NCBI RefSeq assembly: GCF_003610555.1 | Contig: NZ_RAPQ01000009.1 | Span: 620,001-684,000 of the forward strand | Length of the DNA stretch: 64,000 nucleotides | Direction: 5' to 3' | Origin: Marinifilum flexuosum | Lineage (GTDB): Bacteria > Bacteroidota > Bacteroidia > Bacteroidales > Marinifilaceae | Shown: piece by piece, positions 1-64,000 of the stretch | How positions within the stretch are numbered: the stretch's first letter is position 1 | Layout: each line of letters begins with the position of its first letter | Notes under the pieces: generated by a model | The model's input: the letters and a program-made list of their open reading frames with translations, nothing else | Told to the model about the DNA's origin: nothing | Database searches by the model: none | Translations under genes and position numbers: made by a program

Positions 1-1275
1 TCCTTTCCTGACTTCTCCTCTCAGAATACTCATCACCCTAAATCCCGATAAGGAAAGTGCCGTATATGTTCCAGCAAAAAGGACAACAAACAATATTACT
101 CCCAACACAAACAACAAGTAATCAGGTTGCCACAATAAAGAAGAGGAAATATTTTTCTTGGCAATCATATTAAACGATGGCAACATCAATTCAATTAGAA
201 AATAGGACAATATGCCTGCAAACACCGTCATTATTAATGTTTCAGCATAAAACTGCAACATTAACATCTCTCTACTGCTACCAAAAACCTTTCGAACACC
301 AACTTCATTGGCCCTTGTAAATGATCTTGCTGTAGTAAGATTGAGAAAGTTTACACAAGCCAATAACAATATAAAAAAAGCAATTGCCGAAAAAATATAA
401 ATGTATTTGATATCACTTATTGGCTCTATTTGACCATCTGTAGTAGAATAAAGATAAATCTTTTCAAGTGGCTCTAAGTAATAGTTAAATTCATTTCCTG
501 ATTTTTCCCATTCATAAATATCAATACCAAGTATGCTTTTTAGCCTTGGTCCCATATATTTTAAGGTAAAATCTCTGAATTTCGCTTCCAGTTCCTTATA
601 ATCTGTTCCTGGTTCCAATAAAAAATAGGCTTGCATATAATCACTAAACCAATCATCTGCTTCTTCAGCACTCAATTTCAAATTGCAAACCAAATTGTAA
701 TGAAAGTGAGAATTTTCAGGTATATCCTCTACTACACCTGTCACCGTGTAAAGAGTCTTTTCTCCCATCCGAATAAGCTTACCTAATGGATTGGAATTGC
801 CAAAATATTTTTTAGCTGTAGTTTCTGTAATGACTATATTCCCAGAACCATGCAATGCAGTCTTAGGGTCACCATAAATAAACGGTCGATCGAACACTTC
901 GAAAAAGGTGGAATCTGTCCTTAACAATTTATTTTCTACAAACTGCTTATCTTCATATGAAAAAAGAACATTACTCCTAAAATGTGTTCTAACCGCATAT
1001 TTGACTTCTGGAAAATCGGATTGTGCAGCAGGTGAAAAAGGAGCACATATGGAGTTATAATCTGTTTTTCTTTCACCCATTTTAGCTCTGGTTGCAACAC
1101 GATATATATTCTCCGATTGAGAATAAAACTTATCATAACTCAATTCATCCTGAACAAACAGGTAAATCAAAAACACACAAGCTAGTCCAATGGCTAAACC
1201 AACAACATTTATAAAGGAATATCCCTTATATTTCTTCATATTGCGAAATGCAACCTTAAAAAAATTCAAAATCAT
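1..1275 (-). CDS. ABC transporter permease, MacB/FtsX type (3' end outside window)
   Basis: I read this frame by hand: minus-strand codons run open from the ATG at 1275-1273 to the window edge (425 codons, no stop), so it is the N-terminal half of a family usually near 780-800 residues. It starts MILNFFKVAFRNMKKYKGYS, followed by a first membrane segment (about residues 20-42) and a periplasmic MacB_PCD-like region with the typical string ITETTAKKYFGN. Near residues 325-340 it has the FtsX-family sequence EVGVRKVFGSSREML between membrane segments. Such Bacteroidota permeases pair with an ATPase that would lie outside the window, and typically work in lipoprotein or peptide export or signalling. 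Substrate unknown. Confidence 0.88.
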   Translation of the reverse strand, partial: MILNFFKVAFRNMKKYKGYSFINVVGLAIGLACVFLIYLFVQDELSYDKFYSQSENIYRVATRAKMGERKTDYNSICAPFSPAAQSDFPEVKYAVRTHFRSNVLFSYEDKQFVENKLLRTDSTFFEVFDRPFIYGDPKTALHGSGNIVITETTAKKYFGNSNPLGKLIRMGEKTLYTVTGVVEDIPENSHFHYNLVCNLKLSAEEADDWFSDYMQAYFLLEPGTDYKELEAKFRDFTLKYMGPRLKSILGIDIYEWEKSGNEFNYYLEPLEKIYLYSTTDGQIEPISDIKYIYIFSAIAFFILLLACVNFLNLTTARSFTRANEVGVRKVFGSSREMLMLQFYAETLIMTVFAGILSYFLIELMLPSFNMIAKKNISSSLLWQPDYLLFVLGVILFVVLFAGTYTALSLSGFRVMSILRGEVRKG

Positions 1276-1412
1276 CACACGTAGATTAAGGTTATGTCTT
1301 TCGATTATCAATCAATATGCCACCTAATGTAACAAGCTTACTTACTGACCGATGCTTCCAACCTCTCATTCCTCACTGTGTTCGTATACGCACATTTAAT
1401 TTTCGATTATGG

Positions 1413-1447
1413 ACAAAAAAAGAAGGAATGCAAATGCATTCCTTCTT
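1413..1447 (-). terminator. Intrinsic terminator after the DUF1015 gene
   Basis: Read on the minus strand, a perfect stem AGAAGGAATGCA/TGCATTCCTTCT (1421-1446) is followed by a run of seven T. It lies about 20 bp downstream of the DUF1015 stop codon. Confidence 0.8.
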
Positions 1448-1467
1448 CTAATATAATGTGATTCAAA

Positions 1468-2718
1468 TTAGTCTAATTTGTGAATCAATAAACCTGAACG
1501 AAGCTTAGGCTCGAACCAAGTTGTTTTAGGAGGCATGATGTTACCAGTATCAGCAATATCAATTAATTGCTGCATAGATACTGCGTACAATGCAAAAGCA
1601 GCTTTCATATTACCGCTATCTACACGTTTCTTCAACTCACCTAATCCACGGATACCACCAACAAATTCTGCACGTGTAGTCGTACGAAGATCTTTGATAT
1701 CAAGAAGGTTATCAAGAACATGGTTAGATAAGATCGTTACATCAAGAACACCAATCGGATCCTTATCATCGTAAGTACCTTCCTTAGCGTTCATTTTGTA
1801 CCACTTGCCTTCTAAATACATAGAGAATTCGTGTAATTTAGCTGGCTTGTAGATTTCTTCACCCATGCACTCTACTTCAAAAGTAGCTTCCAATTTAGCC
1901 AAGAACTCTTCAGCAGTCATACCATTTAAATCCTTAACTACACGATTGTAGTCAATAATCTTCAATTGGTTATCTGGGAAGTGTACTGCCATGAAATAGT
2001 TGTACTCCTCATCACCTGTGTGATTTGGATTTTTAGCAGCAAACTCATCACCAATACGAGCAGCAGCAGCTGTTCTGTGGTGACCATCAGCTACGTAAGT
2101 TGCAGGAACTTTAGTTGCAAACAACTCTTCCAACTCTTTGTTAGTAGCAGGATCGTTTACTGGCCAGAAATGGTGACCGAAACCATCTTCAGCAACGAAA
2201 TCGTAAGTAGCTTCTTCGTTTTTAACGATATTTTCTACGATAGCATCGATTTCAGGTACAGCTTTGTATGAGAAAAATACAGGTTCAAGATTAGCCTCAA
2301 CATAACGAGTTAAAATCATACGATCTTCCTCCTTATCCGGACGAGTTAACTCGTGCTTTTTAATTACACCAGTTTTGTAATCTTCACATGCAGCGTTAGC
2401 AACGATACCGTACTGAGTACGTCCGTCCATTGTTTGAGCATAGATATAGAATTTAGCTTCTTCATCTTGCTTCAACCAACCTTTTTCTTGCCACAAGTTA
2501 AAGTTAGATACTGATTTTTCATATACTTCTTCAGAGTGAACATCAGTTCCTGCAGGACAATCAATCTCTGCTCTTGTAATGTGTAGTAAAGAACACTCTT
2601 TACCTTCAGCCATTTGAGCAGCCTCTTCTGAATTCATTACGTCATATGGAAGACATGCCAAATCCTTAGCGATATCTTGAGTAGGGCGCAAGCCTCTGAA
2701 TGGTTTTACTATAGCCAT
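1468..2718 (-). CDS. DUF1015 family protein
   Basis: A 416-residue soluble protein with the family's N-terminal pattern (KPFRGLRPTQDIAKDL then LPYDV) and the conserved YVADGHHRTAAA block near residues 208-219, which resembles a ParB/sulfiredoxin-like nucleotide-binding motif. The family is widespread in Bacteroidota and Firmicutes and has no settled biochemical role. In many Bacteroidota it sits beside serA and serC, as here, so a link to serine or phosphoserine metabolism is an inference from context. The gap to serA is 115 bp and holds a terminator, so it may be transcribed separately. Confidence 0.85.
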   Translation of the reverse strand: MAIVKPFRGLRPTQDIAKDLACLPYDVMNSEEAAQMAEGKECSLLHITRAEIDCPAGTDVHSEEVYEKSVSNFNLWQEKGWLKQDEEAKFYIYAQTMDGRTQYGIVANAACEDYKTGVIKKHELTRPDKEEDRMILTRYVEANLEPVFFSYKAVPEIDAIVENIVKNEEATYDFVAEDGFGHHFWPVNDPATNKELEELFATKVPATYVADGHHRTAAAARIGDEFAAKNPNHTGDEEYNYFMAVHFPDNQLKIIDYNRVVKDLNGMTAEEFLAKLEATFEVECMGEEIYKPAKLHEFSMYLEGKWYKMNAKEGTYDDKDPIGVLDVTILSNHVLDNLLDIKDLRTTTRAEFVGGIRGLGELKKRVDSGNMKAAFALYAVSMQQLIDIADTGNIMPPKTTWFEPKLRSGLLIHKLD

Positions 2719-2778
2719 CGTTAATATGTTTTTGTTGTGTTGTTAATTATCTTGATGAAATCGTTTGCTTACAATTTC

Positions 2779-2828
2779 ATAAAAAAGGAAACAAGGTAAA
2801 CTGTTCTTGTCCCCTGCTTCCTTTTTAT
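2779..2828 (-). terminator. Intrinsic terminator after serA
   Basis: On the minus strand AAAAAGGAA pairs with TTCCTTTTTT across a roughly 30-nt loop, ending in a T run, just past the serA stop at 2834. The long loop makes it less certain than the others. Confidence 0.55.
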
Positions 2829-2833
2829 ATTAT

Positions 2834-3754
2834 CTAGTTTACTTTATAAGTAGTATCTCCCTTTTCGATACAGTTCACAATTTGATTTGCACCAGCAATA
2901 CCTGCATTGATATTTGCTTCAGCAGTTTGTGCACCCATCTTTTTAGGAGTAAAGAAGAAACGGCCTTCAAATTTAGCAGCAATCTCATCTTTACAATCAG
3001 GAGCGATATCAGAAATGTATGCGAAGTCTTTACGATCTTCCATCAATTTCATTAATCCTTCTTCATCAATTACTTCTTTACGAGCAGTATTTACCAAGAT
3101 TCCCCCTTCTGGCATCTTGTTCAACAAGTCGTAGTTAATTGATTTTTTAGTCTTGTCGTTAGCAGGAATATGCAAAGAAATATAGTTACAAGTACTATAC
3201 AATTCTTCTACAGATTCAACAACCTTAACTCCATCAGCTTCGATTGCTTCTTTAGCTACAAATGGATCGAAAGCCAAAACTTCCATTCCAAAGCCTTTCG
3301 CAATTTCGCCAACGTAACGACCAACGTTACCATAAGCATGGATACCAATTTTCTTACCTCTAAGCTCAACACCAGCTTTTCCGTTGTAACCATTTCTTGC
3401 CAAGAATACCATCATTCCTAACACCAACTCAGCAACAGCGTTTGAATTCTGTCCTGGAGTATTCATAGCTACAATTCCTTTTTCAGTACAAGCTTCTAGG
3501 TCAATGTTATCGTACCCTGCACCAGCACGAACGATAACTTTAAGATTTTTAGCAGCCTCAATAACTTCACGTGTAGCCTTATCACTTCGGATAATCATAG
3601 CATCTACGTCAGCTACAGCAGCCAATAGATCAGCCTTATCAGTATAAGATTCCAACAAAGCCAACTCGTAACCTGCGCCTTCCACAACTTCTCTGATACC
3701 ATTAACGGCGGCAGGAGCAAAAGGCTTTTCGGTTGCAATTAATACTTTTGTCAT
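2834..3754 (-). CDS. serA: D-3-phosphoglycerate dehydrogenase, short form
   Basis: NAD-dependent 2-hydroxyacid dehydrogenase of 306 residues without the C-terminal ACT domain of longer SerA proteins. The substrate-domain string VRAGAGYDNID is at 75-85. The nucleotide-binding loop reads IHAYGNVG (138-145), so the first glycine of GxGxxG is alanine. The catalytic Arg is in NTARKEVID (R225). Where most family members have the catalytic His in TPHxGxxT this protein has TPKKMGAQT (269-277). I recall the same variant in other Bacteroidota SerA proteins. It would oxidise 3-phosphoglycerate to phosphohydroxypyruvate, the first step of serine synthesis, feeding SerC encoded immediately upstream. Confidence 0.88.
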   Translation of the reverse strand: MTKVLIATEKPFAPAAVNGIREVVEGAGYELALLESYTDKADLLAAVADVDAMIIRSDKATREVIEAAKNLKVIVRAGAGYDNIDLEACTEKGIVAMNTPGQNSNAVAELVLGMMVFLARNGYNGKAGVELRGKKIGIHAYGNVGRYVGEIAKGFGMEVLAFDPFVAKEAIEADGVKVVESVEELYSTCNYISLHIPANDKTKKSINYDLLNKMPEGGILVNTARKEVIDEEGLMKLMEDRKDFAYISDIAPDCKDEIAAKFEGRFFFTPKKMGAQTAEANINAGIAGANQIVNCIEKGDTTYKVN

Positions 3755-3787
3755 TTTATTTGAAAATTAGAATTAAAAAAATAAAAT

Positions 3788-3855
3788 GTCATTGCCAGCC
3801 AAATCGAAGTAATTCAAACGAATTACTTTAGTCGTTCCTCATGCATCTGAATGAC
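3788..3855. repeat. Degenerate REP-like palindromic repeat between serA and serC
   Basis: The segment begins GTCATTGCCAGCC and ends GAATGAC, with a central hairpin AAGTAATTC/GAATTACTT (about 3808-3829). The layout matches the widespread bacterial palindrome that runs from GTCATTGCGAG to CTCGCAATGAC around a central stem. The outer arms here have decayed. Whether it still moves or acts in the transcript cannot be judged. Confidence 0.5.
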
Positions 3856-3880
3856 GAAAAGCAGGAAATAAATCCTGCTC
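3855..3880 (-). terminator. Hairpin/terminator after serC
   Basis: Minus-strand stem AGCAGGA/TCCTGCT with a six-base loop followed by TTTTCG, 13 bp after the serC stop. The T run is short, so some readthrough into serA is likely. Confidence 0.6.
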
Positions 3881-3892
3881 ATCTAGATTTAA

Positions 3893-4969
3893 TTATTTTA
3901 CGTGTAACGCTTCAAATTCTTTCATGCAGTCAACTAAAGCTTGTACACTTGCTTTTGGTAATGCATTGTATGTAGAAGCACGGAAACCACCAACAGAACG
4001 GTGTCCTTTAATACCAGACATACCTCTTTCAGTTGCGAATGTGAAGAATTCTTTTTCAAGTTCTTTGTACTCATCAGCCATTATGAAGCAAATGTTCATT
4101 AATGAACGATCTTCTTCGTTAACAACAGTACCTTTGAACATTGGGTTACGATCAATCTCATTGTAAAGAACTGCCGCTTTTTCTTCATTCATCTTCTGCA
4201 TTGCAGCAACACCACCTTGTTCTTTGATCCACTTCAAAGTTTGAAGAGCAGCAAATACAGGAACTACAGGCGGAGTATTGAACATTGATTCTCCTTTAAT
4301 GTGAGTTCTGTAATCTAACATTGTAGGAATCTGACGGTCAACCTTACCTAAAATTTCATCTTTAACAATCACAAAAGTAACACCTGCAGGAGCAAGGTTC
4401 TTTTGAGCACCACCATAAATCAATGCATATTTTGATACATCAACCGGACGAGAGAAGATGTCTGATGACATATCAGCTACCAATGGAACATTGATATCCA
4501 TATCCTCTTTAATCTCAGTACCGTAAATGGTATTGTTAGTAGTAATGTGGAAATAATCCGCATCAGCAGGAATTTCATATCCTTTTGGAATGTAATTGTA
4601 AACAGCTTCTTTCGAAGATGCTACTTCTACAACCTCACCAAAAAGGTTAGCTTCTTTTTGAGCTTTGTTTGCCCATGCACCTGTATTAAGGTAAGCAGCT
4701 TTTTTTCCCATCAAGTTGTAAGGAATCATGCAGAACTGAGTAGATGCACCACCACCTACGAACAATACTGAATATCCTTCAGGAATGTTCAATAATTCTT
4801 TGAACAATGCAATAGCTTCATCCATAACAGCTACGAATTCTTTGCTACGGTGAGATACTTCCATAACAGAAAGACCTGTACCAGCAAAATTTTTGATAGC
4901 TTCAGCAGTTTTTTCTACTGTAAAATCTGGAAGGATTGAAGGGCCTGCAGAAAAGTTGTGTACTTTCAT
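3893..4969 (-). CDS. serC: Phosphoserine aminotransferase
   Basis: A 358-residue PLP enzyme of fold type I, normal family length. It starts [14 protein letters not shown], the SerC N-terminal signature (N-F-S/N-A-G-P). The pyridoxal lysine is K190 in [12 protein letters not shown]. The phosphate/PLP-binding region shows VGGGAST (71-77) and [12 protein letters not shown] (141-152). It converts phosphohydroxypyruvate and glutamate to phosphoserine and 2-oxoglutarate, and in some bacteria also acts in pyridoxine synthesis. It is the first gene of the serC-serA-DUF1015 cluster. No gene for phosphoserine phosphatase is present in the window. Confidence 0.95.
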
Positions 4970-5398
4970 TTTTTCAAACGTTTTAAATTTTTGTATTATT
5001 CCATATCCTGAGGCAAATTTGCAAATAAAAATTTATTTAGAAATGATTTTAGTTCTTAATTTCTATGTTTTTCAACAAAAAAATAATCATTTCCACCCCC
5101 TTCATATAGATTAATATTTACAGCCTGAAAAACAGTAATTTAACCCACAGAAAATATTTTGTTTTTGTTCTCCTTTTTGTCAAGTTGATGGCAATATTTC
5201 GAATTATTGATACTTTCTGATAGGACAACATGAGATTTATCACTCCAAGAAAGCTCATAAACTGTCAGATTTACCTCTTCACCTGCTCAAAAGAGAGGAA
5301 CAAATGTAAGAATTTATGTTATAACTCTCTTTCTATTTTCACAAAAAAAGCAGATACTTTTACAAGTACCTGCTTTTAATATATCTCGAAATTGAAAA
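4970..5398. other. Non-coding stretch between serC and gcvT
   Basis: About 430 bp of AT-rich DNA. It holds the gcvT terminator at its left-strand end (5343-5378) and, near 5015-5035, the sequence read on the minus strand as TTTGCAAATTTGCC, which could be part of the serC promoter (CAnnTTTG instead of TAnnTTTG). No convincing ORF was seen in the rest. Confidence 0.5.
5343..5378 (-). terminator. Intrinsic terminator after gcvT
   Basis: On the minus strand AAAAGCAGGTACTT pairs with AAGTATCTGCTTTT across a short loop and runs into seven T. It lies about 20 bp beyond the gcvT stop. Confidence 0.85.
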
Positions 5399-6502
5399 TT
5401 ATCCTTTATAGAAAGGGATTTTAACAATTTTTGCTTTAAGTGCTTTTTTACGTACACGGATGAAGATTTCAGTATCTGCTTTGTAAAATCCTTCTTTTAC
5501 ATATCCCATACCAATTGCTTTGTTTACCATTGGAGCCATTGTACCAGAGGTAACCTCTCCAATTTCGTTTCCTTCAGCATCTTCAATCTTGTATCCTTGA
5601 CGAGGAATACCTCTGTCAATCATTTCAAAACCTTTTAGTCTACGCTTAGGTTTTTCTTCTTTTTGTTTTTCGAAGAATTCACGATCGATAAAATCGTTAC
5701 CATCAACAAATTTAGTAATCCAACCTAAACCTGCTTCAATTGGCGTGTGATTGTCATCGATATCATTTCCATATAGGCAGAAACCAACTTCAAGTCTTAA
5801 AGTATCGCGAGCAGCTAAACCAATTGGCTGAATACCGAACTCTTTTCCTGCTTCCATAACAGCATTCCAAAGTTTCTCACCATCTTCGTTTGCTACGTAG
5901 ATTTCGCATCCACCAGAACCAGTATAACCAGTTGTAGAGAAAATAGCATTTTCGATTCCAGCTACAGTAGCTTTCTTGAAAGTGTAATATTCCATGTCTT
6001 CAACAGGAACATCAACAATTTTCTGCATTGCTTTAAGAGCTAATGGGCCTTGAACTGCAAGCTGACAAATTTCATCAGAGGCATTGTACAACTCCTTGCC
6101 AACTTCCATACCCATTTCTTCTGCATTCTTACAACACCAGTTCCAGTCTTTCTCAATGTTTGCAGCATTAACTACCAAAAGATAAGTTTCTTCATCAATT
6201 CTGTAAACCAACAAATCATCTACGATACCGCCATCTCCATTTGGAAAACAACTATACTGTACTTTTCCATCAGATAAAGCAGCAACATCATTTGTTGTAA
6301 GCTTTTGAACAAAACTGAAAGCCTTTGGTCCTTTTACCCAAAACTCTCCCATGTGAGATACATCAAAAACACCTAGTTTTTCGCGAACACAAACGTGTTC
6401 ATCTTTAACTCCAGTGTATTCAATTGGCATGTTATAGCCTGCAAATGGTGCCATTTTTGCACCTAGTTCTTCATGAAAACTAGTGAAAGCTGTTCTTTTC
6501 AT
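5399..6502 (-). CDS. gcvT: Aminomethyltransferase (glycine cleavage T-protein)
   Basis: A 367-residue tetrahydrofolate-dependent T-protein of normal length. It transfers the aminomethyl group from lipoylated H-protein to tetrahydrofolate. Visible family motifs are DVSHMGE (47-53), [14 protein letters not shown] (88-101, with the folate-site aspartates), [10 protein letters not shown] (193-202) and the C-terminal barrel region with [11 protein letters not shown]. It stands alone: gcvP and gcvH are not adjacent. Nearness to serA/serC fits one-carbon and serine-glycine metabolism, but separate terminators and its own promoter make it an independent unit. Confidence 0.95.
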
Positions 6503-6594
6503 TGTATTTTGTATTTAAGGCAGTCGGTACTATTTTTTTTAGCTTATCGAATACCTAAGAAAAATTGTGAATTATGTATGTGTTATTGTTAGTG

Positions 6595-6602
6595 CAAATG
6601 TA
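6595..6602 (-). promoter_or_regulatory. Probable gcvT promoter -7 element
   Basis: Minus strand TACATTTG matches the Bacteroidota -7 consensus TAnnTTTG exactly and lies about 90 bp upstream of the gcvT ATG. No clean -33 TTG box was found at the expected spacing. Confidence 0.5.
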
Positions 6603-6636
6603 AAAAATTTTCTTAGATAACAGCCGAATCCTTACA

Positions 6637-8391
6637 TTACTTTACCCCTCCTGTTTTCTTTGCAATTCCTAGGCGGTATCCACCTTTAAATATCACGACA
6701 AAAGCATCGTGAACGCCACATGAATCACGATATTCGGCAGCTTCGTCAAAGGTTTCAAAACCTCCAATGGTATACTTGTGCCAACCTTCCACAAACAAGT
6801 GTTCTATAACATCTCCACCTCTATATCTCTGAAATAAATCTTTTGGTCCCATTTCCTTTTTGCAGGCAGCAATTTGAACTCTATAAACAAAATCTTCTTG
6901 CACCAGTTCTTCTTTCATTCTTATTTCTTCAATTACTTCAGGCTGCTTCTTTACTGGAATATCCGGAACCACTGCAGGTTTAGTCATTACAGGAACACTC
7001 ATTTTTTCGTTCTTCAGTTCATTTGGAACCTCTTGAATGCTTACTTGCTCTGCAAGGATAACAGGTTCTTCAATTTTTTCAAGAGCCTCCTTTTCCCTGT
7101 AGATATCAAAACCTCCTACTCCCCCATATCTTTCCGAAGCAAAATAGAATCGACCAGTTTCATCTTCAAAATATGTAATATCGTTATCGGTACTGTTTAT
7201 TGGAAATCCTAAATTTTGAGGTCGCCCCCACTGTCCAGACTCCTTTCTTTCACTCTTGAAAATATCATAACCTCCAATGGAATTATGTCCTTTAGAACTG
7301 AAATACAAACTTTTTCCATCCTTAGTAAGGAAAATATCACTTTCATCGAATTCGGTATTAATATCTCCTCCAATATTCATTGGTTTCGACCATTTTCCAT
7401 TCTCCTCTTTTATGCAGTAATAAATATCACAATTCCCAAATCCACCTTTTCTATTACTTATAAAGTAGATTTCATTGTCATTACCGCCTATACACACCGA
7501 ACTTTCTCTGGATTTATTCTCATTTATAAACTTTAAAGCTTTGCCTTTTCCCCATTTGTTATTTAAAGATTCTGCAAAATACACATCTCCATTTCCTTCT
7601 CCTCCAAGATATATTATAGGAACCTCATTTGTAAAAGACATTAAAGCAAGGTTGGATTTACTTGGAGTATTTACCGATACACTGTAAATTTTTCCAGTGG
7701 TATCTTGTGCAAAAATTTTCTCATAAAACTTTTGGTCTTCCAATGATCTAGATTTCTTCACACCTCCCCTTCTTGAACTAAAATAGAAATCACTTCCACC
7801 CCATACAGGCTTATATTCATCATATGCTGAATTCACACCTATCATCAACTCAACTTTCAAATCAGAAGTATTATTTAAAAGTTGCTTTCCATTTTTACAC
7901 TCACTAATTCGCTTTTCGCTTAATGCTATTAACTCTTTTTTGTCTTTGTAATTGTTCTGCTGTATTAATTCAATATTGATTTTAAATTGCACAATTGCCT
8001 TATCAAAATCATTACAATATTGATATGCTATTCCAAGTAAAAAGTGAATGTCTTCGCTAATATCTGCATTTAGTTTTTGTGCAGATTTTAAATATGTCAA
8101 AGCCTCATTTCTTGGTCCTGCAATCAAATAACAAACGCCTAAATTATAATTTAATTCTGCATTTTTTGAATTCAATTGATATGCCTCTTTTAGTAATGGG
8201 ATGGCCTGCCTCACAAAACCTTCACCTTTTTGTTCCAGTCCTATGGCATGTAGAATATTCTTATAGGCAGGTTTTCTTTCCTTATCTCCTTCGAGATACT
8301 CTGATTTTTTAACATTCAATAAATCCTGAGCCTGAATAGAGACATAAAAAGTAAGCAGAAAAATAGATAGGATAGTAAATTTCCAATTCAT
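6637..8391 (-). CDS. TPR, PD40 propeller and SPOR-like envelope protein
   Basis: A 584-residue secreted protein. Signal peptide 1-21 ends SIQAQ. Residues about 40-165 form TPR-like helices (NAELNYNLGVCYLIAG, then a second unit). Residues about 190-440 contain repeated PD40 strands such as DFYFSSRRGG, IYFISNRKGGFGNCDIYY, SLYFSSKGHNSIGGYDIF and RFYFASERYGGVGGFDIY. After a charged, proline-containing linker the last 80 residues (from YRVQIAACKKE) look like a SPOR-type peptidoglycan-binding fold. The common Bacteroidota relative ends in an OmpA domain; here that is replaced. Likely a periplasmic protein tied to peptidoglycan or to secretion/gliding machinery, which is inference. Confidence 0.75.
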   Translation of the reverse strand: MNWKFTILSIFLLTFYVSIQAQDLLNVKKSEYLEGDKERKPAYKNILHAIGLEQKGEGFVRQAIPLLKEAYQLNSKNAELNYNLGVCYLIAGPRNEALTYLKSAQKLNADISEDIHFLLGIAYQYCNDFDKAIVQFKINIELIQQNNYKDKKELIALSEKRISECKNGKQLLNNTSDLKVELMIGVNSAYDEYKPVWGGSDFYFSSRRGGVKKSRSLEDQKFYEKIFAQDTTGKIYSVSVNTPSKSNLALMSFTNEVPIIYLGGEGNGDVYFAESLNNKWGKGKALKFINENKSRESSVCIGGNDNEIYFISNRKGGFGNCDIYYCIKEENGKWSKPMNIGGDINTEFDESDIFLTKDGKSLYFSSKGHNSIGGYDIFKSERKESGQWGRPQNLGFPINSTDNDITYFEDETGRFYFASERYGGVGGFDIYREKEALEKIEEPVILAEQVSIQEVPNELKNEKMSVPVMTKPAVVPDIPVKKQPEVIEEIRMKEELVQEDFVYRVQIAACKKEMGPKDLFQRYRGGDVIEHLFVEGWHKYTIGGFETFDEAAEYRDSCGVHDAFVVIFKGGYRLGIAKKTGGVK

Positions 8392-8438
8392 AGAGATTAG
8401 TAGTTTGTTAACAATTCGTGTATTCTAGGTAATAGTTG

Positions 8439-8446
8439 CAAATTTA
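8439..8446 (-). promoter_or_regulatory. Probable promoter -7 element of the TPR/PD40 gene
   Basis: Minus strand TAAATTTG fits TAnnTTTG exactly, about 48 bp upstream of the ATG. Confidence 0.5.
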
Positions 8447-8680
8447 AATTTTCTATATACTATTACTGATTATAAAACAAAATGTTTCCCAAAAAGAGAA
8501 AAGTCGAATAAAACATCCATTAAATAACAGAATTTTACACCTCTACTGAAACCTTTAACAGATAGGTAATTTGAAAATAAATTAGTATCATTGCAATATT
8601 ATATGAAGTAAAAACCATACAGATTTACAGGGCTTTTAAAATACTCCTGCTAATTTGTGATTATTATTTTATCCTGCAGA

Positions 8681-9136
8681 ATGACTCAAGGAGAACAACT
8701 CACCGATTTATCCTATTTAAAGGAAATGTCTGGAAACGACAATAGCATTATCGAAGAAATGATCGAAATATTTATCGAACAGATTCCGGAATTTACAGAA
8801 GAGGTTACAAACTATTTTGAAACTCAAAACTGGGAAGGATTAGGAGCTGTTGCCCACAAAGCAAAATCATCGGTTCGAACAATGGGAATGGATAGTATTG
8901 GAGATTGTTTGGAACAATTAGAGCATTTCTCAAAAGGAAACCTTAAATTTGAGTTACAGATAAAAAAAGAAAAGGGTATTGAGTTAAGTCCTAAAGATGA
9001 AAAGAATTGGAGTAATGTGATGCACGAAACGACTAATGATGTTGAAATGAAACACATTCCTGACTTGGTTGAGTGTTTTCTTTCAAAGTGTCCGCTAGCC
9101 GTTGACGAACTTAAATCAAACCTAAAAAAACTTTAA
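8681..9136 (+). CDS. Hpt domain phosphotransfer protein
   Basis: A 151-residue histidine phosphotransfer protein. The phosphorylatable histidine is H59 in AVAHKAKSSVRTMGM, the standard Hpt helix motif. The open frame extends upstream to a GTG at 8657, but the ATG at 8681 gives the normal Hpt N terminus (MTQGEQLTDLSYLKEMSGN). It is first in a tight plus-strand operon: 15 bp to the STAS gene, then 9 bp to the receiver-phosphatase gene. It probably relays phosphate between a hybrid kinase elsewhere and the receiver of the third gene. Confidence 0.88.
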   Translation: MTQGEQLTDLSYLKEMSGNDNSIIEEMIEIFIEQIPEFTEEVTNYFETQNWEGLGAVAHKAKSSVRTMGMDSIGDCLEQLEHFSKGNLKFELQIKKEKGIELSPKDEKNWSNVMHETTNDVEMKHIPDLVECFLSKCPLAVDELKSNLKKL

Positions 9137-9151
9137 ACCATACTTTGAGCC

Positions 9152-9499
9152 ATGAATATTGAAACCAAAAACATTGACTCTGTTACAATAATGAAACTTT
9201 GCGAAACCAATCGTTTGTATGCTTTAAATGCAAGCATTGCAAAAGATAAAATGAACGAAGTTTTAACTCAACCACAATCAAGACTTGTTGTTGATTTTGA
9301 AGACATTAATTTTATTGACAGTTCTGGATTTGGAGCACTTATTTCTGCTTTAAAAACCTCCAAGGAACATCAAAGTAAAATAAAGCTTTGTAATATCAAT
9401 AAAGATGTAATGGAATTGATTGAATTAATGCAATTGGATTCTATTTTTGAAATATTACAGGATCCTACCGCTTGTGTAAACAGCTTCTCGGCAGAATAA
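9152..9499 (+). CDS. STAS domain protein, anti-anti-sigma factor type
   Basis: A 115-residue single STAS domain. The conserved loop VVDFEDINFIDSSGFGALISALK holds the phosphorylatable serine (S57 or S58) at the start of helix 2, as in SpoIIAA/RsbV. In partner switching such a protein is phosphorylated by a serine kinase and dephosphorylated by a PP2C phosphatase. The PP2C phosphatase is encoded next. No RsbW-like kinase is in this operon. Confidence 0.88.
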   Translation: MNIETKNIDSVTIMKLCETNRLYALNASIAKDKMNEVLTQPQSRLVVDFEDINFIDSSGFGALISALKTSKEHQSKIKLCNINKDVMELIELMQLDSIFEILQDPTACVNSFSAE

Positions 9500-9508
9500 T
9501 TAGCCAAT

Positions 9509-11071
9509 ATGGCCAAGGCCTCACCGCATATACTCGTTGTAGATGACGATGTTGTTGTGCTTAAGTTTATAGAGTTTACACTAAAAGGCTTAAGCTACAA
9601 AACAACATTGGCAAAGAATGGTATTGAGGCCATTGATAAAGCAAAAACTGAGCATTTTGATTTAATAATTTCGGATCTTTACATGCCTCTTATGGATGGT
9701 AATGAATTGGTGCGTCATTTTAGAAACACTCCCGAATATAAACACACTCCTTTCATATTTTTATCTGGTAACAACGAAGAAGAAACCTGGATAAAAAACC
9801 TAAATGATGGTGCTGATGATTTTATAACAAAACCAATCAAGCAAAAGGTATTTGTCTCAAAAATTAATTCTCACTTAAAAAAGGCATTTCTCAGAAAGGA
9901 AATCATTGCAGGAAAAGAAAAGTCAGACATTAGCTACGAAAAAGGTACAATAATTTATTGTGCCAACAGAACCAGACCTTTTCCAATCCCACGTAAACTT
10001 GTAAAAACCAACATCAAGGTTGTTTATACTGATTCCGATTTTTTTATGGCTCTCCAAGGAACAAATAATTGGGGAATAATTATCGACGATGCCGCTACTT
10101 GGGCTATGTCCATACTCGATAAAATTGTTGAAATCACATCGGCTCATGTACCTTTAAGTTTACTCATTTCAGATCCGAAAGATTCTGCAAAGATGGATGA
10201 GTTTTTAAAGTTAAAAATCAGCACCTTTTTGTACAAAAACCTGGATACCAAACTAATTGTCCATCAAATCAATTCGAATATCCAGAGAGAGCACGAACTT
10301 AAGAACAAATATCTTAATGCTTTAAATACGGCAGCCAAAAGATCGCCCATCCGATTTGAAAACGAATTTTCTGATCAATTAAATGATTTTCAAATCCGCA
10401 TATTACATGAACCATACGACAAATTACCGGGTGGCGATTATTATGAAATCATTAATGTGGATGAACACCGTAAGATTTTTGTATTAGGTGATGTAATGGG
10501 AAAGAAATGGGACGCCTGGTTCTTTGTTCCCGCATATATTGCATATATCAGGAGTACAATTAACTTCTTCCTGAACCGTCAGGAATTTGATTTTGTAGAG
10601 TCGCCAGGAAAATTTCTGGATATCATCAATCAATACATATTTAAAGACATGCAACTTACCGAGGTGTTCACTACTTTAAGTGTAATCTCTATTTGCACCA
10701 AGCAAAACAAAATTAGTGTTGCTTCAGCTGGTGCTTTGCGTCCGTATTACTACAACAAATCGGAGGATACCATGTCGCAATTAAACATTGTAGGAACATT
10801 ATTAGGCGTTATAAAAACAACCAAATATCAAAGTTTGGTTCATGATTTTAACAAAGGAGATAAGGTTTTATTCTACACCGATGGTTATACCGAAGCGGTT
10901 AACGACAAAAACAATGAAATGATTGGAGATGATGCTTTATTCCAATCATTAAATAAGTTTAAACTTGATAGCGAACTACAACCTCAAAGCATAGAAGAAG
11001 AACTCATAAAAACTTACAATGTCTCTAAATTCGACGACGACCGCACGCTTCTTTTGGTTCAAAGAAATTAA
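9509..11071 (+). CDS. Response regulator with SpoIIE/PP2C phosphatase output
   Basis: A 520-residue protein. Residues 1-125 are a receiver with VVDDD (10-14), phosphoacceptor D56 in LIISDLYMP and K108 in DFITKPI. Residues about 140-290 look like a second, degenerate receiver-like domain without an obvious acceptor. Residues about 300-518 are a SpoIIE/PP2C domain: GGDYYEI, FVLGDVMGK, VASAGALRPYYY, LFYTDGYTEAVND and DDRTLLLVQ. The likely substrate is the STAS protein encoded 9 bp upstream. The stop codon lies inside the left arm of the inverted-repeat element at 11069-11336. Confidence 0.9.
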   Translation: MAKASPHILVVDDDVVVLKFIEFTLKGLSYKTTLAKNGIEAIDKAKTEHFDLIISDLYMPLMDGNELVRHFRNTPEYKHTPFIFLSGNNEEETWIKNLNDGADDFITKPIKQKVFVSKINSHLKKAFLRKEIIAGKEKSDISYEKGTIIYCANRTRPFPIPRKLVKTNIKVVYTDSDFFMALQGTNNWGIIIDDAATWAMSILDKIVEITSAHVPLSLLISDPKDSAKMDEFLKLKISTFLYKNLDTKLIVHQINSNIQREHELKNKYLNALNTAAKRSPIRFENEFSDQLNDFQIRILHEPYDKLPGGDYYEIINVDEHRKIFVLGDVMGKKWDAWFFVPAYIAYIRSTINFFLNRQEFDFVESPGKFLDIINQYIFKDMQLTEVFTTLSVISICTKQNKISVASAGALRPYYYNKSEDTMSQLNIVGTLLGVIKTTKYQSLVHDFNKGDKVLFYTDGYTEAVNDKNNEMIGDDALFQSLNKFKLDSELQPQSIEEELIKTYNVSKFDDDRTLLLVQRN

Positions 11072-11336
11072 CCTGAGTTCAATTTAAAATATTGTCACAG
11101 TTTACACTGGTTTTGAGTAGAAATATTCTCAAATTTCCGAAGGAATATCGGGATATTTCGAGGTGATTTGAGGAAATTTATGCCAAAAGCAGGTAAATTC
11201 TTTGAAAAAATCATCTTCATCCAATCTTTACTTTAAAAACTCTTCAAAATATCCCGATATTCTTTCAGATTTTTTAAAACAAATCTTGAATAAATTTGAT
11301 TTTCTGTGTCGGATATTTTAAATCGAACTCAGGTTA
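11069..11336. repeat. 268-bp symmetrical inverted-repeat element (MITE-like)
   Basis: The outer 24-bp arms start TAACCTGAGTTC and end GAACTCAGGTTA, with one mismatch. A second perfect 16-bp pair, GAATATCGGGATATTT (11143-11158) and its complement (11247-11262), lies exactly 74 bp in from each end. Sequences between are only loosely complementary. There is no ORF inside. A clear target-site duplication was not seen. The left arm begins at the stop codon of the phosphatase gene, so transcripts would fold into a long hairpin. I infer a non-autonomous mobile element or a large terminator-like structure. Confidence 0.7.
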
Positions 11337-11408
11337 TTAGTTTTTTCTTATCCAAAATTCGAGTTTTTTTTAGCACATTTGCCCTAAATATCAAAAAAAC
11401 GGATTAAA

Positions 11409-11720
11409 ATGAATGAAGTAGTTGGCTGGGTTGGAAGCTTATTATTTGCCATTTGTGCTTTGCCACAGGTAATACACACTTTTAAAACCAGAAAAACAGA
11501 TGATGTAAGCGAAATATTTCTTTGGCTTTGGTTTTGGGGTGAGGTATTTACATTTACCTACATTTTAGTGGATGATATTGCCAGTAAAAATTACCACATC
11601 CCCCTCTATTTTAATTATTTATTCAATCTGGTACTTTTATTTTACTTGATATATGCCAAATATACATACAACAGTAAACCTACTGGCTTGGCATTACTCT
11701 TTCAAAAAATAAGAAAATAA
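11409..11720 (+). CDS. PQ-loop / SemiSWEET-like membrane protein
   Basis: A 103-residue protein with three hydrophobic helices. Helix 1 contains the PQ motif in CALPQVIHTFKTRKTDDVSE, where the PQ plus following charged turn is diagnostic of PQ-loop repeats. Single three-helix units dimerise in SemiSWEET transporters. Substrate unknown. It sits alone between the inverted-repeat element and the first 21-bp array. The promoter region has CACATTTG, one base off the TAnnTTTG consensus. Confidence 0.8.
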   Translation: MNEVVGWVGSLLFAICALPQVIHTFKTRKTDDVSEIFLWLWFWGEVFTFTYILVDDIASKNYHIPLYFNYLFNLVLLFYLIYAKYTYNSKPTGLALLFQKIRK

Positions 11721-11784
11721 TACTTTGGATTAGTGTACATCTCAAATAGTAGGACTATTTACAATGCTTTTATATTACTTCTGG

Positions 11785-12099
11785 TTACTTACCCATTCCT
11801 TATGGATATAAAAGCATTCATTTCTCCTACTTTCTCATTCATTCTTCTTACTTTCCCACTCATTCTTTCTACTTACACATTACTTCTTCTTACATTTTCG
11901 TTCATTCCTTCTACTTTCACAGCACTTACTGTTGCATATCGATTCCTTTTTGTTTTTATATCGGTCGTTTCATCGACATAAACATTCCCATTGCTTACTT
12001 ACACATTACTTCTTTCTACTTTCTCGTTCCTTCTTCTTACTTACACATTCCCTTTTGCAACTATCCGATTACTTTTAGCTACTTATAAATATCTATGCC
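11785..12099. repeat. Array A: 15 degenerate tandem units of exactly 21 bp
   Basis: Reading from 11785 in steps of 21 gives 15 units with no slip. Many begin TTACTTAC or CTACTTTC and continue with CATTCATTC-like pyrimidine-rich sequence, e.g. units at 11827, 11848, 11869, 11995, 12016 and 12037. Alternate units tend to start T and C in turn, hinting at a 42-bp higher order. Three central units (11932-11994) are strongly diverged but keep the phase. The array fills the space between the 3' ends of two convergent genes. Confidence 0.8.
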
Positions 12100-12134
12100 A
12101 AAACCCCTCACACCAATCGCCAACATTAAAGAAC

Positions 12135-12683
12135 TTATTGCTCTATAGACTCTATCAAGTTTAGATCCTTTTTAAGTTTATCTTTTTGCTCCGCAGACAA
12201 CGCCTCATTATTAACATACTGCAGAATTAACTCTTTTAAATAATGATCCTTGATATCAAATAGAAAGCCATAATCTTGTCCACCGGCATATCCATATTCT
12301 TCAAACTCCTGCTTCACAGAATTTCTAACATGCTTGATGTATTGTTCAGCATTCATTTGAATTTTTCCTTTTTTACTATTTAAATCATCATCGAAATAGA
12401 AAATAGAATCAATAATATTTAAATACATTATTGGATCAATACAATAGGTTCGATATTGATCGGCATTCCAACTTGGCTGTTCATTAATTGTGGTGTAAAG
12501 ATTATTTGCAATTCGAATATTAATATTGGCATGTTTTTCATACTCTATGATCATAGAATCTAAATCACTATGCGATAACAAACTTATCTGACTACTTTGC
12601 ACCTGATCACGTTTAAGTTTATTGTTTTTGCAGGCAACTAGTAAAACTATTACACTACAATACATCCATTTATAAGATTTCAT
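12135..12683 (-). CDS. Lipoprotein of unknown function
   Basis: A 182-residue protein with a lipoprotein signal peptide: hydrophobic stretch then LLVAC with the lipidated cysteine at C18. The mature part is charged and mostly helical, with no motif I recognise. It stands alone between array A and the citC terminator. Confidence 0.7.
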   Translation of the reverse strand: MKSYKWMYCSVIVLLVACKNNKLKRDQVQSSQISLLSHSDLDSMIIEYEKHANINIRIANNLYTTINEQPSWNADQYRTYCIDPIMYLNIIDSIFYFDDDLNSKKGKIQMNAEQYIKHVRNSVKQEFEEYGYAGGQDYGFLFDIKDHYLKELILQYVNNEALSAEQKDKLKKDLNLIESIEQ

Positions 12684-12743
12684 TTAGTTTGATTATTATT
12701 CTGAAAATAAGAATGTTTGATGTAATATAAATATTCTGCACAT

Positions 12744-12777
12744 AAAAAAAGCCTGGTATTTTAAATAATACCAAGCT
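12744..12777 (-). terminator. Terminator of the citrate lyase operon
   Basis: Minus-strand stem AAGCTTGGTATT/AATACCAGGCTT (one bulge) followed by seven T, about 35 bp beyond the citC stop. Confidence 0.85.
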
Positions 12778-12811
12778 TCCATATTTTTAATACTCTCTAA
12801 AAGAGCTCTTA

Positions 12812-13885
12812 TTAATGCCTTGAGATTGTATTTTTAATTTTTGTTCTTACTTCTAATGACTCATCGGAAAGCAAGAAGTTTTTTGTAGAATCAGGAAGGA
12901 ATTCCAGAACATCCTCCAATCTATCTTCTCGTATTGCCTGTCTAACTTTCGAAGCTGAAATATAATTATCATCTCCTCCGCAAGTAATTCTTGGTATTTC
13001 CAATAAATCAACACCGTTGGTCGGAAGGTATTTTATCATCGCTTCGTTGTAAGCTGCAGTTACCGGAGAGTACATCTCGGTTCCTACATAACGCTTGTTG
13101 ATATTCAAAACCGGAACAATATAACTTAAGAAAGTAATTACATCCAACTCGGCTTGTTTTGCAGAAATATCACATTCTTTTTCTTGTTTTAAGAAATAAC
13201 ATGGAAAAATGGTTCCAGAAACCACGTAATTCCCACCTTTTACCATCACAAGATTATCTACATGTCCTAATTCTTCCTTTATTAACCTCCATCTAATATC
13301 GAAAGTAAAAGAAGATCGATCTTCCTCAACAACAAAAAGATAGACCAATCTATTCTCTTTGCATGCTTTCTCGATTAAATACTTGTGTCCATTGGTAAAA
13401 GGATTACAGTTCACAACAACAGCTGCAATATCGCCAACGCTCACATCCTTTTTTACCGAACGCAAATAATCCTGGTAAGTTTTGATGTTTTCGTAACCAA
13501 ATTCTAAAACAGAAAACAATGGTTCTGCAGTTGCAATCTCAGTAAAACCAAGTCCTTTAAAAACCTCAAGGTTTCTAGGCTTTGTGTATACAAAAATATG
13601 CTTGTGTTCTTGAATTACAATATCGATAAGATGAGTTACAATTTGTGCAAAAGCAGCTCCTTCTCTAAATTTTGGCGCTACAGCAACATACTTTAAAACT
13701 CTCCCCTTATACGATCCTGTTCCAATAACCTCATCGTTTAGATTATACAAAATCATAGTATAATCAACATCATGCTTATTGAAATCAAATCCCAATGGTT
13801 CCAAAAACTCAGAAACCAGTTTTATATCGAAGGGGTTCCTCAGATCCAAAGATTCTTCTCTGTAATCAGTATTTTCAACTCCCAT
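12812..13885 (-). CDS. citC: [Citrate (pro-3S)-lyase] ligase
   Basis: A 357-residue protein with the two CitC domains: an N-terminal GNAT-like acetyltransferase domain (about 40-130) and a C-terminal nucleotidyltransferase domain with the adenylylation motif NPFTNGH at 161-167 and ISASKVRQAIRE near residue 325. It acetylates the prosthetic group thiol of the citrate lyase acyl carrier protein using ATP and acetate, activating the enzyme. It is the last gene of the operon, 176 bp after citXG. Confidence 0.93.
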   Translation of the reverse strand: MGVENTDYREESLDLRNPFDIKLVSEFLEPLGFDFNKHDVDYTMILYNLNDEVIGTGSYKGRVLKYVAVAPKFREGAAFAQIVTHLIDIVIQEHKHIFVYTKPRNLEVFKGLGFTEIATAEPLFSVLEFGYENIKTYQDYLRSVKKDVSVGDIAAVVVNCNPFTNGHKYLIEKACKENRLVYLFVVEEDRSSFTFDIRWRLIKEELGHVDNLVMVKGGNYVVSGTIFPCYFLKQEKECDISAKQAELDVITFLSYIVPVLNINKRYVGTEMYSPVTAAYNEAMIKYLPTNGVDLLEIPRITCGGDDNYISASKVRQAIREDRLEDVLEFLPDSTKNFLLSDESLEVRTKIKNTISRH

Positions 13886-14061
13886 ATTTTCCGTTAGTTT
13901 AGTTTTGTTAGGTGTGTGTGATAGTTTTTAAATCAACAGTCAATATTATTGGATTTTGTCAAATATCAATGCTTTTATAATATGTTTCAGAGATATAAGA
14001 AGAATCCAAAATCATGATATATGTTATTTGTTTTATCTGAATGTTTTGTTATAAATGAAAA

Positions 14062-15453
14062 TTAGGCATGTTGTTTATTTGCGGTAAAGATAAAATATGA
14101 AACCGCTAACAAATCAGCCGAACCTCCCGGAGATATGTGATTCTTTTCACAGTAATGAATTAAATCCTTGTATAAAATTTCGAATTTTTCATTCTCGAAA
14201 TTCAAAAATGCTTCGTTGGCTTTTTGCTTTAATCCATCTAATACCTCAACACCTTTTCGATACAGAATATTACTATCGTCGTTATTGGCAATCAAAGACA
14301 ACAAGGCGTGGGTTAAAGATTTGTGCAGGATTTTATCATCGGTGCGCTTCTTGTTCTGCAAATGGTATTCCAAAACCGGAATTGCATGCTGAAATACACT
14401 TGGTAAACCAGCCTGTATTTCACCACGAATGCCTTGTCCTTTATTTCCATATTTCTCGAAACAAACTTCACCATGCGTTAGGCTCCCATTATACAATTTC
14501 CTGCCCAACTCTCGCTCTACCAAATTTCCATTTAAATCTTTAATCAGATCAACAAAAGCTTGATAGGAAAAACTTCTTTTTGCGATTAGATACGCACTCA
14601 CAAACAGAGAAAATCCCAATAAAAAAATTGCTCCTTTGTGTGTATTTATTCCATTGGTTTCACGAAACATATCTTCCTCCATGAGCAAACCAATTCGGCG
14701 CAATTCAGGAAGAGCTTTTTTTAAATCATCATTTGTATAGGAAAAACCATATTCAGCAATCTCCTTAAAGTAAACCGACAATACCGATGCGGAATCAATA
14801 AAGGTAGAAAAGTCCATATCGTCATGCGAACCATTGGAATTCCGATCCACCAAACCTGGTTTAGGTGACAATGCCACTTCGTGCAATAAAGATTTCAAAG
14901 CATTCGATGCTAATTTTTTGCAAACCTCATCTTTCCTTATCTCGGATAGATATTGATCGATATCATCATTAATCTTCTGACGAATATCAGCATAAGAATG
15001 ACTCTGCTCTCGCATACATACCAAAGCAGGCTTTTCATTGCAGTAATAACACAACTTTGCCTTACCCGAAGATACCGGGCCTCCTTCAGCATTGGTTATG
15101 TCCACATCCAGCAAACGACCCAAAGAATGTGTTTCCTCGAACTTTTCAGTGATTTGTTTTATTTCATCAATTGAATAGGTATTTTCAAGAAGAGGAACCA
15201 AGTAGAAATCGCCAGCTGCATCAACAGCACAGTACTCTTGCTTTGAATCAATCAATACCCTATGCGATAACAGATGTCGCTTTAGTTCTGTCAACACCTG
15301 CCTAAAACAAGAATGAATTCTATCATCAGACTTTGGAAACCCTGGAATATTCATGTTCAAGCTTAAAGATGCCTGTCCAGACTCTGAAATTCCTTTTCGC
15401 AAAACAGATCTTTGATCCCTTGCCTTTAATATTTTCCCTAACACATCACTCAT
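14062..15453 (-). CDS. citXG: CitX-CitG fusion: prosthetic-group transferase and synthase
   Basis: A 463-residue fusion. Residues 1 to about 175 match CitX (apo-citrate lyase phosphoribosyl-dephospho-CoA transferase), with the signature SLSLNMNIPGFPKSD. Residues about 185-463 match CitG (triphosphoribosyl-dephospho-CoA synthase), with EVALSPKPGLVDRNSNGSH and DMDFSTFIDSA. CitG makes the precursor of the prosthetic group from dephospho-CoA and ATP, and CitX loads it on CitD. The fused form is known from some enterobacteria and Bacteroidota. It lies between citF and citC in the operon. Confidence 0.92.
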   Translation of the reverse strand: MSDVLGKILKARDQRSVLRKGISESGQASLSLNMNIPGFPKSDDRIHSCFRQVLTELKRHLLSHRVLIDSKQEYCAVDAAGDFYLVPLLENTYSIDEIKQITEKFEETHSLGRLLDVDITNAEGGPVSSGKAKLCYYCNEKPALVCMREQSHSYADIRQKINDDIDQYLSEIRKDEVCKKLASNALKSLLHEVALSPKPGLVDRNSNGSHDDMDFSTFIDSASVLSVYFKEIAEYGFSYTNDDLKKALPELRRIGLLMEEDMFRETNGINTHKGAIFLLGFSLFVSAYLIAKRSFSYQAFVDLIKDLNGNLVERELGRKLYNGSLTHGEVCFEKYGNKGQGIRGEIQAGLPSVFQHAIPVLEYHLQNKKRTDDKILHKSLTHALLSLIANNDDSNILYRKGVEVLDGLKQKANEAFLNFENEKFEILYKDLIHYCEKNHISPGGSADLLAVSYFIFTANKQHA

Positions 15454-15484
15454 TCCTGTAAATCTCTCTATATCTTATAAAATT

Positions 15485-15516
15485 ACACCCTAAAAGTAAA
15501 ATTACAATTAGGGTGT
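15485..15516 (-). promoter_or_regulatory. Intra-operon hairpin between citF and citXG
   Basis: A perfect stem ACACCCTAA/TTAGGGTGT with a 14-base loop. On the minus strand it is followed by AATTTTATAAG rather than a clean T run, so it is a weak attenuator or an RNA processing/stability hairpin. It would lower expression of the accessory genes relative to the structural subunits (inference). Confidence 0.5.
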
Positions 15517-15540
15517 ACTTTTCTTTATATCAACTATCTG

Positions 15541-17100
15541 TTAAGATAGATTTTCAACATTACGAATTACGTCAATAATGGTACCATCGCGATATTCAAC
15601 CAAGGCAACAATTTTTTCGCCCAATTGTTTTTCCGCCGGAACACCAGTCATTGTATCAACTTCTTTCTTCAAATCATTAATATCGACAACTTTTACACCT
15701 GCTTTCTTCAATGCAGCTGCAAGATTTGGCTTAGAAGGATTTACACAAACTCCACGTTCTGTAACAATCACATCAACACTTTCACCCGGAGTAACAATTG
15801 TATGAACACGATCTTTCACGATTGGCAAACGACCACGGAAAGAAGGACAAACAATCACACTTAGGTTAGCACCTGAAGCTGTATCAGAGTGACCTCCTGA
15901 AGCTCCACGAATCTCACCCGATGAACCAGTGATTACATTTACATTAAAATCAACATCTACTTCCAAAGCACCTAGCACAACGACATCCAATTTGTTGGTC
16001 ATTGCTCCACAGTTATTTGGATTTGCATATTGATCACAAGTAATTTCGATATGCTGTGGATTATTCAATACAGAAGTACTTACTGCAGCATCGAAAGACT
16101 GCACATCAAAAATTGCCTGGAACAATCCTTCGTTAAGCATGTCAACACCGTAAGAAGTAACACCACCAATCATGAAACTACCTTTAATGTCTTTGCGTTT
16201 CATATCCTCGCGAAGGAATTTAGCTACAGCCAAAGAAGCACCACCCGCTCCTACCTGGAACGACATACCATCTTTGAACAAGCCAGAATGCTCGATAACT
16301 GTTGCAGCAATACGAGCAATACGTAAATCCATTGGAGATTTTGTGATACGAGTAGTACCTGATGCAATCTTGGTAGCATCACCAATGCTGTCAACCTTTA
16401 CAATATGATCAACAAAATGCTGACGAATTGAACCTGGAACACATGGATAATCTACAAGGTTATCTGTTACAATAATTACATTTTTAGAGTAACGAGCATC
16501 AATATCAGCGTATCCCATAGAGCCAAAAGCAGATGGTCCGTGAGCTCCGGTAGCATTACCTTCCTCATCGGCAGCAGAAGCAGCCAAAACAGACAAATCT
16601 GGTTTGATACGTCCGGTCAAGATATCTCTAACACGACCACCATGAGAGTGAATAATTGCAGGATGCTTTAATTTACCCATTGAGATAATTTCACCCAAAC
16701 GACCACGAATACCTGAAGAGAAAATTCTGGTAATCATTCCTTTCTCAACATATGGAACCAACCCATCGTGTGCAGATGTTAATGAAGAAGAAGCCAAAGT
16801 AATGTCTTTGATTCCCATTTCATCTAAAATTTCGATTGTTTGCATCAAAACTCCATCTCCTCCACGAAGGTGGTGATGAAATGTAACAGTCATTCCATCG
16901 AAAGGATTACATTTTTGGATCGCTTCTTTTAAATCGCCACACAATTTTGAAGTATGAGCTTTTTTTGCTTTTAATGTTCGAACAATATTAGTTGATGGAA
17001 TCTCATCACCAATAATGCTTTCCCATACGCCCTGGAAAGGTTTTAACTCACCAAGACCTTCTATATATTCAGGAATTTCAACTCCTAATGCATTCTTCAT
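15541..17100 (-). CDS. citF: Citrate lyase alpha subunit (citrate CoA-transferase)
   Basis: A 519-residue CitF of normal length. It swaps the acetyl group on the acyl carrier protein for citrate, giving citryl-ACP. Recognisable family stretches are FDGMTVTFHHHLRGGDGVL, HSHGGRVRDI, GAHGPSAFGSMGYAD and GASGGHSDTASGANLS, plus a C-terminal VTERGVCVNP block. It lies 43 bp downstream of citE on the minus strand. Confidence 0.95.
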   Translation of the reverse strand: MKNALGVEIPEYIEGLGELKPFQGVWESIIGDEIPSTNIVRTLKAKKAHTSKLCGDLKEAIQKCNPFDGMTVTFHHHLRGGDGVLMQTIEILDEMGIKDITLASSSLTSAHDGLVPYVEKGMITRIFSSGIRGRLGEIISMGKLKHPAIIHSHGGRVRDILTGRIKPDLSVLAASAADEEGNATGAHGPSAFGSMGYADIDARYSKNVIIVTDNLVDYPCVPGSIRQHFVDHIVKVDSIGDATKIASGTTRITKSPMDLRIARIAATVIEHSGLFKDGMSFQVGAGGASLAVAKFLREDMKRKDIKGSFMIGGVTSYGVDMLNEGLFQAIFDVQSFDAAVSTSVLNNPQHIEITCDQYANPNNCGAMTNKLDVVVLGALEVDVDFNVNVITGSSGEIRGASGGHSDTASGANLSVIVCPSFRGRLPIVKDRVHTIVTPGESVDVIVTERGVCVNPSKPNLAAALKKAGVKVVDINDLKKEVDTMTGVPAEKQLGEKIVALVEYRDGTIIDVIRNVENLS

Positions 17101-17143
17101 TTTGTTTCTTTATTAGTATCAATTTTGTAAACAGGAATAACTG

Positions 17144-18043
17144 TTAACTTGCAACCGACTCTTCGATTTCTTTTAAATCGATATTGGCATATTCAAGAAC
17201 GGTAATTGCTCTCTGAACAACAGGAGCATCTACCATTTTTCCGTCAATTGCAAATACTCCAATACCAGCGTTTTTATTTCGAATAAATTCTGAATAAACA
17301 CGGTAAGCTTTTCTTACCTCATTTTCGGTTGGGTTAAACACTTCGTGTACACCATCTACCTGACGAGGATTAATCAATGCTTTTCCAGCGAAACCAATCT
17401 TTTTAATGTACTCCGTTTCTTCACGAAGACCTTCCTCATCGTTAACATCAGCAAATACGGTATCCAAAACATCTAAACCATGTGCTTTACCTGCCATTAC
17501 AATACGCTTACGAGCATAATCAATACCTACTCCATCAGGAGTTTTTACGATACCCATATCCGCAGTTAAATCCTGACCTCCAATTGTAATTGCATCAATT
17601 CGTGGATCAGCACCTGCAATTTCGTATACATTTGCAACACCTTTAGCTGTTTCGATCATTACATGGATCGTCATGGTTGGCTTCTTAATTCCATGTTCTT
17701 TTTCGATTCTGCGAACCTCTTTCATGAAATCTTTCACATCCTGAACAGACTCAGTTTTTGGGAATCTGATATTATCAGGTTGCAATGGCACGATTTCTTC
17801 TAAGTCTGCCAATCCAAAAGGAGTATGCATGTTGTTTACACGCACGCAAACTTCTGTATCGTAAAATTCAACGGTTTGTAACATGTTACGAACCAAGATT
17901 CTTGCAGCATCTTTTTGGTTCAATGCCACGGCATCTTCCAAATCCAACAATACTGCATCACAACCATAAACTCCGGCTTGTTGAATCATTGCAGGATTAT
18001 TTCCCGGAATGTACAACATTGATCTTCTTTTCTTTCTAGCCAT
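17144..18043 (-). CDS. citE: Citrate lyase beta subunit (citryl-CoA/ACP lyase)
   Basis: A 299-residue HpcH/HpaI-fold lyase that cleaves citryl-ACP to oxaloacetate and acetyl-ACP. Visible motifs are RRSMLYIPGNNP at the start, LLDLEDAV (metal-binding Glu/Asp), RFPKTES, VMIETAKGV, ITIGGQDLTADM and ALINPRQVDGVH. Its ATG overlaps the citD stop by one base (TAATG), so translation is probably coupled. Confidence 0.95.
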   Translation of the reverse strand: MARKKRRSMLYIPGNNPAMIQQAGVYGCDAVLLDLEDAVALNQKDAARILVRNMLQTVEFYDTEVCVRVNNMHTPFGLADLEEIVPLQPDNIRFPKTESVQDVKDFMKEVRRIEKEHGIKKPTMTIHVMIETAKGVANVYEIAGADPRIDAITIGGQDLTADMGIVKTPDGVGIDYARKRIVMAGKAHGLDVLDTVFADVNDEEGLREETEYIKKIGFAGKALINPRQVDGVHEVFNPTENEVRKAYRVYSEFIRNKNAGIGVFAIDGKMVDAPVVQRAITVLEYANIDLKEIEESVAS

Positions 18044-18330
18044 TACATTGTACCCTCCTGAATACCTAAAGAACGTTTAACAGCAGCTTCAACTCTAGCC
18101 TTAATTGTTGGCGTTAGAGCTCCCTTATCTTTTGCAATCAGGTGTACATTCTGGATATCCAAATCATCCAAAACCTGATTAATTGTATTTTTGATATCAT
18201 CTTCGAACTGCAACATCACAGTAGATGAGATATCAATTTGGCGACCGGCTTCCTCTGATACAGGTTCGATCAAGACCATGATATCGCTTGATTCGAAAGT
18301 TCCGGCTTGCGCTTTAAACTTAGGTGTCAT
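18043..18330 (-). CDS. citD: Citrate lyase acyl carrier protein (gamma subunit)
   Basis: A 95-residue acyl carrier subunit, first gene of the operon. The prosthetic-group serine is S14 in AGTFESSDIMVLI, at the same position as in Klebsiella CitD. It carries the 2'-(5''-phosphoribosyl)-3'-dephospho-CoA thioester arm between CitF and CitE. Its stop overlaps the citE start. The upstream region is a 1-kb gene-free stretch. The nearest possible -7 element (minus strand AAAATTTG near 18375) is imperfect. Confidence 0.93.
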   Translation of the reverse strand: MTPKFKAQAGTFESSDIMVLIEPVSEEAGRQIDISSTVMLQFEDDIKNTINQVLDDLDIQNVHLIAKDKGALTPTIKARVEAAVKRSLGIQEGTM

Positions 18331-18649
18331 TGTTAATGATATTAGTTTAATTATTCCGTAAGAATTATAATAATTGATTTTGCAAATTTTAATGTCTTTC
18401 GATAGAAATCAAAGCACTTTTAAAGATTTTTGTAGTTAATTACCTACTGTTATAAAACACAATCAGGAAACGATTGCATATCAGCCTGTTATTAACAGCC
18501 TATTCTTTGTAAGTATTTACATTTCTTACTATTCGCATAATTAAACAGGTAATTATTTTTTCGATTAAACATGAAAAATCATTATTTATCCTTCATAAAT
18601 GTATGTTACTTATCAATTTAAGCTGGAAATATTATACATCCGAACAAAA

Positions 18650-18764
18650 CAACAAAGGCTTCGCGAATGCGAAGCCTTAATTGTTAGTGATTAGTTAGTG
18701 GTTAGATTTTACTTGTCTAACAACAAGAAAATCAATTGTGTGATTAGTAAAGTTACAAATGGTA
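18650..18764 (-). ncRNA. Candidate small RNA or leader with terminator hairpin
   Basis: On the minus strand a promoter-like TACCATTTG (18764-18756, spacing one base longer than consensus) is followed by a small hairpin (CTTGT/ACAAG), the A/C-rich string ATCTAACCACTAAC, and a strong stem AAGGCTTCGC/GCGAAGCCTT (18655-18678) ending TTTGTTGTTTTG. The plus-strand string TTAGTGGTTAGA (18695-18706) recurs exactly at 30395-30406 and 30573-30584. It ends more than 300 bp before citD, so an independent transcript is more likely than a cit leader. Orientation is uncertain. Confidence 0.4.
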
Positions 18765-19145
18765 ATTGTGTTTACTTTTTAAATACGCCACAATATAAGT
18801 TTAATTTTTCTATTTACGCAAACGTTTTCTGAAAAATTATTCACTGCATTTTTTATTTTTATTTATTCTTTAACTCAAAAAATTAGTTGTCAGTTTTTAA
18901 GTATCTATTAAAGAAATATTTCCGTTAATACTTCTAATTCTAACATTTTCAAAAAAAACTGCACATCATATTTTTCATCTGTTTATAATTTTCTTGTTAA
19001 GGTCAGATGGAAGCCGCAAGATCAAAATAATCATGTCGTGTGTTTAATCATTCTCGTTTCATTCAATCCATAAAATTTAATTGTGGATTAATTCTTTTAC
19101 CATGTCATTAATCCACAATTAAGCCAAAAATTAAGAGGCTCAAAC

Positions 19146-19290
19146 TAATTTCGTATTGTAAGAATAAATTAATTGATCGTTTAAAGATTAGATTAGTATA
19201 GTTAGTTTAGAGTTAGCTTAAACTGTTCCACACAAACAGTTTCGATTGAAAGTGAGAATAGCCCTGTACCACAACATGGGCTATTTTTAC
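19146..19290 (+). ncRNA. Candidate small RNA unit, related to those at 30.3 and 30.5 kb
   Basis: A -7-like TAATTTCG (19146-19153) is followed by TATTGTAAGAA, then AAGATTAGATTAGTATAGTT, a hairpin AAACTGT/ACAGTTT (19220-19242) and a terminator AATAGCCC/GGGCTATT (19257-19285) with TTTAC. The start resembles the unit at 30513 (TATTTG-TATTGTAAAAA, then ATAGATTAGATTTAGG). There is no ORF within it. Confidence 0.45.
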
Positions 19291-19293
19291 AAA

Positions 19294-19333
19294 AAAAAGG
19301 AGCAATTAGGTTTCAACCCAAAAACTCCTTTTC
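19294..19333 (-). terminator. Terminator of the ADP-dependent kinase gene
   Basis: Minus-strand AAAAGGAG pairs with CTCCTTTT, with an inner GGGTT/AACC pairing, followed by eight T; about 20 bp after the stop at 19354. Confidence 0.75.
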
Positions 19334-19353
19334 ATTGACAATTATATTTTTAT

Positions 19354-20787
19354 TTACACAGCGCCAACCAATGATACTGATGAAATTGTATCACCCATTC
19401 CTACCAGTGTAACAGGTTTTTCAATTAAAATGGTTGGAACAGCAATTACTTCAATTTCTTCATTAGAATAAATCCCAGAAGTTAATAATTCATTTTCGCC
19501 AAGTATATTTTTAACAGTATTGCTTAAGCCCTCAAGTTCATTCAAACCCACATCCGATACCTTATGATCTTTGGCCCACATTAATACATCTTTGCTGTTA
19601 ATTGCACCAGTTCCAGCTTTAGCTGCCGCAACCGTTGCTGCCAACTGCATTCCGTTTCTGTTTTGCAATGGAGTAACCTTAAATCCTTTTTGCTGAAGAG
19701 TTACATACAAACCAAACATGTGCAACTGCATTCTTGGACATTTGGTATAATCATATACCTTTAACATCCCTTTAAATAGATTTGATGCATTGGTATTCTG
19801 ATCACACTCTTGTGCCAATTCCTCCTCACCAATAACTTCAAGAATATCTATTAATTCTCGCTCATTAAATCCAAGGCTATCAACATCCTGAACCAGGCTA
19901 TCAATCAAATGTTTTCTTACCACTTTATCCTGAGTTGAAGCAACTTCAAGGTGAAGAAGGTTATCCGGACAAGATTTTCTCCATTCGGCAATCATCTCTT
20001 TTGAAAGCTCAATTCGTTCAGCTCCTTTAGTTCCATCGGCTAAAGTTTCATGCAACATCTGATATCCAGATAAAATAATGTATTCAGGATTTACATCATC
20101 CTTCGCCATTCTTTTATTAAAGTTATCATCAATATGAAGCTTGAAATTCAATGGATCATAAGTAGCAATGAATCGATTTGCTTTAGGACAAGTGTAAGTT
20201 TCTCCTCCAATGGTTAAAGAATCTCCTTTATCAAACTCGATAATCCAGTGAATTAATGCATTATCATCTTTACGATCTACATTAAAGGCTTGTTGCAGCT
20301 CACCATTCTCATCAGTTGTTAATAAGTTTGGTAAATCCAAAAACAATTGAGATTGCTCTTTAGGAGAAGATGCACAATGCACATAAACATTTTGCACACC
20401 ACATACAGCCATTGCATTAGCAACGATTCCTCCCTGGCCTCCCATTTGTAACTTATCGTAGCCAACATTCTTATTCAACCAATAAAAAACTTCAACATCT
20501 TCAATTAACCATTCCTCAGCAATACCACCTTTAAAGCAGTGAAGAATACCTCTAATTGCATCCTCATTTTTTCTAATTGCTTTCTCTTCTTCAGATATAA
20601 TTAAATTTGTGTCAAGCTTATTGTTTTCAATCAACTTCTCTACATCTTTTCCACTCACCTTGATCACAGCATCTACATTTGCATTAAAGGCACTAATTAA
20701 ACCTTTAATCTCTCCCATTTTCTCCAATTGCTCAGGCGCTGTACTATAATTCTTAAGCCAGGCAGCTTTTAATTCACTTTTTGACAT
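19354..20787 (-). CDS. ADP-dependent glucokinase/phosphofructokinase family kinase
   Basis: A 477-residue ribokinase-fold sugar kinase of the ADP-dependent family, close to the 450-500 residues of archaeal members. The substrate-domain start FNANVDAVIKV is near 33-43. A GGQGGIVANAMA block follows near 115-127, then LGFNERELIDIL (the NxxE-type segment), and the catalytic GMGDTISS near the C terminus with D466 as likely base. It would phosphorylate glucose or fructose-6-phosphate with ADP as donor. This family is best known from Euryarchaeota and animals and is uncommon in bacteria. Substrate cannot be settled from sequence. Monocistronic, with its own terminator. Confidence 0.8.
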   Translation of the reverse strand: MSKSELKAAWLKNYSTAPEQLEKMGEIKGLISAFNANVDAVIKVSGKDVEKLIENNKLDTNLIISEEEKAIRKNEDAIRGILHCFKGGIAEEWLIEDVEVFYWLNKNVGYDKLQMGGQGGIVANAMAVCGVQNVYVHCASSPKEQSQLFLDLPNLLTTDENGELQQAFNVDRKDDNALIHWIIEFDKGDSLTIGGETYTCPKANRFIATYDPLNFKLHIDDNFNKRMAKDDVNPEYIILSGYQMLHETLADGTKGAERIELSKEMIAEWRKSCPDNLLHLEVASTQDKVVRKHLIDSLVQDVDSLGFNERELIDILEVIGEEELAQECDQNTNASNLFKGMLKVYDYTKCPRMQLHMFGLYVTLQQKGFKVTPLQNRNGMQLAATVAAAKAGTGAINSKDVLMWAKDHKVSDVGLNELEGLSNTVKNILGENELLTSGIYSNEEIEVIAVPTILIEKPVTLVGMGDTISSVSLVGAV

Positions 20788-20921
20788 TTGAGATGTTTTA
20801 TTTTATTATTCAATTATAACCACAAGTTTAACTAGCAAATTAATGCAATTATCGATCAAAAACTTAATATCGAAGTGATTTTTATTCAAAATTTTACTGC
20901 AATGGTTTGCAGAACAATCAC

Positions 20922-20955
20922 AAAAAAAGCCTTCGCAAATTTCTTTGCAAAGGCC
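20922..20955 (-). terminator. Intrinsic terminator after the SPFH gene
   Basis: Minus-strand stem GCCTTTGCAAA/TTTGCGAAGGC (one mismatch) with a short loop followed by seven T; 28 bp after the stop at 20983. Confidence 0.85.
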
Positions 20956-20982
20956 ATAACTGAATTTCGAAAATTAAAAGGA

Positions 20983-22293
20983 CTATTTTTTCAATTTCGT
21001 ATCCATTAACTGATTTGCCATAGCAGCACCAATTAATGATTCAAGTGGTGTTTTTCCATTTTTGCCATCATTACCAGTAATCATTACATCCGGGAATTTA
21101 ATTTTGGCAATCTCTTTAGCAACACCAATTGCAATTTCTTTTTCAATTTGAGCTCTTTCCTGAGGCGTTAAACCAGCCGAAACCAACTTCGCATTTTGAT
21201 AAGATTCTGCATCAGCAGCTACTTTTTTTGCAGCTGATTTAAGCTTTTCGGTTTCTAATGCAATCGCTGCAAGTCTTTTGTTTGTTTCCTCTTGCTTCAA
21301 TTTTGTTTCAATGGAAATCAAAGCCTTTACCTGTTCCTTTTCCTGAGCAACACGTTCTGCTGCTTTATCTCTTTCCCCCTCTGCTACGATACGTGCCTGA
21401 GCATCTTTTGCTGTTTTAATCTTCTGTTGCTCTAACTGTCTTTTTGCAGATTCATCACGCTGTGCTTCCAATCGCTTTTTAAATACTGCTTCCAAGATAA
21501 CATCATCTACAATCACCTGAGCTACAATAATATTATTCTCGTTAATATCATGAGGGATACGAATGAATTTTCCATTTTTATCTTTTCTTTTCTTCACCTC
21601 ATAACGTGTTTGAATTTCCTTGATCTCACGACTACTATCTTCAATCGAGGAAATTATGGTATCACGATACTCCAATTTTTCTACACTATAGGCTCCATCC
21701 TTTAACTGGTCTTCAATAGCAACCCTAAAGTCGGATGCAGATCCAGAAATATAATCTTGTGCTGCAAACATGTAACCAGTATTTGACACAACCTCACGAA
21801 CTGTTGGAATCAAAGTATTTTGCGCTAAGTTTTGAAGTGACCTAAACTCAATTGCCATTTCAATGAATGATTCTTTATCTGTGGGCAATTGGAAACGAGT
21901 AGATAATTTTGCCGATGCAGTCACCTGATCGATAAAACGAATAGGAATTGGATTCATAACACCTTCTATATCATCATTATTCTCTCCCTTACTTACTACC
22001 TTAACATCAATATATTTCTGCCAAGGGATAATTTTAGCGAAACCTCTCCATTTAATACCTTCTGTCATCACAGCATCCTTTCCACCATTAGGATAAACAA
22101 CAAAATACTGATATCCTGGTTCTGCCCAGAAAAACATAAATGGCAAAATAATCATAATAACTCCCGAACCTATTACGCCAAGAGAAAATCTGGAAGTGAG
22201 TTTCGAAAAAGCTTGCGCTTTGCTAACTAACAATGGCTTTAACAATAGCATTGCCAATCCTGCTAATACAATAATAACTCCTAATACAATCAT
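20983..22293 (-). CDS. SPFH/band-7 (prohibitin-like) membrane protein
   Basis: A 436-residue protein. Two hydrophobic segments (about 1-20 and 38-58) are followed by an SPFH-like domain (about 60-260, with FRSLQNLAQNTLIPTVREVV) and a long charged coiled coil (about 265-385, rich in A, E, K, Q). The final 45 residues contain VAKEIAKIKFPDVMITGND, which resembles the C-terminal assembly region of flotillin-like proteins. Such proteins oligomerise at the inner membrane and scaffold proteases or transporters. Partner unknown. Monocistronic. Confidence 0.8.
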   Translation of the reverse strand: MIVLGVIIVLAGLAMLLLKPLLVSKAQAFSKLTSRFSLGVIGSGVIMIILPFMFFWAEPGYQYFVVYPNGGKDAVMTEGIKWRGFAKIIPWQKYIDVKVVSKGENNDDIEGVMNPIPIRFIDQVTASAKLSTRFQLPTDKESFIEMAIEFRSLQNLAQNTLIPTVREVVSNTGYMFAAQDYISGSASDFRVAIEDQLKDGAYSVEKLEYRDTIISSIEDSSREIKEIQTRYEVKKRKDKNGKFIRIPHDINENNIIVAQVIVDDVILEAVFKKRLEAQRDESAKRQLEQQKIKTAKDAQARIVAEGERDKAAERVAQEKEQVKALISIETKLKQEETNKRLAAIALETEKLKSAAKKVAADAESYQNAKLVSAGLTPQERAQIEKEIAIGVAKEIAKIKFPDVMITGNDGKNGKTPLESLIGAAMANQLMDTKLKK

Positions 22294-22430
22294 AAATTAA
22301 TTTGGTTTAATTGATTTTCTAATTCAAGGACCAAAGTATAATTTATAACTGAAAGATCTATTATTTTTATGTTCGTTTTCGATTAAGACAATTTTTACAC
22401 CGTGAAACCTGTTTTTTTACATGTTATACT

Positions 22431-22464
22431 AAAAACAAAAAAGCTCACCACAAGGATGAGCTTC
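22431..22464 (-). terminator. Orphan terminator
   Basis: Minus-strand stem AAGCTCA/TGAGCTT with a nine-base loop followed by TTTTGTTTTTAG. It points left and lies upstream of the SPFH start, so it does not end an intact gene. It may end a short transcript or mark a lost gene. Confidence 0.6.
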
Positions 22465-22636
22465 TAGTTCTATAAGTTCCCTCAATCTAAAAAGTCTCTA
22501 AACATTCTTAAATACAAGGTTTTCACCCTCTACATCCACCATTATTTTTTGATTGTCTGTAATGTTTTCGGACAGTATTTCATTTTTCTCAAATAAATGT
22601 CAATAGAAATTAACCTGATACATCTGGATATTTATA

Positions 22637-22644
22637 TATATTTG
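22637..22644 (+). promoter_or_regulatory. OsmC promoter -7 element
   Basis: TATATTTG matches TAnnTTTG exactly, 40 bp before the ATG at 22684. It lies inside the longer upstream open frame (from 22597), so it decides the start in favour of 22684. Confidence 0.6.
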
Positions 22645-22683
22645 CCAACTAAAATTCTAAAAACAATTCGAAAATATTATTAT

Positions 22684-23097
22684 ATGAAAGCAACAACTAT
22701 CTGGACAAAAGGAATGTCATCGGTAATTACAGACAACAGAGGTCATGAAATCACAATAGATTTACCAGAAGCAAAAGGTGGAGAAGATCTTGGTGCAACA
22801 GCATTTGAAGTGTGTTTAATGAGCTACTCTGGTTGTGTAAACACAATTTTTAACATTGTAGCAAAGAAAATGCGTATTGAGTTCGAAGCATTGGTTGTTG
22901 ATACTGTAGGATCTCAAAAAGATGGAGCTCCAACTTTCACTGATGTTGAAGTTGAGTTAAAAATTGATTCTGAAGCTAGTGATGAAAAAATCGAAAAATG
23001 CCTTCAGCAAACTTTAAAAATGTGTCCTGTAGGAGTTCTATTCCACCAAGCAGGTGTAAACACTACTTATAAGATTGAAAAAATGCAGAAGGCTTAA
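22684..23097 (+). CDS. OsmC family protein
   Basis: A 137-residue OsmC/Ohr-fold protein starting MKATTIWTKGMSS. Cysteines sit in FEVCLMSYSGCVNTIF (C44, C51) and in LKMCPVGVLF near the C terminus; the second and third match the usual family pair, with C44 extra. Family members reduce organic hydroperoxides or bind small molecules. This branch resembles YhfA-like OsmC proteins, whose role is unknown. The neighbouring secreted peroxiredoxin on the same strand suggests a redox theme, though a strong terminator separates the two. Confidence 0.85.
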   Translation: MKATTIWTKGMSSVITDNRGHEITIDLPEAKGGEDLGATAFEVCLMSYSGCVNTIFNIVAKKMRIEFEALVVDTVGSQKDGAPTFTDVEVELKIDSEASDEKIEKCLQQTLKMCPVGVLFHQAGVNTTYKIEKMQKA

Positions 23098-23118
23098 GCA
23101 AGCTGTACCACAACACTT

Positions 23119-23149
23119 AAATCCCTCGCCTTTGGTGAGGGATTTTTTT
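23119..23149 (+). terminator. Intrinsic terminator after the OsmC gene
   Basis: AAATCCCTC pairs with GAGGGATTT around a short loop (inner GCC/GGT) and runs into seven T. Confidence 0.9.
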
Positions 23150-23244
23150 ATCATTAACAAATCATTAACTCCTACATGATTAGTAATATTTGAACAGAAC
23201 AAAAATAAAAGACTATTTTGTGTTTTATTTTAACATTCTATATC

Positions 23245-23826
23245 ATGAAAAGAATATTTGGATTATTAATATTACTAATTAGCCTTACAAGCTATGCTCA
23301 AAGAGAAGCAAGCTCTATAAAAGTTGGCGATAAAGCACCTATGTTTGAAGCCAAAGATCAGAATGGGAATCTTGTTAAAAGTTCCGACATCTTGAAAAAT
23401 GAACAACTGATCGTTGTATTTTACCGTGGAGAGTGGTGTCCGTACTGCAACAAACACCTTTCTCACTTACAGGAAAATCTTGGTAAATTCAAGAAAGCGG
23501 GAGCACAGTTGGTTGCGGTTTCACCAGAAATTCCGGTTAATGTGGATAAAACCATTGAAAAGACAAATGCAGAATATCCAGTATTGTTTGATGAAAACAG
23601 CAAAATCATGAAAAAATATGGGGTTGAATTCATGCTACCGGAACACTTACAAAAAAGATACAAGAACTATGGTGTAGACCTTAGTATTACCAATGGTAAT
23701 AATGATCAATTATTGCCTGTTCCGGCTACCTATATCATAGGAAAAGACGGTAAAGTGAAGTACATACAATATGATCCTGATTACAAAAGCAGATCGAATG
23801 CTAAAGATATATTACAGCATTTGTAA
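23245..23826 (+). CDS. Secreted peroxiredoxin-like protein (AhpC/TSA family)
   Basis: A 193-residue thioredoxin-fold protein. The start at 23245 gives a normal signal peptide (MKRIFGLLILLISLTSYAQ). The mature domain has the active-site string FYRGEWCPYCNKHLSHL with C65 and C68, then VAVSPEIP, VLFDENSK, and PVPATYIIGKDGKV with the cis-proline region. The CxxC pair at the peroxidatic position is typical of the BCP-like/redoxin branch. Probably periplasmic peroxide reduction or thiol-disulfide exchange. Confidence 0.85.
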   Translation: MKRIFGLLILLISLTSYAQREASSIKVGDKAPMFEAKDQNGNLVKSSDILKNEQLIVVFYRGEWCPYCNKHLSHLQENLGKFKKAGAQLVAVSPEIPVNVDKTIEKTNAEYPVLFDENSKIMKKYGVEFMLPEHLQKRYKNYGVDLSITNGNNDQLLPVPATYIIGKDGKVKYIQYDPDYKSRSNAKDILQHL

Positions 23827-23829
23827 ACA

Positions 23830-23864
23830 AAAATGGGACTGTATATCCAAAACAGTCCCATTTT
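23830..23864. terminator. Bidirectional terminator between convergent genes
   Basis: AAAATGGGACTGT pairs with ACAGTCCCATTTT around a nine-base loop, with A and T runs on both sides, so it can serve the peroxiredoxin gene (+) and the GH92 gene (-). Confidence 0.85.
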
Positions 23865-23869
23865 AAAAT

Positions 23870-26800
23870 TTAATTAATCAGAATTTCATCAACAAAAATC
23901 CAATGCTTTCTGCCTCCAGCCATGTGCCAATCTGGTATTGGTCCATTCTTAAATGTTACTCTTAGGTATCGACAATTAACCGATGGAAATTCAATTACAG
24001 GTCTGCTTACATATCTGCGTTCATCTCCTGGAGATTCCATACTTATAGTTTTTACCAGTTGATAGTTCTTTTGATCATTTGAAACATACACTTCAATTTC
24101 ATCAGGATTAAAGATCCATGCTCCTGGATAAATTAGAATTCCAGGTTTCACCTCACAAATGCCTCTTACTTCTCCAAGGTCAATATCAACATGTAGATCT
24201 TTCAAATCAACTCCTGTCCAAAATCCATCATTAAAGGTTATTGAGCCAAAACCTCCATCTACGAGTTGAGCTCCAGATTTTTCACCGTAACCAATACCAT
24301 TGCCTTCCACCTTAACTTTTGGATAACCAGTTTGAGTATTAAATGGAATTCCTTTTAAATAATGTAAAAGCAAACTTCCACTCTCTTTTAGTCCTGGCTT
24401 AAATGCTTTGGCCTTAATAGTAGCATCCTCGTTGATCACGATTGGATTCTGATATTTTTTAGAATTCACTTCAGGTTCAGAACCATCTATTGTATATCTG
24501 ATTTCTGCTCCTTTTGTGCCACAAAGCAATTCCACCGTTTTTCGCTTCTCAAAACTAAAAGTAATATCATTGACGTAAGGCATTAGAACCTGTTTTTCCT
24601 CATGCAGTTTGTAAGCTTCTGATGGCTTTATACCATTTAAGTCTGCCAAATCAGCCTTAGTGTTACCCCACTTTTTATTTGGTTTACTGCCCATTTCGAA
24701 AACCAGCTTACCTCCATGTTTAATTTGATCGTAAGTAATAAATGGTTTGGTAAATTCCTTATTATTTAGTTTTGCAGATTGGATGTAAATGTTCTTTGGG
24801 GAATTGTTATTAGCCACAACCGTAAACACCTTACCATTTTCAAGATTGATACTTGCTTTTTGATAGGCGGGAGATCCAATTTGATACTGGTTGCTACCCG
24901 GACAAACAGGATAAAATCCCAAAGCCCCAAAAATATACCAGGATGACATTTGACCCAAATCATCATTATTATCCAAGCCTGCAGGATGATCATGATAAAA
25001 GCGAGGAAGAATTTCCCTTACCAACTTCTGAGTTTTCCATGGCTGACCGGCATAAACATACAAGTAAGGCATTTGATGAGATGGCTCATCGCCATGACCA
25101 TATTTTCCAATGAAACCGGAAATATCCACATGCTGTGAGCCTCCAATTTCAGAATCATCAGCAAAAATTGCATCCAGCCAGGAAGCAAATTTCTCCTTGC
25201 CTCCATGCAACTGCATTAGGTAAGCCATATCGTGAGGCACGTAAGACGAGTATCCCCAAATATTTCCTGACACATAGTTCTTCACCAATCCATCCCACTT
25301 GCTCTTATCCACATTCACCAGTTTACCATTTTGAAGTTTAGGCAATAAGTATCCCGATTCTACATCAAATAAGTTGCGGTATCCTTTCGACCTTTTCAGG
25401 AATAGGGAGGCATCATCGTTTTTTCCAAGTTTATGTGCCACCTGACTCAAGCACCAATCGTAGTAATTGTACTCGGTCGTTTTCGAAACAGAACTGCCAA
25501 TTTCACCCGGAACAAAATCCATATCGATATAAAAGTTCATTCCATTTACATCGTAACTATTGCTATGTTTTTCCAGATTAAAAGCTGCCGCTTTCATCGC
25601 ATCATAGGCAGCCTGATTGTCAATCCCTTCAATATCTTTCAAAATGGCATCAGTCATTACCGAAACGGTGCTGTATCCAATCATACAAACATTATCATGT
25701 CCCAAACATTCCCATACTGGTAAACCAACTTTTGAATCGGTATATCTTGATGAAAGTGAGTTCACAAAGTCAACTGTTTTCTCCTGCTCTACAATTGCCA
25801 TTAAAGGATGAACAGCACGGTAGGTATCCCAAGTAGAAAAGTTACTGTACTGATCGAAATCGGAATGGTACTTTTTCCCTTCCACCATATATTCTCCGCT
25901 AACATCCGAAATCAAATTTGGTGATATCATGGAATGATAAAGGGCCGTATAGAAGTTTCTTTTGTCTGATAGTTGATCCGTTTCGATATGAAACTTATTC
26001 ATTTTTTCTTCCCAAAGATTCTGAGCTTTTCTAAGCACCTTTTTAAATGATACTCCTTTTGCTTCAGCATCGAAATTGGCTTTGGCTCCTTCATAACTCA
26101 CATGCGAAAGTGCTACTTTAACATCCACTGTTTCACCCGAACTCACATCAAAACTAACGAAAGCTTTCACTCGTTTAGCACTTGCTTTCTTTGTATCAGC
26201 CTGAATTTTATCATCTATCGCAACACCACTTTGTTCGAATGATTTGGAAAATTTCGCATAGAAATACACTTTCCGATCTCCTCCTTCTCCATTGCAATGC
26301 TTCCATCCTCTGATTTCACTATCCGATAAGATTTCAATTTCTGTTTCCTGAACATTCTCCATGATATTGTGGGTAGGATCAAGAATTACATTTCCTTGCC
26401 CGGCAGTATTGAAAGTATACCTGTGAAATCCAACTCTCGGCGTACAAGTCAACTCCACTTTTACATTGTAATCATCTAAAACAACAGCATAATATCCTGC
26501 CGAGGCTTCTTCTCTATCGTGTGAAAATCTGGAACGAAATCCATTGTCCGTATTTTCTTCCGTACCCGCTTTTACCTTTATTTCTCCTAAAGTTGGCATC
26601 AGTAAAATATCACCCAATCCTGCCAAACCAGCTCCACTAATATGGGTATGTGCAAATCCTTTTAAAATGGAATCGCTATAGTGATAACCCGAACACCAAT
26701 CCCAGGCTTTAAAATCATTACTGGGACTTAGCTGCACCATACCAAAAGGCAAAGTTGCCCCTGGAAATGTATGAGCATGACCATCGGTCCCGATCATGGG

Positions 26801-26887
26801 ATCGACATACTGAATCAGTTGCTTATTATCCGCAAAAAGACTAGATGTAATAAACAACAAAAGGAATATTTGAATTAATTTCTTCAT
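23870..26887 (-). CDS. GH92 family alpha-1,2-mannosidase
   Basis: A 1005-residue secreted glycoside hydrolase. Signal peptide 1-19. The GH92 start QYVDPMIGTDGHAHTFPG and PFGMVQLSPSND is near 25-57. The C-terminal (alpha/alpha)6 catalytic region contains GHGDEPSHQMPYLYVYAG and GLDNNDDLGQMSSWYIFGAL, with the conserved Glu, Asp and calcium-binding residues. After about residue 775 come a chitobiase/FN3-like segment (IRYTIDGSEP) and a discoidin-like domain (IDLGEVRGICEVKPG). GH92 enzymes trim alpha-mannose from N-glycans or yeast mannan in a calcium-dependent way. No SusC/SusD pair is adjacent, so this is not part of a visible utilisation locus. Confidence 0.93.
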   Translation of the reverse strand: MKKLIQIFLLLFITSSLFADNKQLIQYVDPMIGTDGHAHTFPGATLPFGMVQLSPSNDFKAWDWCSGYHYSDSILKGFAHTHISGAGLAGLGDILLMPTLGEIKVKAGTEENTDNGFRSRFSHDREEASAGYYAVVLDDYNVKVELTCTPRVGFHRYTFNTAGQGNVILDPTHNIMENVQETEIEILSDSEIRGWKHCNGEGGDRKVYFYAKFSKSFEQSGVAIDDKIQADTKKASAKRVKAFVSFDVSSGETVDVKVALSHVSYEGAKANFDAEAKGVSFKKVLRKAQNLWEEKMNKFHIETDQLSDKRNFYTALYHSMISPNLISDVSGEYMVEGKKYHSDFDQYSNFSTWDTYRAVHPLMAIVEQEKTVDFVNSLSSRYTDSKVGLPVWECLGHDNVCMIGYSTVSVMTDAILKDIEGIDNQAAYDAMKAAAFNLEKHSNSYDVNGMNFYIDMDFVPGEIGSSVSKTTEYNYYDWCLSQVAHKLGKNDDASLFLKRSKGYRNLFDVESGYLLPKLQNGKLVNVDKSKWDGLVKNYVSGNIWGYSSYVPHDMAYLMQLHGGKEKFASWLDAIFADDSEIGGSQHVDISGFIGKYGHGDEPSHQMPYLYVYAGQPWKTQKLVREILPRFYHDHPAGLDNNDDLGQMSSWYIFGALGFYPVCPGSNQYQIGSPAYQKASINLENGKVFTVVANNNSPKNIYIQSAKLNNKEFTKPFITYDQIKHGGKLVFEMGSKPNKKWGNTKADLADLNGIKPSEAYKLHEEKQVLMPYVNDITFSFEKRKTVELLCGTKGAEIRYTIDGSEPEVNSKKYQNPIVINEDATIKAKAFKPGLKESGSLLLHYLKGIPFNTQTGYPKVKVEGNGIGYGEKSGAQLVDGGFGSITFNDGFWTGVDLKDLHVDIDLGEVRGICEVKPGILIYPGAWIFNPDEIEVYVSNDQKNYQLVKTISMESPGDERRYVSRPVIEFPSVNCRYLRVTFKNGPIPDWHMAGGRKHWIFVDEILIN

Positions 26888-26989
26888 GAATAAATTGCTT
26901 TAGGATACAATACCTATATATATCCTGCAAATAAAATCCTGCATGGTTAAGATTTTGATTAATTCATGATTAATCCTCTATATATTTCA

Positions 26990-29900
26990 TTATTTCTGAC
27001 GTTTTCTTCTAATTCTAATATCTCCTTCAGGCAATATGGTCACCCATAAAATTTCAATCAGCAGTAGGAATCTACGTAGCACATCAAAGTACAAGGAGAA
27101 ATAGAAAATGATGCTCGTCAACCAAATTATTGTCACATTGAACCAAAATGTATCAACCAAATAATTGCCTAGTCGCTTTTGCGAGGCAAATAAGTGAGCT
27201 CGTCCATTCTGACTAATCGGAGTTTGAAAAACAGGATCTTTTAGTTGAATAAATTCGTCTTCATACCTTATCAACTTATTAATTTCTCTTCTGTTGGTTA
27301 CAATTTGCTCGATCGCCTCGTTGTGATGGGTATTTTTATATTCAACGATTTTCTGTATATCGCCAAGTTCATCAATAATCTCTTCATAAACCTGATCTCT
27401 ATGCATCGATTGTTCTTTGTATTCCTTCCAACCCGCTTGCTTTACATGCTCAAGCCAGGTTTGTACTCTTGCCGAAGAATCTCGCAAAACTTGCTTTGAA
27501 ACTTCCAATTCTGTTGGAAAGGAATAGATATCGGAAAGTTTTATCAGTTCGTTTTTAAATACCCGATAGTGTTTATCGTTGTTTTCCTTTAACCATGACT
27601 TATAACTTTGCTGCATAGCAGGAATCAAGAAAGATGAACGAAACGACGATTCACTCATTGCCTTCTCATATGGGAAAAACTGCTTCTCAAATTGATTATT
27701 TTTAAATTGCTCAACTACCAAAGCCTCGTAAGCCCAACGCGAAGTCATTAAATCTCCAACAATTGGAACATACTTTTGCGTTGTAATGGCAGGATGCAAT
27801 TTATTAAAGCTTACAATAACTCCCGAGAACAACAATTGTGGAACCAAAATAAAAGGTATGGATACATAAACAGCCACTACAGAATTTAATCCTGCTGACA
27901 GGTTTAAACCGATTAAATTGGCACATGCCGAAGCTGTATACAAGATTAACCAATACTCCCAGGTTAAGCCTTTAATTTCCAAAATATAGGTGGCGAGAAT
28001 AACAAATAGAAAACTCTGAATGGCCGAAATGATCAACAAGATAATGACCTTGGAGTTTAGATAGCTCAATCGACTCAAATTCAAAAACTTTTCACGCTTC
28101 ATCATTCTTCGGTCGTGAAGAATTTCTTCTGCCGAAATAATCAAGCCGAGGAATAAGGCAACAACCACTGCCATAAAAATAAAAGAGGGAATATTTTCAT
28201 TCTTGGCAAATACATAGTCCAAATGATGAGATTCAGAACCACTAATGTACTTGGTAAAGTATCCCAAAATAATGGCTAAAAGAGGTGCCTCCAACAAAGT
28301 AATCAGCATATACTGCCTGTTACTCAGTTTGGCCTTAAAATCTCTTGAAAGGTAAATTTTCAATTGCTCCCAACGCTTTGGAATGTTAAAAAAGTTCTTG
28401 GGAATCAGTTTTTTTCTACCTGGCTTATGTACGCTGTTTTTCTTCTCAATATTCTCTTTATAGAGTTCATACCAATCATCAGAATTTCTTTTACGCTTAC
28501 GAATTTGCTTGCCATATTCATTCATCATCCTGGCTTCAACAATTCGCAAAATCTGTTCGGAGTTCACGTTACCACATGTCAAGCATTCACTTTCATCGGC
28601 CTTTACGTAGTGCGATTGAGTTTTAAAATAAACAACTGCATCAATGGGGTTTCCAAAGTAAATTACCTTCCCTCCCTGGTCCATCATGATTAGCTTATCC
28701 AAAAGCTTGAAAATATCAGACGACGGTTGATGAATGTTACAAATCACCAATTTGCCTTTTAAAACCTGACGTTTCAGAAGAAGCATTACTTTCTCGGAAT
28801 CCATACTCGATAAACCTGAAGTAGGTTCATCAACAAAAAGCACCGAAGGTTCACGCATTAACTCCAATGCGATATTTAATCGTTTTCTTTGTCCCCCACT
28901 AAGAACCTTATTAATCGGATCACCAACCTTTAAATCCCTGGCTTCAACCAAATCAAAATCCTCAATGGTTTTGTCAATGATTTCCTCAATTTTTTCATCC
29001 GAAGTGCCATCAAAACAAAGCTTGGCATTAAAATACAAGTTCTCGTAAACCGTTAGCTCCTCAACCAATAAGTCATCCTGAGGAACATATCCAATAACCC
29101 CTTCGAGTTTCTCTTTATCCGAATGAAGATCATAACCATTGATATAGATATTCCCCTGACGCAGGGATAAATTCCCATTCAATACATTTAGTAAGGTTGA
29201 TTTTCCGGTACCACTACCTCCCATCACGCCTACCAATTGTCCTGAATTCATTTCCAGACTAACCGGATGAATCCCATTATTGGAACCAGGGAACTTAAAC
29301 TCTATATTTTTTGCAATAAACTGAAGATCGGATAGGTTTTTCTTCTCGATAAAAATGGAAGAAATCTGGGAATAATAGATCGGATCAATTCTATGACTTC
29401 GAATAACCGAGCCATAGGATAGAATGTAAGCCCTATCAACTTTAATATTGTGTCCGTTCAAGAAAAGGTTGTACTCTCCAAAATATTTCATCAGGAAGGT
29501 ATTGGTGCTTTCCAAATGCAGAACAAAAATCCTTCCTCGAAGCTTCTCACTCTGGATATGTTTCACCACCTCATGCGACCACTCCTCATTATTATCAATT
29601 AATAAAAGATGCTCGTTGAACGGTATAGAAAATTCATCGCCAATCAGAAATTGTCGACTTAATTCGAACTCTTTTTTGGGAATATTAAAGGTTTTTGAAA
29701 CGGTTTTTACCAAATCCAATTCATCATGACCTGTGTATTCTGTTTCATCAATAAACTCAAGCAATTGAAGCATGATCCAAACCTTCTGCTCCTGCTCTAC
29801 TTCCTCTACTAATTTTTCACAAACATCTTTTACCTGTGGATGCTTGTTTACAGAGGAAACCTCACCCTTTTCATCACAATGTGAGTCTCTTAAGTATCGC

Positions 29901-30058
29901 TCAAAATCCTGTAGATATTTCTCGGTCCACTCCTTACTAAACTGTTTCTGAAGCCATACTTCAACAACATCACGTGCTGCTGTTTCGAATCCCAACTTTT
30001 GCTCATCCACAATAATGGCAAAAAGTCTCATTAAGGCTTTCAGTAACGATTCATTCAT
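26990..30058 (-). CDS. Large ABC half-transporter (ATPase + ABC-2 permease) with helical N-terminal domain
   Basis: A 1022-residue protein. Residues about 1-145 are helical with an acidic patch (FIDETEYTGHDELDLVKTV), resembling a TerB-like domain (tentative). Residues about 150-235 are beta-rich and end YILSYGSVIRSHRIDPIYY. The ABCG/White-type ATPase follows: Walker A GGSGTGKS 280-287, signature LSGGQ 386-390, Walker B VLFVDEP 406-412, H-loop H443. A CxxC in DESECLTCGN (C492, C495) precedes the ABC-2 membrane domain (about 590-800). A C-terminal helical region ends in one more membrane pair. A paralogue of identical length is at 53595-56663. Substrate unknown. Confidence 0.85.
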   Translation of the reverse strand: MNESLLKALMRLFAIIVDEQKLGFETAARDVVEVWLQKQFSKEWTEKYLQDFERYLRDSHCDEKGEVSSVNKHPQVKDVCEKLVEEVEQEQKVWIMLQLLEFIDETEYTGHDELDLVKTVSKTFNIPKKEFELSRQFLIGDEFSIPFNEHLLLIDNNEEWSHEVVKHIQSEKLRGRIFVLHLESTNTFLMKYFGEYNLFLNGHNIKVDRAYILSYGSVIRSHRIDPIYYSQISSIFIEKKNLSDLQFIAKNIEFKFPGSNNGIHPVSLEMNSGQLVGVMGGSGTGKSTLLNVLNGNLSLRQGNIYINGYDLHSDKEKLEGVIGYVPQDDLLVEELTVYENLYFNAKLCFDGTSDEKIEEIIDKTIEDFDLVEARDLKVGDPINKVLSGGQRKRLNIALELMREPSVLFVDEPTSGLSSMDSEKVMLLLKRQVLKGKLVICNIHQPSSDIFKLLDKLIMMDQGGKVIYFGNPIDAVVYFKTQSHYVKADESECLTCGNVNSEQILRIVEARMMNEYGKQIRKRKRNSDDWYELYKENIEKKNSVHKPGRKKLIPKNFFNIPKRWEQLKIYLSRDFKAKLSNRQYMLITLLEAPLLAIILGYFTKYISGSESHHLDYVFAKNENIPSFIFMAVVVALFLGLIISAEEILHDRRMMKREKFLNLSRLSYLNSKVIILLIISAIQSFLFVILATYILEIKGLTWEYWLILYTASACANLIGLNLSAGLNSVVAVYVSIPFILVPQLLFSGVIVSFNKLHPAITTQKYVPIVGDLMTSRWAYEALVVEQFKNNQFEKQFFPYEKAMSESSFRSSFLIPAMQQSYKSWLKENNDKHYRVFKNELIKLSDIYSFPTELEVSKQVLRDSSARVQTWLEHVKQAGWKEYKEQSMHRDQVYEEIIDELGDIQKIVEYKNTHHNEAIEQIVTNRREINKLIRYEDEFIQLKDPVFQTPISQNGRAHLFASQKRLGNYLVDTFWFNVTIIWLTSIIFYFSLYFDVLRRFLLLIEILWVTILPEGDIRIRRKRQK

Positions 30059-30613
30059 AGTCTAGGTTTGGAATTGGTTTTTGGTTTTAACAAGGCCTAA
30101 TTTAGATAAATAAAATGAGCTATGGAAACTACTGTTTTAAAGAGAAATTTAGGATTGTCTTAAGAAATCTTTTAAAGTTCTATGTTTCAATTAAAAAATA
30201 TTTTTAAATAGAAATTCTTTGAACATCACAGAAATAAAGACTTACAGCTCCTCTTTCCATTACTATCAACCTGAAGATCAAACTCCTTTAAGGTTTTTTA
30301 ACACTTATTCTCAGGTCTTAACCGATTCTTGCCATACCTTTGTAATGTACTACAAAAGATAGTATTTTCATAGATTAAAGATTTAGGTTAGTAATTAGTG
30401 GTTAGAGAGAATCCCGGACGCCCGTTCGGGATTTTTCGTTGTTATAATGGTATCAAACGATAAGGTTATAATTACTTAACATCAGCTTAATCCAGTTCGC
30501 TGTAAGCAATCATATATTTGTATTGTAAAAAGCCTTAAAAGTTTTTTTTCATAGATTAGATTTAGGTTAAATTTAGTGGTTAGATTTGAAATCCGGGTGG
30601 GGACCCGGATTTT
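30059..30613. other. Gene-free region holding two tandem promoter/leader/terminator units
   Basis: 555 bp between two minus-strand genes. The right half carries two similar plus-strand units (30335-30436 and 30513-30616), each with a consensus -7 element and its own terminator. The left part (30059-30330) contains the presumed promoter of the ABC gene but no motif I can name with confidence. Confidence 0.6.
30335..30436 (+). ncRNA. Candidate small RNA unit 1
   Basis: TACCTTTG (30335-30342, exact -7 consensus), then TAATGTACTACAAAA, CATAGATTAAAGATTTAGG, TTAGTGGTTAGA and a terminator AATCCCG/CGGGATT with TTTTT (30409-30436). The transcript would be about 85 nt. No start codon with a useful frame lies within. 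Compare the second copy 180 bp downstream. Confidence 0.5.
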
Positions 30614-30616
30614 TTA
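30513..30616 (+). ncRNA. Candidate small RNA unit 2
   Basis: TATATTTG (30513-30520, exact -7 consensus), TATTGTAAAAAGCC, CATAGATTAGATTTAGGTT, TTAGTGGTTAGA, then a terminator AATCCGGGT/ACCCGGATT with TTTTTT. The leader matches unit 1 in order and wording while the terminator stem differs but is base-paired, i.e. structure kept and sequence changed. The T run overlaps the stop codon of the minus-strand gene at 30614. Confidence 0.5.
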
Positions 30617-31420
30617 ATTTATCTGAACATGAATATGATCGTCATGTCTTACCGATCGGCAGCCATGAAACCTAACTCTTTTATCCTCTAATTTGAGTCT
30701 CTGCTCCAAATGCGGCTCAATAAACATTTTAGTGAGTTTTCTTTGACTTAAAATTGCTTCAATTAAAGCATTGGTTCCACTTTTAGAAAACTTTAAATCA
30801 TCATTAATTCTTCCAAAAATTAAATATTTTGGATAATCATATTGAAAATATCCTTTTTGCAAACAATCTTTACATTGATCAACCTCATTCCTTAACGGAT
30901 TTTCAAATACTCCATACCCACTTATTGACTTGCTTTTATTGACGATTTGTCCATTGATATCTTCATATACCAAACTAAAATCAACCTTACAGCCATCATT
31001 ATGACTCAAATGTGGTAACAAAGGAAAACCATCAAAAAATGGAAAACAAGCATCCAAATACCGAGCTTTTACTTCTGGTTTCTTTTCAGCCAGGTTGCGT
31101 GAAATATTTTGCAAAAACTCATGGGTTTCGGGAGTAACATAGTTGCGATTCAATAATACTGTTGCAAAGCTTGCAGCTTGCAAATTATCATTATTTCTAA
31201 TCTTCTCCCTTCCAAACCATGGAGCAACAATAGGAACAATCAGAAAACTTGCTGTGACATATAAAACTATAAAAACCACTAGTTTTTTACCCCAAAAGGC
31301 AAACTTAATTCTGTTACTTAAAACAATGCCAATTAAGTAGATCAATCCGCCTATTTGCGTTATAATGGTTAGAAGAACAAATAATATCAATCTACCAAGA
31401 TTTTGTATCAGTACCTTCAT
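30614..31420 (-). CDS. Membrane protein with LAS-type zinc peptidase motifs
   Basis: A 268-residue protein I place tentatively in the M15/M74 (LAS) metallopeptidase group. Two N-terminal membrane helices (about 8-34 and 46-66) are followed by an extracytoplasmic domain. It contains H-x6-D as LSHNDGCKVDF (H140, D147) and a C-terminal HxH as RHDDHIHVQIN (H262, H264), which are the zinc-ligand patterns of D-Ala-D-Ala carboxypeptidases and MepA-type endopeptidases. Between them are paired cysteines (CKDC). Likely peptidoglycan cleavage at the outer face of the membrane. Its ATG overlaps the stop of the SRPBCC gene by one base, so the two are co-translated. Confidence 0.6.
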   Translation of the reverse strand: MKVLIQNLGRLILFVLLTIITQIGGLIYLIGIVLSNRIKFAFWGKKLVVFIVLYVTASFLIVPIVAPWFGREKIRNNDNLQAASFATVLLNRNYVTPETHEFLQNISRNLAEKKPEVKARYLDACFPFFDGFPLLPHLSHNDGCKVDFSLVYEDINGQIVNKSKSISGYGVFENPLRNEVDQCKDCLQKGYFQYDYPKYLIFGRINDDLKFSKSGTNALIEAILSQRKLTKMFIEPHLEQRLKLEDKRVRFHGCRSVRHDDHIHVQIN

Positions 31421-31854
31421 TATTCCTCCAAATACTCCTTTAATCTCTGGTTGATAAAATATTTCCAGCCACCTTCACAACTCTCTCTTCTGAATTCAGG
31501 AACATCATCTGAGAAGGTATCTATTCCACTTGCTGTAACTCTTATTTTGCAGACTTCATTTTCTTCGAACAGTTCGTAACTCACCATGGCAATCCCGTCG
31601 TATCCTTCATATTCCCATTGGCAAACCAATTTCTCGAATGGAATAACTTCAGTAATTTTCCACAAATGCATAAACTCTCTTTCACCAGCATCCACATTAA
31701 ACTGGGTTTTAAAACCAACTTCAGCCTTATGATCCGGCATTTCAGCAAAAAACCATTGCCTCATTTCAATTGGATCGGTAATGGCTTTCCAAACTTGTTC
31801 TCTATTTACAAGAAAGCTTTGTTCTGTGATTATTGGTGCGTTATCCTTATCCAT
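31420..31854 (-). CDS. SRPBCC/AHSA1-like domain protein
   Basis: A 144-residue START-like (SRPBCC) protein: ITEQSFLVNREQVWKAITDPIEMRQWF at the start, EVIPFEKLVCQWEYEGYDG in the middle and a C-terminal helix GWKYFINQRLKEYL. This matches the AHSA1/Aha1-like group, which binds hydrophobic ligands or proteins; role unknown. The frame is open to 31899, directly abutting the previous gene, but the ATG at 31854 (MDKDNAPIITEQ) fits the domain best; ATG at 31881 is an alternative. Confidence 0.75.
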   Translation of the reverse strand: MDKDNAPIITEQSFLVNREQVWKAITDPIEMRQWFFAEMPDHKAEVGFKTQFNVDAGEREFMHLWKITEVIPFEKLVCQWEYEGYDGIAMVSYELFEENEVCKIRVTASGIDTFSDDVPEFRRESCEGGWKYFINQRLKEYLEE

Positions 31855-31899
31855 AGTAAATTCATTTTTTCTTGTTTGCATGTTAATCAAACACTGCAT

Positions 31900-32913
31900 T
31901 TATCCCTTTAATTCTTTATATAAAACAAAACCTCCATTGATGTGGTCAATGACAATAAAATAGTTCGATCTGGACGATTCGGCTGCAATAATTGCTCCCA
32001 AAACGCCAAAAAACATACTGGCTCCAACTACATCACCGGCATTTGCTGTAGATTGAATATCACCTACAAAATAAAAATAGTCTTTGCTTTTATACAGTGG
32101 ATAATAACCATACCTGGTTGCAATAAGTGGTTTTCCATCAATTACCAATGCATAAACATCTTTTGATTTAACTTTAACCTGTCCCTTTATTTCATCCTCA
32201 ATTTTAACCCAAGCAATACTATTGTCTTTTCTTCTTTTAATCGTAGGCTGCTCATCAGGCATTTGATCTCTAAATGCTGCATATGTATAGTAAAGTCCAT
32301 CCTTGTATTCTTTGGTACAATAAAGCTTCAAATCCTTTTTTTCATAGCTATCCAACTCTACAATATCATTGTAAGAATACAATATTTCCTCCTTCTTGTC
32401 ATTCTTTAAATTGTCCTGTATAAAATCCGTGATGGTTTTACTTCCTAATCTTAAAAGCTTCTTGGTTACATCCATTCCTTTTACTTGCGACAAAGAATCA
32501 ATAGAAGCTAATTTTCTGTATGAATTACCTTCTTTTGCATAAAGGATCGCTCTTATATAGAAATATCCTTTTTCGCTTGTGGCTTTTGTTAACTCGGCAA
32601 AAGATATTTTTCTTAGTTGAAGTAGAAGTTCTCCATTTCCAGAATTATCAACTGTTGACGAATCTAGAATGTCATTAAGCTGGTTAGTAAAAGGCTTTTC
32701 CCAAATTACCTTCACTTTATTATTAAACATTCCAAGTTGAACGAAACCTAGATTGGTAGTATCCACTCTTGAATCAATCCAATCTATTTTACTGTACAAG
32801 CTTCCTTCTATTTTTTGTTCCGGATCTATTAATTTGAATTCTTTATGGGTACGCTGCGCCTTTAGATAACTTGCATTAAAAAGCACAAGTAGGATTACAA
32901 ATAGATTTTTCAT
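31900..32913 (-). CDS. Secreted protein of unknown function
   Basis: A 337-residue protein with a signal peptide (MKNLFVILLVLFNASYLKAQ). The mature part is mixed alpha/beta. Near the end it has a short hydrophobic, glycine-rich stretch (ASMFFGVLGAIIAAE). No family recognised. Its C-terminal layout (a sentence-like strand LVIDGKPLIATRYGYYPLYK followed by YFYFVGD) faintly resembles the protein at 34058-34711, so the two may be distant relatives. Confidence 0.65.
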   Translation of the reverse strand: MKNLFVILLVLFNASYLKAQRTHKEFKLIDPEQKIEGSLYSKIDWIDSRVDTTNLGFVQLGMFNNKVKVIWEKPFTNQLNDILDSSTVDNSGNGELLLQLRKISFAELTKATSEKGYFYIRAILYAKEGNSYRKLASIDSLSQVKGMDVTKKLLRLGSKTITDFIQDNLKNDKKEEILYSYNDIVELDSYEKKDLKLYCTKEYKDGLYYTYAAFRDQMPDEQPTIKRRKDNSIAWVKIEDEIKGQVKVKSKDVYALVIDGKPLIATRYGYYPLYKSKDYFYFVGDIQSTANAGDVVGASMFFGVLGAIIAAESSRSNYFIVIDHINGGFVLYKELKG

Positions 32914-32970
32914 CGAATTAAGAATATGGTTTAGGGTTTATTTAGGATTAGATTTAAAAATAAGTCACAT

Positions 32971-33432
32971 TTACTTTTTTCGTTCATAATAAGTAACAGG
33001 CCCATCCACATAAGATTGGTTGATGATTAAGCTATCATTTTCGGTAGAAAAGAATGACTCTGTTCCATTATTGATGACCAAAACCAATGTAGAATCACTA
33101 TTGGCATCCATCGAGTTATCTATCCTGTATTTTAGTTTGTATGGATACTTGTGACTCAATTCCTCATCCCTATAATACTCCACCGTATCGTTTGTTTTGA
33201 ACACAATACTTTCCTGGTATCCTTCTGATTCTGGCGTAAATTCGCTTCGTGTGCGTGGACTTTCGGTTTTTATCCATTGCCATTCTCCTTGCAGCGATTT
33301 ATATGCCTCACCTAAAAAATCATCTTCCGGTTTTTCATCGGTACAAGCAATCGTAAGGTAAAGTATACCAATAAGGATCACTACATGTGCAAAAGGATTT
33401 TTTCTGGTATATTCTTTCGGTATCATACTCAA
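32971..33432 (-). CDS. Probable lipoprotein of unknown function
   Basis: A 153-residue protein. A hydrophobic segment ending YLTIAC gives a lipobox with C30. The mature part (LQGEWQWIKTESPRTRSEFTPESEG, then IVFKTNDTVEYYRDEEL) looks like a lipocalin-type beta barrel common in small Bacteroidota lipoproteins. The start is uncertain because the n-region is long (16 residues before the helix). Confidence 0.65.
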   Translation of the reverse strand: MSMIPKEYTRKNPFAHVVILIGILYLTIACTDEKPEDDFLGEAYKSLQGEWQWIKTESPRTRSEFTPESEGYQESIVFKTNDTVEYYRDEELSHKYPYKLKYRIDNSMDANSDSTLVLVINNGTESFFSTENDSLIINQSYVDGPVTYYERKK

Positions 33433-33493
33433 AGGTTTTGTTGATCCTACTAATTTAAAGCATCTAGTTCTTTTAAACCTGACATTCTGAATT

Positions 33494-34003
33494 TTATTTG
33501 TTTAAAGCATTCTCTAAAAACCACATTAAATTCCCCTTAAAATAGAACATCAACAAGGCAATAGAGAAACCAATAACCAAAGCAATTCCATTCAGTTTCA
33601 TCTGTTTGGTTGTGGATGCTATATGATATCTTTTTTGCATTACACCCAAATTTATCAACACAAATAGTATTACAGGCAGTACTAATGCCCAAAAACTAAA
33701 CTGAGAATTGGGAGATAAAAGCGGGATTGTTCTGTAAAACAATATCAATGATGGCAGTATTAGCATCAACACAAAACCAATAGGTTTGCGTATGAATACA
33801 CCTGTTATGGCAAGCATGCAAATAATAGGATCGAAAAGTAAATTTGATCTCAAGATGATCATAGGGTTTTCAAACAGATAATTCACCGAATAAAAAGCTC
33901 GCACATAATTTACCTGTTCGTAAATTCCCACTCCCAATTTCATTAACATTAGAATTAATACTAGGGCAACAACCAAGTTTTCTATAATTTTTGTTCTATC
34001 CAT
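33494..34003 (-). CDS. Four-helix membrane protein of unknown function
   Basis: A 169-residue protein with about four hydrophobic helices (roughly 8-25, 52-70, 75-120 in two passes, 138-160). No conserved motif recognised. It sits in a run of minus-strand envelope genes with short gaps. Confidence 0.6.
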   Translation of the reverse strand: MDRTKIIENLVVALVLILMLMKLGVGIYEQVNYVRAFYSVNYLFENPMIILRSNLLFDPIICMLAITGVFIRKPIGFVLMLILPSLILFYRTIPLLSPNSQFSFWALVLPVILFVLINLGVMQKRYHIASTTKQMKLNGIALVIGFSIALLMFYFKGNLMWFLENALNK

Positions 34004-34057
34004 CTCGTTATAAACACAAGTTACAGGTTTGTGGCAGTTAGTAGCTTATAAGTACTT

Positions 34058-34711
34058 TTATTTCCTACTTCCATAAATTCGATTAAAATCCTCTAACATT
34101 TCAACAATATCACGTCTCTTGTAGGTTTTGTCTTTAATCCGATCAGCTATTTTCGGATAATCTTTAAATACGGCCAAAGCTGCCTTCTTAAAGCTTTTTC
34201 CAATTCCACCACCATCACTCAAAAAGTAAGTAACAAAGTCTTGGTTCTCATTACAGATGTAAAATCGTTCAACTGGTGCACCTGCAGTTCCACCCATAGC
34301 CGTTCCTGATGAACTCATCCGCGGTGCTCCTGCAGAAACTTCGCTATACAATGCCATTTTACCATCAACAAGTAATCGCAACAACTTGGGTTTTGTCGTA
34401 TACCTTTTCTTTTTAATCATTTTGTAATGAAAAGTGTAGAAATCCTTATTATAAGTGGTAAAACTCCCAAGTAAAATTACATCCTCCCTTTTGGACAGAG
34501 TTTTGTTTATTTTCAAGCCCCTCAGAGTTCGAAAATTATAAATTACTGGTTCGCTTTCCTTATCCTTTCTGAACTTTACGGTTTGATCTGCCTTCATTCT
34601 GGCCAAACCTTTCAATACTTCTCCATTTCTAAGATATAGTGTAGCTTGTTTATTCTGCGCAAAAACATTGCATGAAGTTAATAGGGCAATTAGTAGTAAT
34701 AGGTTTCTCAT
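34058..34711 (-). CDS. Secreted protein of unknown function
   Basis: A 217-residue protein with a signal peptide (MRNLLLLIALLTSCNVFAQ). The mature N terminus (ATLYLRNGEVLKGLARMK) resembles the small beta repeats seen in many Bacteroidota secreted proteins. A glycine/serine-rich loop (SSSGTAMGGTAGAPVE) lies mid-protein, and the basic C terminus is helical. No known family assigned. Confidence 0.62.
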   Translation of the reverse strand: MRNLLLLIALLTSCNVFAQNKQATLYLRNGEVLKGLARMKADQTVKFRKDKESEPVIYNFRTLRGLKINKTLSKREDVILLGSFTTYNKDFYTFHYKMIKKKRYTTKPKLLRLLVDGKMALYSEVSAGAPRMSSSGTAMGGTAGAPVERFYICNENQDFVTYFLSDGGGIGKSFKKAALAVFKDYPKIADRIKDKTYKRRDIVEMLEDFNRIYGSRK

Positions 34712-34787
34712 TTATCAGTAGTTATTTATTTTATTCTTCTTGTGATTATTCATAATCAGAAAAACTCCAATTAAAAGTGGAATCTCC

Positions 34788-35336
34788 CTAGCTTATCCAT
34801 TCATTAAAAGTCTTCTCCAACAACCATTTTTCCCCTTCTCTTTGATATAATCTGCATAAACCTCCACCATTTACTCTGCCATACATTGAATATTCATATA
34901 CAAAGGCATATTTGTAATCCTCTGAAAAAATCGGGATAGAAATACCGGAAACACAATTATATTTTTCAACCAAATTCTCCCAAAAGGGAAGATTTTTACT
35001 TTTCATCTCCTCCATAAAAAAATGAAACTCTTTTATTGGAATTTGGTTTTCTGCGATTAGCATTTGATTTTCAAAATTCTCACACAATTTTTTCTGCTCT
35101 TTTATTATTTTCCGAACATCTTTTCCCAAATACATGGCTAACTCTGATTCCAAATCCTGACTTGTGATAATTGGTGGAAGATATGCCCCATATGAATGAA
35201 TTAAAAACAGACCAGATTTATCATTAAATTCTTTTTTTATTTGATTTAGAAATATCAAAGATTCTTCAATGTAACAGTCATTATTTCTACAGGAAAACAA
35301 TAAGAACAACCCTATTATTAATATTACTTTTTTCAT
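34788..35336 (-). CDS. Lipoprotein of unknown function
   Basis: A 182-residue protein with a compact lipoprotein signal MKKVILIIGLFLLFSC (C16). The mature part is charged and helical, then ends in beta strands (FVYEYSMYGRVNGGGLCRLYQREGEKWLL), a pattern that recalls NTF2-like or catalytic-domain-free lipoproteins. Unrecognised. Spacing of only 7 bp to the upstream gene suggests one transcript. Confidence 0.65.
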   Translation of the reverse strand: MKKVILIIGLFLLFSCRNNDCYIEESLIFLNQIKKEFNDKSGLFLIHSYGAYLPPIITSQDLESELAMYLGKDVRKIIKEQKKLCENFENQMLIAENQIPIKEFHFFMEEMKSKNLPFWENLVEKYNCVSGISIPIFSEDYKYAFVYEYSMYGRVNGGGLCRLYQREGEKWLLEKTFNEWIS

Positions 35337-35343
35337 GTACTAT

Positions 35344-35793
35344 TCAATCTCTATACCTTACAAATTCCTGCTTATAGTTCACCGTGTCCGTTTTAAATAT
35401 TCCTTTCCCAAAAGCCTTTTTACGAACTTCAGATAATTTATCGAACCGCTTCTTTCTAAGTCTATCTACTCTTCTTAATGTCATAAAGTCATATATTGCA
35501 TCAAACATCATGATTACCTCCAGTTGATTACAATTACTCTCGAATTGAATAGTTAACCATTCCATTCCCACAAAAGCAAATATTAACTGATTGGTATCTT
35601 TTGGGATGGTTATATTAAACTCCCCATCAATGTTAGTTTGTCCTATTTCAACCGTATCTGTATTAAAGATTGTAACACTAGGTATTAATTCTAAGTTCTC
35701 ATCAATTACAATTCCCTTTATCGATTTTTGTTGTCCATAAACATTAAAAACCAATAATGTAAAAATTGAAATTACTAATGTTAGTTTATTCAT
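35344..35793 (-). CDS. Small secreted protein with CarboxypepD_reg-like domain
   Basis: A 149-residue protein. Signal peptide ends VYGQ (residue 21). Residues about 23-95 form one CarboxypepD_reg-like beta sandwich: KSIKGIVIDENLELIPSVTI, then GEFNITIPKDTNQLIFAFVG. This domain normally heads TonB-dependent receptors; here it stands alone, with a basic C-terminal tail. Role unknown. Confidence 0.75.
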   Translation of the reverse strand: MNKLTLVISIFTLLVFNVYGQQKSIKGIVIDENLELIPSVTIFNTDTVEIGQTNIDGEFNITIPKDTNQLIFAFVGMEWLTIQFESNCNQLEVIMMFDAIYDFMTLRRVDRLRKKRFDKLSEVRKKAFGKGIFKTDTVNYKQEFVRYRD

Positions 35794-35943
35794 ATTTTTC
35801 TTTTAGCCCAAGACCCAAGCACTAAATTTAACAATTCCCCCTTATCCATTCCTCATCATTTTATGAAACTTTTGCTAGAATTATTATAAATAACTACTCT
35901 CTTGTTCTAATACGATTATTGTCATGTTAATATTCTTGCTTAA

Positions 35944-36262
35944 TGAGTTATGGCTTTTGCTTTTTGAGTACCAACTTTTAACTTCTGAGTAATCTTTTTT
36001 CCAATTTGAGTTAGGATTTTACCTTTCTGAGTTTAATCTTTCCTAATATGAGTTAACTCAGACACCAATTTTGGTAACTCCGATAGGTATCTTGGCTACT
36101 CAGACGGGGTAACAGCTTACTCAAATGGGTATTTTAGCTACTCAGAAGGGGTATTTGTTAACTCAGACGGGTATTGGGGCTACTCAAAAGGGTATTTTGC
36201 TTACTCCGAAGGGGAATTGAGCTACTCAGATGCTATTTTCTTAACTCCGATCGGTAAATACT
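35944..36262. repeat. Array B: 21-bp units that reverse orientation at a central palindrome
   Basis: Five units begin TGAGT at 35944, 35965, 35986, 36007 and 36028. At 36049 the perfect palindrome TGAGTTAACTCA marks the switch, after which units begin with the complementary form (T/C)(A/T)ACTC at 36054, 36075, 36096, 36117, 36138, 36159, 36180, 36201 and 36222, all 21 bp apart. One base is missing before the last unit at 36242. The right half also shares GGGGTATTTT-like tails. There are about 15 units in all. Confidence 0.82.
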
Positions 36263-36361
36263 GGGCTACAGAGGATTTTAATTAACTAAATATTATACCT
36301 CTTCAATTTTTCAGAAATTAATTACAAAAAAAGAAGGATCATTCAATGCATTATATGCCAC

Positions 36362-36531
36362 GGTGCGCTGCACCTTTTTTCATAGGCAAATACTAAGGCT
36401 ATAAAGACTACGCAGCTCTGCTGCTTCAGTAGATTTAAAGTCCTAACCAATACTTTTGTCCTGAGAAAGGTGCATCGCACCGAAGTATTTATAGGATGCA
36501 ATCAATGTGATAAATCAAGGTACAGCGTACC
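36362..36531. repeat. Palindromic repeat cluster, GGTnC-N3-GnACC
   Basis: Three 13-bp palindromes: GGTGCGCTGCACC (36362), GGTGCATCGCACC (36469) and GGTACAGCGTACC (36519). The first two bound a 120-bp imperfect inverted repeat: after each comes CTTT then loosely matching arms that meet at GCAGCTCTGCTGC (36412-36424). It looks like a REP/BIME-type or MITE-like element. The third copy is a separate unit with the flank CGGTATTTAA similar to GAAGTATTTA after the second. Confidence 0.6.
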
Positions 36532-36567
36532 GCGGTATTTAAGTTTTAAATAGAAATTTTGCAAAAT

Positions 36568-36596
36568 AAAGAGTCCCGTTTAACAACAGGACTCTA
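36568..36596 (-). terminator. Terminator of the gene at 36617
   Basis: Minus-strand stem AGAGTCCTGTT paired with AAACGGGACTCT (one mismatch) and a short loop, followed by TTATTTTGC. Confidence 0.7.
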
Positions 36597-36616
36597 ATCA
36601 TGATACTATTCATTCG

Positions 36617-37363
36617 CTAATTTACTGGCGCTTCGCTAGTTTCCTTCTTGTAAGCATCATTTCTTTTTTTCCAATACTTACTCTGGTAGCGTTTCAGCCT
36701 CTTTTCATCTTTTCTGAAAAGATATTTGCCTGCTGCGCGTAACTCATCCAGCCCTTCTTTAAGATAGGTGTAGGATTTATCGCGTAACAATTTGGCCTCG
36801 CTACCACTTAAACGATTCTCGTTGGCAATGGCCAGTGCATTTGAGGCATCAACACCCAACTTCTCCAAATCATCCAATTTAGTTAGGTTGTAGTTAATGG
36901 CTTGCAATGGTTCAGGATGCTTTCTTCCCAACACAACCAAATCGCTGATGTCTTGCAAAGTATCGGCATGCGTACTTCCATCGTCAATATCCGAAATGGC
37001 ATCCATTACATTGTCAACGTTTCGATAGGCATACTTAAAAGTATGAATGGTATCGAACTTTGCCTCGGTGGCCTGCTCTCTTAAAGCTGCCCAATCTTCC
37101 TCGGCATTATTGACACAGTGGTTTTCTTCCAACCAAAGCGACTCGGTCTCCTGACATGCACCTGCTCTTTGCTCCAAATTATCCGTTTTTTCCGACGTAT
37201 AATTAATGGTTGCCAAAGCATCGGCATCAACGCGAGCACATCTTACCGTGTCGTAGGTTTCACGAACCAAAACATTTACAGGAACGGTAATTGCAATCAC
37301 CCTATCGTTGGGTATTGCCAAAATTGTTGGCTTTAATACTTCCAAAGCCTTTTCTTCGTCCAT
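36617..37363 (-). CDS. Helical protein of unknown function
   Basis: A 248-residue protein without signal peptide or membrane helix. It is rich in Asp, Glu and Ala, mostly helical, and ends in a strongly basic segment (RKDEKRLKRYQSKYWKKRN). The N-terminal AIPNDRVIAITVPVNVLVRE suggests a short beta strand. GC content is slightly higher than its neighbours. It is flanked by repeat-rich DNA on both sides. I do not recognise the family. Confidence 0.65.
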   Translation of the reverse strand: MDEEKALEVLKPTILAIPNDRVIAITVPVNVLVRETYDTVRCARVDADALATINYTSEKTDNLEQRAGACQETESLWLEENHCVNNAEEDWAALREQATEAKFDTIHTFKYAYRNVDNVMDAISDIDDGSTHADTLQDISDLVVLGRKHPEPLQAINYNLTKLDDLEKLGVDASNALAIANENRLSGSEAKLLRDKSYTYLKEGLDELRAAGKYLFRKDEKRLKRYQSKYWKKRNDAYKKETSEAPVN

Positions 37364-37739
37364 TTTATAACAAGTTAAAGTTTTAAATAAAATTTGGGTA
37401 GTAACTTCTGTGTAAAGAAGTAATGAGAGGGTAGTCTGTATGCAATATTGTCCGCAGGCAATATTGCTAGCGCGCTTAAGACTAAAGAGTAAAGAATTTT
37501 ATTTACAACTATTGATTTACAATAGTATAATTAAAGCTAAGCATTTTAATTAACACCATAATGTTAAAAAATCTTAAAATATAATTTTCACACAAAGAGC
37601 TTTGTATATGAATTTTTAAATTTTCGCTCAAAATTGTAAATTCGCTACGCCTGTAATAAACTGAGTATTTAATGGATTCACTTAGCAGATAACAGGCAAT
37701 AAAAATTCAAGTTTTAATCCCTAAATAAAATTTAAACAC
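37364..37739. other. Gene-free region between divergent genes
   Basis: 376 bp upstream of both the helical protein gene (-) and the FKBP gene (+). It contains two copies of the palindromic GCAATATTG (37442 and 37458) and a small hairpin ACTATTG/CAATAGT (37508-37526). No exact TAnnTTTG element was identified for either gene. Confidence 0.45.
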
Positions 37740-38561
37740 ATGAAAAGAAGTAGTATCATTCTTGCTTTTTTAGCTGTTATTGTATGTTTTAGTGCATGTA
37801 ACAAAGTACCTCGATCGGGTAAATTAAAGTTTAAAAATAGTGTGGATAGTGTTAGCTATGCATTGGGTTATATCGAAGCGGATAACTACAAGAAAAGTTT
37901 CGAGCGCATGCCTTTCCAAATGGATACTGCCGCTATGGTTGAGTTTGCCAAAGCTGTTGCCAAAACAAAACTGTCGGAAAGATATGTGGAGTTTAGAAAG
38001 AATCAGTTCGAAGATTTAAACGAGGATATTTTCTACAAAGGCTTTCTAAACGAGTTGGCATATGGCAAATCGTATTTTACAAAAATGAGTGCCGATATCT
38101 ATTTAAGAACGATTTTTGAAAAGCAAAAGGCAAAAAAAGACTCTCTTAAAAAAGAGGAAGGATTGGCCAACCTGAACAAAGGAAAAAAGTTCTTGGAAGA
38201 AAATAAAGCTCGCAAAGGAGTAATAGAAACCGAAAGCGGATTGCAATACGAAATTATTAAAGAAGGCACTGGTAAAGTTGCCCAACTAACCGATCGTGTT
38301 AAATGTGTTTACCACGGAACTTTAATTGATGGTACTGTTTTCGATAGCTCGAAAGAGCGTGGCGATACTACTGCTTTTGGTGTAAACCGTGTAATTAAAG
38401 GTTGGACCGAAGCATTACAGCTAATGCCTGAAGGATCGGAATGGAAATTGTTCGTACCTGCCAAGCTGGCTTACGGTGAAAATGGAAACCAAAAAATTGG
38501 TCCAAACGAAACCTTAATTTTCGATATCAACCTGGTAGAGGTGCTTGAAAAGAAAAAATAA
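37740..38561 (+). CDS. FKBP-type peptidyl-prolyl isomerase lipoprotein
   Basis: A 273-residue protein. Lipoprotein signal MKRSSIILAFLAVIVCFSAC with C20. Residues about 28-150 are the FkpA-type dimerisation/chaperone region with VDSVSYALGYIEADN. Residues about 160-272 are the FKBP catalytic domain: ETESGLQYEIIKEGTGKVA, VYHGTLIDGTVFDSS, VIKGWTEALQLMPEGSEWKLFVP and AYGENG. It should catalyse proline isomerisation of envelope proteins while anchored to a membrane. Monocistronic with its own terminator. Confidence 0.92.
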   Translation: MKRSSIILAFLAVIVCFSACNKVPRSGKLKFKNSVDSVSYALGYIEADNYKKSFERMPFQMDTAAMVEFAKAVAKTKLSERYVEFRKNQFEDLNEDIFYKGFLNELAYGKSYFTKMSADIYLRTIFEKQKAKKDSLKKEEGLANLNKGKKFLEENKARKGVIETESGLQYEIIKEGTGKVAQLTDRVKCVYHGTLIDGTVFDSSKERGDTTAFGVNRVIKGWTEALQLMPEGSEWKLFVPAKLAYGENGNQKIGPNETLIFDINLVEVLEKKK

Positions 38562-38584
38562 GATTTACAATTATAGATATTGAT

Positions 38585-38611
38585 GAAAGGGATACCAATT
38601 GGTGTCCCTTT
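38585..38611 (+). terminator. Terminator of the FKBP gene
   Basis: AAAGGGATACC pairs with GGTGTCCCTTT (one mismatch), followed by a weak T-rich tail TCTC. Confidence 0.65.
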
Positions 38612-38614
38612 CTC

Positions 38615-38644
38615 AATTAACAATTAACAATTAACAATTAACAA
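38615..38644. repeat. Heptamer microsatellite (AATTAAC)x4
   Basis: Four perfect tandem copies of AATTAAC directly after the FKBP terminator. Copy number may vary between isolates. No promoter role evident. Confidence 0.75.
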
Positions 38645-38843
38645 TGTGTAATGAATAATGGTTTTGATTTGAATCGCCTCTCCCCCCTTCCATTCAACAC
38701 ACATACTTCGACTATGCAACTGTTGGACTTTACCCCTCGCGAGGAAGCAAAAAAACATAATAAAGTACAAAGTCGCGACAATTAAACTAATCATTACCTG
38801 GAGTGGCATTCGTTTCACTCATTCACCCTGGATTACAAAGATA

Positions 38844-38860
38844 TTGCTCCTACAGAGCAA
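38844..38860. repeat. Short palindrome TTGCTC-N5-GAGCAA
   Basis: A 17-bp hairpin-forming sequence (loop CTACA). I recall similar GCTCCTAC-type palindromes as dispersed repeats in Bacteroidota genomes, so this may be a remnant of one. Confidence 0.4.
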
Positions 38861-38892
38861 AATTCTCTAATCCCCCTATACACCATTAAACC

Positions 38893-38972
38893 TTTCTACT
38901 TTTCCACCTTTCTACTTTTCCACTTTTCTACTTTTCCACTTTTCTACCATTCTACTTTTCCACCTTTCAAGT
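38893..38972. repeat. Pyrimidine-rich 8-bp tandem array
   Basis: Ten consecutive octamers alternating between TTTCTACT and TTTCCACT types, giving a 16-bp higher-order unit for most of its length. The strand bias (C/T on plus) could favour triplex or slipped structures. It lies 90 bp upstream of the BlaI operators. Confidence 0.75.
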
Positions 38973-39059
38973 CACTGGCTAAAGCCAAGTTACACAGGAA
39001 AAGAAAGTAGCTAATTGGACGTTTTGACTGTTCAACTATTAAAGTGTTTGACTTTTTAT

Positions 39060-39128
39060 TACTATTAAAATAGAACTTTTACTATAAAAATAGTAGGATT
39101 TAAAAATCATTCTACTATATTTGTAGTA
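39060..39128 (+). promoter_or_regulatory. Three tandem BlaI-type operators upstream of blaI copy 1
   Basis: TACTA-N6-TAGTA occurs at 39080-39095 and 39113-39128 with exact half sites, and at 39060-39075 with one mismatch (TAGAA). The third is the centre of a 9+6+9 inverted repeat (39109-39132, ATTCTACTA arms). BlaI/MecI repressors bind TACA/TGTA- or TACTA-type dyads, so these are very likely the autoregulatory operators. The last site ends 21 bp before the ATG. Confidence 0.8.
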
Positions 39129-39149
39129 GAATTATAATCGAAATTGTAT

Positions 39150-39539
39150 ATGGATATCAAATCACTTACCAAAGCAGAAGAGCAAATCATGCAGATTTTA
39201 TGGCAGTTACATGATGGAACTGTGAAAGAAGTAATCGAAAACTTTAAAGATTCGAAACCTGCATACACCACTGTGGCAACCGTATTAAGTGTGTTGGAAA
39301 AGAAAGGATTTGTAAAACACCGCAAAGTGGGCAACACAAAATTGTTTACCCCCATGGTAAGTAAAACTGATTATACCAAAGTACAATTCTCGTCGCTCTT
39401 ACGTAATTACTTTAATGGTTCGTTTCCGAAAATGGCAAGCTTTTTTGCCCGGGAAAACGACTTGGACATCTCGGACTTGGAAAATATCATGAAACAAGCC
39501 GAAGAGGAAATGAAACAAGACAACAACAAAAACGAATAG
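39150..39539 (+). CDS. BlaI/MecI/CopY family repressor, copy 1
   Basis: A 129-residue winged-helix repressor. SLTKAEEQIMQILWQLHDGTVKEVIE and YTTVATVLSVLEKKGFV are the classic BlaI DNA-binding domain; the C-terminal half is the dimerisation domain that the partner protease cleaves. Start chosen at 39150 (MDIKSLTKAEEQ). It is followed after 1 bp by the M56 sensor gene, so the two form a two-gene regulatory unit. Confidence 0.92.
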   Translation: MDIKSLTKAEEQIMQILWQLHDGTVKEVIENFKDSKPAYTTVATVLSVLEKKGFVKHRKVGNTKLFTPMVSKTDYTKVQFSSLLRNYFNGSFPKMASFFARENDLDISDLENIMKQAEEEMKQDNNKNE

Positions 39540-39540
39540 T

Positions 39541-41637
39541 ATGAATGTTTATTTTGACTTTCTGATAAAAGCATCGGTCAGCATAGGCATCATGTATGTT
39601 CTGTACTGGTTGTTGTTACGCAATTTAACCCACTTTAAGGCCAATCGATATTTTCTACTGGCAAGTGTGGTTCTGGCCATAATCTGTGCAGCATTTCCCC
39701 TTAAGTATGAAGTGTTAATGCAAGCTCCAGCAGTAATGCAAAGCTCTGAATATGCGGATCAGTTTCAGCGTGATGTTGCAAACACCATCGTTCAGCAGCC
39801 TGAAGATTCCTCAATCAGTATTTGGGGAATTCTATTGGCAGTATACAGTATAGGTTTTGCCTTGGTTCTTCTTCGATTGCTGATTCAATCGTGGAAACCC
39901 ATACAGATTATTTTTAGAACTACTCCTAAGAAAATAGACGATTACCTGTTGCATGAGAATACGGTTTATAAAATGCCTTTCTCATTCTTTAACAGGATCT
40001 TAATTCATCCCGAATATTTTAAACAAAACGAGATAAATGACATTTTAACTCATGAAAAGGTGCACATTCAAGAGCGTCATTGGATCGATTTGTTCATTAT
40101 AGAGCTGTTAACAGTGTTTTTTTGGTTCAACCCATTTATTTGGCTGTTTGAACGTGCAATTAAACAAAACCATGAATACCTGGCCGACAAAGGTGTATTA
40201 TCCCGGGGCCAATCACCTGTCAGGTATCAGGCTATATTAATTAACCAGCTAATGGGCACAAAGGTAATTGGCATGGCCAATCACCTGAATTTTGCCCTCG
40301 GCCCAACCCGATTTAAAATGATGACGAAAGAAAAATGTTCGAAACGAAAATTGTACCGAATGATTTGGCTTCTGCCGGTATTGACATTATTGATGTACTC
40401 GTTTGCTCAGCCTGAGTACAAAGTGCAAGCACAGGAACAGAAAAAGAAAGAAACCAAAACGGTTATAGTTCCTGACAACAAGGAGTTGGAACACAATTTA
40501 ACTGATGGTACTGTAGTTACAATTCCAGGAGGAACAACTCTTACTTATCCTGTAAAATCTAACAAGAACAAAGGAGAAGTAAAAAAGAATGATGAATCAA
40601 ACTTTGATATAAGTGATTCTAAGGTTCCGTTTAAGGTGAAAAACAAGAAAGAAAATACCATTACGATTTCTAATGTTGAAAAGCCTAAAACAAGCAAAAA
40701 AGTTCCTGCTAAAATTAAAGGTACAGTTAAAGATGAGCATGGAAATCCTATTCAGGGTGCCTCCATCATACTAAAAGGAAGTACGCATGGAACCATTACT
40801 GATGCAGATGGTAAATATGAATTTGAAAAGCCAGTAGGTGAAAGTGGAGGTTTAATTGCCATACATCCTGGGTATGAACAAAAATCCAACACTTTATCCA
40901 CTGAAACAGGTTCTGGTTATTTTAAGCAAGATTTTATCATGGAAGCAATTGATTCTGATGATAAAAAAGACCAGCAAAAAGCAATTAAAGTAACAGGTAC
41001 GGTAAAAGATGTGAATGGAAATCCTATGCCGGGAACTTCTGTGGTATTAAAAGGCAGTACTTTAGGCACGGTTACAGACAGACATGGAAAGTATGAAATT
41101 GAAATACCTGCAGGATCTAAAGTTGCATTTGTAGCTTCTTTTGTTGGATACCAAACAGATGCTACCAGGGCAACCCTTCCAGAAACCAATAAGCCAATGG
41201 AGGTGAATTTCATTATGAAACGAGAAGTGATTGAAATTAATGCCAAAGAGTTGAAAAAAGCAGGCGAAATGCTTCCTCCTCCACCGCCACCACCAGCTCC
41301 AGAAATGAAAAAATCGGATGAACCTGTATTCTATATTGTAGAGGAAATGCCGCAATATCCACAAGGATTTTACGGATTGGCACAACATGTAAAAAAACAA
41401 TCTGCGAATATCAAGGAGAGCTTTTTCTTCGAAGGTAAAAAGTTAGAAGGTAATGCTACTGTTGGCTTTACTGTAACTCCTAAGGGAAACGTGAGCAATA
41501 TTCAGATTTTGAAAAAATCAAATAAAGTGGCTGCCGAAGCAGCGAAAATAATTACTTCCAAAATGAAGGATTGGAAACCTGGTTCTCAACGTGGTAAAAA
41601 AGTAGCTGTTGATTTTGCAATGTCACTAGAGTTCTAA
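39541..41637 (+). CDS. BlaR1-type M56 metallopeptidase sensor with two CarboxypepD_reg domains and a TonB-C-like end
   Basis: A 698-residue membrane protein. N-terminal helices and the cytoplasmic zinc motif HEKVH (171-175) with a following glutamate mark the M56 domain; a last helix near 280-295 precedes the extracytoplasmic part. There the beta-lactam sensor of BlaR1 is missing. Instead come two CarboxypepD_reg-like domains (KIKGTVKDEHGNPIQGASII near 392; KVTGTVKDVNGNPMPGTSVV near 482), a run of seven prolines, and a TonB C-terminal-like domain (about 615-698). It presumably senses an envelope signal and cleaves the BlaI repressor encoded just upstream. Confidence 0.88.
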   Translation: MNVYFDFLIKASVSIGIMYVLYWLLLRNLTHFKANRYFLLASVVLAIICAAFPLKYEVLMQAPAVMQSSEYADQFQRDVANTIVQQPEDSSISIWGILLAVYSIGFALVLLRLLIQSWKPIQIIFRTTPKKIDDYLLHENTVYKMPFSFFNRILIHPEYFKQNEINDILTHEKVHIQERHWIDLFIIELLTVFFWFNPFIWLFERAIKQNHEYLADKGVLSRGQSPVRYQAILINQLMGTKVIGMANHLNFALGPTRFKMMTKEKCSKRKLYRMIWLLPVLTLLMYSFAQPEYKVQAQEQKKKETKTVIVPDNKELEHNLTDGTVVTIPGGTTLTYPVKSNKNKGEVKKNDESNFDISDSKVPFKVKNKKENTITISNVEKPKTSKKVPAKIKGTVKDEHGNPIQGASIILKGSTHGTITDADGKYEFEKPVGESGGLIAIHPGYEQKSNTLSTETGSGYFKQDFIMEAIDSDDKKDQQKAIKVTGTVKDVNGNPMPGTSVVLKGSTLGTVTDRHGKYEIEIPAGSKVAFVASFVGYQTDATRATLPETNKPMEVNFIMKREVIEINAKELKKAGEMLPPPPPPPAPEMKKSDEPVFYIVEEMPQYPQGFYGLAQHVKKQSANIKESFFFEGKKLEGNATVGFTVTPKGNVSNIQILKKSNKVAAEAAKIITSKMKDWKPGSQRGKKVAVDFAMSLEF

Positions 41638-41663
41638 ACAAAAAACAATTTCGATATTATTCT

Positions 41664-41711
41664 AAAAAAGTGCTGTTATATACGATTTGCATAGTGTTAA
41701 CAGCACTTTTT
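41664..41711. terminator. Bidirectional terminator between M56 copy 1 and thioredoxin genes
   Basis: AAAAAAGTGCTGTTA pairs with TAACAGCACTTTTT across an 18-base loop. A and T runs flank both sides. Confidence 0.8.
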
Positions 41712-41734
41712 ATATCATTCCAATTGCATATATA

Positions 41735-42058
41735 TTATGCCTTTATTAAGCTCTCCAACTTATCTACCAATGCTGATTCGGGTACTACGCCAACCGATTT
41801 ATCCAGAATTTTGGAATTCTTTACAAAAAGTAATGCAGGAATACTACCAATTTGATACTTGGTTCTTAAATCGGGAAACTTATGCACATCTACCTTGTGA
41901 AACTCAACCCTTCCTTCGTAATCTCCTGCTAACTTATCTACAATTGGCATTATTGCCTGGCATGGAGGACAAGTTTCGGCGTAAAAATCTATTAATATCG
42001 CATGATCCTTTTTGAGTAAATTCTCTAATTCCTTTGCATTTTCTATTGCTTTCATCAT
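41735..42058 (-). CDS. Thioredoxin with CPPC active site
   Basis: A 107-residue cytoplasmic thioredoxin (no signal peptide). The active site reads FYAETCPPCQAIMP (C30, C33), differing from WCGPC by loss of Trp and by Pro-Pro between the cysteines, which usually shifts redox potential. The cis-proline segment is IGSIPALLFVKN. It probably reduces disulfides, with a potential unlike housekeeping TrxA. Monocistronic. Confidence 0.9.
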   Translation of the reverse strand: MMKAIENAKELENLLKKDHAILIDFYAETCPPCQAIMPIVDKLAGDYEGRVEFHKVDVHKFPDLRTKYQIGSIPALLFVKNSKILDKSVGVVPESALVDKLESLIKA

Positions 42059-42225
42059 TTCAATCTTAAATGTTACTAATCCTATAAGTCTGTGTACAAA
42101 TATGCTAAAACTTTACGCTTCGTTCATTGTTAATTATTCCCGAAGGCTTGCCAATTATTCCCTTTCGCCTAATTTGATCCTTAAAATCTCTTTCTATCTT
42201 TAGCTAATTCTTAAAATTAACAGAA

Positions 42226-42789
42226 ATGGAAAAAATAAGATGCGAGTGGGCAGGTAACGATCCACTATACTGCGATTATCACGATAATGAGTGGGGTGTG
42301 CCACTTCATGATGATCAGATGTTATTCGAGTTTTTGATTTTGGAAGGTGCACAGGCAGGTTTAAGTTGGATTACGGTACTTCGAAAACGAGAAAACTATC
42401 GCAAGGCTTTTGATAATTTCGATCCGAATATTGTGGCCAATTACGATCAAGGAAAAGTGGATGAATTGCTTCAAAATGAAGGCATCATCCGGAATAAACT
42501 GAAAATAAATTCGGCCATTAAAAATGCCAAGGCTTTTCTTAAAGTTCAAGCAGAGTTCGGTAGTTTCGACAAATACATTTGGAGCTTTACAGGTGGTAAA
42601 ACCATTAAAAATGCATGGAAAAACCTATCTGAAGTTCCTGCTCTTACCGATGAAGCAACTGCTATGAGCAAAGATTTAAAAAAGCGAGGTTTCAATTTTG
42701 TTGGACCAACCATTTGCTATGCTTTTATGCAAGCAACAGGCATGGTTAATGATCACACAACAGACTGCTTTAGATACAATGCGAAATAA
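42226..42789 (+). CDS. tag: DNA-3-methyladenine glycosylase I
   Basis: A 187-residue base-excision repair enzyme of the normal Tag length. Zinc ligands match E. coli Tag: C6 (MEKIRCEWAG), H19 (YCDYHDNEWGVP), H177 and C181 (DHTTDCF). FEFLILEGAQAGLSWITVLRKRE holds the catalytic glutamate and helix-hairpin region. It removes 3-methyladenine from alkylated DNA. A possible promoter TTTG-N18-TATCTTTA lies just upstream (about 42173-42202). Confidence 0.95.
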   Translation: MEKIRCEWAGNDPLYCDYHDNEWGVPLHDDQMLFEFLILEGAQAGLSWITVLRKRENYRKAFDNFDPNIVANYDQGKVDELLQNEGIIRNKLKINSAIKNAKAFLKVQAEFGSFDKYIWSFTGGKTIKNAWKNLSEVPALTDEATAMSKDLKKRGFNFVGPTICYAFMQATGMVNDHTTDCFRYNAK

Positions 42790-42791
42790 AA

Positions 42792-42817
42792 AATGCCTTT
42801 GCTTATACAAAGGCATT
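42792..42817. terminator. Bidirectional terminator between tag and M56 copy 2
   Basis: AATGCCTTTG/CAAAGGCATT perfect stem with a six-base loop between convergent genes. Confidence 0.85.
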
Positions 42818-42855
42818 CATTGCTGAATTAAAGATTCAAACTTAAGTTTGATATG

Positions 42856-44847
42856 CTATTCACTCTTCACCTTTTCTATTTGGATTGAAGCATCATTGCC
42901 CTTCCCTAATTTAAAGTTGATTGGAACTGTATAGATAACATTAACAGGTTTGCCATCTTGTTTTCCCGCTTCCCATTGAGGCATTGAGTTCACAACTCGA
43001 ATTGCCTCTTTGTCCAATGAAGGATCAACACCTCTTACAATTTTAGGATCACTCACCTTTCCATCCTTATTCACAATAAAAGAAACGAATACTCTTCCCT
43101 GAATTCCATTATCCTGAGCCACTTTAGGGTAAACGAGAGTTCTTGCAAGAAACTTTTGAATCTCTAAATGACCTCCCGGAAACTTAGGCATATTATCAAC
43201 CATATTATAAGCTTTCTTGCCATTGATGAAGACAATATTATCCTTTTTAGTAACTGCTACTTTCTCAACGCCACCTTTGTCATTAGTACCAAATCTAACA
43301 GGCAAAGTATAAGCTACATTCACCTTTTTACCATTTTGTTTACCTGGAATCCAATTTGGCATTTCTTCTATTACTCGTAATGCTTCTTTATCTATAAGAG
43401 GATGTACACCTCGTATTACTTTTACATCCTTTATACTTCCACTCTTTGATACAATAAATCTTACAAAAACAACTCCTTTTATTCCTTTATCAATGGCTTC
43501 TTTAGGATATTTAATGGCTTTGGCAATATGTTCTAGCTTGGCTTTATTACCTCCTGGAAACTGAGGCATATCTTCAACCACCACAAAAATCTCATTCTCA
43601 TCAAACTTATTCTTTTTTACTTTTTCATTAGAACTCCAATCATTCCCTTCAGAAGGTAAAACCTCTCCTTTTTGAGATTTCAATTTAATTTTTAAAAAGT
43701 AATTGTTCTCTTTATTGCCATTTAAAATAAAATCTTCAACAGCCATTTTTCTGGTCTGGAAACCAATAAAAGATATTCTGATATTGGCATCTTTGGCTAC
43801 CTCAAGTTCAAACTTACCATCCGAATCACTTACAGTTCCAACTGCGCTATTCTCAACCAATATCGCAGCACCTGCAGTAGGTTTATTATTTTCTGCCAAA
43901 ATTAAACCTGATATTTTAACCTTTTCGCTATTTTGAATTTCCACGATTTCAACCTCTTGAGCATGTACTTTAATAGCTTTCATATTAAAAACCAATACAG
44001 CAGCTACAACCGGAATCATGAACAGTAATTTATAGCGCCTTATTTTTGGACCTTTTTCTTTTGACATCATAATCATTCTTTTTTTGTTTATGGAGTGATT
44101 AAAGTTGTTGGCTAAACCAACCACTTCTGCTCCCATTAATTGGTTAATTAAAATTGCCTGATACTGTCCAATGCCGAAACCGCGCGCTATTACCCCGTCA
44201 TCAGCCAATAATTCATGCGTTTGTTTTATTGCGATTTGAAAAAGCCATACAAATGGATTAAACCAAAATACTATGCTTAATATTTCCACCAAAAGCAGAT
44301 CGATCCAGTGCTTTTGAAGTGCATGAACTTTTTCGTGTATAAATATATTTCTCAACTCTTCATTTTCGAACTCTCCCCTGTTGATCACAACATACCCAAA
44401 GAAGCTAAAAGCAGGTATTTTCTCATCAAGGAGTATTACTTTACAGTTATCCTTCTCTACAAACTCCTTCCCTACAATCATACTCCATATCTGCCAAACC
44501 TTAATGCCGCTTCTTATCAACAGTACCAATGAAACCATTAAATAAATTCCCATTAAAAGCACAGGAATACTGTAAAACGTTTTATTATCTGACATTACCT
44601 CAGGAATTGATCCTGCTATCCAATCACCAACAGATAAATCACTTGAAACATTTACTTGTGATGCTTCAACAAGAACTGTATATGGTATTTTTACGAGAGG
44701 CAGAAAAACAGCCAGCACAATACTCATCATTAGAAACCACCTAATTTCGGCAAAAAACCTTTCGTTTCTTAAAAACAGGAAATACAAGACATAAAATGCT
44801 GCCAAAATTCCCGAGGACTGTATTAAATAATAGAAGAATTCATTCAT
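42856..44847 (-). CDS. BlaR1-type M56 metallopeptidase sensor with one CarboxypepD_reg and two TonB-C domains
   Basis: A 663-residue paralogue of the protein at 39541. HEKVH is again at 171-175, followed by the helix KHWIDLLLVEILSIVFWFNPF. After the final helix (about 275-290) come one CarboxypepD_reg-like domain (VKISGLILAENNKPTAGAAI) and two TonB-C domains, each with the pattern FPGG, then KYPKEAIDKGIKGVVFVRFIV or VYPKVAQDNGIQGRVFVSFIV, then SMPQWEAGKQDGKPVNV. The family couples TonB-like folds to M56 proteases in Bacteroidota; the signal sensed is unknown. It starts 2 bp after the blaI copy 2 stop. Confidence 0.88.
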   Translation of the reverse strand: MNEFFYYLIQSSGILAAFYVLYFLFLRNERFFAEIRWFLMMSIVLAVFLPLVKIPYTVLVEASQVNVSSDLSVGDWIAGSIPEVMSDNKTFYSIPVLLMGIYLMVSLVLLIRSGIKVWQIWSMIVGKEFVEKDNCKVILLDEKIPAFSFFGYVVINRGEFENEELRNIFIHEKVHALQKHWIDLLLVEILSIVFWFNPFVWLFQIAIKQTHELLADDGVIARGFGIGQYQAILINQLMGAEVVGLANNFNHSINKKRMIMMSKEKGPKIRRYKLLFMIPVVAAVLVFNMKAIKVHAQEVEIVEIQNSEKVKISGLILAENNKPTAGAAILVENSAVGTVSDSDGKFELEVAKDANIRISFIGFQTRKMAVEDFILNGNKENNYFLKIKLKSQKGEVLPSEGNDWSSNEKVKKNKFDENEIFVVVEDMPQFPGGNKAKLEHIAKAIKYPKEAIDKGIKGVVFVRFIVSKSGSIKDVKVIRGVHPLIDKEALRVIEEMPNWIPGKQNGKKVNVAYTLPVRFGTNDKGGVEKVAVTKKDNIVFINGKKAYNMVDNMPKFPGGHLEIQKFLARTLVYPKVAQDNGIQGRVFVSFIVNKDGKVSDPKIVRGVDPSLDKEAIRVVNSMPQWEAGKQDGKPVNVIYTVPINFKLGKGNDASIQIEKVKSE

Positions 44848-44849
44848 AT

Positions 44850-45221
44850 CTATTTCTCCTTCTCAATTTGTGCTTTTGCAATCTTTATCATTTCTTCCAA
44901 CTCCTGAATGCTTAGTTTATTATCCTTTGCAAAAAAGGATGCCATTCGGGAAAATGAGCCATTAAAATAGTTTTTCACCAAAGCCCCTGCTTTAAAACCT
45001 GAATAATCTTCTTTCGAAATTTTAACCGCGAACAAATGTGACTTTCCCGCAGGGATTTTATCTACAAAGCCCTTCTTCTCCAAGGCATTCATCACTGTTG
45101 CAACAGTTGTATATGCTGGCTTTGGATCAGGAAAGTTAGAAACTACTTCCCTAACATTGGCTTCTTTTAACTCCCACAATATCTGCATCACTTGTTCTTC
45201 AGCTTTGGTCAACTCTTTCAT
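44850..45221 (-). CDS. BlaI/MecI/CopY family repressor, copy 2
   Basis: A 123-residue BlaI-type winged-helix repressor: MKELTKAEEQVMQILWELKE, YTTVATVMNALEKKGFVDKI. About half of its residues match copy 1 by eye, including the C-terminal NYFNGSFSRMASFFAKDNKLS. It forms a two-gene unit with the M56 gene downstream and has its own set of operators. Confidence 0.92.
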   Translation of the reverse strand: MKELTKAEEQVMQILWELKEANVREVVSNFPDPKPAYTTVATVMNALEKKGFVDKIPAGKSHLFAVKISKEDYSGFKAGALVKNYFNGSFSRMASFFAKDNKLSIQELEEMIKIAKAQIEKEK

Positions 45222-45246
45222 TTTAACATTTACTTTTAGATTAATC

Positions 45247-45304
45247 TACTACAAACTTAGTACTAAATTTTTAGTAGACAAATTTATTTACTAAAAACTT
45301 AGTA
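45247..45304 (-). promoter_or_regulatory. Three BlaI-type operators upstream of blaI copy 2
   Basis: TACTA-N6-TAGTA occurs exactly at 45247-45262, 45261-45276 and 45289-45304. The first two overlap by two bases. Centres are 14 and 28 bp apart. The consensus is identical to the operators of copy 1. They also lie upstream of the divergent plus-strand gene at 45377, which may therefore be co-regulated. Confidence 0.82.
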
Positions 45305-45376
45305 GATAAATTTATTTTTAAACTTCAAGTGTTGATAAATGCAAGCTATTTTGCTAACTATGCAAAAAAATTGAGC

Positions 45377-45838
45377 ATGGAAACCTTTGAATTATCTAAA
45401 GAATCATACACCCTATGGGACCGAATTAGAAAAGAATTGTCACTCTTGATTCTACTAGTGGCTATACTTCTATTCTTTGTAGGATTTAAGTTTGTATACT
45501 TCACAGCTATAATTGTAATGTATTCACTTTTATTATTGCTCAAACGCAATAGAATTGTTACATCCATATCTTTTGATGACCAACAACAAGAATTGCATAT
45601 AAATTATTACTATTTCATTTTCGTTAAAGGAAAAGAAAGAATTTCCTACTCCAAGCTAAATTATAAATTGAGTATGAAACGGTTTGGTTTTGGCGCTGCA
45701 ACCCAAACTCTAGAAATATTTAAAGGGAAAATTCTATCTGCTGAACTCAGAAAAGATGGAAAATGGAGTTGGCCCGAAGAAAAAACAAGTGCCATCTGCG
45801 ATAAAGTGTCAACAATTCAGAATTCAAAACAGGATTAA
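45377..45838 (+). CDS. Membrane-anchored protein of unknown function
   Basis: A 153-residue protein with two adjacent hydrophobic helices near 20-60 (LSLLILLVAILLFFVGFKF and VYFTAIIVMYSLLLLL), followed by a basic beta-rich cytoplasmic domain (ISFDDQQQELHINYYYFIF). This resembles small PH-like membrane proteins. The ATG at 45377 is preferred; the frame is open back to a GTG at 45329. It is divergent from blaI copy 2 and shares its operator region. Confidence 0.65.
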   Translation: METFELSKESYTLWDRIRKELSLLILLVAILLFFVGFKFVYFTAIIVMYSLLLLLKRNRIVTSISFDDQQQELHINYYYFIFVKGKERISYSKLNYKLSMKRFGFGAATQTLEIFKGKILSAELRKDGKWSWPEEKTSAICDKVSTIQNSKQD

Positions 45839-45891
45839 TATCTTTTAAGGTATAATTCTTGATAGATCCTTCGATAGAATCTCAATTTATT

Positions 45892-45899
45892 TATCTTTG
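45892..45899 (+). promoter_or_regulatory. Promoter -7 element of the outer-membrane protein gene
   Basis: TATCTTTG matches TAnnTTTG exactly. A transcript would start near 45906, leaving a leader of about 50 nt to the TTG at 45957 or about 11 nt to a TTG at 45917 in another frame. Confidence 0.55.
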
Positions 45900-45956
45900 A
45901 TAATAGAGTATAACCATTGAAACTAAAATACTATTCGAAGTTCAGCAACATATTGT

Positions 45957-47882
45957 TTGTTAATAGTAATACTTATAAGCTATTTTTCTTCTGCAAATGC
46001 ACAGCAGAATATTCAAAAAGACAGCCTTGTAAACCCCATTAAAAATATAGATTTACCAGATAGTACAATAATTATTTCACGCGATACTATCGTATTTTTA
46101 ATGGATACCGTAAACGAACGAAAAAAGGATTCCCATAAAAGCGGAAGTAAATTCTACCATGCAATACAACGTGGAGCTTATAAACGCAAATTTACAAAAG
46201 AACTTTACAAATTATTTTTTGTAGCTCCCGATAAAATTTCGCCTACCGATACGATAAAAACAGAGCGCAGTGAAACCGCCTTTGTTATTTATCAGGGAAA
46301 AACAATCAGAAATATTGAGGTAAGAGTTCTTGAGCCTTTCGGTTCTAGCCTGCACGATACCACTAAAGTTGCCAATAGCTGGATTGAAAGAGCTGGAAAC
46401 AACCTACATCATACCAGTAGACGTGGACATTTAAGAAAAATGTTACATCTAAACGAAGGAGATAAACTGGATGCTTATACACTTGCTGACAATGAAAGGT
46501 TAATTAGACAACTAAACTATATTAAAGATGCATTTTTTAGGGTTATACCTGTAAAAGGCTCAAATAAGTTTGTTGATTTGCAACTATGGGTAAAAGATCA
46601 GTTTTCCTGGGGGATTGACGTAGATCTTGGTTCAAACTTATCTACTGAATTCGAAATTTACAGCCGAAACCTATACGGCATTGGCCATGAGTTCAGCAAC
46701 AAATTTCATTACGATAGAGATGAAGATCAAAAGTTTGGTTATTCAGGGAGATACAAGGTTCGCAATATCAAAAGAAGCTTTATTGACGCCAGTTTAATTT
46801 ACGAAAACACATATGAAAAATCAGTGATTGGAATTGATTTTGAAAGAGATTTTAATACCTATAACACCAAAAGGGCAGGTGGGTTTAGCTTATCGAAAAC
46901 AATGCGATCGGATAAAATCATGGACGATGATCCGATTCGGAACGAAATCCCTCTGGATTTTAATTATGGGAATCTTTGGTATGGAACTTCTATAAAGCTA
47001 GACTCTAAAAATTTATTTGCCAGACGAAAGATGTTTTTTACCGGAAGGATATCCAGTAGAAAGTTTTTTGAAAGGCCAGAAACGGGTCCTGATCTAAATC
47101 AATTTTTCCACAATAACATCCTGTACCTTGGAGGAATCAGTATCAGCCAAACACAATATTACAAAAGTAACCTGATCTATAATTTTGGTAGAACCGAGGA
47201 TATTCCTTATGGATTTTTGGCGCAAATGAATTTTGGTTACGAAGATCGAGAGTACTCACACCGATTGTATTTGGGTTTTGATTTTCAAAAAGCAAGCTAT
47301 ATTCGTAAAACAAGAAGTTACTTTTTTAATCGCGTAGCCATTGGTGGATTTTTCAATTCAAAACGCTTTGAACAGGGAACCTTAATCGCCCAATCGAAAT
47401 TCTTCAGTCGGATACGAAAATTAGGTGCATTAAGGTTCCGTAATTTTGGAGATTTAAAATACACTTTGGGTATCCGAAGATTTCCTGAAGAATTTATCAC
47501 GATTAATAACAAACATGGTATTCGTGGATTTAAAAGCGAAGAGGTTATCGGAAAGCAAAAACTAAGTTTAAATTTGGAAAGCGTAGCCTTTACACCTTAC
47601 ATGCTTGGCGGTTTTAAATTTGCCTTTTATACTTTTGGCGATGTTGGAATTATAGGCAGTAATCAGAAACACATTTTTAAAGGTGATTATTACTACGGAT
47701 TAGGTTTTGGTGTGCGATTACACAACGAAAACCTTGTATTCAAAACCATACAGTTACGTTTGGCATTTTATCCAAAGGCTCCAAGCGATTTTCAATCTGT
47801 AGCATTCCGTTTATCAGGTGAAGAAAGGCCTAGATTCAACGACTTTAAGGTAGGACAACCTGATGTTGTTCCATATGAATAA
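45957..47882 (+). CDS. BamA/TamA-like outer-membrane beta-barrel protein
   Basis: A 641-residue open frame. After a hydrophobic signal ending SSANAQQ, residues about 95-215 look like a POTRA-type domain (GKTIRNIEVRVLEPFG, then LADNERLIRQLNYIKDAFFRV) and the rest alternates aromatic beta strands as in a 16-strand Omp85 barrel (SYFFNRVAIGGFF, KQKLSLNLESVAFTPY). Probably surface assembly or lipid-related transport. No ATG precedes the frame: the start must be TTG at 45957, giving a signal peptide without its usual basic n-region. The adjacent frame from 45917 reads LKLKYYSKFSNILFV, which would supply exactly that, so a one-base frameshift or sequencing error is possible. Confidence 0.78.
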   Translation: MLIVILISYFSSANAQQNIQKDSLVNPIKNIDLPDSTIIISRDTIVFLMDTVNERKKDSHKSGSKFYHAIQRGAYKRKFTKELYKLFFVAPDKISPTDTIKTERSETAFVIYQGKTIRNIEVRVLEPFGSSLHDTTKVANSWIERAGNNLHHTSRRGHLRKMLHLNEGDKLDAYTLADNERLIRQLNYIKDAFFRVIPVKGSNKFVDLQLWVKDQFSWGIDVDLGSNLSTEFEIYSRNLYGIGHEFSNKFHYDRDEDQKFGYSGRYKVRNIKRSFIDASLIYENTYEKSVIGIDFERDFNTYNTKRAGGFSLSKTMRSDKIMDDDPIRNEIPLDFNYGNLWYGTSIKLDSKNLFARRKMFFTGRISSRKFFERPETGPDLNQFFHNNILYLGGISISQTQYYKSNLIYNFGRTEDIPYGFLAQMNFGYEDREYSHRLYLGFDFQKASYIRKTRSYFFNRVAIGGFFNSKRFEQGTLIAQSKFFSRIRKLGALRFRNFGDLKYTLGIRRFPEEFITINNKHGIRGFKSEEVIGKQKLSLNLESVAFTPYMLGGFKFAFYTFGDVGIIGSNQKHIFKGDYYYGLGFGVRLHNENLVFKTIQLRLAFYPKAPSDFQSVAFRLSGEERPRFNDFKVGQPDVVPYE

Positions 47883-47892
47883 TTCGTTTCAA

Positions 47893-48353
47893 CATGAACT
47901 TTTCATCTTAAAAGCTGACAATTCAATGTTGATATTTAAGGTTTTAATATTATAAGCTGATTTTTTAATATCGCAAGCTGTGCTCTCAACGTTGAAAGTT
48001 GATAGTTTAATATTGTGAGCTGAAGTTGCAATGTTGATAGTTGATATTTTAATGTTGTGAGATGAAGTTTCGATGTTTTTTGTTGTGTTTTTATACAAAA
48101 AAATGATCGTTATAAATGAAAAGCCGAGCTTTCAATATAAAAACCTCAGCTGCAAATGTTGAATGCTCAGTTTTCAACATTAACAGAACAAGAAATAATG
48201 TTGGAAGCTCAGTTTTTCATGTTGATGTGTGAATGAACAACGTTAACATCATAAGTTTCAATAGGGAAAGTTCTACATTCTACATAGAGAACTCAATTTT
48301 TAATGTTAAAAGTTCAACTTTTAATAGAAATTTCAGATAACTTCAATATTCAA
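47893..48353. repeat. Array C: about 22 degenerate tandem units of 21 bp
   Basis: Units step by 21 bp from 47893: many read G(C/T)TGA-N5-TTTAATnTTGTnA or GCTCAGTTTTCAACATTAACA, e.g. at 47914, 47956, 47977, 47998, 48019, 48040, 48061, then 48123, 48144, 48165, 48207, 48291, 48312. One unit (48103) is 20 bp, after which the 21-bp step resumes. The array fills the gap between the 3' ends of the outer-membrane protein gene and the MATE gene. Confidence 0.82.
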
Positions 48354-48370
48354 CTTTTCACTCTTCAAAT

Positions 48371-49702
48371 CTACACCTTACTATCCTTCCAGTTGGCAAA
48401 TTTCAAATACAACCAAGATCCAAAAGCCAAAAAGCCTGCATAAAAATACTCCGACACCCAAACTCCTGAAATAGATAATTGAAAGACTTCAATCAGTAAA
48501 TAAACTCCTCCCAGGTAACATGCAAGCACAACTATTTCAATGAGCATGGCATGAAAAGTATTGCCAGTTCCTGAAACGCCTTGAAACAATGTAATGGCAA
48601 TGGGAAATAATAAAGCTGCACCAAAAATCACATACAAAACAGGTTTGGTTTCTACAATCAAACTTGGCTCATCGGTATAAATCGATATCACCAATTCCGG
48701 GCTTATTAAACTAATCCCAACCAAAGCCAATACAGCTAAAAACGATAATTTTATGGTTCTGAAAATAACCGGCATTACCTCCTTAGGTTCTCCCTCGCCT
48801 AACACTTGACTAACCAAAGTATTTGCAGCAGAAGCAAATGCCCAAACCGGAACCATTATCAAGACATAAATACTACGGATAATATTGGAGATGGCTAACT
48901 CCCTCTCTCCCATTTTCTCAACCAGTAAAAAGAACACAAACCAACATGAAAGTGCCAGAAAATTTTGTATCATCATTGGAAAAGAAACTTTTAACAATCG
49001 CGAATACAGTTCCCTATCTACTTTTGGAAAAGCAAACAGTTGGTATTTTTTTATTGGAGTTTTTCTAAAAGTATAAACCAGAAAAAACACTAGCACACAA
49101 GCTTCTGCAATTACCGATGCCAATGCTGCTCCTTTAATACCCATTTCTGGAAAACCGAATTCGCCAAATATCAAAGCATAATCGAAAAAGATATTAATGA
49201 TTGCCATAAAAGCTGTACTCCAACTTATCACTTTGGTTTTGGCAATTCCTATATAAAATGCCCTAAACAACAGGTTTACGCAAGCAAATAAAATTCCCCA
49301 TGCGCGCACAGAAATGTAATCGGTACTGGCTTGAAAAATAGCATCCGATTGAACGATCCCCTTCAGAATTGGAGGAGCTTGAATCTGCATAAAACCTAAT
49401 AAAAGTATTGCCAGAATCAATAAAAAATACAAGGCATGATCAAAGGTTTTTCCAACTCTTTCATAATTGCCTTCGCCAAATCGACGCGCAATTACAATTT
49501 GGGTCCCTAATCCAAATCCCCAACCAAGCATAACCACAGCAAAGTAAAAGATTGTGGCAATGGCTGCAGCTCCTAATGCTACTTCGCTTAGGTGTCCTAA
49601 AAAAGCAGTATCGGTTAAGGCAATGATGTTCTGCGCCACAGAACCCAATATAATGGGATAGGCAATCTTCCAAATATTTCTATAATCAGTTTTTATTCTC
49701 AC
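48371..49702 (-). CDS. MATE family efflux transporter
   Basis: A 443-residue membrane protein with about 12 helices. The N-terminal half shows the MATE pattern (IAYPIILGSVAQNIIALTDT followed by FLGHLSEVALGAAAIAT), repeated in the C-terminal half (SFPMMIQNFLALSCWFVFFL). It is likely an Na+ or H+ driven exporter of cationic drugs or metabolites, in the NorM/DinF area. Monocistronic, convergent with the preceding gene across array C. Confidence 0.92.
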   Translation of the reverse strand: MRIKTDYRNIWKIAYPIILGSVAQNIIALTDTAFLGHLSEVALGAAAIATIFYFAVVMLGWGFGLGTQIVIARRFGEGNYERVGKTFDHALYFLLILAILLLGFMQIQAPPILKGIVQSDAIFQASTDYISVRAWGILFACVNLLFRAFYIGIAKTKVISWSTAFMAIINIFFDYALIFGEFGFPEMGIKGAALASVIAEACVLVFFLVYTFRKTPIKKYQLFAFPKVDRELYSRLLKVSFPMMIQNFLALSCWFVFFLLVEKMGERELAISNIIRSIYVLIMVPVWAFASAANTLVSQVLGEGEPKEVMPVIFRTIKLSFLAVLALVGISLISPELVISIYTDEPSLIVETKPVLYVIFGAALLFPIAITLFQGVSGTGNTFHAMLIEIVVLACYLGGVYLLIEVFQLSISGVWVSEYFYAGFLAFGSWLYLKFANWKDSKV

Positions 49703-49718
49703 ACTAAAATTCTATAAA

Positions 49719-49750
49719 ATAAAAAACCGGCTCCTTAAATTGAAGCCGGC
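49719..49750 (-). terminator. Terminator of the dipeptidyl peptidase gene
   Basis: Minus-strand stem CCGGCT/AGCCGG with an 11-base loop, followed by TTTTTTATTTT; 15 bp after the stop at 49765. Confidence 0.8.
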
Positions 49751-49764
49751 GAAAATTAGTTCTT

Positions 49765-51921
49765 TTATTTCAGATAATCATCAAAATAATTGCTGACTTT
49801 CTGCTTTAAGTGAATTCGATCTCGACCTCGAACATTGTGTTCTGCTCTTGGGTATGGGAAGTAATCAACCTGAACATTATTCTTGATACATTCGCGAATG
49901 AAATTCAAGCTATGCTGCCATAAAACCGTTGGATCAATAGCTCCCTGGCAAATTAAAAGTTTTCCTTTTAAATCTTTCGCTTTCGCGATTAATGAAGTTT
50001 TAGCATATCCTTCAGGGTTTTCGTCAGGAGTATCCATATAACGTTCTCCATACATCGCCTCGTACCATTTCCAATCAATTACCGGTCCTCCTGCAACAGC
50101 AACTTTAAATACGTCTGGATAATTCGTAATTAAAGAAATGGTCATGAAACCACCATAACTCCATCCATGAACTCCAATTTTATCGGCATCAACATATGGC
50201 AGCGATTTCAAAAACTCAACACCTTTCATTTGATCATCCATTTCTGGTTGTCCACACTGACGGTGAATTACGGCCTCAAATTCTTTACCTCTGTTTGCGG
50301 ATCCTCTATTGTCCAAGATATAAAGCAAGTATCCACTTTGAGCCATATACTGTTCCCACAAACGAGAACCTCCCAAGTATCTGTTGGTTACCAACTGAGC
50401 ATGTGGACCTCCATAAACATATACTACAACTGGATATTTTTTATTTGGATCGAAATCAGCTGGTTTAACCATTCTATAGTGAAGGTCGGTAACTCCATCA
50501 GCAGATTTAATTGTTCCCAATGAAATTTCGCCCAAATTGTAATCCTTCAATTTGTCTTCTGCTTTCACCAATTCTTTTACGAATTTCCCTCTGGTATCAG
50601 CTACATTTATAATTCTTGGTACTTTTAGACTACTGTAATTGTCCAAAATGTATTTTCCATCGGCACTTACCTGTACGCTGTGATATCCTTCATCATTGGT
50701 TAATCTGTATCTTTTACCAGTTTTCAAATTCAACTTGTAAGCATGTCTATCTATCGGGCTAACTTCGGTAGATACATAGAACATGTACTTTTCGTCTTTA
50801 TCGAAACCTAATATTTCAGTAATTTCCCAATCCCCAGAAGTTAATTGTTTAATCAACTTTCCTTCGGTATTATACAGGTAAGCATGATTAAAGCCATGAC
50901 GGTTGTTGGTTTGGTAGATGAACAGATTTGGCTTGTTCTTCAAAAACACCAATTTATGCGATGGTTCAACCCAACGATCATCTTTCTCTTCAAATAAAGT
51001 AGTTACAAACTTACCTGTTTCAGCTTCATATTTGTTCAATTTGGCATGATTCGAAGCACGATTCAATACCTGAATGTAAATATATTTGTTATCAGCTCCC
51101 CAAGAAATATTGGTTAAATATTGATCTGATCCAAAATCATTTGATTTAATCCATGAAGTTTTCTTGGTATGCAGATTGTAAACACCTAAGCTAACCACTT
51201 CGCTACCCATTCCTGCCATAGGGTATTTGATTTCTCTTAAATCACCTACTCTAGTGTTGATATCAACCAAAGGAAAAGAAGTTACATTGCTTTCATCTTT
51301 TCTATAAAATGCCAATTGATTTCCATTAGGAGACCAGAAAATTCCTCTGCTAATGCCATATTCGCTTCTACTAACTGCCTGACCATTTACAATATCTTTA
51401 TCTGTATCAGTAGTAACTGCAAGCTCTTGTCCATCTTTACCAGCAATGTACAAATTGTTTTCAATGGTATAAGCTACTGTATTCGATGCATTACAAAAAT
51501 TCTGGTTTTCTGCTTTTGAATTTACATTCAGGTTAAGCAATACTTTTTTGACTACAAAATCATAATGAATCAAAGCTCCACGCAAGTTGAATTCCATTAC
51601 ATTTGCTGATTGCCATGAAAAACGAGGTATTCTCCTTAATGATTCGATTTCATTCTCTTTTAAACCTGAATTCAGTTCTTCCAAACTTAATAATACCGTT
51701 GGATCATCTCCAGGTTTTGCAAGCATTATTTTATTCTCTTTCACATAAGTGTATTCACTTAAATCTCCCCTCCAAGATAATTGTGACAAGGTCTCCGGAT
51801 AAAATTGTCTCCATTGCCCTAAAATAGCATCTTCCATAGACAAATTTTTTGGCTGTGCCTCCAAGCTTAGGAAAACTCCACAATTAATTAATAAATAGAC
51901 TAAAAGGAATATTCTTTTCAT
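49765..51921 (-). CDS. Dipeptidyl peptidase IV family serine peptidase (S9B)
   Basis: A 718-residue secreted peptidase. Signal peptide starts MKRIFLLVYLL and ends SLEAQ. The N-terminal eight-bladed propeller (about 80-470) contains WSPNGNQLAFYRKDES and the Glu-motif region. The alpha/beta-hydrolase domain has VYVYGGPHAQLV, the nucleophile elbow GVHGWSYGGFMT, an Asp in CQGAIDPTVLW and H695 in PRAEHNVRG. It releases X-Pro dipeptides in the periplasm. The frame is open 48 bp further upstream, but that start lies before the likely transcription start, so 51921 is chosen. Confidence 0.93.
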   Translation of the reverse strand: MKRIFLLVYLLINCGVFLSLEAQPKNLSMEDAILGQWRQFYPETLSQLSWRGDLSEYTYVKENKIMLAKPGDDPTVLLSLEELNSGLKENEIESLRRIPRFSWQSANVMEFNLRGALIHYDFVVKKVLLNLNVNSKAENQNFCNASNTVAYTIENNLYIAGKDGQELAVTTDTDKDIVNGQAVSRSEYGISRGIFWSPNGNQLAFYRKDESNVTSFPLVDINTRVGDLREIKYPMAGMGSEVVSLGVYNLHTKKTSWIKSNDFGSDQYLTNISWGADNKYIYIQVLNRASNHAKLNKYEAETGKFVTTLFEEKDDRWVEPSHKLVFLKNKPNLFIYQTNNRHGFNHAYLYNTEGKLIKQLTSGDWEITEILGFDKDEKYMFYVSTEVSPIDRHAYKLNLKTGKRYRLTNDEGYHSVQVSADGKYILDNYSSLKVPRIINVADTRGKFVKELVKAEDKLKDYNLGEISLGTIKSADGVTDLHYRMVKPADFDPNKKYPVVVYVYGGPHAQLVTNRYLGGSRLWEQYMAQSGYLLYILDNRGSANRGKEFEAVIHRQCGQPEMDDQMKGVEFLKSLPYVDADKIGVHGWSYGGFMTISLITNYPDVFKVAVAGGPVIDWKWYEAMYGERYMDTPDENPEGYAKTSLIAKAKDLKGKLLICQGAIDPTVLWQHSLNFIRECIKNNVQVDYFPYPRAEHNVRGRDRIHLKQKVSNYFDDYLK

Positions 51922-51966
51922 CTTGTTTCGTTTGTTGTTAAATATCTTTTTAATTTTTTTTGCATT

Positions 51967-51974
51967 CAAATGTA
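51967..51974 (-). promoter_or_regulatory. Promoter -7 element of the dipeptidyl peptidase gene
   Basis: Minus-strand TACATTTG matches TAnnTTTG; a start of transcription near 51960 would give a leader of about 40 nt to the ATG at 51921. Confidence 0.55.
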
Positions 51975-52089
51975 TCCTTTTTAGTATAAATACAGTAATA
52001 ATGTTAGAATAAATTAATCAGGACGACTACCAATTGATTTGATATTTGTTAAAATCAAGTTGAAAAAATACTAGATTAAAATACGAATC

Positions 52090-52110
52090 GTTTTCAAACA
52101 GTTTGAAAAC
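52090..52110. promoter_or_regulatory. Perfect 21-bp palindrome, candidate operator
   Basis: GTTTTCAAAC and its reverse complement flank a single A. It lies 58 bp before the ATG of the three-gene ABC operon, in the divergent region shared with the peptidase gene. Perfect symmetry and position suggest a repressor site. There is no T run, so it is not a terminator. Confidence 0.55.
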
Positions 52111-52168
52111 AGCTATGCAAATCGTGTTTTTTCTTCATAATTGGTCCAAATAATTAAAGAAAAAAGAA

Positions 52169-53101
52169 ATGCCAAAGAAAAGAATCCCAAACAGTGTTAA
52201 ATTTCTATTTTTAATAGCAATTGCAGCAATTGCTACCTTTTTAATATTGCAACCTTCTGAAACCATAAACAAAGAAGTAGCCATCGAACAAGATACGGAG
52301 GCTGAAATCATGGCTGATGCTGAAAAAACAGGAAATATTTTTAAGTACAACAATATCTTGTTTAGTTTACCATCGCCGTATCAGATTTCCTTATTGCTTG
52401 AAAAATCAGGAATTTCATACAACAAAGACTTGCTTAATTCGACTAAAAAGTCAGGCGATTACGTCGATAATTTTAGCAAAGCAATCAACTTTGGTGTTTA
52501 TGGTTCCGATTTAGGATATATCAACATTTACAAACAAACTCAGGATGCTGCAAGTTATTTTGCCGTTCTTAAAATTTTATCGCAAGAAATAGGCTTATAC
52601 AATGCCATGGATAAACCAACCGTTGAAAGAATTGAAAACAATATCGAAAACCGGGATTCACTTTTGGTAATTGTTAGTAATACATATCGCAAAATAGATA
52701 ACTACTTAAAGGCAAATAAACGTGAAAATACAGGCGCACTTATCTTAGCTGGTGGATGGATTGAATCTGTTTATTTACTAACTCAGCAAATTAAAGAAAA
52801 ACCTAACAAGGATTTAATAGATCGTATTTCGGAGCAGAAACGTCCGCTTGAAAACCTTATTAAATTGCTTGTTCCTTACTCTAACGAATCAAAAGATTAT
52901 TATTTCTTGGTAGATAAACTAATTGATCTAGCCTACACATTTGATGAAATTGAAGAACAATACAAATACGTAGCACCAATTACCGATTCTCATAAAAAAC
53001 TTACCATTGTGAAAAGTAAATCTGAATTGATAATGAAAAAGGAACAGTTAGCTAAAATCACAGAAAAAGTTTCTATAATCCGTGAGCACATTATTAAATA
53101 A
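52169..53101 (+). CDS. Membrane-anchored helical protein of unknown function
   Basis: A 310-residue protein. One N-terminal membrane helix (about 10-27) anchors a periplasmic, mostly helical domain (FSLPSPYQISLLLEKSGISYN, ALILAGGWIESVYLLTQQI). I have seen similar conserved proteins in Bacteroidota without assigned function. First gene of an operon with a secreted protein (20 bp downstream) and the large ABC transporter (54 bp further), so it may be a periplasmic partner of that transporter. Confidence 0.72.
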   Translation: MPKKRIPNSVKFLFLIAIAAIATFLILQPSETINKEVAIEQDTEAEIMADAEKTGNIFKYNNILFSLPSPYQISLLLEKSGISYNKDLLNSTKKSGDYVDNFSKAINFGVYGSDLGYINIYKQTQDAASYFAVLKILSQEIGLYNAMDKPTVERIENNIENRDSLLVIVSNTYRKIDNYLKANKRENTGALILAGGWIESVYLLTQQIKEKPNKDLIDRISEQKRPLENLIKLLVPYSNESKDYYFLVDKLIDLAYTFDEIEEQYKYVAPITDSHKKLTIVKSKSELIMKKEQLAKITEKVSIIREHIIK

Positions 53102-53120
53102 ACTGAGAAAATCTTTACCT

Positions 53121-53540
53121 ATGAGACTTAAATATACCATTATACTATTTTCCTTATTATCTGTTTTTGCGCTGAGTGCGAAGGCTCAATCTGATGTAAC
53201 TCTTAAGAATTGTACCAAGCACTTGGGAACCGAATTTATATCTGATGGTCAACAATATAAAGCTTTATTATCAGGAGGCGAAATTGCCGAATTTCATACT
53301 ACTTTTTATGCTGGCAATCATTACAGAATTGTTGGTGCTACAGGCAAAGATGAAGGCAATGTGATTTTCTCCATTTACGATCAGGAAAACCATTTGATTT
53401 TCACCAATCGCGAACATAAAAATTCTCCTTACTGGGATTTTAAATTTGAAAATTCAATGAATTGTACAATCGAAGCCAAATTAAACCAAAAGAATGTAAG
53501 TTCAGGTTTCGTTTTAATGTTAATTGGATTTAAACAATAA
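53121..53540 (+). CDS. Small secreted protein of unknown function
   Basis: A 139-residue protein. Start at 53121 gives signal peptide MRLKYTIILFSLLSVFALSAKAQ; the frame also opens upstream inside the previous gene. The mature part is beta-rich (HYRIVGATGKDEGNVIFSIYD, MNCTIEAKLNQKN) and resembles a small jelly-roll or prepeptidase-C-terminal-like fold. Two cysteines could form a disulfide. Middle gene of the ABC operon. Confidence 0.72.
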   Translation: MRLKYTIILFSLLSVFALSAKAQSDVTLKNCTKHLGTEFISDGQQYKALLSGGEIAEFHTTFYAGNHYRIVGATGKDEGNVIFSIYDQENHLIFTNREHKNSPYWDFKFENSMNCTIEAKLNQKNVSSGFVLMLIGFKQ

Positions 53541-53594
53541 TAAAAAGCTACTCTTAATAAGGTTGACAACCTAACATTATAACCCTACCATTCC

Positions 53595-56500
53595 ATGAGC
53601 GAACGAATACTAAAAGCTTTAATGCAACTCTTTGCTATCATTGCGCACCCACAAAGTTCCGCAACCGATAGGCGTAGAATGGTATCTAAATATTTGAAGC
53701 AACATCTTGATCAGGAAACGGCAGAAGAATATTTAGTTCTTTACGATCAGCACTACGAAGAAAATCAAAGAAGAACAACCAGAAAATCAAAAATTAAAAA
53801 ATACACTTCGGCAAGTTCAGTTCGTGTTTTACGCATTTGTACTGAAATTAACGAAGAATTAATAATCAGACAAAAGGTTGTTGTACTCATTCAACTTCTT
53901 GAATTTTTAAATTTTGAAGATGAAATTAGTGCACAGGAGTTTGCTTTTATCGAAACTGTAGCTGATACATTTAATCTACCTAGGGAAGGTTATGAAAGAC
54001 TTCGCAACTTTGTACTTAATGATTTTTCGGAGATTAACCCATCCAGTAGGTTACTTACAATAAGTAACTCTGAATCGAACCATGAAATTGGGGAACATTA
54101 CTATTCGGCTGGGTTAATTGGTAAAATCAAGATTCTTAGATTACAAACAGTGGATATGTTTGTAATGCGATTCAAAGGAATCGATGAATTATTCATGAAT
54201 GGACAATCGTTAAACCCAGAACGAGTTCATGTATTAAGTCAAGGATCATCCATTCGTAATCCTAAAATCGATCCCATTTACTTTGGCGATATTGTAAGTA
54301 CATTTTATCGTGACAACAAACAAAAAAGAGTAGTTTTTGAAGCTCAAAATATCGAATATCGATTCAAAGAGGATAATATTGGTGTGCATGATCTTTCGTT
54401 CAAAGAAGAGTCAGGCAAAATGGTTGGAATTATCGGATCGAGTGGTGCTGGTAAAACTACACTGTTAAACGTTTTAAACGGATCTGCCCAACCAAGTAAA
54501 GGAAATGTTGTAATCAACGGTTATGATATTACTCCAGATAAATCGAAACTTGAAGGTGTTATTGGGCATGTATCACAGGATGACTTACTTATTGAATCGC
54601 TTACCGTTTTCGAAAACCTATACTTTAATGCTAAACTTTGTTTCGACAAATACAGCAGTTTTCAATTAATAAGACTGGTTTTAAAACTTCTAAAAGATTT
54701 GGGCTTATATGAGGCTCGTAATTTAAAAGTAGGAAATCCTTTAGATAAAAAAATTAGTGGTGGACAACGCAAAAGATTGAACATTGCTCTGGAACTAATT
54801 CGTGAGCCTTCCGTTTTATTTCTTGATGAACCAACATCTGGTTTATCATCAAGAGATTCAGCTAAAATTATGGATTTGCTGAAAAATCTAGCATTAAAAG
54901 GCAAATTAATCTTTGTTGTAATTCATCAACCAGCTTCGGATATTTTTAAAATGTTCGATCGTTTATTGATCTTGGATACTGGTGGATACCTTATTTTTAA
55001 TGGAAATCCTTTAGATGCCATTACCTATTTTAAATCACAAACTTTAAGAGCAAATCGTACTGAAAGTGAATGTAATTCTTGCGGTAATGTTGATGCAGAT
55101 CAGATTTTTAACATTGTTGAATCGGAAGTTCTCGATGAATATGGCAATCCTACTCAAATAAGAAAAGTTTCACCCATTCAATGGTATCAAAGATTTAAAG
55201 ACCACAATAAGAATGGCAAAGACATAGAGGACACAAAAGAGTTGCCGCCTGTTAGCTTTAAAATCCCTTCTGCACTAAAACAATTTTGGGTATTTACCAA
55301 GCGAGATATAATTTCAAAATTTGCCAATCGCCAATATCTGTTTATTAACCTGTTCGAGACGCCTCTTTTGGCATTAATTCTATCGTACATTATCAAATAT
55401 TATAATGTAGATGCAGGAAATGAGCTTGGTTACACTTTTAGCAACAATAGCAACATGCCAGTTTACCTGTTCATGGCAGTTATTGTAGCTCTATTTATTG
55501 GCTTAACCTTAAGTGCCGAGGAAATCATAAAGGATAGAAAAATACTGAAAAGAGAACGCTTCTTAAATCTCAGTAAATCTGGATATTTGATATCGAAAAT
55601 TGTCATTCTATTTACAATTTCTGCTTTTCAAGCATTCTTATTCACCTTTATAGGCAATTCTATACTGGAAATCAAAGGAATGTTTTTTGAATATTGGCTT
55701 GCCTTATTCAGTGCCTGGTGTTTTGCAAACATGCTAGGTTTAATTATATCTGATAGCTTTAAAACTGTAATTACAATTTATATCCTAATTCCATTTATAC
55801 TGATTCCTCAGCTGATACTTAGTGGTATAATTGTGAAATTCGATAAATTAAACCCCAACATTTCTGCTCCAAACTCTATTCCATGGTATGGAGAAATAAT
55901 TACAGCTCGTTGGGCTTATGAAGCATTGGCTGTAAAACAGTTTAAGGATAATCAATTTAATGCCAATTTCTACGTTTACGAGAAGTTAATGAGCAAAGCT
56001 GACTATCGTAAAAATTATTGGCTACCTATCCTTAAAAACAAATTAAACGAGTGTGAAAGATATTTAAACCAACCCGATAAGCTTGAAAAATTAGAATCTA
56101 ATTTGGTTTTATTGAGAAATGAATTATCTCTGGAGGATTTAGAAAAATTGGCCTTCGATTTTGAAAGAATGGATTACCTATCCCCAATCAAATTAGATGA
56201 TTTGACGATTAAAAATTTACGTACCTATTTCGACAAACTGAATCGATACTACATTAATTTGTATAATGTTTCGAACCAAAAAAAGGATGAACATTTGGTT
56301 GAAATTCAGAAACAATACGATAACAAACAAGAGTTTGTTAAAATGAAAAAGGAATACTCAAATGAAAGGTTAACCGAATTTGTACGTAACAGTAATGATA
56401 TTGAAAGGATCATAGAATATAACGATAGATTGTACCAAAAAATAGATCCGATTTATCGAGATCCTGAGTGCAAATTTCTAAAAGCACATTTTTATGCACC

Positions 56501-56663
56501 ACAAAAGTGCCTATTTGGTAAGTACTACGATACTTATTGGGTGAACATTATTGTAATTTGGTGTTCAAGTATAGGTCTTTACCTTGTATTGTATTTTGGG
56601 CTGCTTAAAAAAGCTTTAGGTATTTTCGAACAACGCATTAAGAAAAGGAGTTACAATTCATAG
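53595..56663 (+). CDS. Large ABC half-transporter, paralogue of 26990-30058
   Basis: Also exactly 1022 residues and collinear with its paralogue. Helical N-terminal domain (1-145; MSERILKALMQLFAIIAH against MNESLLKALMRLFAIIVD), beta-rich segment ending PKIDPIYF, then ATPase: Walker A GSSGAGKT 281-288, ISGGQRKRLN, Walker B VLFLDEPTSGLS, VIHQPASDIF. CxxC in ESECNSCGNVDAD. ABC-2 membrane domain (about 590-800), long coiled-coil-like insertion and a final helix pair. Export or lipid-related function is inferred only. The two upstream secreted proteins are likely partners. Confidence 0.85.
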   Translation: MSERILKALMQLFAIIAHPQSSATDRRRMVSKYLKQHLDQETAEEYLVLYDQHYEENQRRTTRKSKIKKYTSASSVRVLRICTEINEELIIRQKVVVLIQLLEFLNFEDEISAQEFAFIETVADTFNLPREGYERLRNFVLNDFSEINPSSRLLTISNSESNHEIGEHYYSAGLIGKIKILRLQTVDMFVMRFKGIDELFMNGQSLNPERVHVLSQGSSIRNPKIDPIYFGDIVSTFYRDNKQKRVVFEAQNIEYRFKEDNIGVHDLSFKEESGKMVGIIGSSGAGKTTLLNVLNGSAQPSKGNVVINGYDITPDKSKLEGVIGHVSQDDLLIESLTVFENLYFNAKLCFDKYSSFQLIRLVLKLLKDLGLYEARNLKVGNPLDKKISGGQRKRLNIALELIREPSVLFLDEPTSGLSSRDSAKIMDLLKNLALKGKLIFVVIHQPASDIFKMFDRLLILDTGGYLIFNGNPLDAITYFKSQTLRANRTESECNSCGNVDADQIFNIVESEVLDEYGNPTQIRKVSPIQWYQRFKDHNKNGKDIEDTKELPPVSFKIPSALKQFWVFTKRDIISKFANRQYLFINLFETPLLALILSYIIKYYNVDAGNELGYTFSNNSNMPVYLFMAVIVALFIGLTLSAEEIIKDRKILKRERFLNLSKSGYLISKIVILFTISAFQAFLFTFIGNSILEIKGMFFEYWLALFSAWCFANMLGLIISDSFKTVITIYILIPFILIPQLILSGIIVKFDKLNPNISAPNSIPWYGEIITARWAYEALAVKQFKDNQFNANFYVYEKLMSKADYRKNYWLPILKNKLNECERYLNQPDKLEKLESNLVLLRNELSLEDLEKLAFDFERMDYLSPIKLDDLTIKNLRTYFDKLNRYYINLYNVSNQKKDEHLVEIQKQYDNKQEFVKMKKEYSNERLTEFVRNSNDIERIIEYNDRLYQKIDPIYRDPECKFLKAHFYAPQKCLFGKYYDTYWVNIIVIWCSSIGLYLVLYFGLLKKALGIFEQRIKKRSYNS

Positions 56664-56687
56664 ACACCTGAATTGGATAACACAAAA

Positions 56688-56717
56688 AAACTGCAACCTA
56701 TTAGATTGCAGTTTTTT
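56688..56717. terminator. Bidirectional terminator between the ABC operon and siaC
   Basis: AAACTGCAA/TTGCAGTTT perfect stem with flanking A and T runs between convergent genes. Confidence 0.85.
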
Positions 56718-56738
56718 ATTATCTAGTTATATAACGAT

Positions 56739-57119
56739 TTATTCATCCTCCTCAACCATATTGAAAGGAATCTTCACAATTGACTGATAATCTTCACCAG
56801 CTTCCAACATGTCCTCATCATCCACTTCGTAATGCCAGTTAATGATCACTCTTTTCCCTCGTTTAAAAATGGTTTCCAATTTCTTAAATATATCCAATAT
56901 ACATTTCGACGAACTGGTGTTAAAATACTCTAACCTAATAGAAACTTTAGTTTCTTCCTGTGGCTCGTTTACATACGAATCCAGCCACTCCATTACAGGC
57001 TTATAAAAATCAAGCGAGTTTTCTGGAATTGAACGACCTTCAATTAAAAAAGCTCCTTTTTCTCCATCAAAATTAATACTCGGAGTTTTTGGGCTACCTT
57101 CTAAAACTAGTGAATTCAT
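56739..57119 (-). CDS. siaC: SiaC family regulatory phosphoprotein (DUF1987)
   Basis: A 126-residue single-domain protein of the DUF1987/SiaC family. The conserved YFNTSSSKCILDIFKKLE includes the Thr that SiaB phosphorylates in Pseudomonas SiaC. In that system unphosphorylated SiaC activates the diguanylate cyclase SiaD. Here siaB lies directly upstream (19 bp), but neither SiaD nor the SiaA phosphatase is adjacent. The PP2C-type regulator at 9509-11071 is one candidate phosphatase (inference). Confidence 0.85.
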   Translation of the reverse strand: MNSLVLEGSPKTPSINFDGEKGAFLIEGRSIPENSLDFYKPVMEWLDSYVNEPQEETKVSIRLEYFNTSSSKCILDIFKKLETIFKRGKRVIINWHYEVDDEDMLEAGEDYQSIVKIPFNMVEEDE

Positions 57120-57138
57120 GGAAGTTATACTTTAAGTT

Positions 57139-57678
57139 TTATATTACAACATCAATAGAAAGGAATAAATAGTCGGTATTATAATCAATAAATTGATATT
57201 CCATATTATTACCACTCTTCCGAGCAATCTCTACCATTCCTAAACCGCCTCCTCCTTTTTCGGAGAATTGCTCATTATTTAATATGATTCTATATAAATT
57301 TCGAGTTTCCTCCGACGACAAAGTATTGATCTGGTCAATTCTATCTCGAATTAATTTAAGGCCTTCAATTTTTATGAAATTACCTACGCTAATGCGATAC
57401 TGCATTCCTTCGTCTCTTAAAATAAGTACCCCGAATTTATTGTAATCGACATTCAAATTAGCTGGAACCTCCCCATGATGATGAAGATTTTGCACCAGTT
57501 CTATTAAGACATTAAAAATTTTCTTGAATATCTTTGGAGATTCATCCTTTGCCTTAAGAATTCTCTCAATCGAATTTAGAATTCGAGTAACATCCTCATC
57601 ATCAATTCTGCCTTTGTAATCAAAAATAGCATCTTCATCTATTTTTTCTTCATACCATTGGTTAAGGTCAAAACTCAT
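57139..57678 (-). CDS. siaB: SiaB family protein kinase
   Basis: A 179-residue GHKL-like serine/threonine kinase. The N-box-like helix reads FNVLIELVQNLHHHGE and the glycine lid region KGGGGLGMVEIARKSG. It is expected to phosphorylate SiaC (next gene). Promoter not identified. The pair appears to be a two-gene operon with no sensor domain of its own, so input must come through the phosphatase side of the switch. Confidence 0.85.
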   Translation of the reverse strand: MSFDLNQWYEEKIDEDAIFDYKGRIDDEDVTRILNSIERILKAKDESPKIFKKIFNVLIELVQNLHHHGEVPANLNVDYNKFGVLILRDEGMQYRISVGNFIKIEGLKLIRDRIDQINTLSSEETRNLYRIILNNEQFSEKGGGGLGMVEIARKSGNNMEYQFIDYNTDYLFLSIDVVI

Positions 57679-57767
57679 AAATATTAGGGTTAGGGTTACT
57701 CAATAACAAAATTAGCAAATTATCTCAGAGTTAAAAGTGAAGCAGGATCAAATTTCCTGCTTAGCTC

Positions 57768-58940
57768 TTATTTATCTTTTTTATAATTATCCTTCTTTTT
57801 ACCTTCGAACATAGAATATTTCTGGAATTTACATTCTAGTGCACCATTATAAAGAGTAATTTTTCTTGAAGGACGCAATCCCACACTATCGAAACATTCT
57901 TTACCATAGCTTAAAATCCAAGCATCATAACCCGGAAAATTGTGCTTTAATCTTTCTCCAATCATTGCATACAATCCTTCTAAATCTTTTGGTCTTAAAC
58001 GCTCACCGTAAGGTGGGTTAGTAATCAAAAGTCCTTTTTCAACGGGTGGTACAAACTGTTGGAATGGAGTAACATTCAATTTAATTTTTCTTCTCAAACC
58101 TGCATTACGGATATTTTCTTCTGCAATTTCCATTGCTTTATCAGAAATATCAGCTCCTATAATTTTGCCTTCGTAATCAACTTCAGTTTCTTCATTGTAG
58201 ATATCATCCCACAAATCCTCATCGAAATCTTTCCATTTTTGGAATCCAAACTCTTTACGATACAATCCTGGAGGAATATTGTACGCGATCAGTGCAGCTT
58301 CTATCAAAATGGTTCCCGATCCACACATTGGGTCAATGAAATTAGATTTCTTATCCCAATCAGAAAGTAAAATTAAACCAGCTGCCAACACTTCATTAAG
58401 TGGAGCCGCAGTTTCTCCTACACGGTATCCTCTTTTGTGTAGAGATTCTCCCGAACTATCTAATGAAACTGTACAAGTATTTCTATCAATATGAATGTTA
58501 ATACGTAATGTTGGATTCATCATTCTTACCGAAGGGCGATCACCTGTAGCATAAAAGAATTGATCTACAATAGCATCTTTTACACGGTAAGTAACAAATT
58601 TTGAGTGTTTAAAGTCATCCGAACTAATTGTGCTATCAATCGCAATGGTATCTTTATTACCAATATACTCACTCCAGTCAACTTCCTGAATTCCTTTATA
58701 CAATTCGTCGGTATCGTGAGCTGTAAATTTGTGAATTGGCTTAATAACTCGGGTTGCTGTTCTCAAATGCAAGTTTGCTTTATATAGCAAAGTTTTATCA
58801 CCCACAAAGCTCACCGCACGTTTTAAAATTCTAATCTCCTCTGCGCCTAATTTTTCCAATTCATTAGACAATACTTCCTCTAAACCATGAAAGGTTTTTG
58901 CAATTAATCTGAATTTACCCGAGTCTGTTTTCACAACCAT
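57768..58940 (-). CDS. THUMP-domain SAM-dependent RNA methyltransferase (RlmL/TrmN-like)
   Basis: A 390-residue protein. N-terminal ferredoxin-like plus THUMP region (about 10-155), then a Rossmann methyltransferase with DPMCGSGTILIEAAL (motif I), IIGADISDKAMEIAEEN (motif II) and the N-methyltransferase motif NPPYGERL. Corresponds to the N-terminal half of E. coli RlmL, which makes m2G2445 in 23S rRNA; the RlmK half is absent. The substrate position is inferred from homology. A lysine-rich tail closes the protein. Confidence 0.9.
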   Translation of the reverse strand: MVVKTDSGKFRLIAKTFHGLEEVLSNELEKLGAEEIRILKRAVSFVGDKTLLYKANLHLRTATRVIKPIHKFTAHDTDELYKGIQEVDWSEYIGNKDTIAIDSTISSDDFKHSKFVTYRVKDAIVDQFFYATGDRPSVRMMNPTLRINIHIDRNTCTVSLDSSGESLHKRGYRVGETAAPLNEVLAAGLILLSDWDKKSNFIDPMCGSGTILIEAALIAYNIPPGLYRKEFGFQKWKDFDEDLWDDIYNEETEVDYEGKIIGADISDKAMEIAEENIRNAGLRRKIKLNVTPFQQFVPPVEKGLLITNPPYGERLRPKDLEGLYAMIGERLKHNFPGYDAWILSYGKECFDSVGLRPSRKITLYNGALECKFQKYSMFEGKKKDNYKKDK

Positions 58941-59090
58941 CTTTTTAAATCTACGTCTAAACTATTTCAATTATCAAATCAACGAAAACGTCTCTTCTTA
59001 ACAAATTTAAAGAACTTGTCTTTGATTCGATTTTCGGCTACAAAATTAATCTTTAACACCTAAAAACATAGGCTTTTAATCAGATATTCA

Positions 59091-59120
59091 AAAAAAAAGC
59101 CGAAAGCAATGCTTTCGGCT
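59091..59120 (-). terminator. Terminator of the S41 peptidase gene
   Basis: Minus-strand GCCGAAAGC/GCTTTCGGC perfect stem with a three-base loop and nine T; 13 bp after the stop at 59133. Confidence 0.92.
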
Positions 59121-59132
59121 CATAATCAGCAA

Positions 59133-60746
59133 TTACTCACTAATCAATTCAGTATCGTATAATTTAGGATTTTTGAGTACCTCTATGGCTTTTTGAACAA
59201 ATTCATTCTCACTATTCACTATTTTATAGTACTCTGCACTTTCCCATAAATCTCTTGCTAGCAATGCCTTTACATGCAACTTTATATCGTCCACTACCGC
59301 ATTGTAATCCTCTTCATTTTTTTCAATTCCTTCTTTTTCTCCCAAAGCAACAATTTCTTTCATCATTTCATCACTTACTTCGAAATTTTTCGAGAAAGAA
59401 TCAAATTTTGGATACTTCTTTCGTAAAGATTCCAGGTTTTTATCCATATAATTCACCACATATGGGTAAATAACATTCTTGCGAACCAATAAGTTGAAAT
59501 ATTTATAGTTTGCAGTAGTGTCAATAGGAACAAAAATATCAGGCATTATACCACCACCACCATACACTGTTCTTTTATTAACAAGAGTATTGTATTTTAA
59601 AGAATCAGGAAAATGAATACTATCAGCATTAATCATTTCTCCAGATTTGTATCGCTTCAGGATATCCAAATGATAATCTTCTAAACCATTTTCATATGGT
59701 TTTTGAATACATCTTCCTGTTGGAGTATAATAATGTGCAGTTGTTAATCGAATCATCGAACCATCAGAAAGAGGAAATTGTCTTTGTACCAATCCTTTTC
59801 CAAAAGTTCTACGACCAATAATCACTCCTCTATCCCAATCTTGAACAGCTCCAGACACAATTTCAGAAGCCGAAGCAGATCCTTCATCCAAAAGAATTAC
59901 AATTCTTCCTTCTTTGAAAATCCCTTTCTGGGTAGAAATATTCTCTCTTCTAGGGGTTGATAAACCTTTGGTATATACAATAAGCTTTTCTGCATCCATA
60001 AACTGATCAACCATTTCAATGGCAGCGGTCATAAATCCTCCTCCATTGCCTCGTAAATCGAGAATCAGATCTTTCATTTTTTGAGCTTTTAACTTGCTTA
60101 AAGCCTCTAAAAATTCATCGGAAGTTGTGAGGGCAAATCGGTTTAATTTCATGTAACCAATTTGTTTGTTAATCATATATGCCGCATCCAAACTATGAAT
60201 TGGAATTTTATCACGAGTAATCACAAACTCAAGTAACTCCTTTTCTTTCTTTCTCTTTACTTTCAAATTTACAATGGTTCCCTTCTCACCTCTCAAACGC
60301 TTATGTACATCAGTATTTTTCATACCAATTGCGGCAACATTTTCATTATCAATCTCTATAATTCTATCACCAGCACGAAGTCCAACCTTTTCTGATGGTC
60401 CACCAGGAATGGTTGCTACTACCATTAGGGTATCACGCAACAAGTTAAATTGAATTCCAATACCACTAAAACTTCCTTGCAAGGCTTCATTCATTTCTTT
60501 AATCTCATCCTTGCTAATATAGATAGAGTGAGGATCAAGTTCAGCCAAAACCTTTACAATTGCATCCTCAGTTAATTTCTCAACATTTACAGTATCCACA
60601 TAAAATGCATCCACCAAGGCCAATAAATTCTGATATTTAATTGCTTGATGTTTTACCGATTGAGCATTAAGCGTTCCACAAATTGCAAAAACACTTAAGA
60701 ATAAAAGTGTAAAGCCATTCCTCAATTTTTTTTTCAAACTACTCAT
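59133..60746 (-). CDS. S41 family C-terminal processing peptidase (CtpA-like)
   Basis: A 537-residue exported serine peptidase. The start at 60746 gives a signal/anchor MSSLKKKLRNGFTLLFLSVF. Upstream frame lies across the promoter and is rejected. A PDZ domain (about 85-165: GSFSGIGIQFNLLRDTLMVV, GPSEKVGLRAGDRI) precedes the catalytic core with LDLRGNGGG, the catalytic Ser in DEGSASASEIVSGA, and the Lys in GRRTFGKGLVQRQ. It cleaves C-terminal tails of periplasmic proteins. It is divergent from the Hpt gene. Confidence 0.92.
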   Translation of the reverse strand: MSSLKKKLRNGFTLLFLSVFAICGTLNAQSVKHQAIKYQNLLALVDAFYVDTVNVEKLTEDAIVKVLAELDPHSIYISKDEIKEMNEALQGSFSGIGIQFNLLRDTLMVVATIPGGPSEKVGLRAGDRIIEIDNENVAAIGMKNTDVHKRLRGEKGTIVNLKVKRKKEKELLEFVITRDKIPIHSLDAAYMINKQIGYMKLNRFALTTSDEFLEALSKLKAQKMKDLILDLRGNGGGFMTAAIEMVDQFMDAEKLIVYTKGLSTPRRENISTQKGIFKEGRIVILLDEGSASASEIVSGAVQDWDRGVIIGRRTFGKGLVQRQFPLSDGSMIRLTTAHYYTPTGRCIQKPYENGLEDYHLDILKRYKSGEMINADSIHFPDSLKYNTLVNKRTVYGGGGIMPDIFVPIDTTANYKYFNLLVRKNVIYPYVVNYMDKNLESLRKKYPKFDSFSKNFEVSDEMMKEIVALGEKEGIEKNEEDYNAVVDDIKLHVKALLARDLWESAEYYKIVNSENEFVQKAIEVLKNPKLYDTELISE

Positions 60747-60805
60747 ATAAATTATGCTTTTTAATAAATTTTCCGCAAATTGATTGTACTTTACAGAACT
60801 TGACG

Positions 60806-60813
60806 AAAGATAC
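60806..60813 (-). promoter_or_regulatory. Promoter -7-like element of the S41 peptidase gene
   Basis: Minus-strand TATCTTTC, one base off TAnnTTTG, about 60 bp before the ATG at 60746. Confidence 0.45.
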
Positions 60814-60851
60814 AATCTTTTTAAGAAATACGGGCATTGAATTCTACAAAC

Positions 60852-61589
60852 ATGAAACATAAAGCCAATATATTACTGCTTGGATTTACTTATTCATTAA
60901 GTATTGAATCGCTGCCTGGAATTAATTTTTCTAAATGTAATTCACTTGATGAGTTAACCGAACTACTTCTCTCAAATGAATACAAACTAATTATCTCTAA
61001 ATTTAAACTTGGCGATAAAACTGCCTTAGATCTAAATGAAACTTTAGAGTCTTTAAAAACTTATTTTGCTGATTCAACAGCAAATTCATTCAAATTACTT
61101 GTTTTAACCTCAACCGAAGAAGAGGATAATATTTGTAAGGTAAATAAACTTTTGTATTTCCCAGAGGAAATGAATCTAAAATCGTTAATCCTTAAATTAA
61201 TTGATTTACCTCGCGAACCAAAAAAGACAGACAAAGATCTTGCCATTATCGATTTCAATGAACTTTTTATCCGGGTTGATAACAATAGAGCCTTTATTAA
61301 AGAGGTTATTGAAAAATTCTTTAGCATCAAAGAATCCAGGATATCAGAAATTTTGGTTCCCCTGGAAAATGGAGATTATAAAAAAGCAAAAGATTCTGCT
61401 CACAAATTAAAAGGAGTTTTAGCCAACTTCTCAATGCTAGAGGCAAAAGCAACGATTATTGAATTGGAACAAATAATACTCTCTGAAGACTTGGTGAAAT
61501 CACTAAACAAATTGAAGGAATTAAATGATAAAATTGATCTTGCAAAAGAGTTCTATTTGTCAAATCAGGATCAATTCGAAACCACATAA
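60852..61589 (+). CDS. Hpt protein with degenerate receiver-like N terminus
   Basis: A 245-residue protein starting MKHKANILLLG (the open frame reaches a TTG at 60837). Residues 1-120 look like a receiver fold, but the acceptor position reads LIISKFKLGDKT, so the phosphorylatable Asp is replaced and the acidic pair at the N terminus is missing. Residues about 130-240 form an Hpt domain with H184 in SAHKLKGVLANFSM. It may serve as a phosphorelay node that docks without being phosphorylated at the receiver. Relation to the Hpt/STAS/PP2C operon at 8.7 kb is unknown. Confidence 0.8.
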   Translation: MKHKANILLLGFTYSLSIESLPGINFSKCNSLDELTELLLSNEYKLIISKFKLGDKTALDLNETLESLKTYFADSTANSFKLLVLTSTEEEDNICKVNKLLYFPEEMNLKSLILKLIDLPREPKKTDKDLAIIDFNELFIRVDNNRAFIKEVIEKFFSIKESRISEILVPLENGDYKKAKDSAHKLKGVLANFSMLEAKATIIELEQIILSEDLVKSLNKLKELNDKIDLAKEFYLSNQDQFETT

Positions 61590-61622
61590 AAAAACGGTAG
61601 CACTTTTAAAGTACCACCGCTA
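61590..61622. terminator. Terminator after guaA, possibly bidirectional
   Basis: Minus-strand GCGGTGGTACTTT/AAAGTGCTACCG (two mismatches) followed by eight T, between the convergent Hpt and guaA genes. Confidence 0.8.
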
Positions 61623-61641
61623 TATCTTGTTTTCAACAAAT

Positions 61642-63174
61642 TTATTCCCACTCAATAGTTGCAGGTGGCTTAGAGCTTACATCGTAAACAACTCTATTAA
61701 CACCTTTCACATTATTGATGATTTTGTTAGAAGTTTTTGCAAGAAACTCATATGGTAAATGTGACCAGTCTGCTGTCATACCATCAGTAGAACCAACAGC
61801 ACGAAGAGCAACAACGCTTTCATAGGTACGCTCATCTCCCATTACACCAACCGATTGAACAGGCAATAACATAGCACCTGCTTGCCAAACTTCGTCATAC
61901 AATCCATCTTCTTTCAAACCTGAAATGAAAATGTCATCAACTTCTTGAAGAATTCTCACTTTTTCAGCGGTAATATCACCAAGAATACGAATACCTAATC
62001 CTGGTCCTGGGAATGGATGACGATTAATAAACTTATCTTCTAATCCCATGCTACGACCTACTCTTCGAACCTCATCTTTAAACAAAAGTTTTAAAGGCTC
62101 AACTACCTTAAGCTTCATATAATCTGGTAAACCACCTACATTATGGTGTGACTTAATGGTTTGAGAAGGACCTCCTGTAACAGAAACTGATTCGATTACA
62201 TCAGGGTAAATTGTTCCCTGACCTAACCATTTTGCATTTTCTATTTTATGTGATTCTTCATCGAATACTTCCACAAATGCATTACCAATAATCTTACGCT
62301 TCTTTTCTGGATCAGTAACACCAGCCAAAGCAGAAATAAACTTCTCTCCTGCATCAACACCAGTTACATTTAAACCTAGAGATTCGTATTTCTTCAATAC
62401 ATCAGTAAACTCATTCTTACGCAAAAGTCCATTGTCAACGAAAATACAATAAAGGTTTTTACCAATCGCCTTATGCAACAACATAGCTGCAACAGTTGAG
62501 TCAACACCACCTGATAATCCTAGAATTACACGCTCGTCACCCAATTGAGCTTTTAACTCTGCAACTGTAGTTTCAACAAATGCATCTGGAGTCCAATCCT
62601 GTGAACATCCACAAATGCCAACAATAAAGTTCTCTAATAAAACAATACCTTCTGTACTGTGATAAACCTCCGGATGGAATTGAATACCATAAGTCGTTTC
62701 ACCTTCAATTGCAAAAGCAGCATTTTCCACATCAGCGGTACTTGCTGTTACTTTATAATTTGCAGGCATTCTTTCAATGGTATCACCATGCGACATCCAA
62801 ACCTGAGAATTCAAGCTAATTCCTTTTAAAAGAGCACAGCTATTATCAACCGAAGTTAAGTTAGCACGACCATATTCTCTTTTGTTTGATGCCATTACTT
62901 CACCACCAAAGCAATGAGCCAAATGCTGAGCACCATAACAAACTCCAAGAAGTGGTAACTTGCCTTTTATTTCTGATAAATCTGGAATTGGAGCTTTTTC
63001 GTCTCTAACTGAGAACGGACTTCCTGATAAAATCACCCCCTTAATCGACTCATCGATTGCCGGTGGATTATTATAAGGATGAATTTCACAATACACGTTT
63101 AATTCACGAACACGTCTTGCAATTAACTGAGTGTACTGTGAGCCAAAATCTAAAATCAGAATTTTTTCCTGCAT
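61642..63174 (-). CDS. guaA: GMP synthase (glutamine-hydrolysing)
   Basis: A 510-residue two-domain enzyme converting XMP to GMP. The class I amidotransferase half has [16 protein letters not shown] at the start, the nucleophile Cys in [17 protein letters not shown] and a catalytic His in [10 protein letters not shown]. The ATP-pyrophosphatase P-loop reads [13 protein letters not shown], and the dimerisation domain ends with [12 protein letters not shown] at 63174 is chosen; the further upstream open frame (to 63228) overlaps the promoter. Confidence 0.96.
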
Positions 63175-63217
63175 AAACTTACAAATTGAGGGTTGTTCAG
63201 TAATCTTATTTGGCGTA

Positions 63218-63225
63218 CAAAGATA
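63218..63225 (-). promoter_or_regulatory. Promoter -7 element of guaA
   Basis: Minus-strand TATCTTTG matches TAnnTTTG exactly. Expected transcription start near 63211, 37 nt before the ATG at 63174, which supports that start. Confidence 0.6.
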
Positions 63226-63283
63226 CACAAATTTGTGACTTTAAAACGCCTTTATTAAGAATTCAAAAAACAAGTCTGCAATA

Positions 63284-63315
63284 AAAAAAGAACCCCCGAG
63301 GAATTCCTCAGGGGC
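63284..63315 (-). terminator. Terminator of the C1 peptidase gene
   Basis: Minus-strand CCCCTGAGGAATTCCTCGGGG near-perfect palindromic stem followed by TTCTTTTTTT; 7 bp after the stop at 63322. Confidence 0.9.
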
Positions 63316-63321
63316 TGCTCA

Positions 63322-64000
63322 TTATTTGAATTTCTTAAGTAAATCTTTTACTGCATCTTTGTGAATGGTATATCCCATCATTTTCAGCTTCACATAGTCT
63401 TCATGGAAGAAATAATATCCAAACTCAGCTGAGTTTTCATCAATATTACGAGAACCAGAACTTGAATCCTTAATCAAATACCAATCTTTTCCTTCTTTGT
63501 CAACATAGTAACCTACCAAGTGCATACCATGATCATCAGTAGTAGATCCGTTAGAAAAACGGAACTGGCGAGCATCTTCGTTAATATATGCTGATGGAAT
63601 ATCAAAACTAGGTACCATTGCACAATTTGTTGTTCTTAAGAAACCAGCTTCCGAAACATCTCCACCAATACTCATGGTGTATCCTTTACGAATTGCTTTC
63701 TTAATTGACTCCATGTATTCGTCAAGAGGAACATTATAATACTCTTCAGAATGCCACCAGTTATCTGGCACTTTGTATTCAACTTGCTTCCAGTATGGCT
63801 CTTGCTTATAAGACAGAATTTCTACATAATCATCAGGATTAATTTTCAAATAATCTTTCAAATAAGTTTTAGGTGTATACTCCTTACCTTCTACAGTAAA
63901 TTTTGTTGGAGGAGTTCCCAAATAATGATTCATGATCGATTTGATTGTAGCCAATGCTTCTTCTTCGTTCCATGCATTGCTTTTTTTCAAACCATTCAAG
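63322..64000 (-). CDS. C1B family cysteine peptidase (aminopeptidase C / bleomycin hydrolase type), 5' end outside window
   Basis: The C-terminal 226 codons of a papain-fold peptidase. The frame continues through the window edge, so the TTG near 63999 is not the start and the catalytic Cys lies outside. Seen here: TMSIGGDVSEAGF, the catalytic His block TTDDHGMHLVGYYVDKEG, and where classical members have KNSWG the string WYLIKDSSSGSR, i.e. Asp in place of the catalytic Asn. The family ending GYYFFHEDYVKLKMMGYTIH is intact. I recall similar KDS-type members in other Bacteroidota. Confidence 0.85.
   Translation of the reverse strand, partial: LNGLKKSNAWNEEEALATIKSIMNHYLGTPPTKFTVEGKEYTPKTYLKDYLKINPDDYVEILSYKQEPYWKQVEYKVPDNWWHSEEYYNVPLDEYMESIKKAIRKGYTMSIGGDVSEAGFLRTTNCAMVPSFDIPSAYINEDARQFRFSNGSTTDDHGMHLVGYYVDKEGKDWYLIKDSSSGSRNIDENSAEFGYYFFHEDYVKLKMMGYTIHKDAVKDLLKKFK

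Follow-up and report, generated by a model that had tools for sequence, protein, structure and literature searches.

The window analysed here, a 64,000-nucleotide stretch of the genome of Marinifilum flexuosum (G000), contains three intergenic arrays at 11785-12099 (A), 35944-36262 (B) and 47893-48353 (C), and their presence and coordinates, as given in a preliminary description, were verified in the sequence (Table 1). Array A lies between convergent genes, encoding a PQ-loop protein (+ strand) and a protein without a Pfam match (- strand), and array C lies within a 488-bp gap between convergent genes. The 21-bp period reported for the arrays is present in each of them: identity at lag 21 is 0.531, 0.547 and 0.489 in A, B and C respectively, compared with 0.33, 0.27 and 0.30 after shuffling (z of 7.7, 10.9 and 8.7; 500 dinucleotide shuffles per array). 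Identity at lag 42 is higher still (0.590, 0.567 and 0.549), lags 63, 84 and 105 rank among the highest identities, and the seven top values of the window, taken over 200-bp windows and lags 12-60, all come from the three arrays, at a lag of either 21 or 42. TRF recovered the three arrays in pieces only. Their consensus sequences are indeed unrelated, forming three separate blastn families at E<1e-4. The unit orientation of array B reverses at the palindrome GAGTTAACTC in its middle, and its halves are therefore oppositely oriented and in register, with TGAGT words spaced by 21 bp five times and ACTC words eight times, followed by one final spacing of 20; the terminal part of its right half is common to most other members of the B family. 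In the dyad scan, array C is partly self-complementary around a mid-array axis and no such axis was detected in array A. The orientation flip of B and the partial self-complementarity of C are absent from the preliminary description.

Table 1. Features of arrays A, B and C, in positions of the window.
Feature	Position	Strand	Description	Basis
Array A	11785..12099	.	21-bp units, 15 in number; + strand rich in pyrimidines; without dyad	
Array B, left half	35944..36049	-	TGAGT units on the + strand	
Array B, central palindrome	36050..36059	.	GAGTTAACTC; unit orientation flips, register kept	sequence, dyad scan
Array B, right half	36056..36282	+	ACTC(A/G)GA..GGGTATTT units on the + strand, then family end	
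Array C, first half	47893..48081	.	AATGTTGATAGTTGA..-type units	
Array C, centre	48082..48123	.	without clear units, close to dyad axis	
Array C, second half	48124..48353	.		

A 21-bp peak confined to A, B and C, which would have counted against the preliminary description, was not found: a step of about two turns of DNA recurs in 30 arrays within the noncoding stretches of 1,264 kb, approximately a quarter of this Marinifilum genome. The period scan was passed by 37 stretches and by none of 1,680 shuffled segments; in 31 of the 37 the period falls at 20.5-23 or 40.5-44 bp, these representing 30 distinct arrays and, by blastn, 24 sequence families, 19 of which have a single member in the stretches examined. 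The step is common to many unrelated sequences, and substitutions accumulate freely among their units. With tRNA repeats excluded, the other genuine noncoding arrays number three, two of 16 bp and one of 56. The concentration of periods gives a binomial p of 4.7e-22, computed on 30 of 34 arrays with period ranges chosen post hoc; by eye, a 49.5-bp array among these is a duplicated tRNA, and the corrected count is 30 of 33. One 42-bp array, at 183.2k in the C1:1.0-1.2 Mb stretch, has perfect hairpins by eye; it was not counted as noncoding, as an ORF touches its window. The step is not fixed at the 21 bp of the preliminary description: its mean over the 30 arrays is 20.99 bp, and individual arrays range from 20.25 to 23 bp per step. 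Units of 22 and 23 bp occur in four of the 30, and such a step leaves the 10.5-bp face within several units, so the proposal that every unit presents the same face of the DNA is not borne out in the form given. Nor is phased bending: predicted curvature, computed from wedge values, does not exceed that of column-permuted arrays of equal period (mean z of 0.08, above 2 in 4 of 31), and intrinsic curvature is rejected as a common feature.

Comparison with relatives indicates how the arrays change. In eleven ortholog comparisons, three of which are pairs of one locus, net length differences are 42, 21, 22, 21, 63 and 21 bp, or zero. Against array A, its ortholog in Marinifilum sp. D737 has a net excess of 42 bp, the copy of array B in M. 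breve differs by one 21-bp unit and the copy of array C in M. breve shows 93.7% identity across 540 bp, without an internal indel. In a twelfth comparison, at C1:782k, D737 lacks around half of the array, approximately 209 bp, which is no multiple of 21. Array length therefore changes almost always in whole units, as in a minisatellite or VNTR whose copy number differs between lineages, and the earlier claim that length is kept while substitution is tolerated stands for most comparisons but not for C1:782k. Frequent indels in the arrays of relatives were not found in the ortholog comparisons: seven collinear comparisons hold 191 substitutions and no gap other than whole units, whereas in neighbouring intergenic DNA outside the arrays the rate is 0.10 gaps per substitution, or 0.045-0.063 when homopolymers are excluded, in controls drawn from G000 against D737 and D714 only. 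Three comparisons involve unit turnover or a diverged edge, and in these the 24 small gaps placed by one aligner total whole units. Homopolymer runs are about half as common in the arrays as in other intergenic DNA, which lowers the indel expectation, and the G000 arrays were detected through their steady period, which itself selects against indels in the G000 lineage. Left out of the count were stretch L282, which had no match to its intended array, and array 697051, of which the D737 version is shorter and turned over; none of the relatives' stretches compared aligned across arrays 591131 and 609072, and in D737 the alignment of array 58661 was partial. Substitutions in array C are distributed across the whole unit and consequently no fixed contact site is visible there.

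The arrays are dispensable. In seven relatives without array C the stop codons of the convergent genes lie 1-22 bp apart (G004 is uninformative, as a different gene adjoins the MATE gene at the locus compared), and the array at C1:671285 is missing from both D737 and M. fragile. The possibility that array C arrived recently, already worn, on the branch of G000 was considered and rejected, since M. breve also has C; in a three-gene tree M. breve branches outside the group of G000, D737, D714 and M. fragile, and given this placement an older gain followed by later loss is the simpler account. With respect to genes, the arrays occur at 3' sides or where two neighbours converge, and very seldom where they diverge: the gaps that hold them are codirectional in 19 cases, convergent in ten and divergent in one (n=30), compared with 105, 31 and 68 in the background (n=204), a depletion of divergent gaps (1/30 versus 68/204) with a Fisher p of 3.8e-4.

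Taken together, these observations hint that spacing is retained more than sequence. It is tentatively suggested, with a little less than even confidence and from sequence comparison, that the arrays are architectural DNA elements, perhaps of a BIME-like kind, which lie downstream of genes and are selected for spacing while tolerating changes of sequence. A, B and C would then be members of a large, lineage-expanded class of intergenic minisatellites with a unit of two (or four) DNA turns. Unequal recombination or slippage, in register, would supply new units and selection would purge any indel that disturbs the register, the register being kept because a DNA-binding machine that reads spacing and tolerates sequence occupies the array. 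Candidate occupants are gyrase, as on BIME-2 of E. coli, or a nucleoid protein resembling HU or IHF, and the site of occupancy would be where positive supercoils accumulate from transcription. HU-like PF00216 matches number 6-10 in five Marinifilum genomes versus 1-5 in 14 others, counts in which Marinifilum is a single clade and pieces of genes are included. Counting against this architectural reading, no curvature, dyad or RNA fold is common to all arrays. The units of 22 and 23 bp, the half-array loss at C1:782k, the dispensability of the arrays, the spread of substitutions over the unit of C, the scarcity of homopolymers, the detection by steady period and the 24 small gaps placed by one aligner also weigh against it, as do the 0-6% indels within BrickBuilt elements (PMC4596501). 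The more specific form of the proposal is possible but doubtful: an element class defined by its spacing, in which a two-turn register is selected so that a sequence-tolerant wrapping or filament protein may dock downstream of genes and manage supercoiling, expanded in Marinifilum and maybe elsewhere in the Bacteroidales.

Almost as likely as the architectural reading is that the arrays are neutral minisatellites, produced by a mutational process of this lineage that is biased towards tandem duplication on a ruler of roughly two turns, with units later gained and lost whole, by slippage or recombination, in arrays that serve no function. Arrays are gained and lost between species, blocks of units turn over within A and within a 22-bp array, and the sequence of C drifts about as much as its surroundings. 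The spread of 20.25-23 bp also fits a ruler better than a fixed face, and avoidance of promoters is expected of any insertion. What neutrality alone leaves unexplained is the lack of 1-2 bp indels in the collinear comparisons, none against roughly 7-14 expected by our own estimate, corrected for homopolymers and array ascertainment; moreover, no enzyme with a two-turn ruler was identified in this analysis.

Action through RNA is unlikely. In this reading, which follows a proposal made for BrickBuilt (see below), read-through transcripts would form hairpins, either long or repeated, and several arrays do have strong predicted folds, with best-strand z of -5.2 to -6.5 for the B type, -4.05 and -5.05 for the C type and -6.4 to -7.6 for three arrays of the 41-bp type. 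However, A, 720011, 697051, 591141 and others have no clear folding excess, and an RNA hairpin is not common to all arrays. A best-strand z under -3 is reached in 17 of 31 array windows versus 11 of 31 controls and dyads exceed the column-permuted null in 11 of the 31, but mean z is -2.58 in the arrays and -2.08 in 31 control intergenic windows (25 shuffles each), and Rfam yields no match at gathering score in the 64,000-nt window.

Slightly less probable again, the arrays could be minisatellite-bearing mobile elements of the BrickBuilt or MITE kind. The conserved end of B recurs at other places in G000 and in other Marinifilum genomes, C is present or absent at a single site, and C has 38-nt arms near its ends (47895-47932 and 48279-48316) that are 71% complementary, which may be the array's own dyad. 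Against mobility, most families are single-member (19 of 24 in the stretches examined), A and B lack inverted repeats of 12 nt or more at their two ends, and target duplications are not evident at C, the one array inspected for them, by eye. Carriage by phage or plasmid is rejected for the two combinations searched, B having no match in the phages and C none in the plasmids. An origin by reverse transcriptase is likewise rejected, since PF00078 (RVT_1) has no match in G000, nor in D737 or M. fragile; D714 has one match and G004 eight. Least plausible by far is that the arrays are genes, live or decayed, for proteins with heptapeptide repeats (seven codons being 21 bp). In its favour can be cited stop-free runs of 74 codons in B and 79 in C and, among 16 windows with a period of 21 or 42, three (C included) whose open frame is matched by at most 3% of shuffles; one coding 21-bp array exists at position 130461 of the C1:1.0-1.2 Mb stretch. 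Against it, open frames are unremarkable in the other 13 windows, periods of 20.5, 22, 23, 41 and 44 cannot hold frame, and substitutions spread evenly across codon positions at C1:782k and in C.

Were spacing the sole target of selection, homology and motif searches would be blind to such elements, which a period scan can detect, and the approximately 30 natural arrays in this quarter of the genome could be used to probe a reader of two-turn phasing in vivo. If the arrays are neutral, they imply a mutational ruler of about 21 bp, of which no description was found in the open-access literature searched; that search also found neither the pattern in Marinifilum nor a two-turn rule for intergenic repeats. 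In either case, the 22-, 23- and 41-nt repeats of Porphyromonas gingivalis join a possible wider Bacteroidales pattern.

The preliminary description knew of no published element of this behaviour in the Bacteroidota, but comparable repeats have been reported there, namely the 23-nt BrickBuilt, 41-nt PgRS and 22-nt tandem repeats of P. gingivalis (PMC4596501). BrickBuilt, a 23-nt minisatellite within a MITE, is the closest described relative in kind. It shares with the present arrays a Bacteroidales host, an intergenic position, units of about two turns and predicted stem-loops, and strains vary at one BrickBuilt locus by 184 nt of repeats, which by our arithmetic is 8 x 23. Units within a BrickBuilt element differ by 0-11% mismatch and 0-6% indels, and BrickBuilt is a single sequence family that has a leader, a tail and terminal repeats of IS5-like type (PMC4596501), whereas here a quarter of a genome has 24 far more worn families. 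Its 23-nt unit also differs from the 21 bp of A, B and C; one other Marinifilum array has 23 bp and is likened to it by unit length alone. MITE464/PgRS, a MITE with terminal repeats and 41-nt repeats (PMC4596501), has the step of the 41-bp arrays here, again compared by length alone, and differs from A, B and C. Generic VNTRs and minisatellites likewise gain and lose tandem units whole, but a unit length concentrated at two turns over unrelated families sets the present arrays apart. Finally, BIME/REP elements, for which a role in chromosome organisation has been proposed, are similarly intergenic and 3' of genes, with a preference for convergent or unidirectional gaps, some with alternating orientation, and REPs have in common a palindrome that carries a GTAG or CGTC tag (PMC2817692, PMC3733652). 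BIME/REP elements are also associated with a REP-type Y1 transposase; Y1_Tnp (PF01797) matches number seven in G000, two of which are pieces at one place, and 4-6 in other Marinifilum, but also six in G018 and four in G020. Unlike REPs, the units described here vary between arrays, in 24 families, and dyads exceed the null in 11 of 31 windows only.

Arrays A, B and C were re-found in the sequence at the positions given in the preliminary description and their 21-bp period stands, with identities at lag 21 of 0.531, 0.547 and 0.489 respectively (z 7.7, 10.9 and 8.7; shuffle means 0.33, 0.27 and 0.30). In each, identity at lag 42 exceeds that at lag 21, and some of the highest values also fall at lags 63, 84 and 105. 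The units of array B reverse orientation at a palindrome with the register kept, array C is partially self-complementary around a central axis and a dyad scan of array A gave no self-complementary axis. Judged by mechanically called ORFs of at least 100 aa, arrays A and C each lie between convergent ORFs and array B between two minus-strand ORFs. In array A, the right part is close to Marinifilum sp. D737 and the left part is common to D737 and sp. D714, an interspecies mosaic in which entire unit blocks are replaced in register. The two short-unit arrays differ from the two-turn class. The MITE-like element has many copies in the genus, with 57 matches in a second Marinifilum genome (G004), 44 in D737 and 29 in the genome holding the window, counts that include pieces and the source locus, the query having contained the element.

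Repeat arrays and neighbouring elements (window coordinates unless a contig is named)
Feature	Coordinates	Description
MITE-like element	11069-11336	~270 bp; 24-bp terminal inverted repeats (96%)
MITE-like copy	C1:1071138-1071410	adjoins array at C1:1071.4k
Array A	11785-12099	21-bp units
Array B	35944-36282	21-bp units
Palindrome in array B	36050-36059	GAGTTAACTC
Short near-palindromes, right of array B	~36362-36530	GGTGCGCTGCACC, GGTGCATCGCACC, GGTACAGCGTACC (by eye)
Short-unit array	38614-38645	CAATTAA x 4.6, 100% matches
Short-unit array	38893-38968	TTTCTACT x 9.5
Array C	47893-48353	21-bp units

The two-turn array phenomenon is genuine and recurs through the examined quarter of the 5.17-Mb genome, in which the window occupies C2:620001-684000. 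A scan of 1,264 kb (the window and 1.2 Mb of other stretches; periods 10-60 bp, 300-bp windows) gave 37 noncoding calls, 31 of which have periods of two or four helical turns (20.5-23 or 40.5-44 bp) and represent 30 distinct arrays, one having been called twice, so that the 21-bp peak extends beyond A, B and C. Three of the remaining six are tRNA repeats (two by ARAGORN, one by eye), and their removal leaves 33 arrays: these 30, two of 16 bp built from 8-mers and one of 56 bp that is a duplicated block. The 30 fall into 24 families (blastn, E<1e-4), and none of 1,680 shuffled intergenic segments passed the threshold of 0.13 (best score 0.108). Arrays within ORFs, in a smaller sample, have periods that are all multiples of three, spread over 12-60 bp. 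Over the 30 arrays, with periods of 40.5-44 bp halved, the step has a mean of 20.99 bp and ranges from 20.25 to 23. In the 20.5-bp array at C2:558.66k, the word CTACAG is spaced by 20, 20, 20, 21, 20, 21, 20 and 21 bp; one-base differences occur, yet spacing remains near two turns.

Comparison with relatives bears on the claim that substitution is tolerated and length is not. The register held in eleven comparisons. Array C and its M. breve copy are 93.7% identical across 540 bp with zero internal gaps, and the C-type array at C1:782k is gap-free over 366 bp in all pairs of the present genome, D714 and M. fragile. A single gap of exactly 21 bp separates array B from its M. breve copy, and one of 22 bp lies inside the 22-bp array at C2:603.8k relative to D714, where one alignment also places a 1-bp gap at the last, degenerate unit, beyond the bounds of the gap count. 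Array A is gap-free between D737 and D714 in its left part and net 42 bp longer in D737, arrays C1:720.0k and C1:697.1k differ from M. fragile by 21 and 63 bp, and the B-type array C1:1054k differs from D714 by net 21 bp. The claim fails in one half-array loss: in D737, C1:782k has lost about half its length across the central spacer (~209 bp between landmarks, not a multiple of 21). About 1% of sites in array B differ from M. breve, against ~9% in three regional genes, which may reflect recent exchange or, alternatively, strong constraint.

Seven collinear comparisons hold 191 substitutions and no gap other than whole units; the four others of the eleven were set aside, one because the pair is dependent and three because units had turned over or an edge had diverged. 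Control intergenic DNA has 76 gaps to 752 substitutions against D737 and 73 to 717 against D714, of which 34 and 45 gaps respectively lie outside homopolymers. Given this correction, and that runs of at least five are fewer in arrays (6.2 per kb) than in intergenic DNA (12.5 per kb), we estimate 7-14 expected non-unit gaps instead of 19, which makes zero unlikely (Poisson 9e-4 to 1e-6). In the three comparisons left out for turnover or edge (array A with D737, C1:1054k with D714 and C1:697k with M. fragile), pairwise alignment produced 24 small gaps summing to whole units; MAFFT gives one 63-bp gap and no small gaps within the array for C1:697k.

Selection on spacing is tentatively suggested as the cause of this pattern, and a neutral mutational ruler of two turns is a possibility to which we give slightly less credence. 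Some families show strong RNA folding and others none, array A among the latter; no Rfam family reached its gathering score within the window, and the RVT_1 domain was not found in this genome. Dyads exceed the column-permuted null in 11 of 31 windows, and all but one of these 11 belong to arrays with periods of 22-23 or 40.5-44 bp. The phased bending proposed earlier is not borne out, as predicted curvature does not rise above column-permuted arrays (mean z 0.08; z above 2 in 4 of 31 windows, including C and its 782k relative). A protein-coding repeat is disfavoured, substitutions being even over codon positions (9, 11, 11 in C; 13, 17, 20 in C1:782k), although open frames are unusually long in 3 of 16 windows, C included.

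Relatives of array B occur in this genome at C1:98k (81% identity) and C1:1054k, as well as in D714, M. fragile and the MAG McD1.5, most with one end in common. Array C is related to C1:782k and to arrays in D737, D714 and M. fragile, and array A has one relative, at C1:1135k. Seven relatives lack array C, the flanking stop codons there being 1-22 bp apart as against 488 bp here. As M. breve carries array C and forms a deeper branch in a three-gene tree, an old gain with later loss is the simplest history.

Six of seven noncoding calls in 373 kb of other Marinifilum stretches are of the two- or four-turn kind, all at loci with an array in the present genome, the stretches having been picked as orthologs. 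In 820 kb from other genera of the family there were four calls, with periods of 41.5, 47, 57 and 32.5 bp, the last a tRNA cluster. Per 100 kb, the density is ~2.4 arrays in this genome and near 0.1 in the sampled sister genera. A further 73 loci, 1,132 kb of sequence from a broad set of bacteria, gave eight calls, five with two- or four-turn periods. On inspection one sits in a long open frame, and the other four (in Labilibaculum sp. OB13, two Bacteroidales MAGs and Candidatus Bacteroides merdavium) fall outside any ORF of 100 aa or longer; three of these four are crossed by some open frame, so coding is ruled out only for the 22-bp array. The preliminary description named no Bacteroidota element with such behaviour; tandem repeats of 22, 23 and 41 nt are described in P. 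gingivalis (PMC4596501).

Of the 30 arrays, 19 lie in codirectional gaps, 10 in convergent gaps and 1 in a divergent gap, against 105, 31 and 68 of 204 background gaps of at least 250 bp, which include those holding the arrays; divergent sites are shunned (p 3.8e-4) and convergent sites mildly over-represented (p 0.02). HU-like PF00216 matches number 6-10 in five Marinifilum genomes and 1-5 in 14 others. REPs are described with the same gene-context preference as the arrays (PMC3733652), E. coli gyrase is reported at the ends of genes and also downstream of terminators (PMC8084294), and BIME-2 is reported to bind gyrase (PMC2817692).
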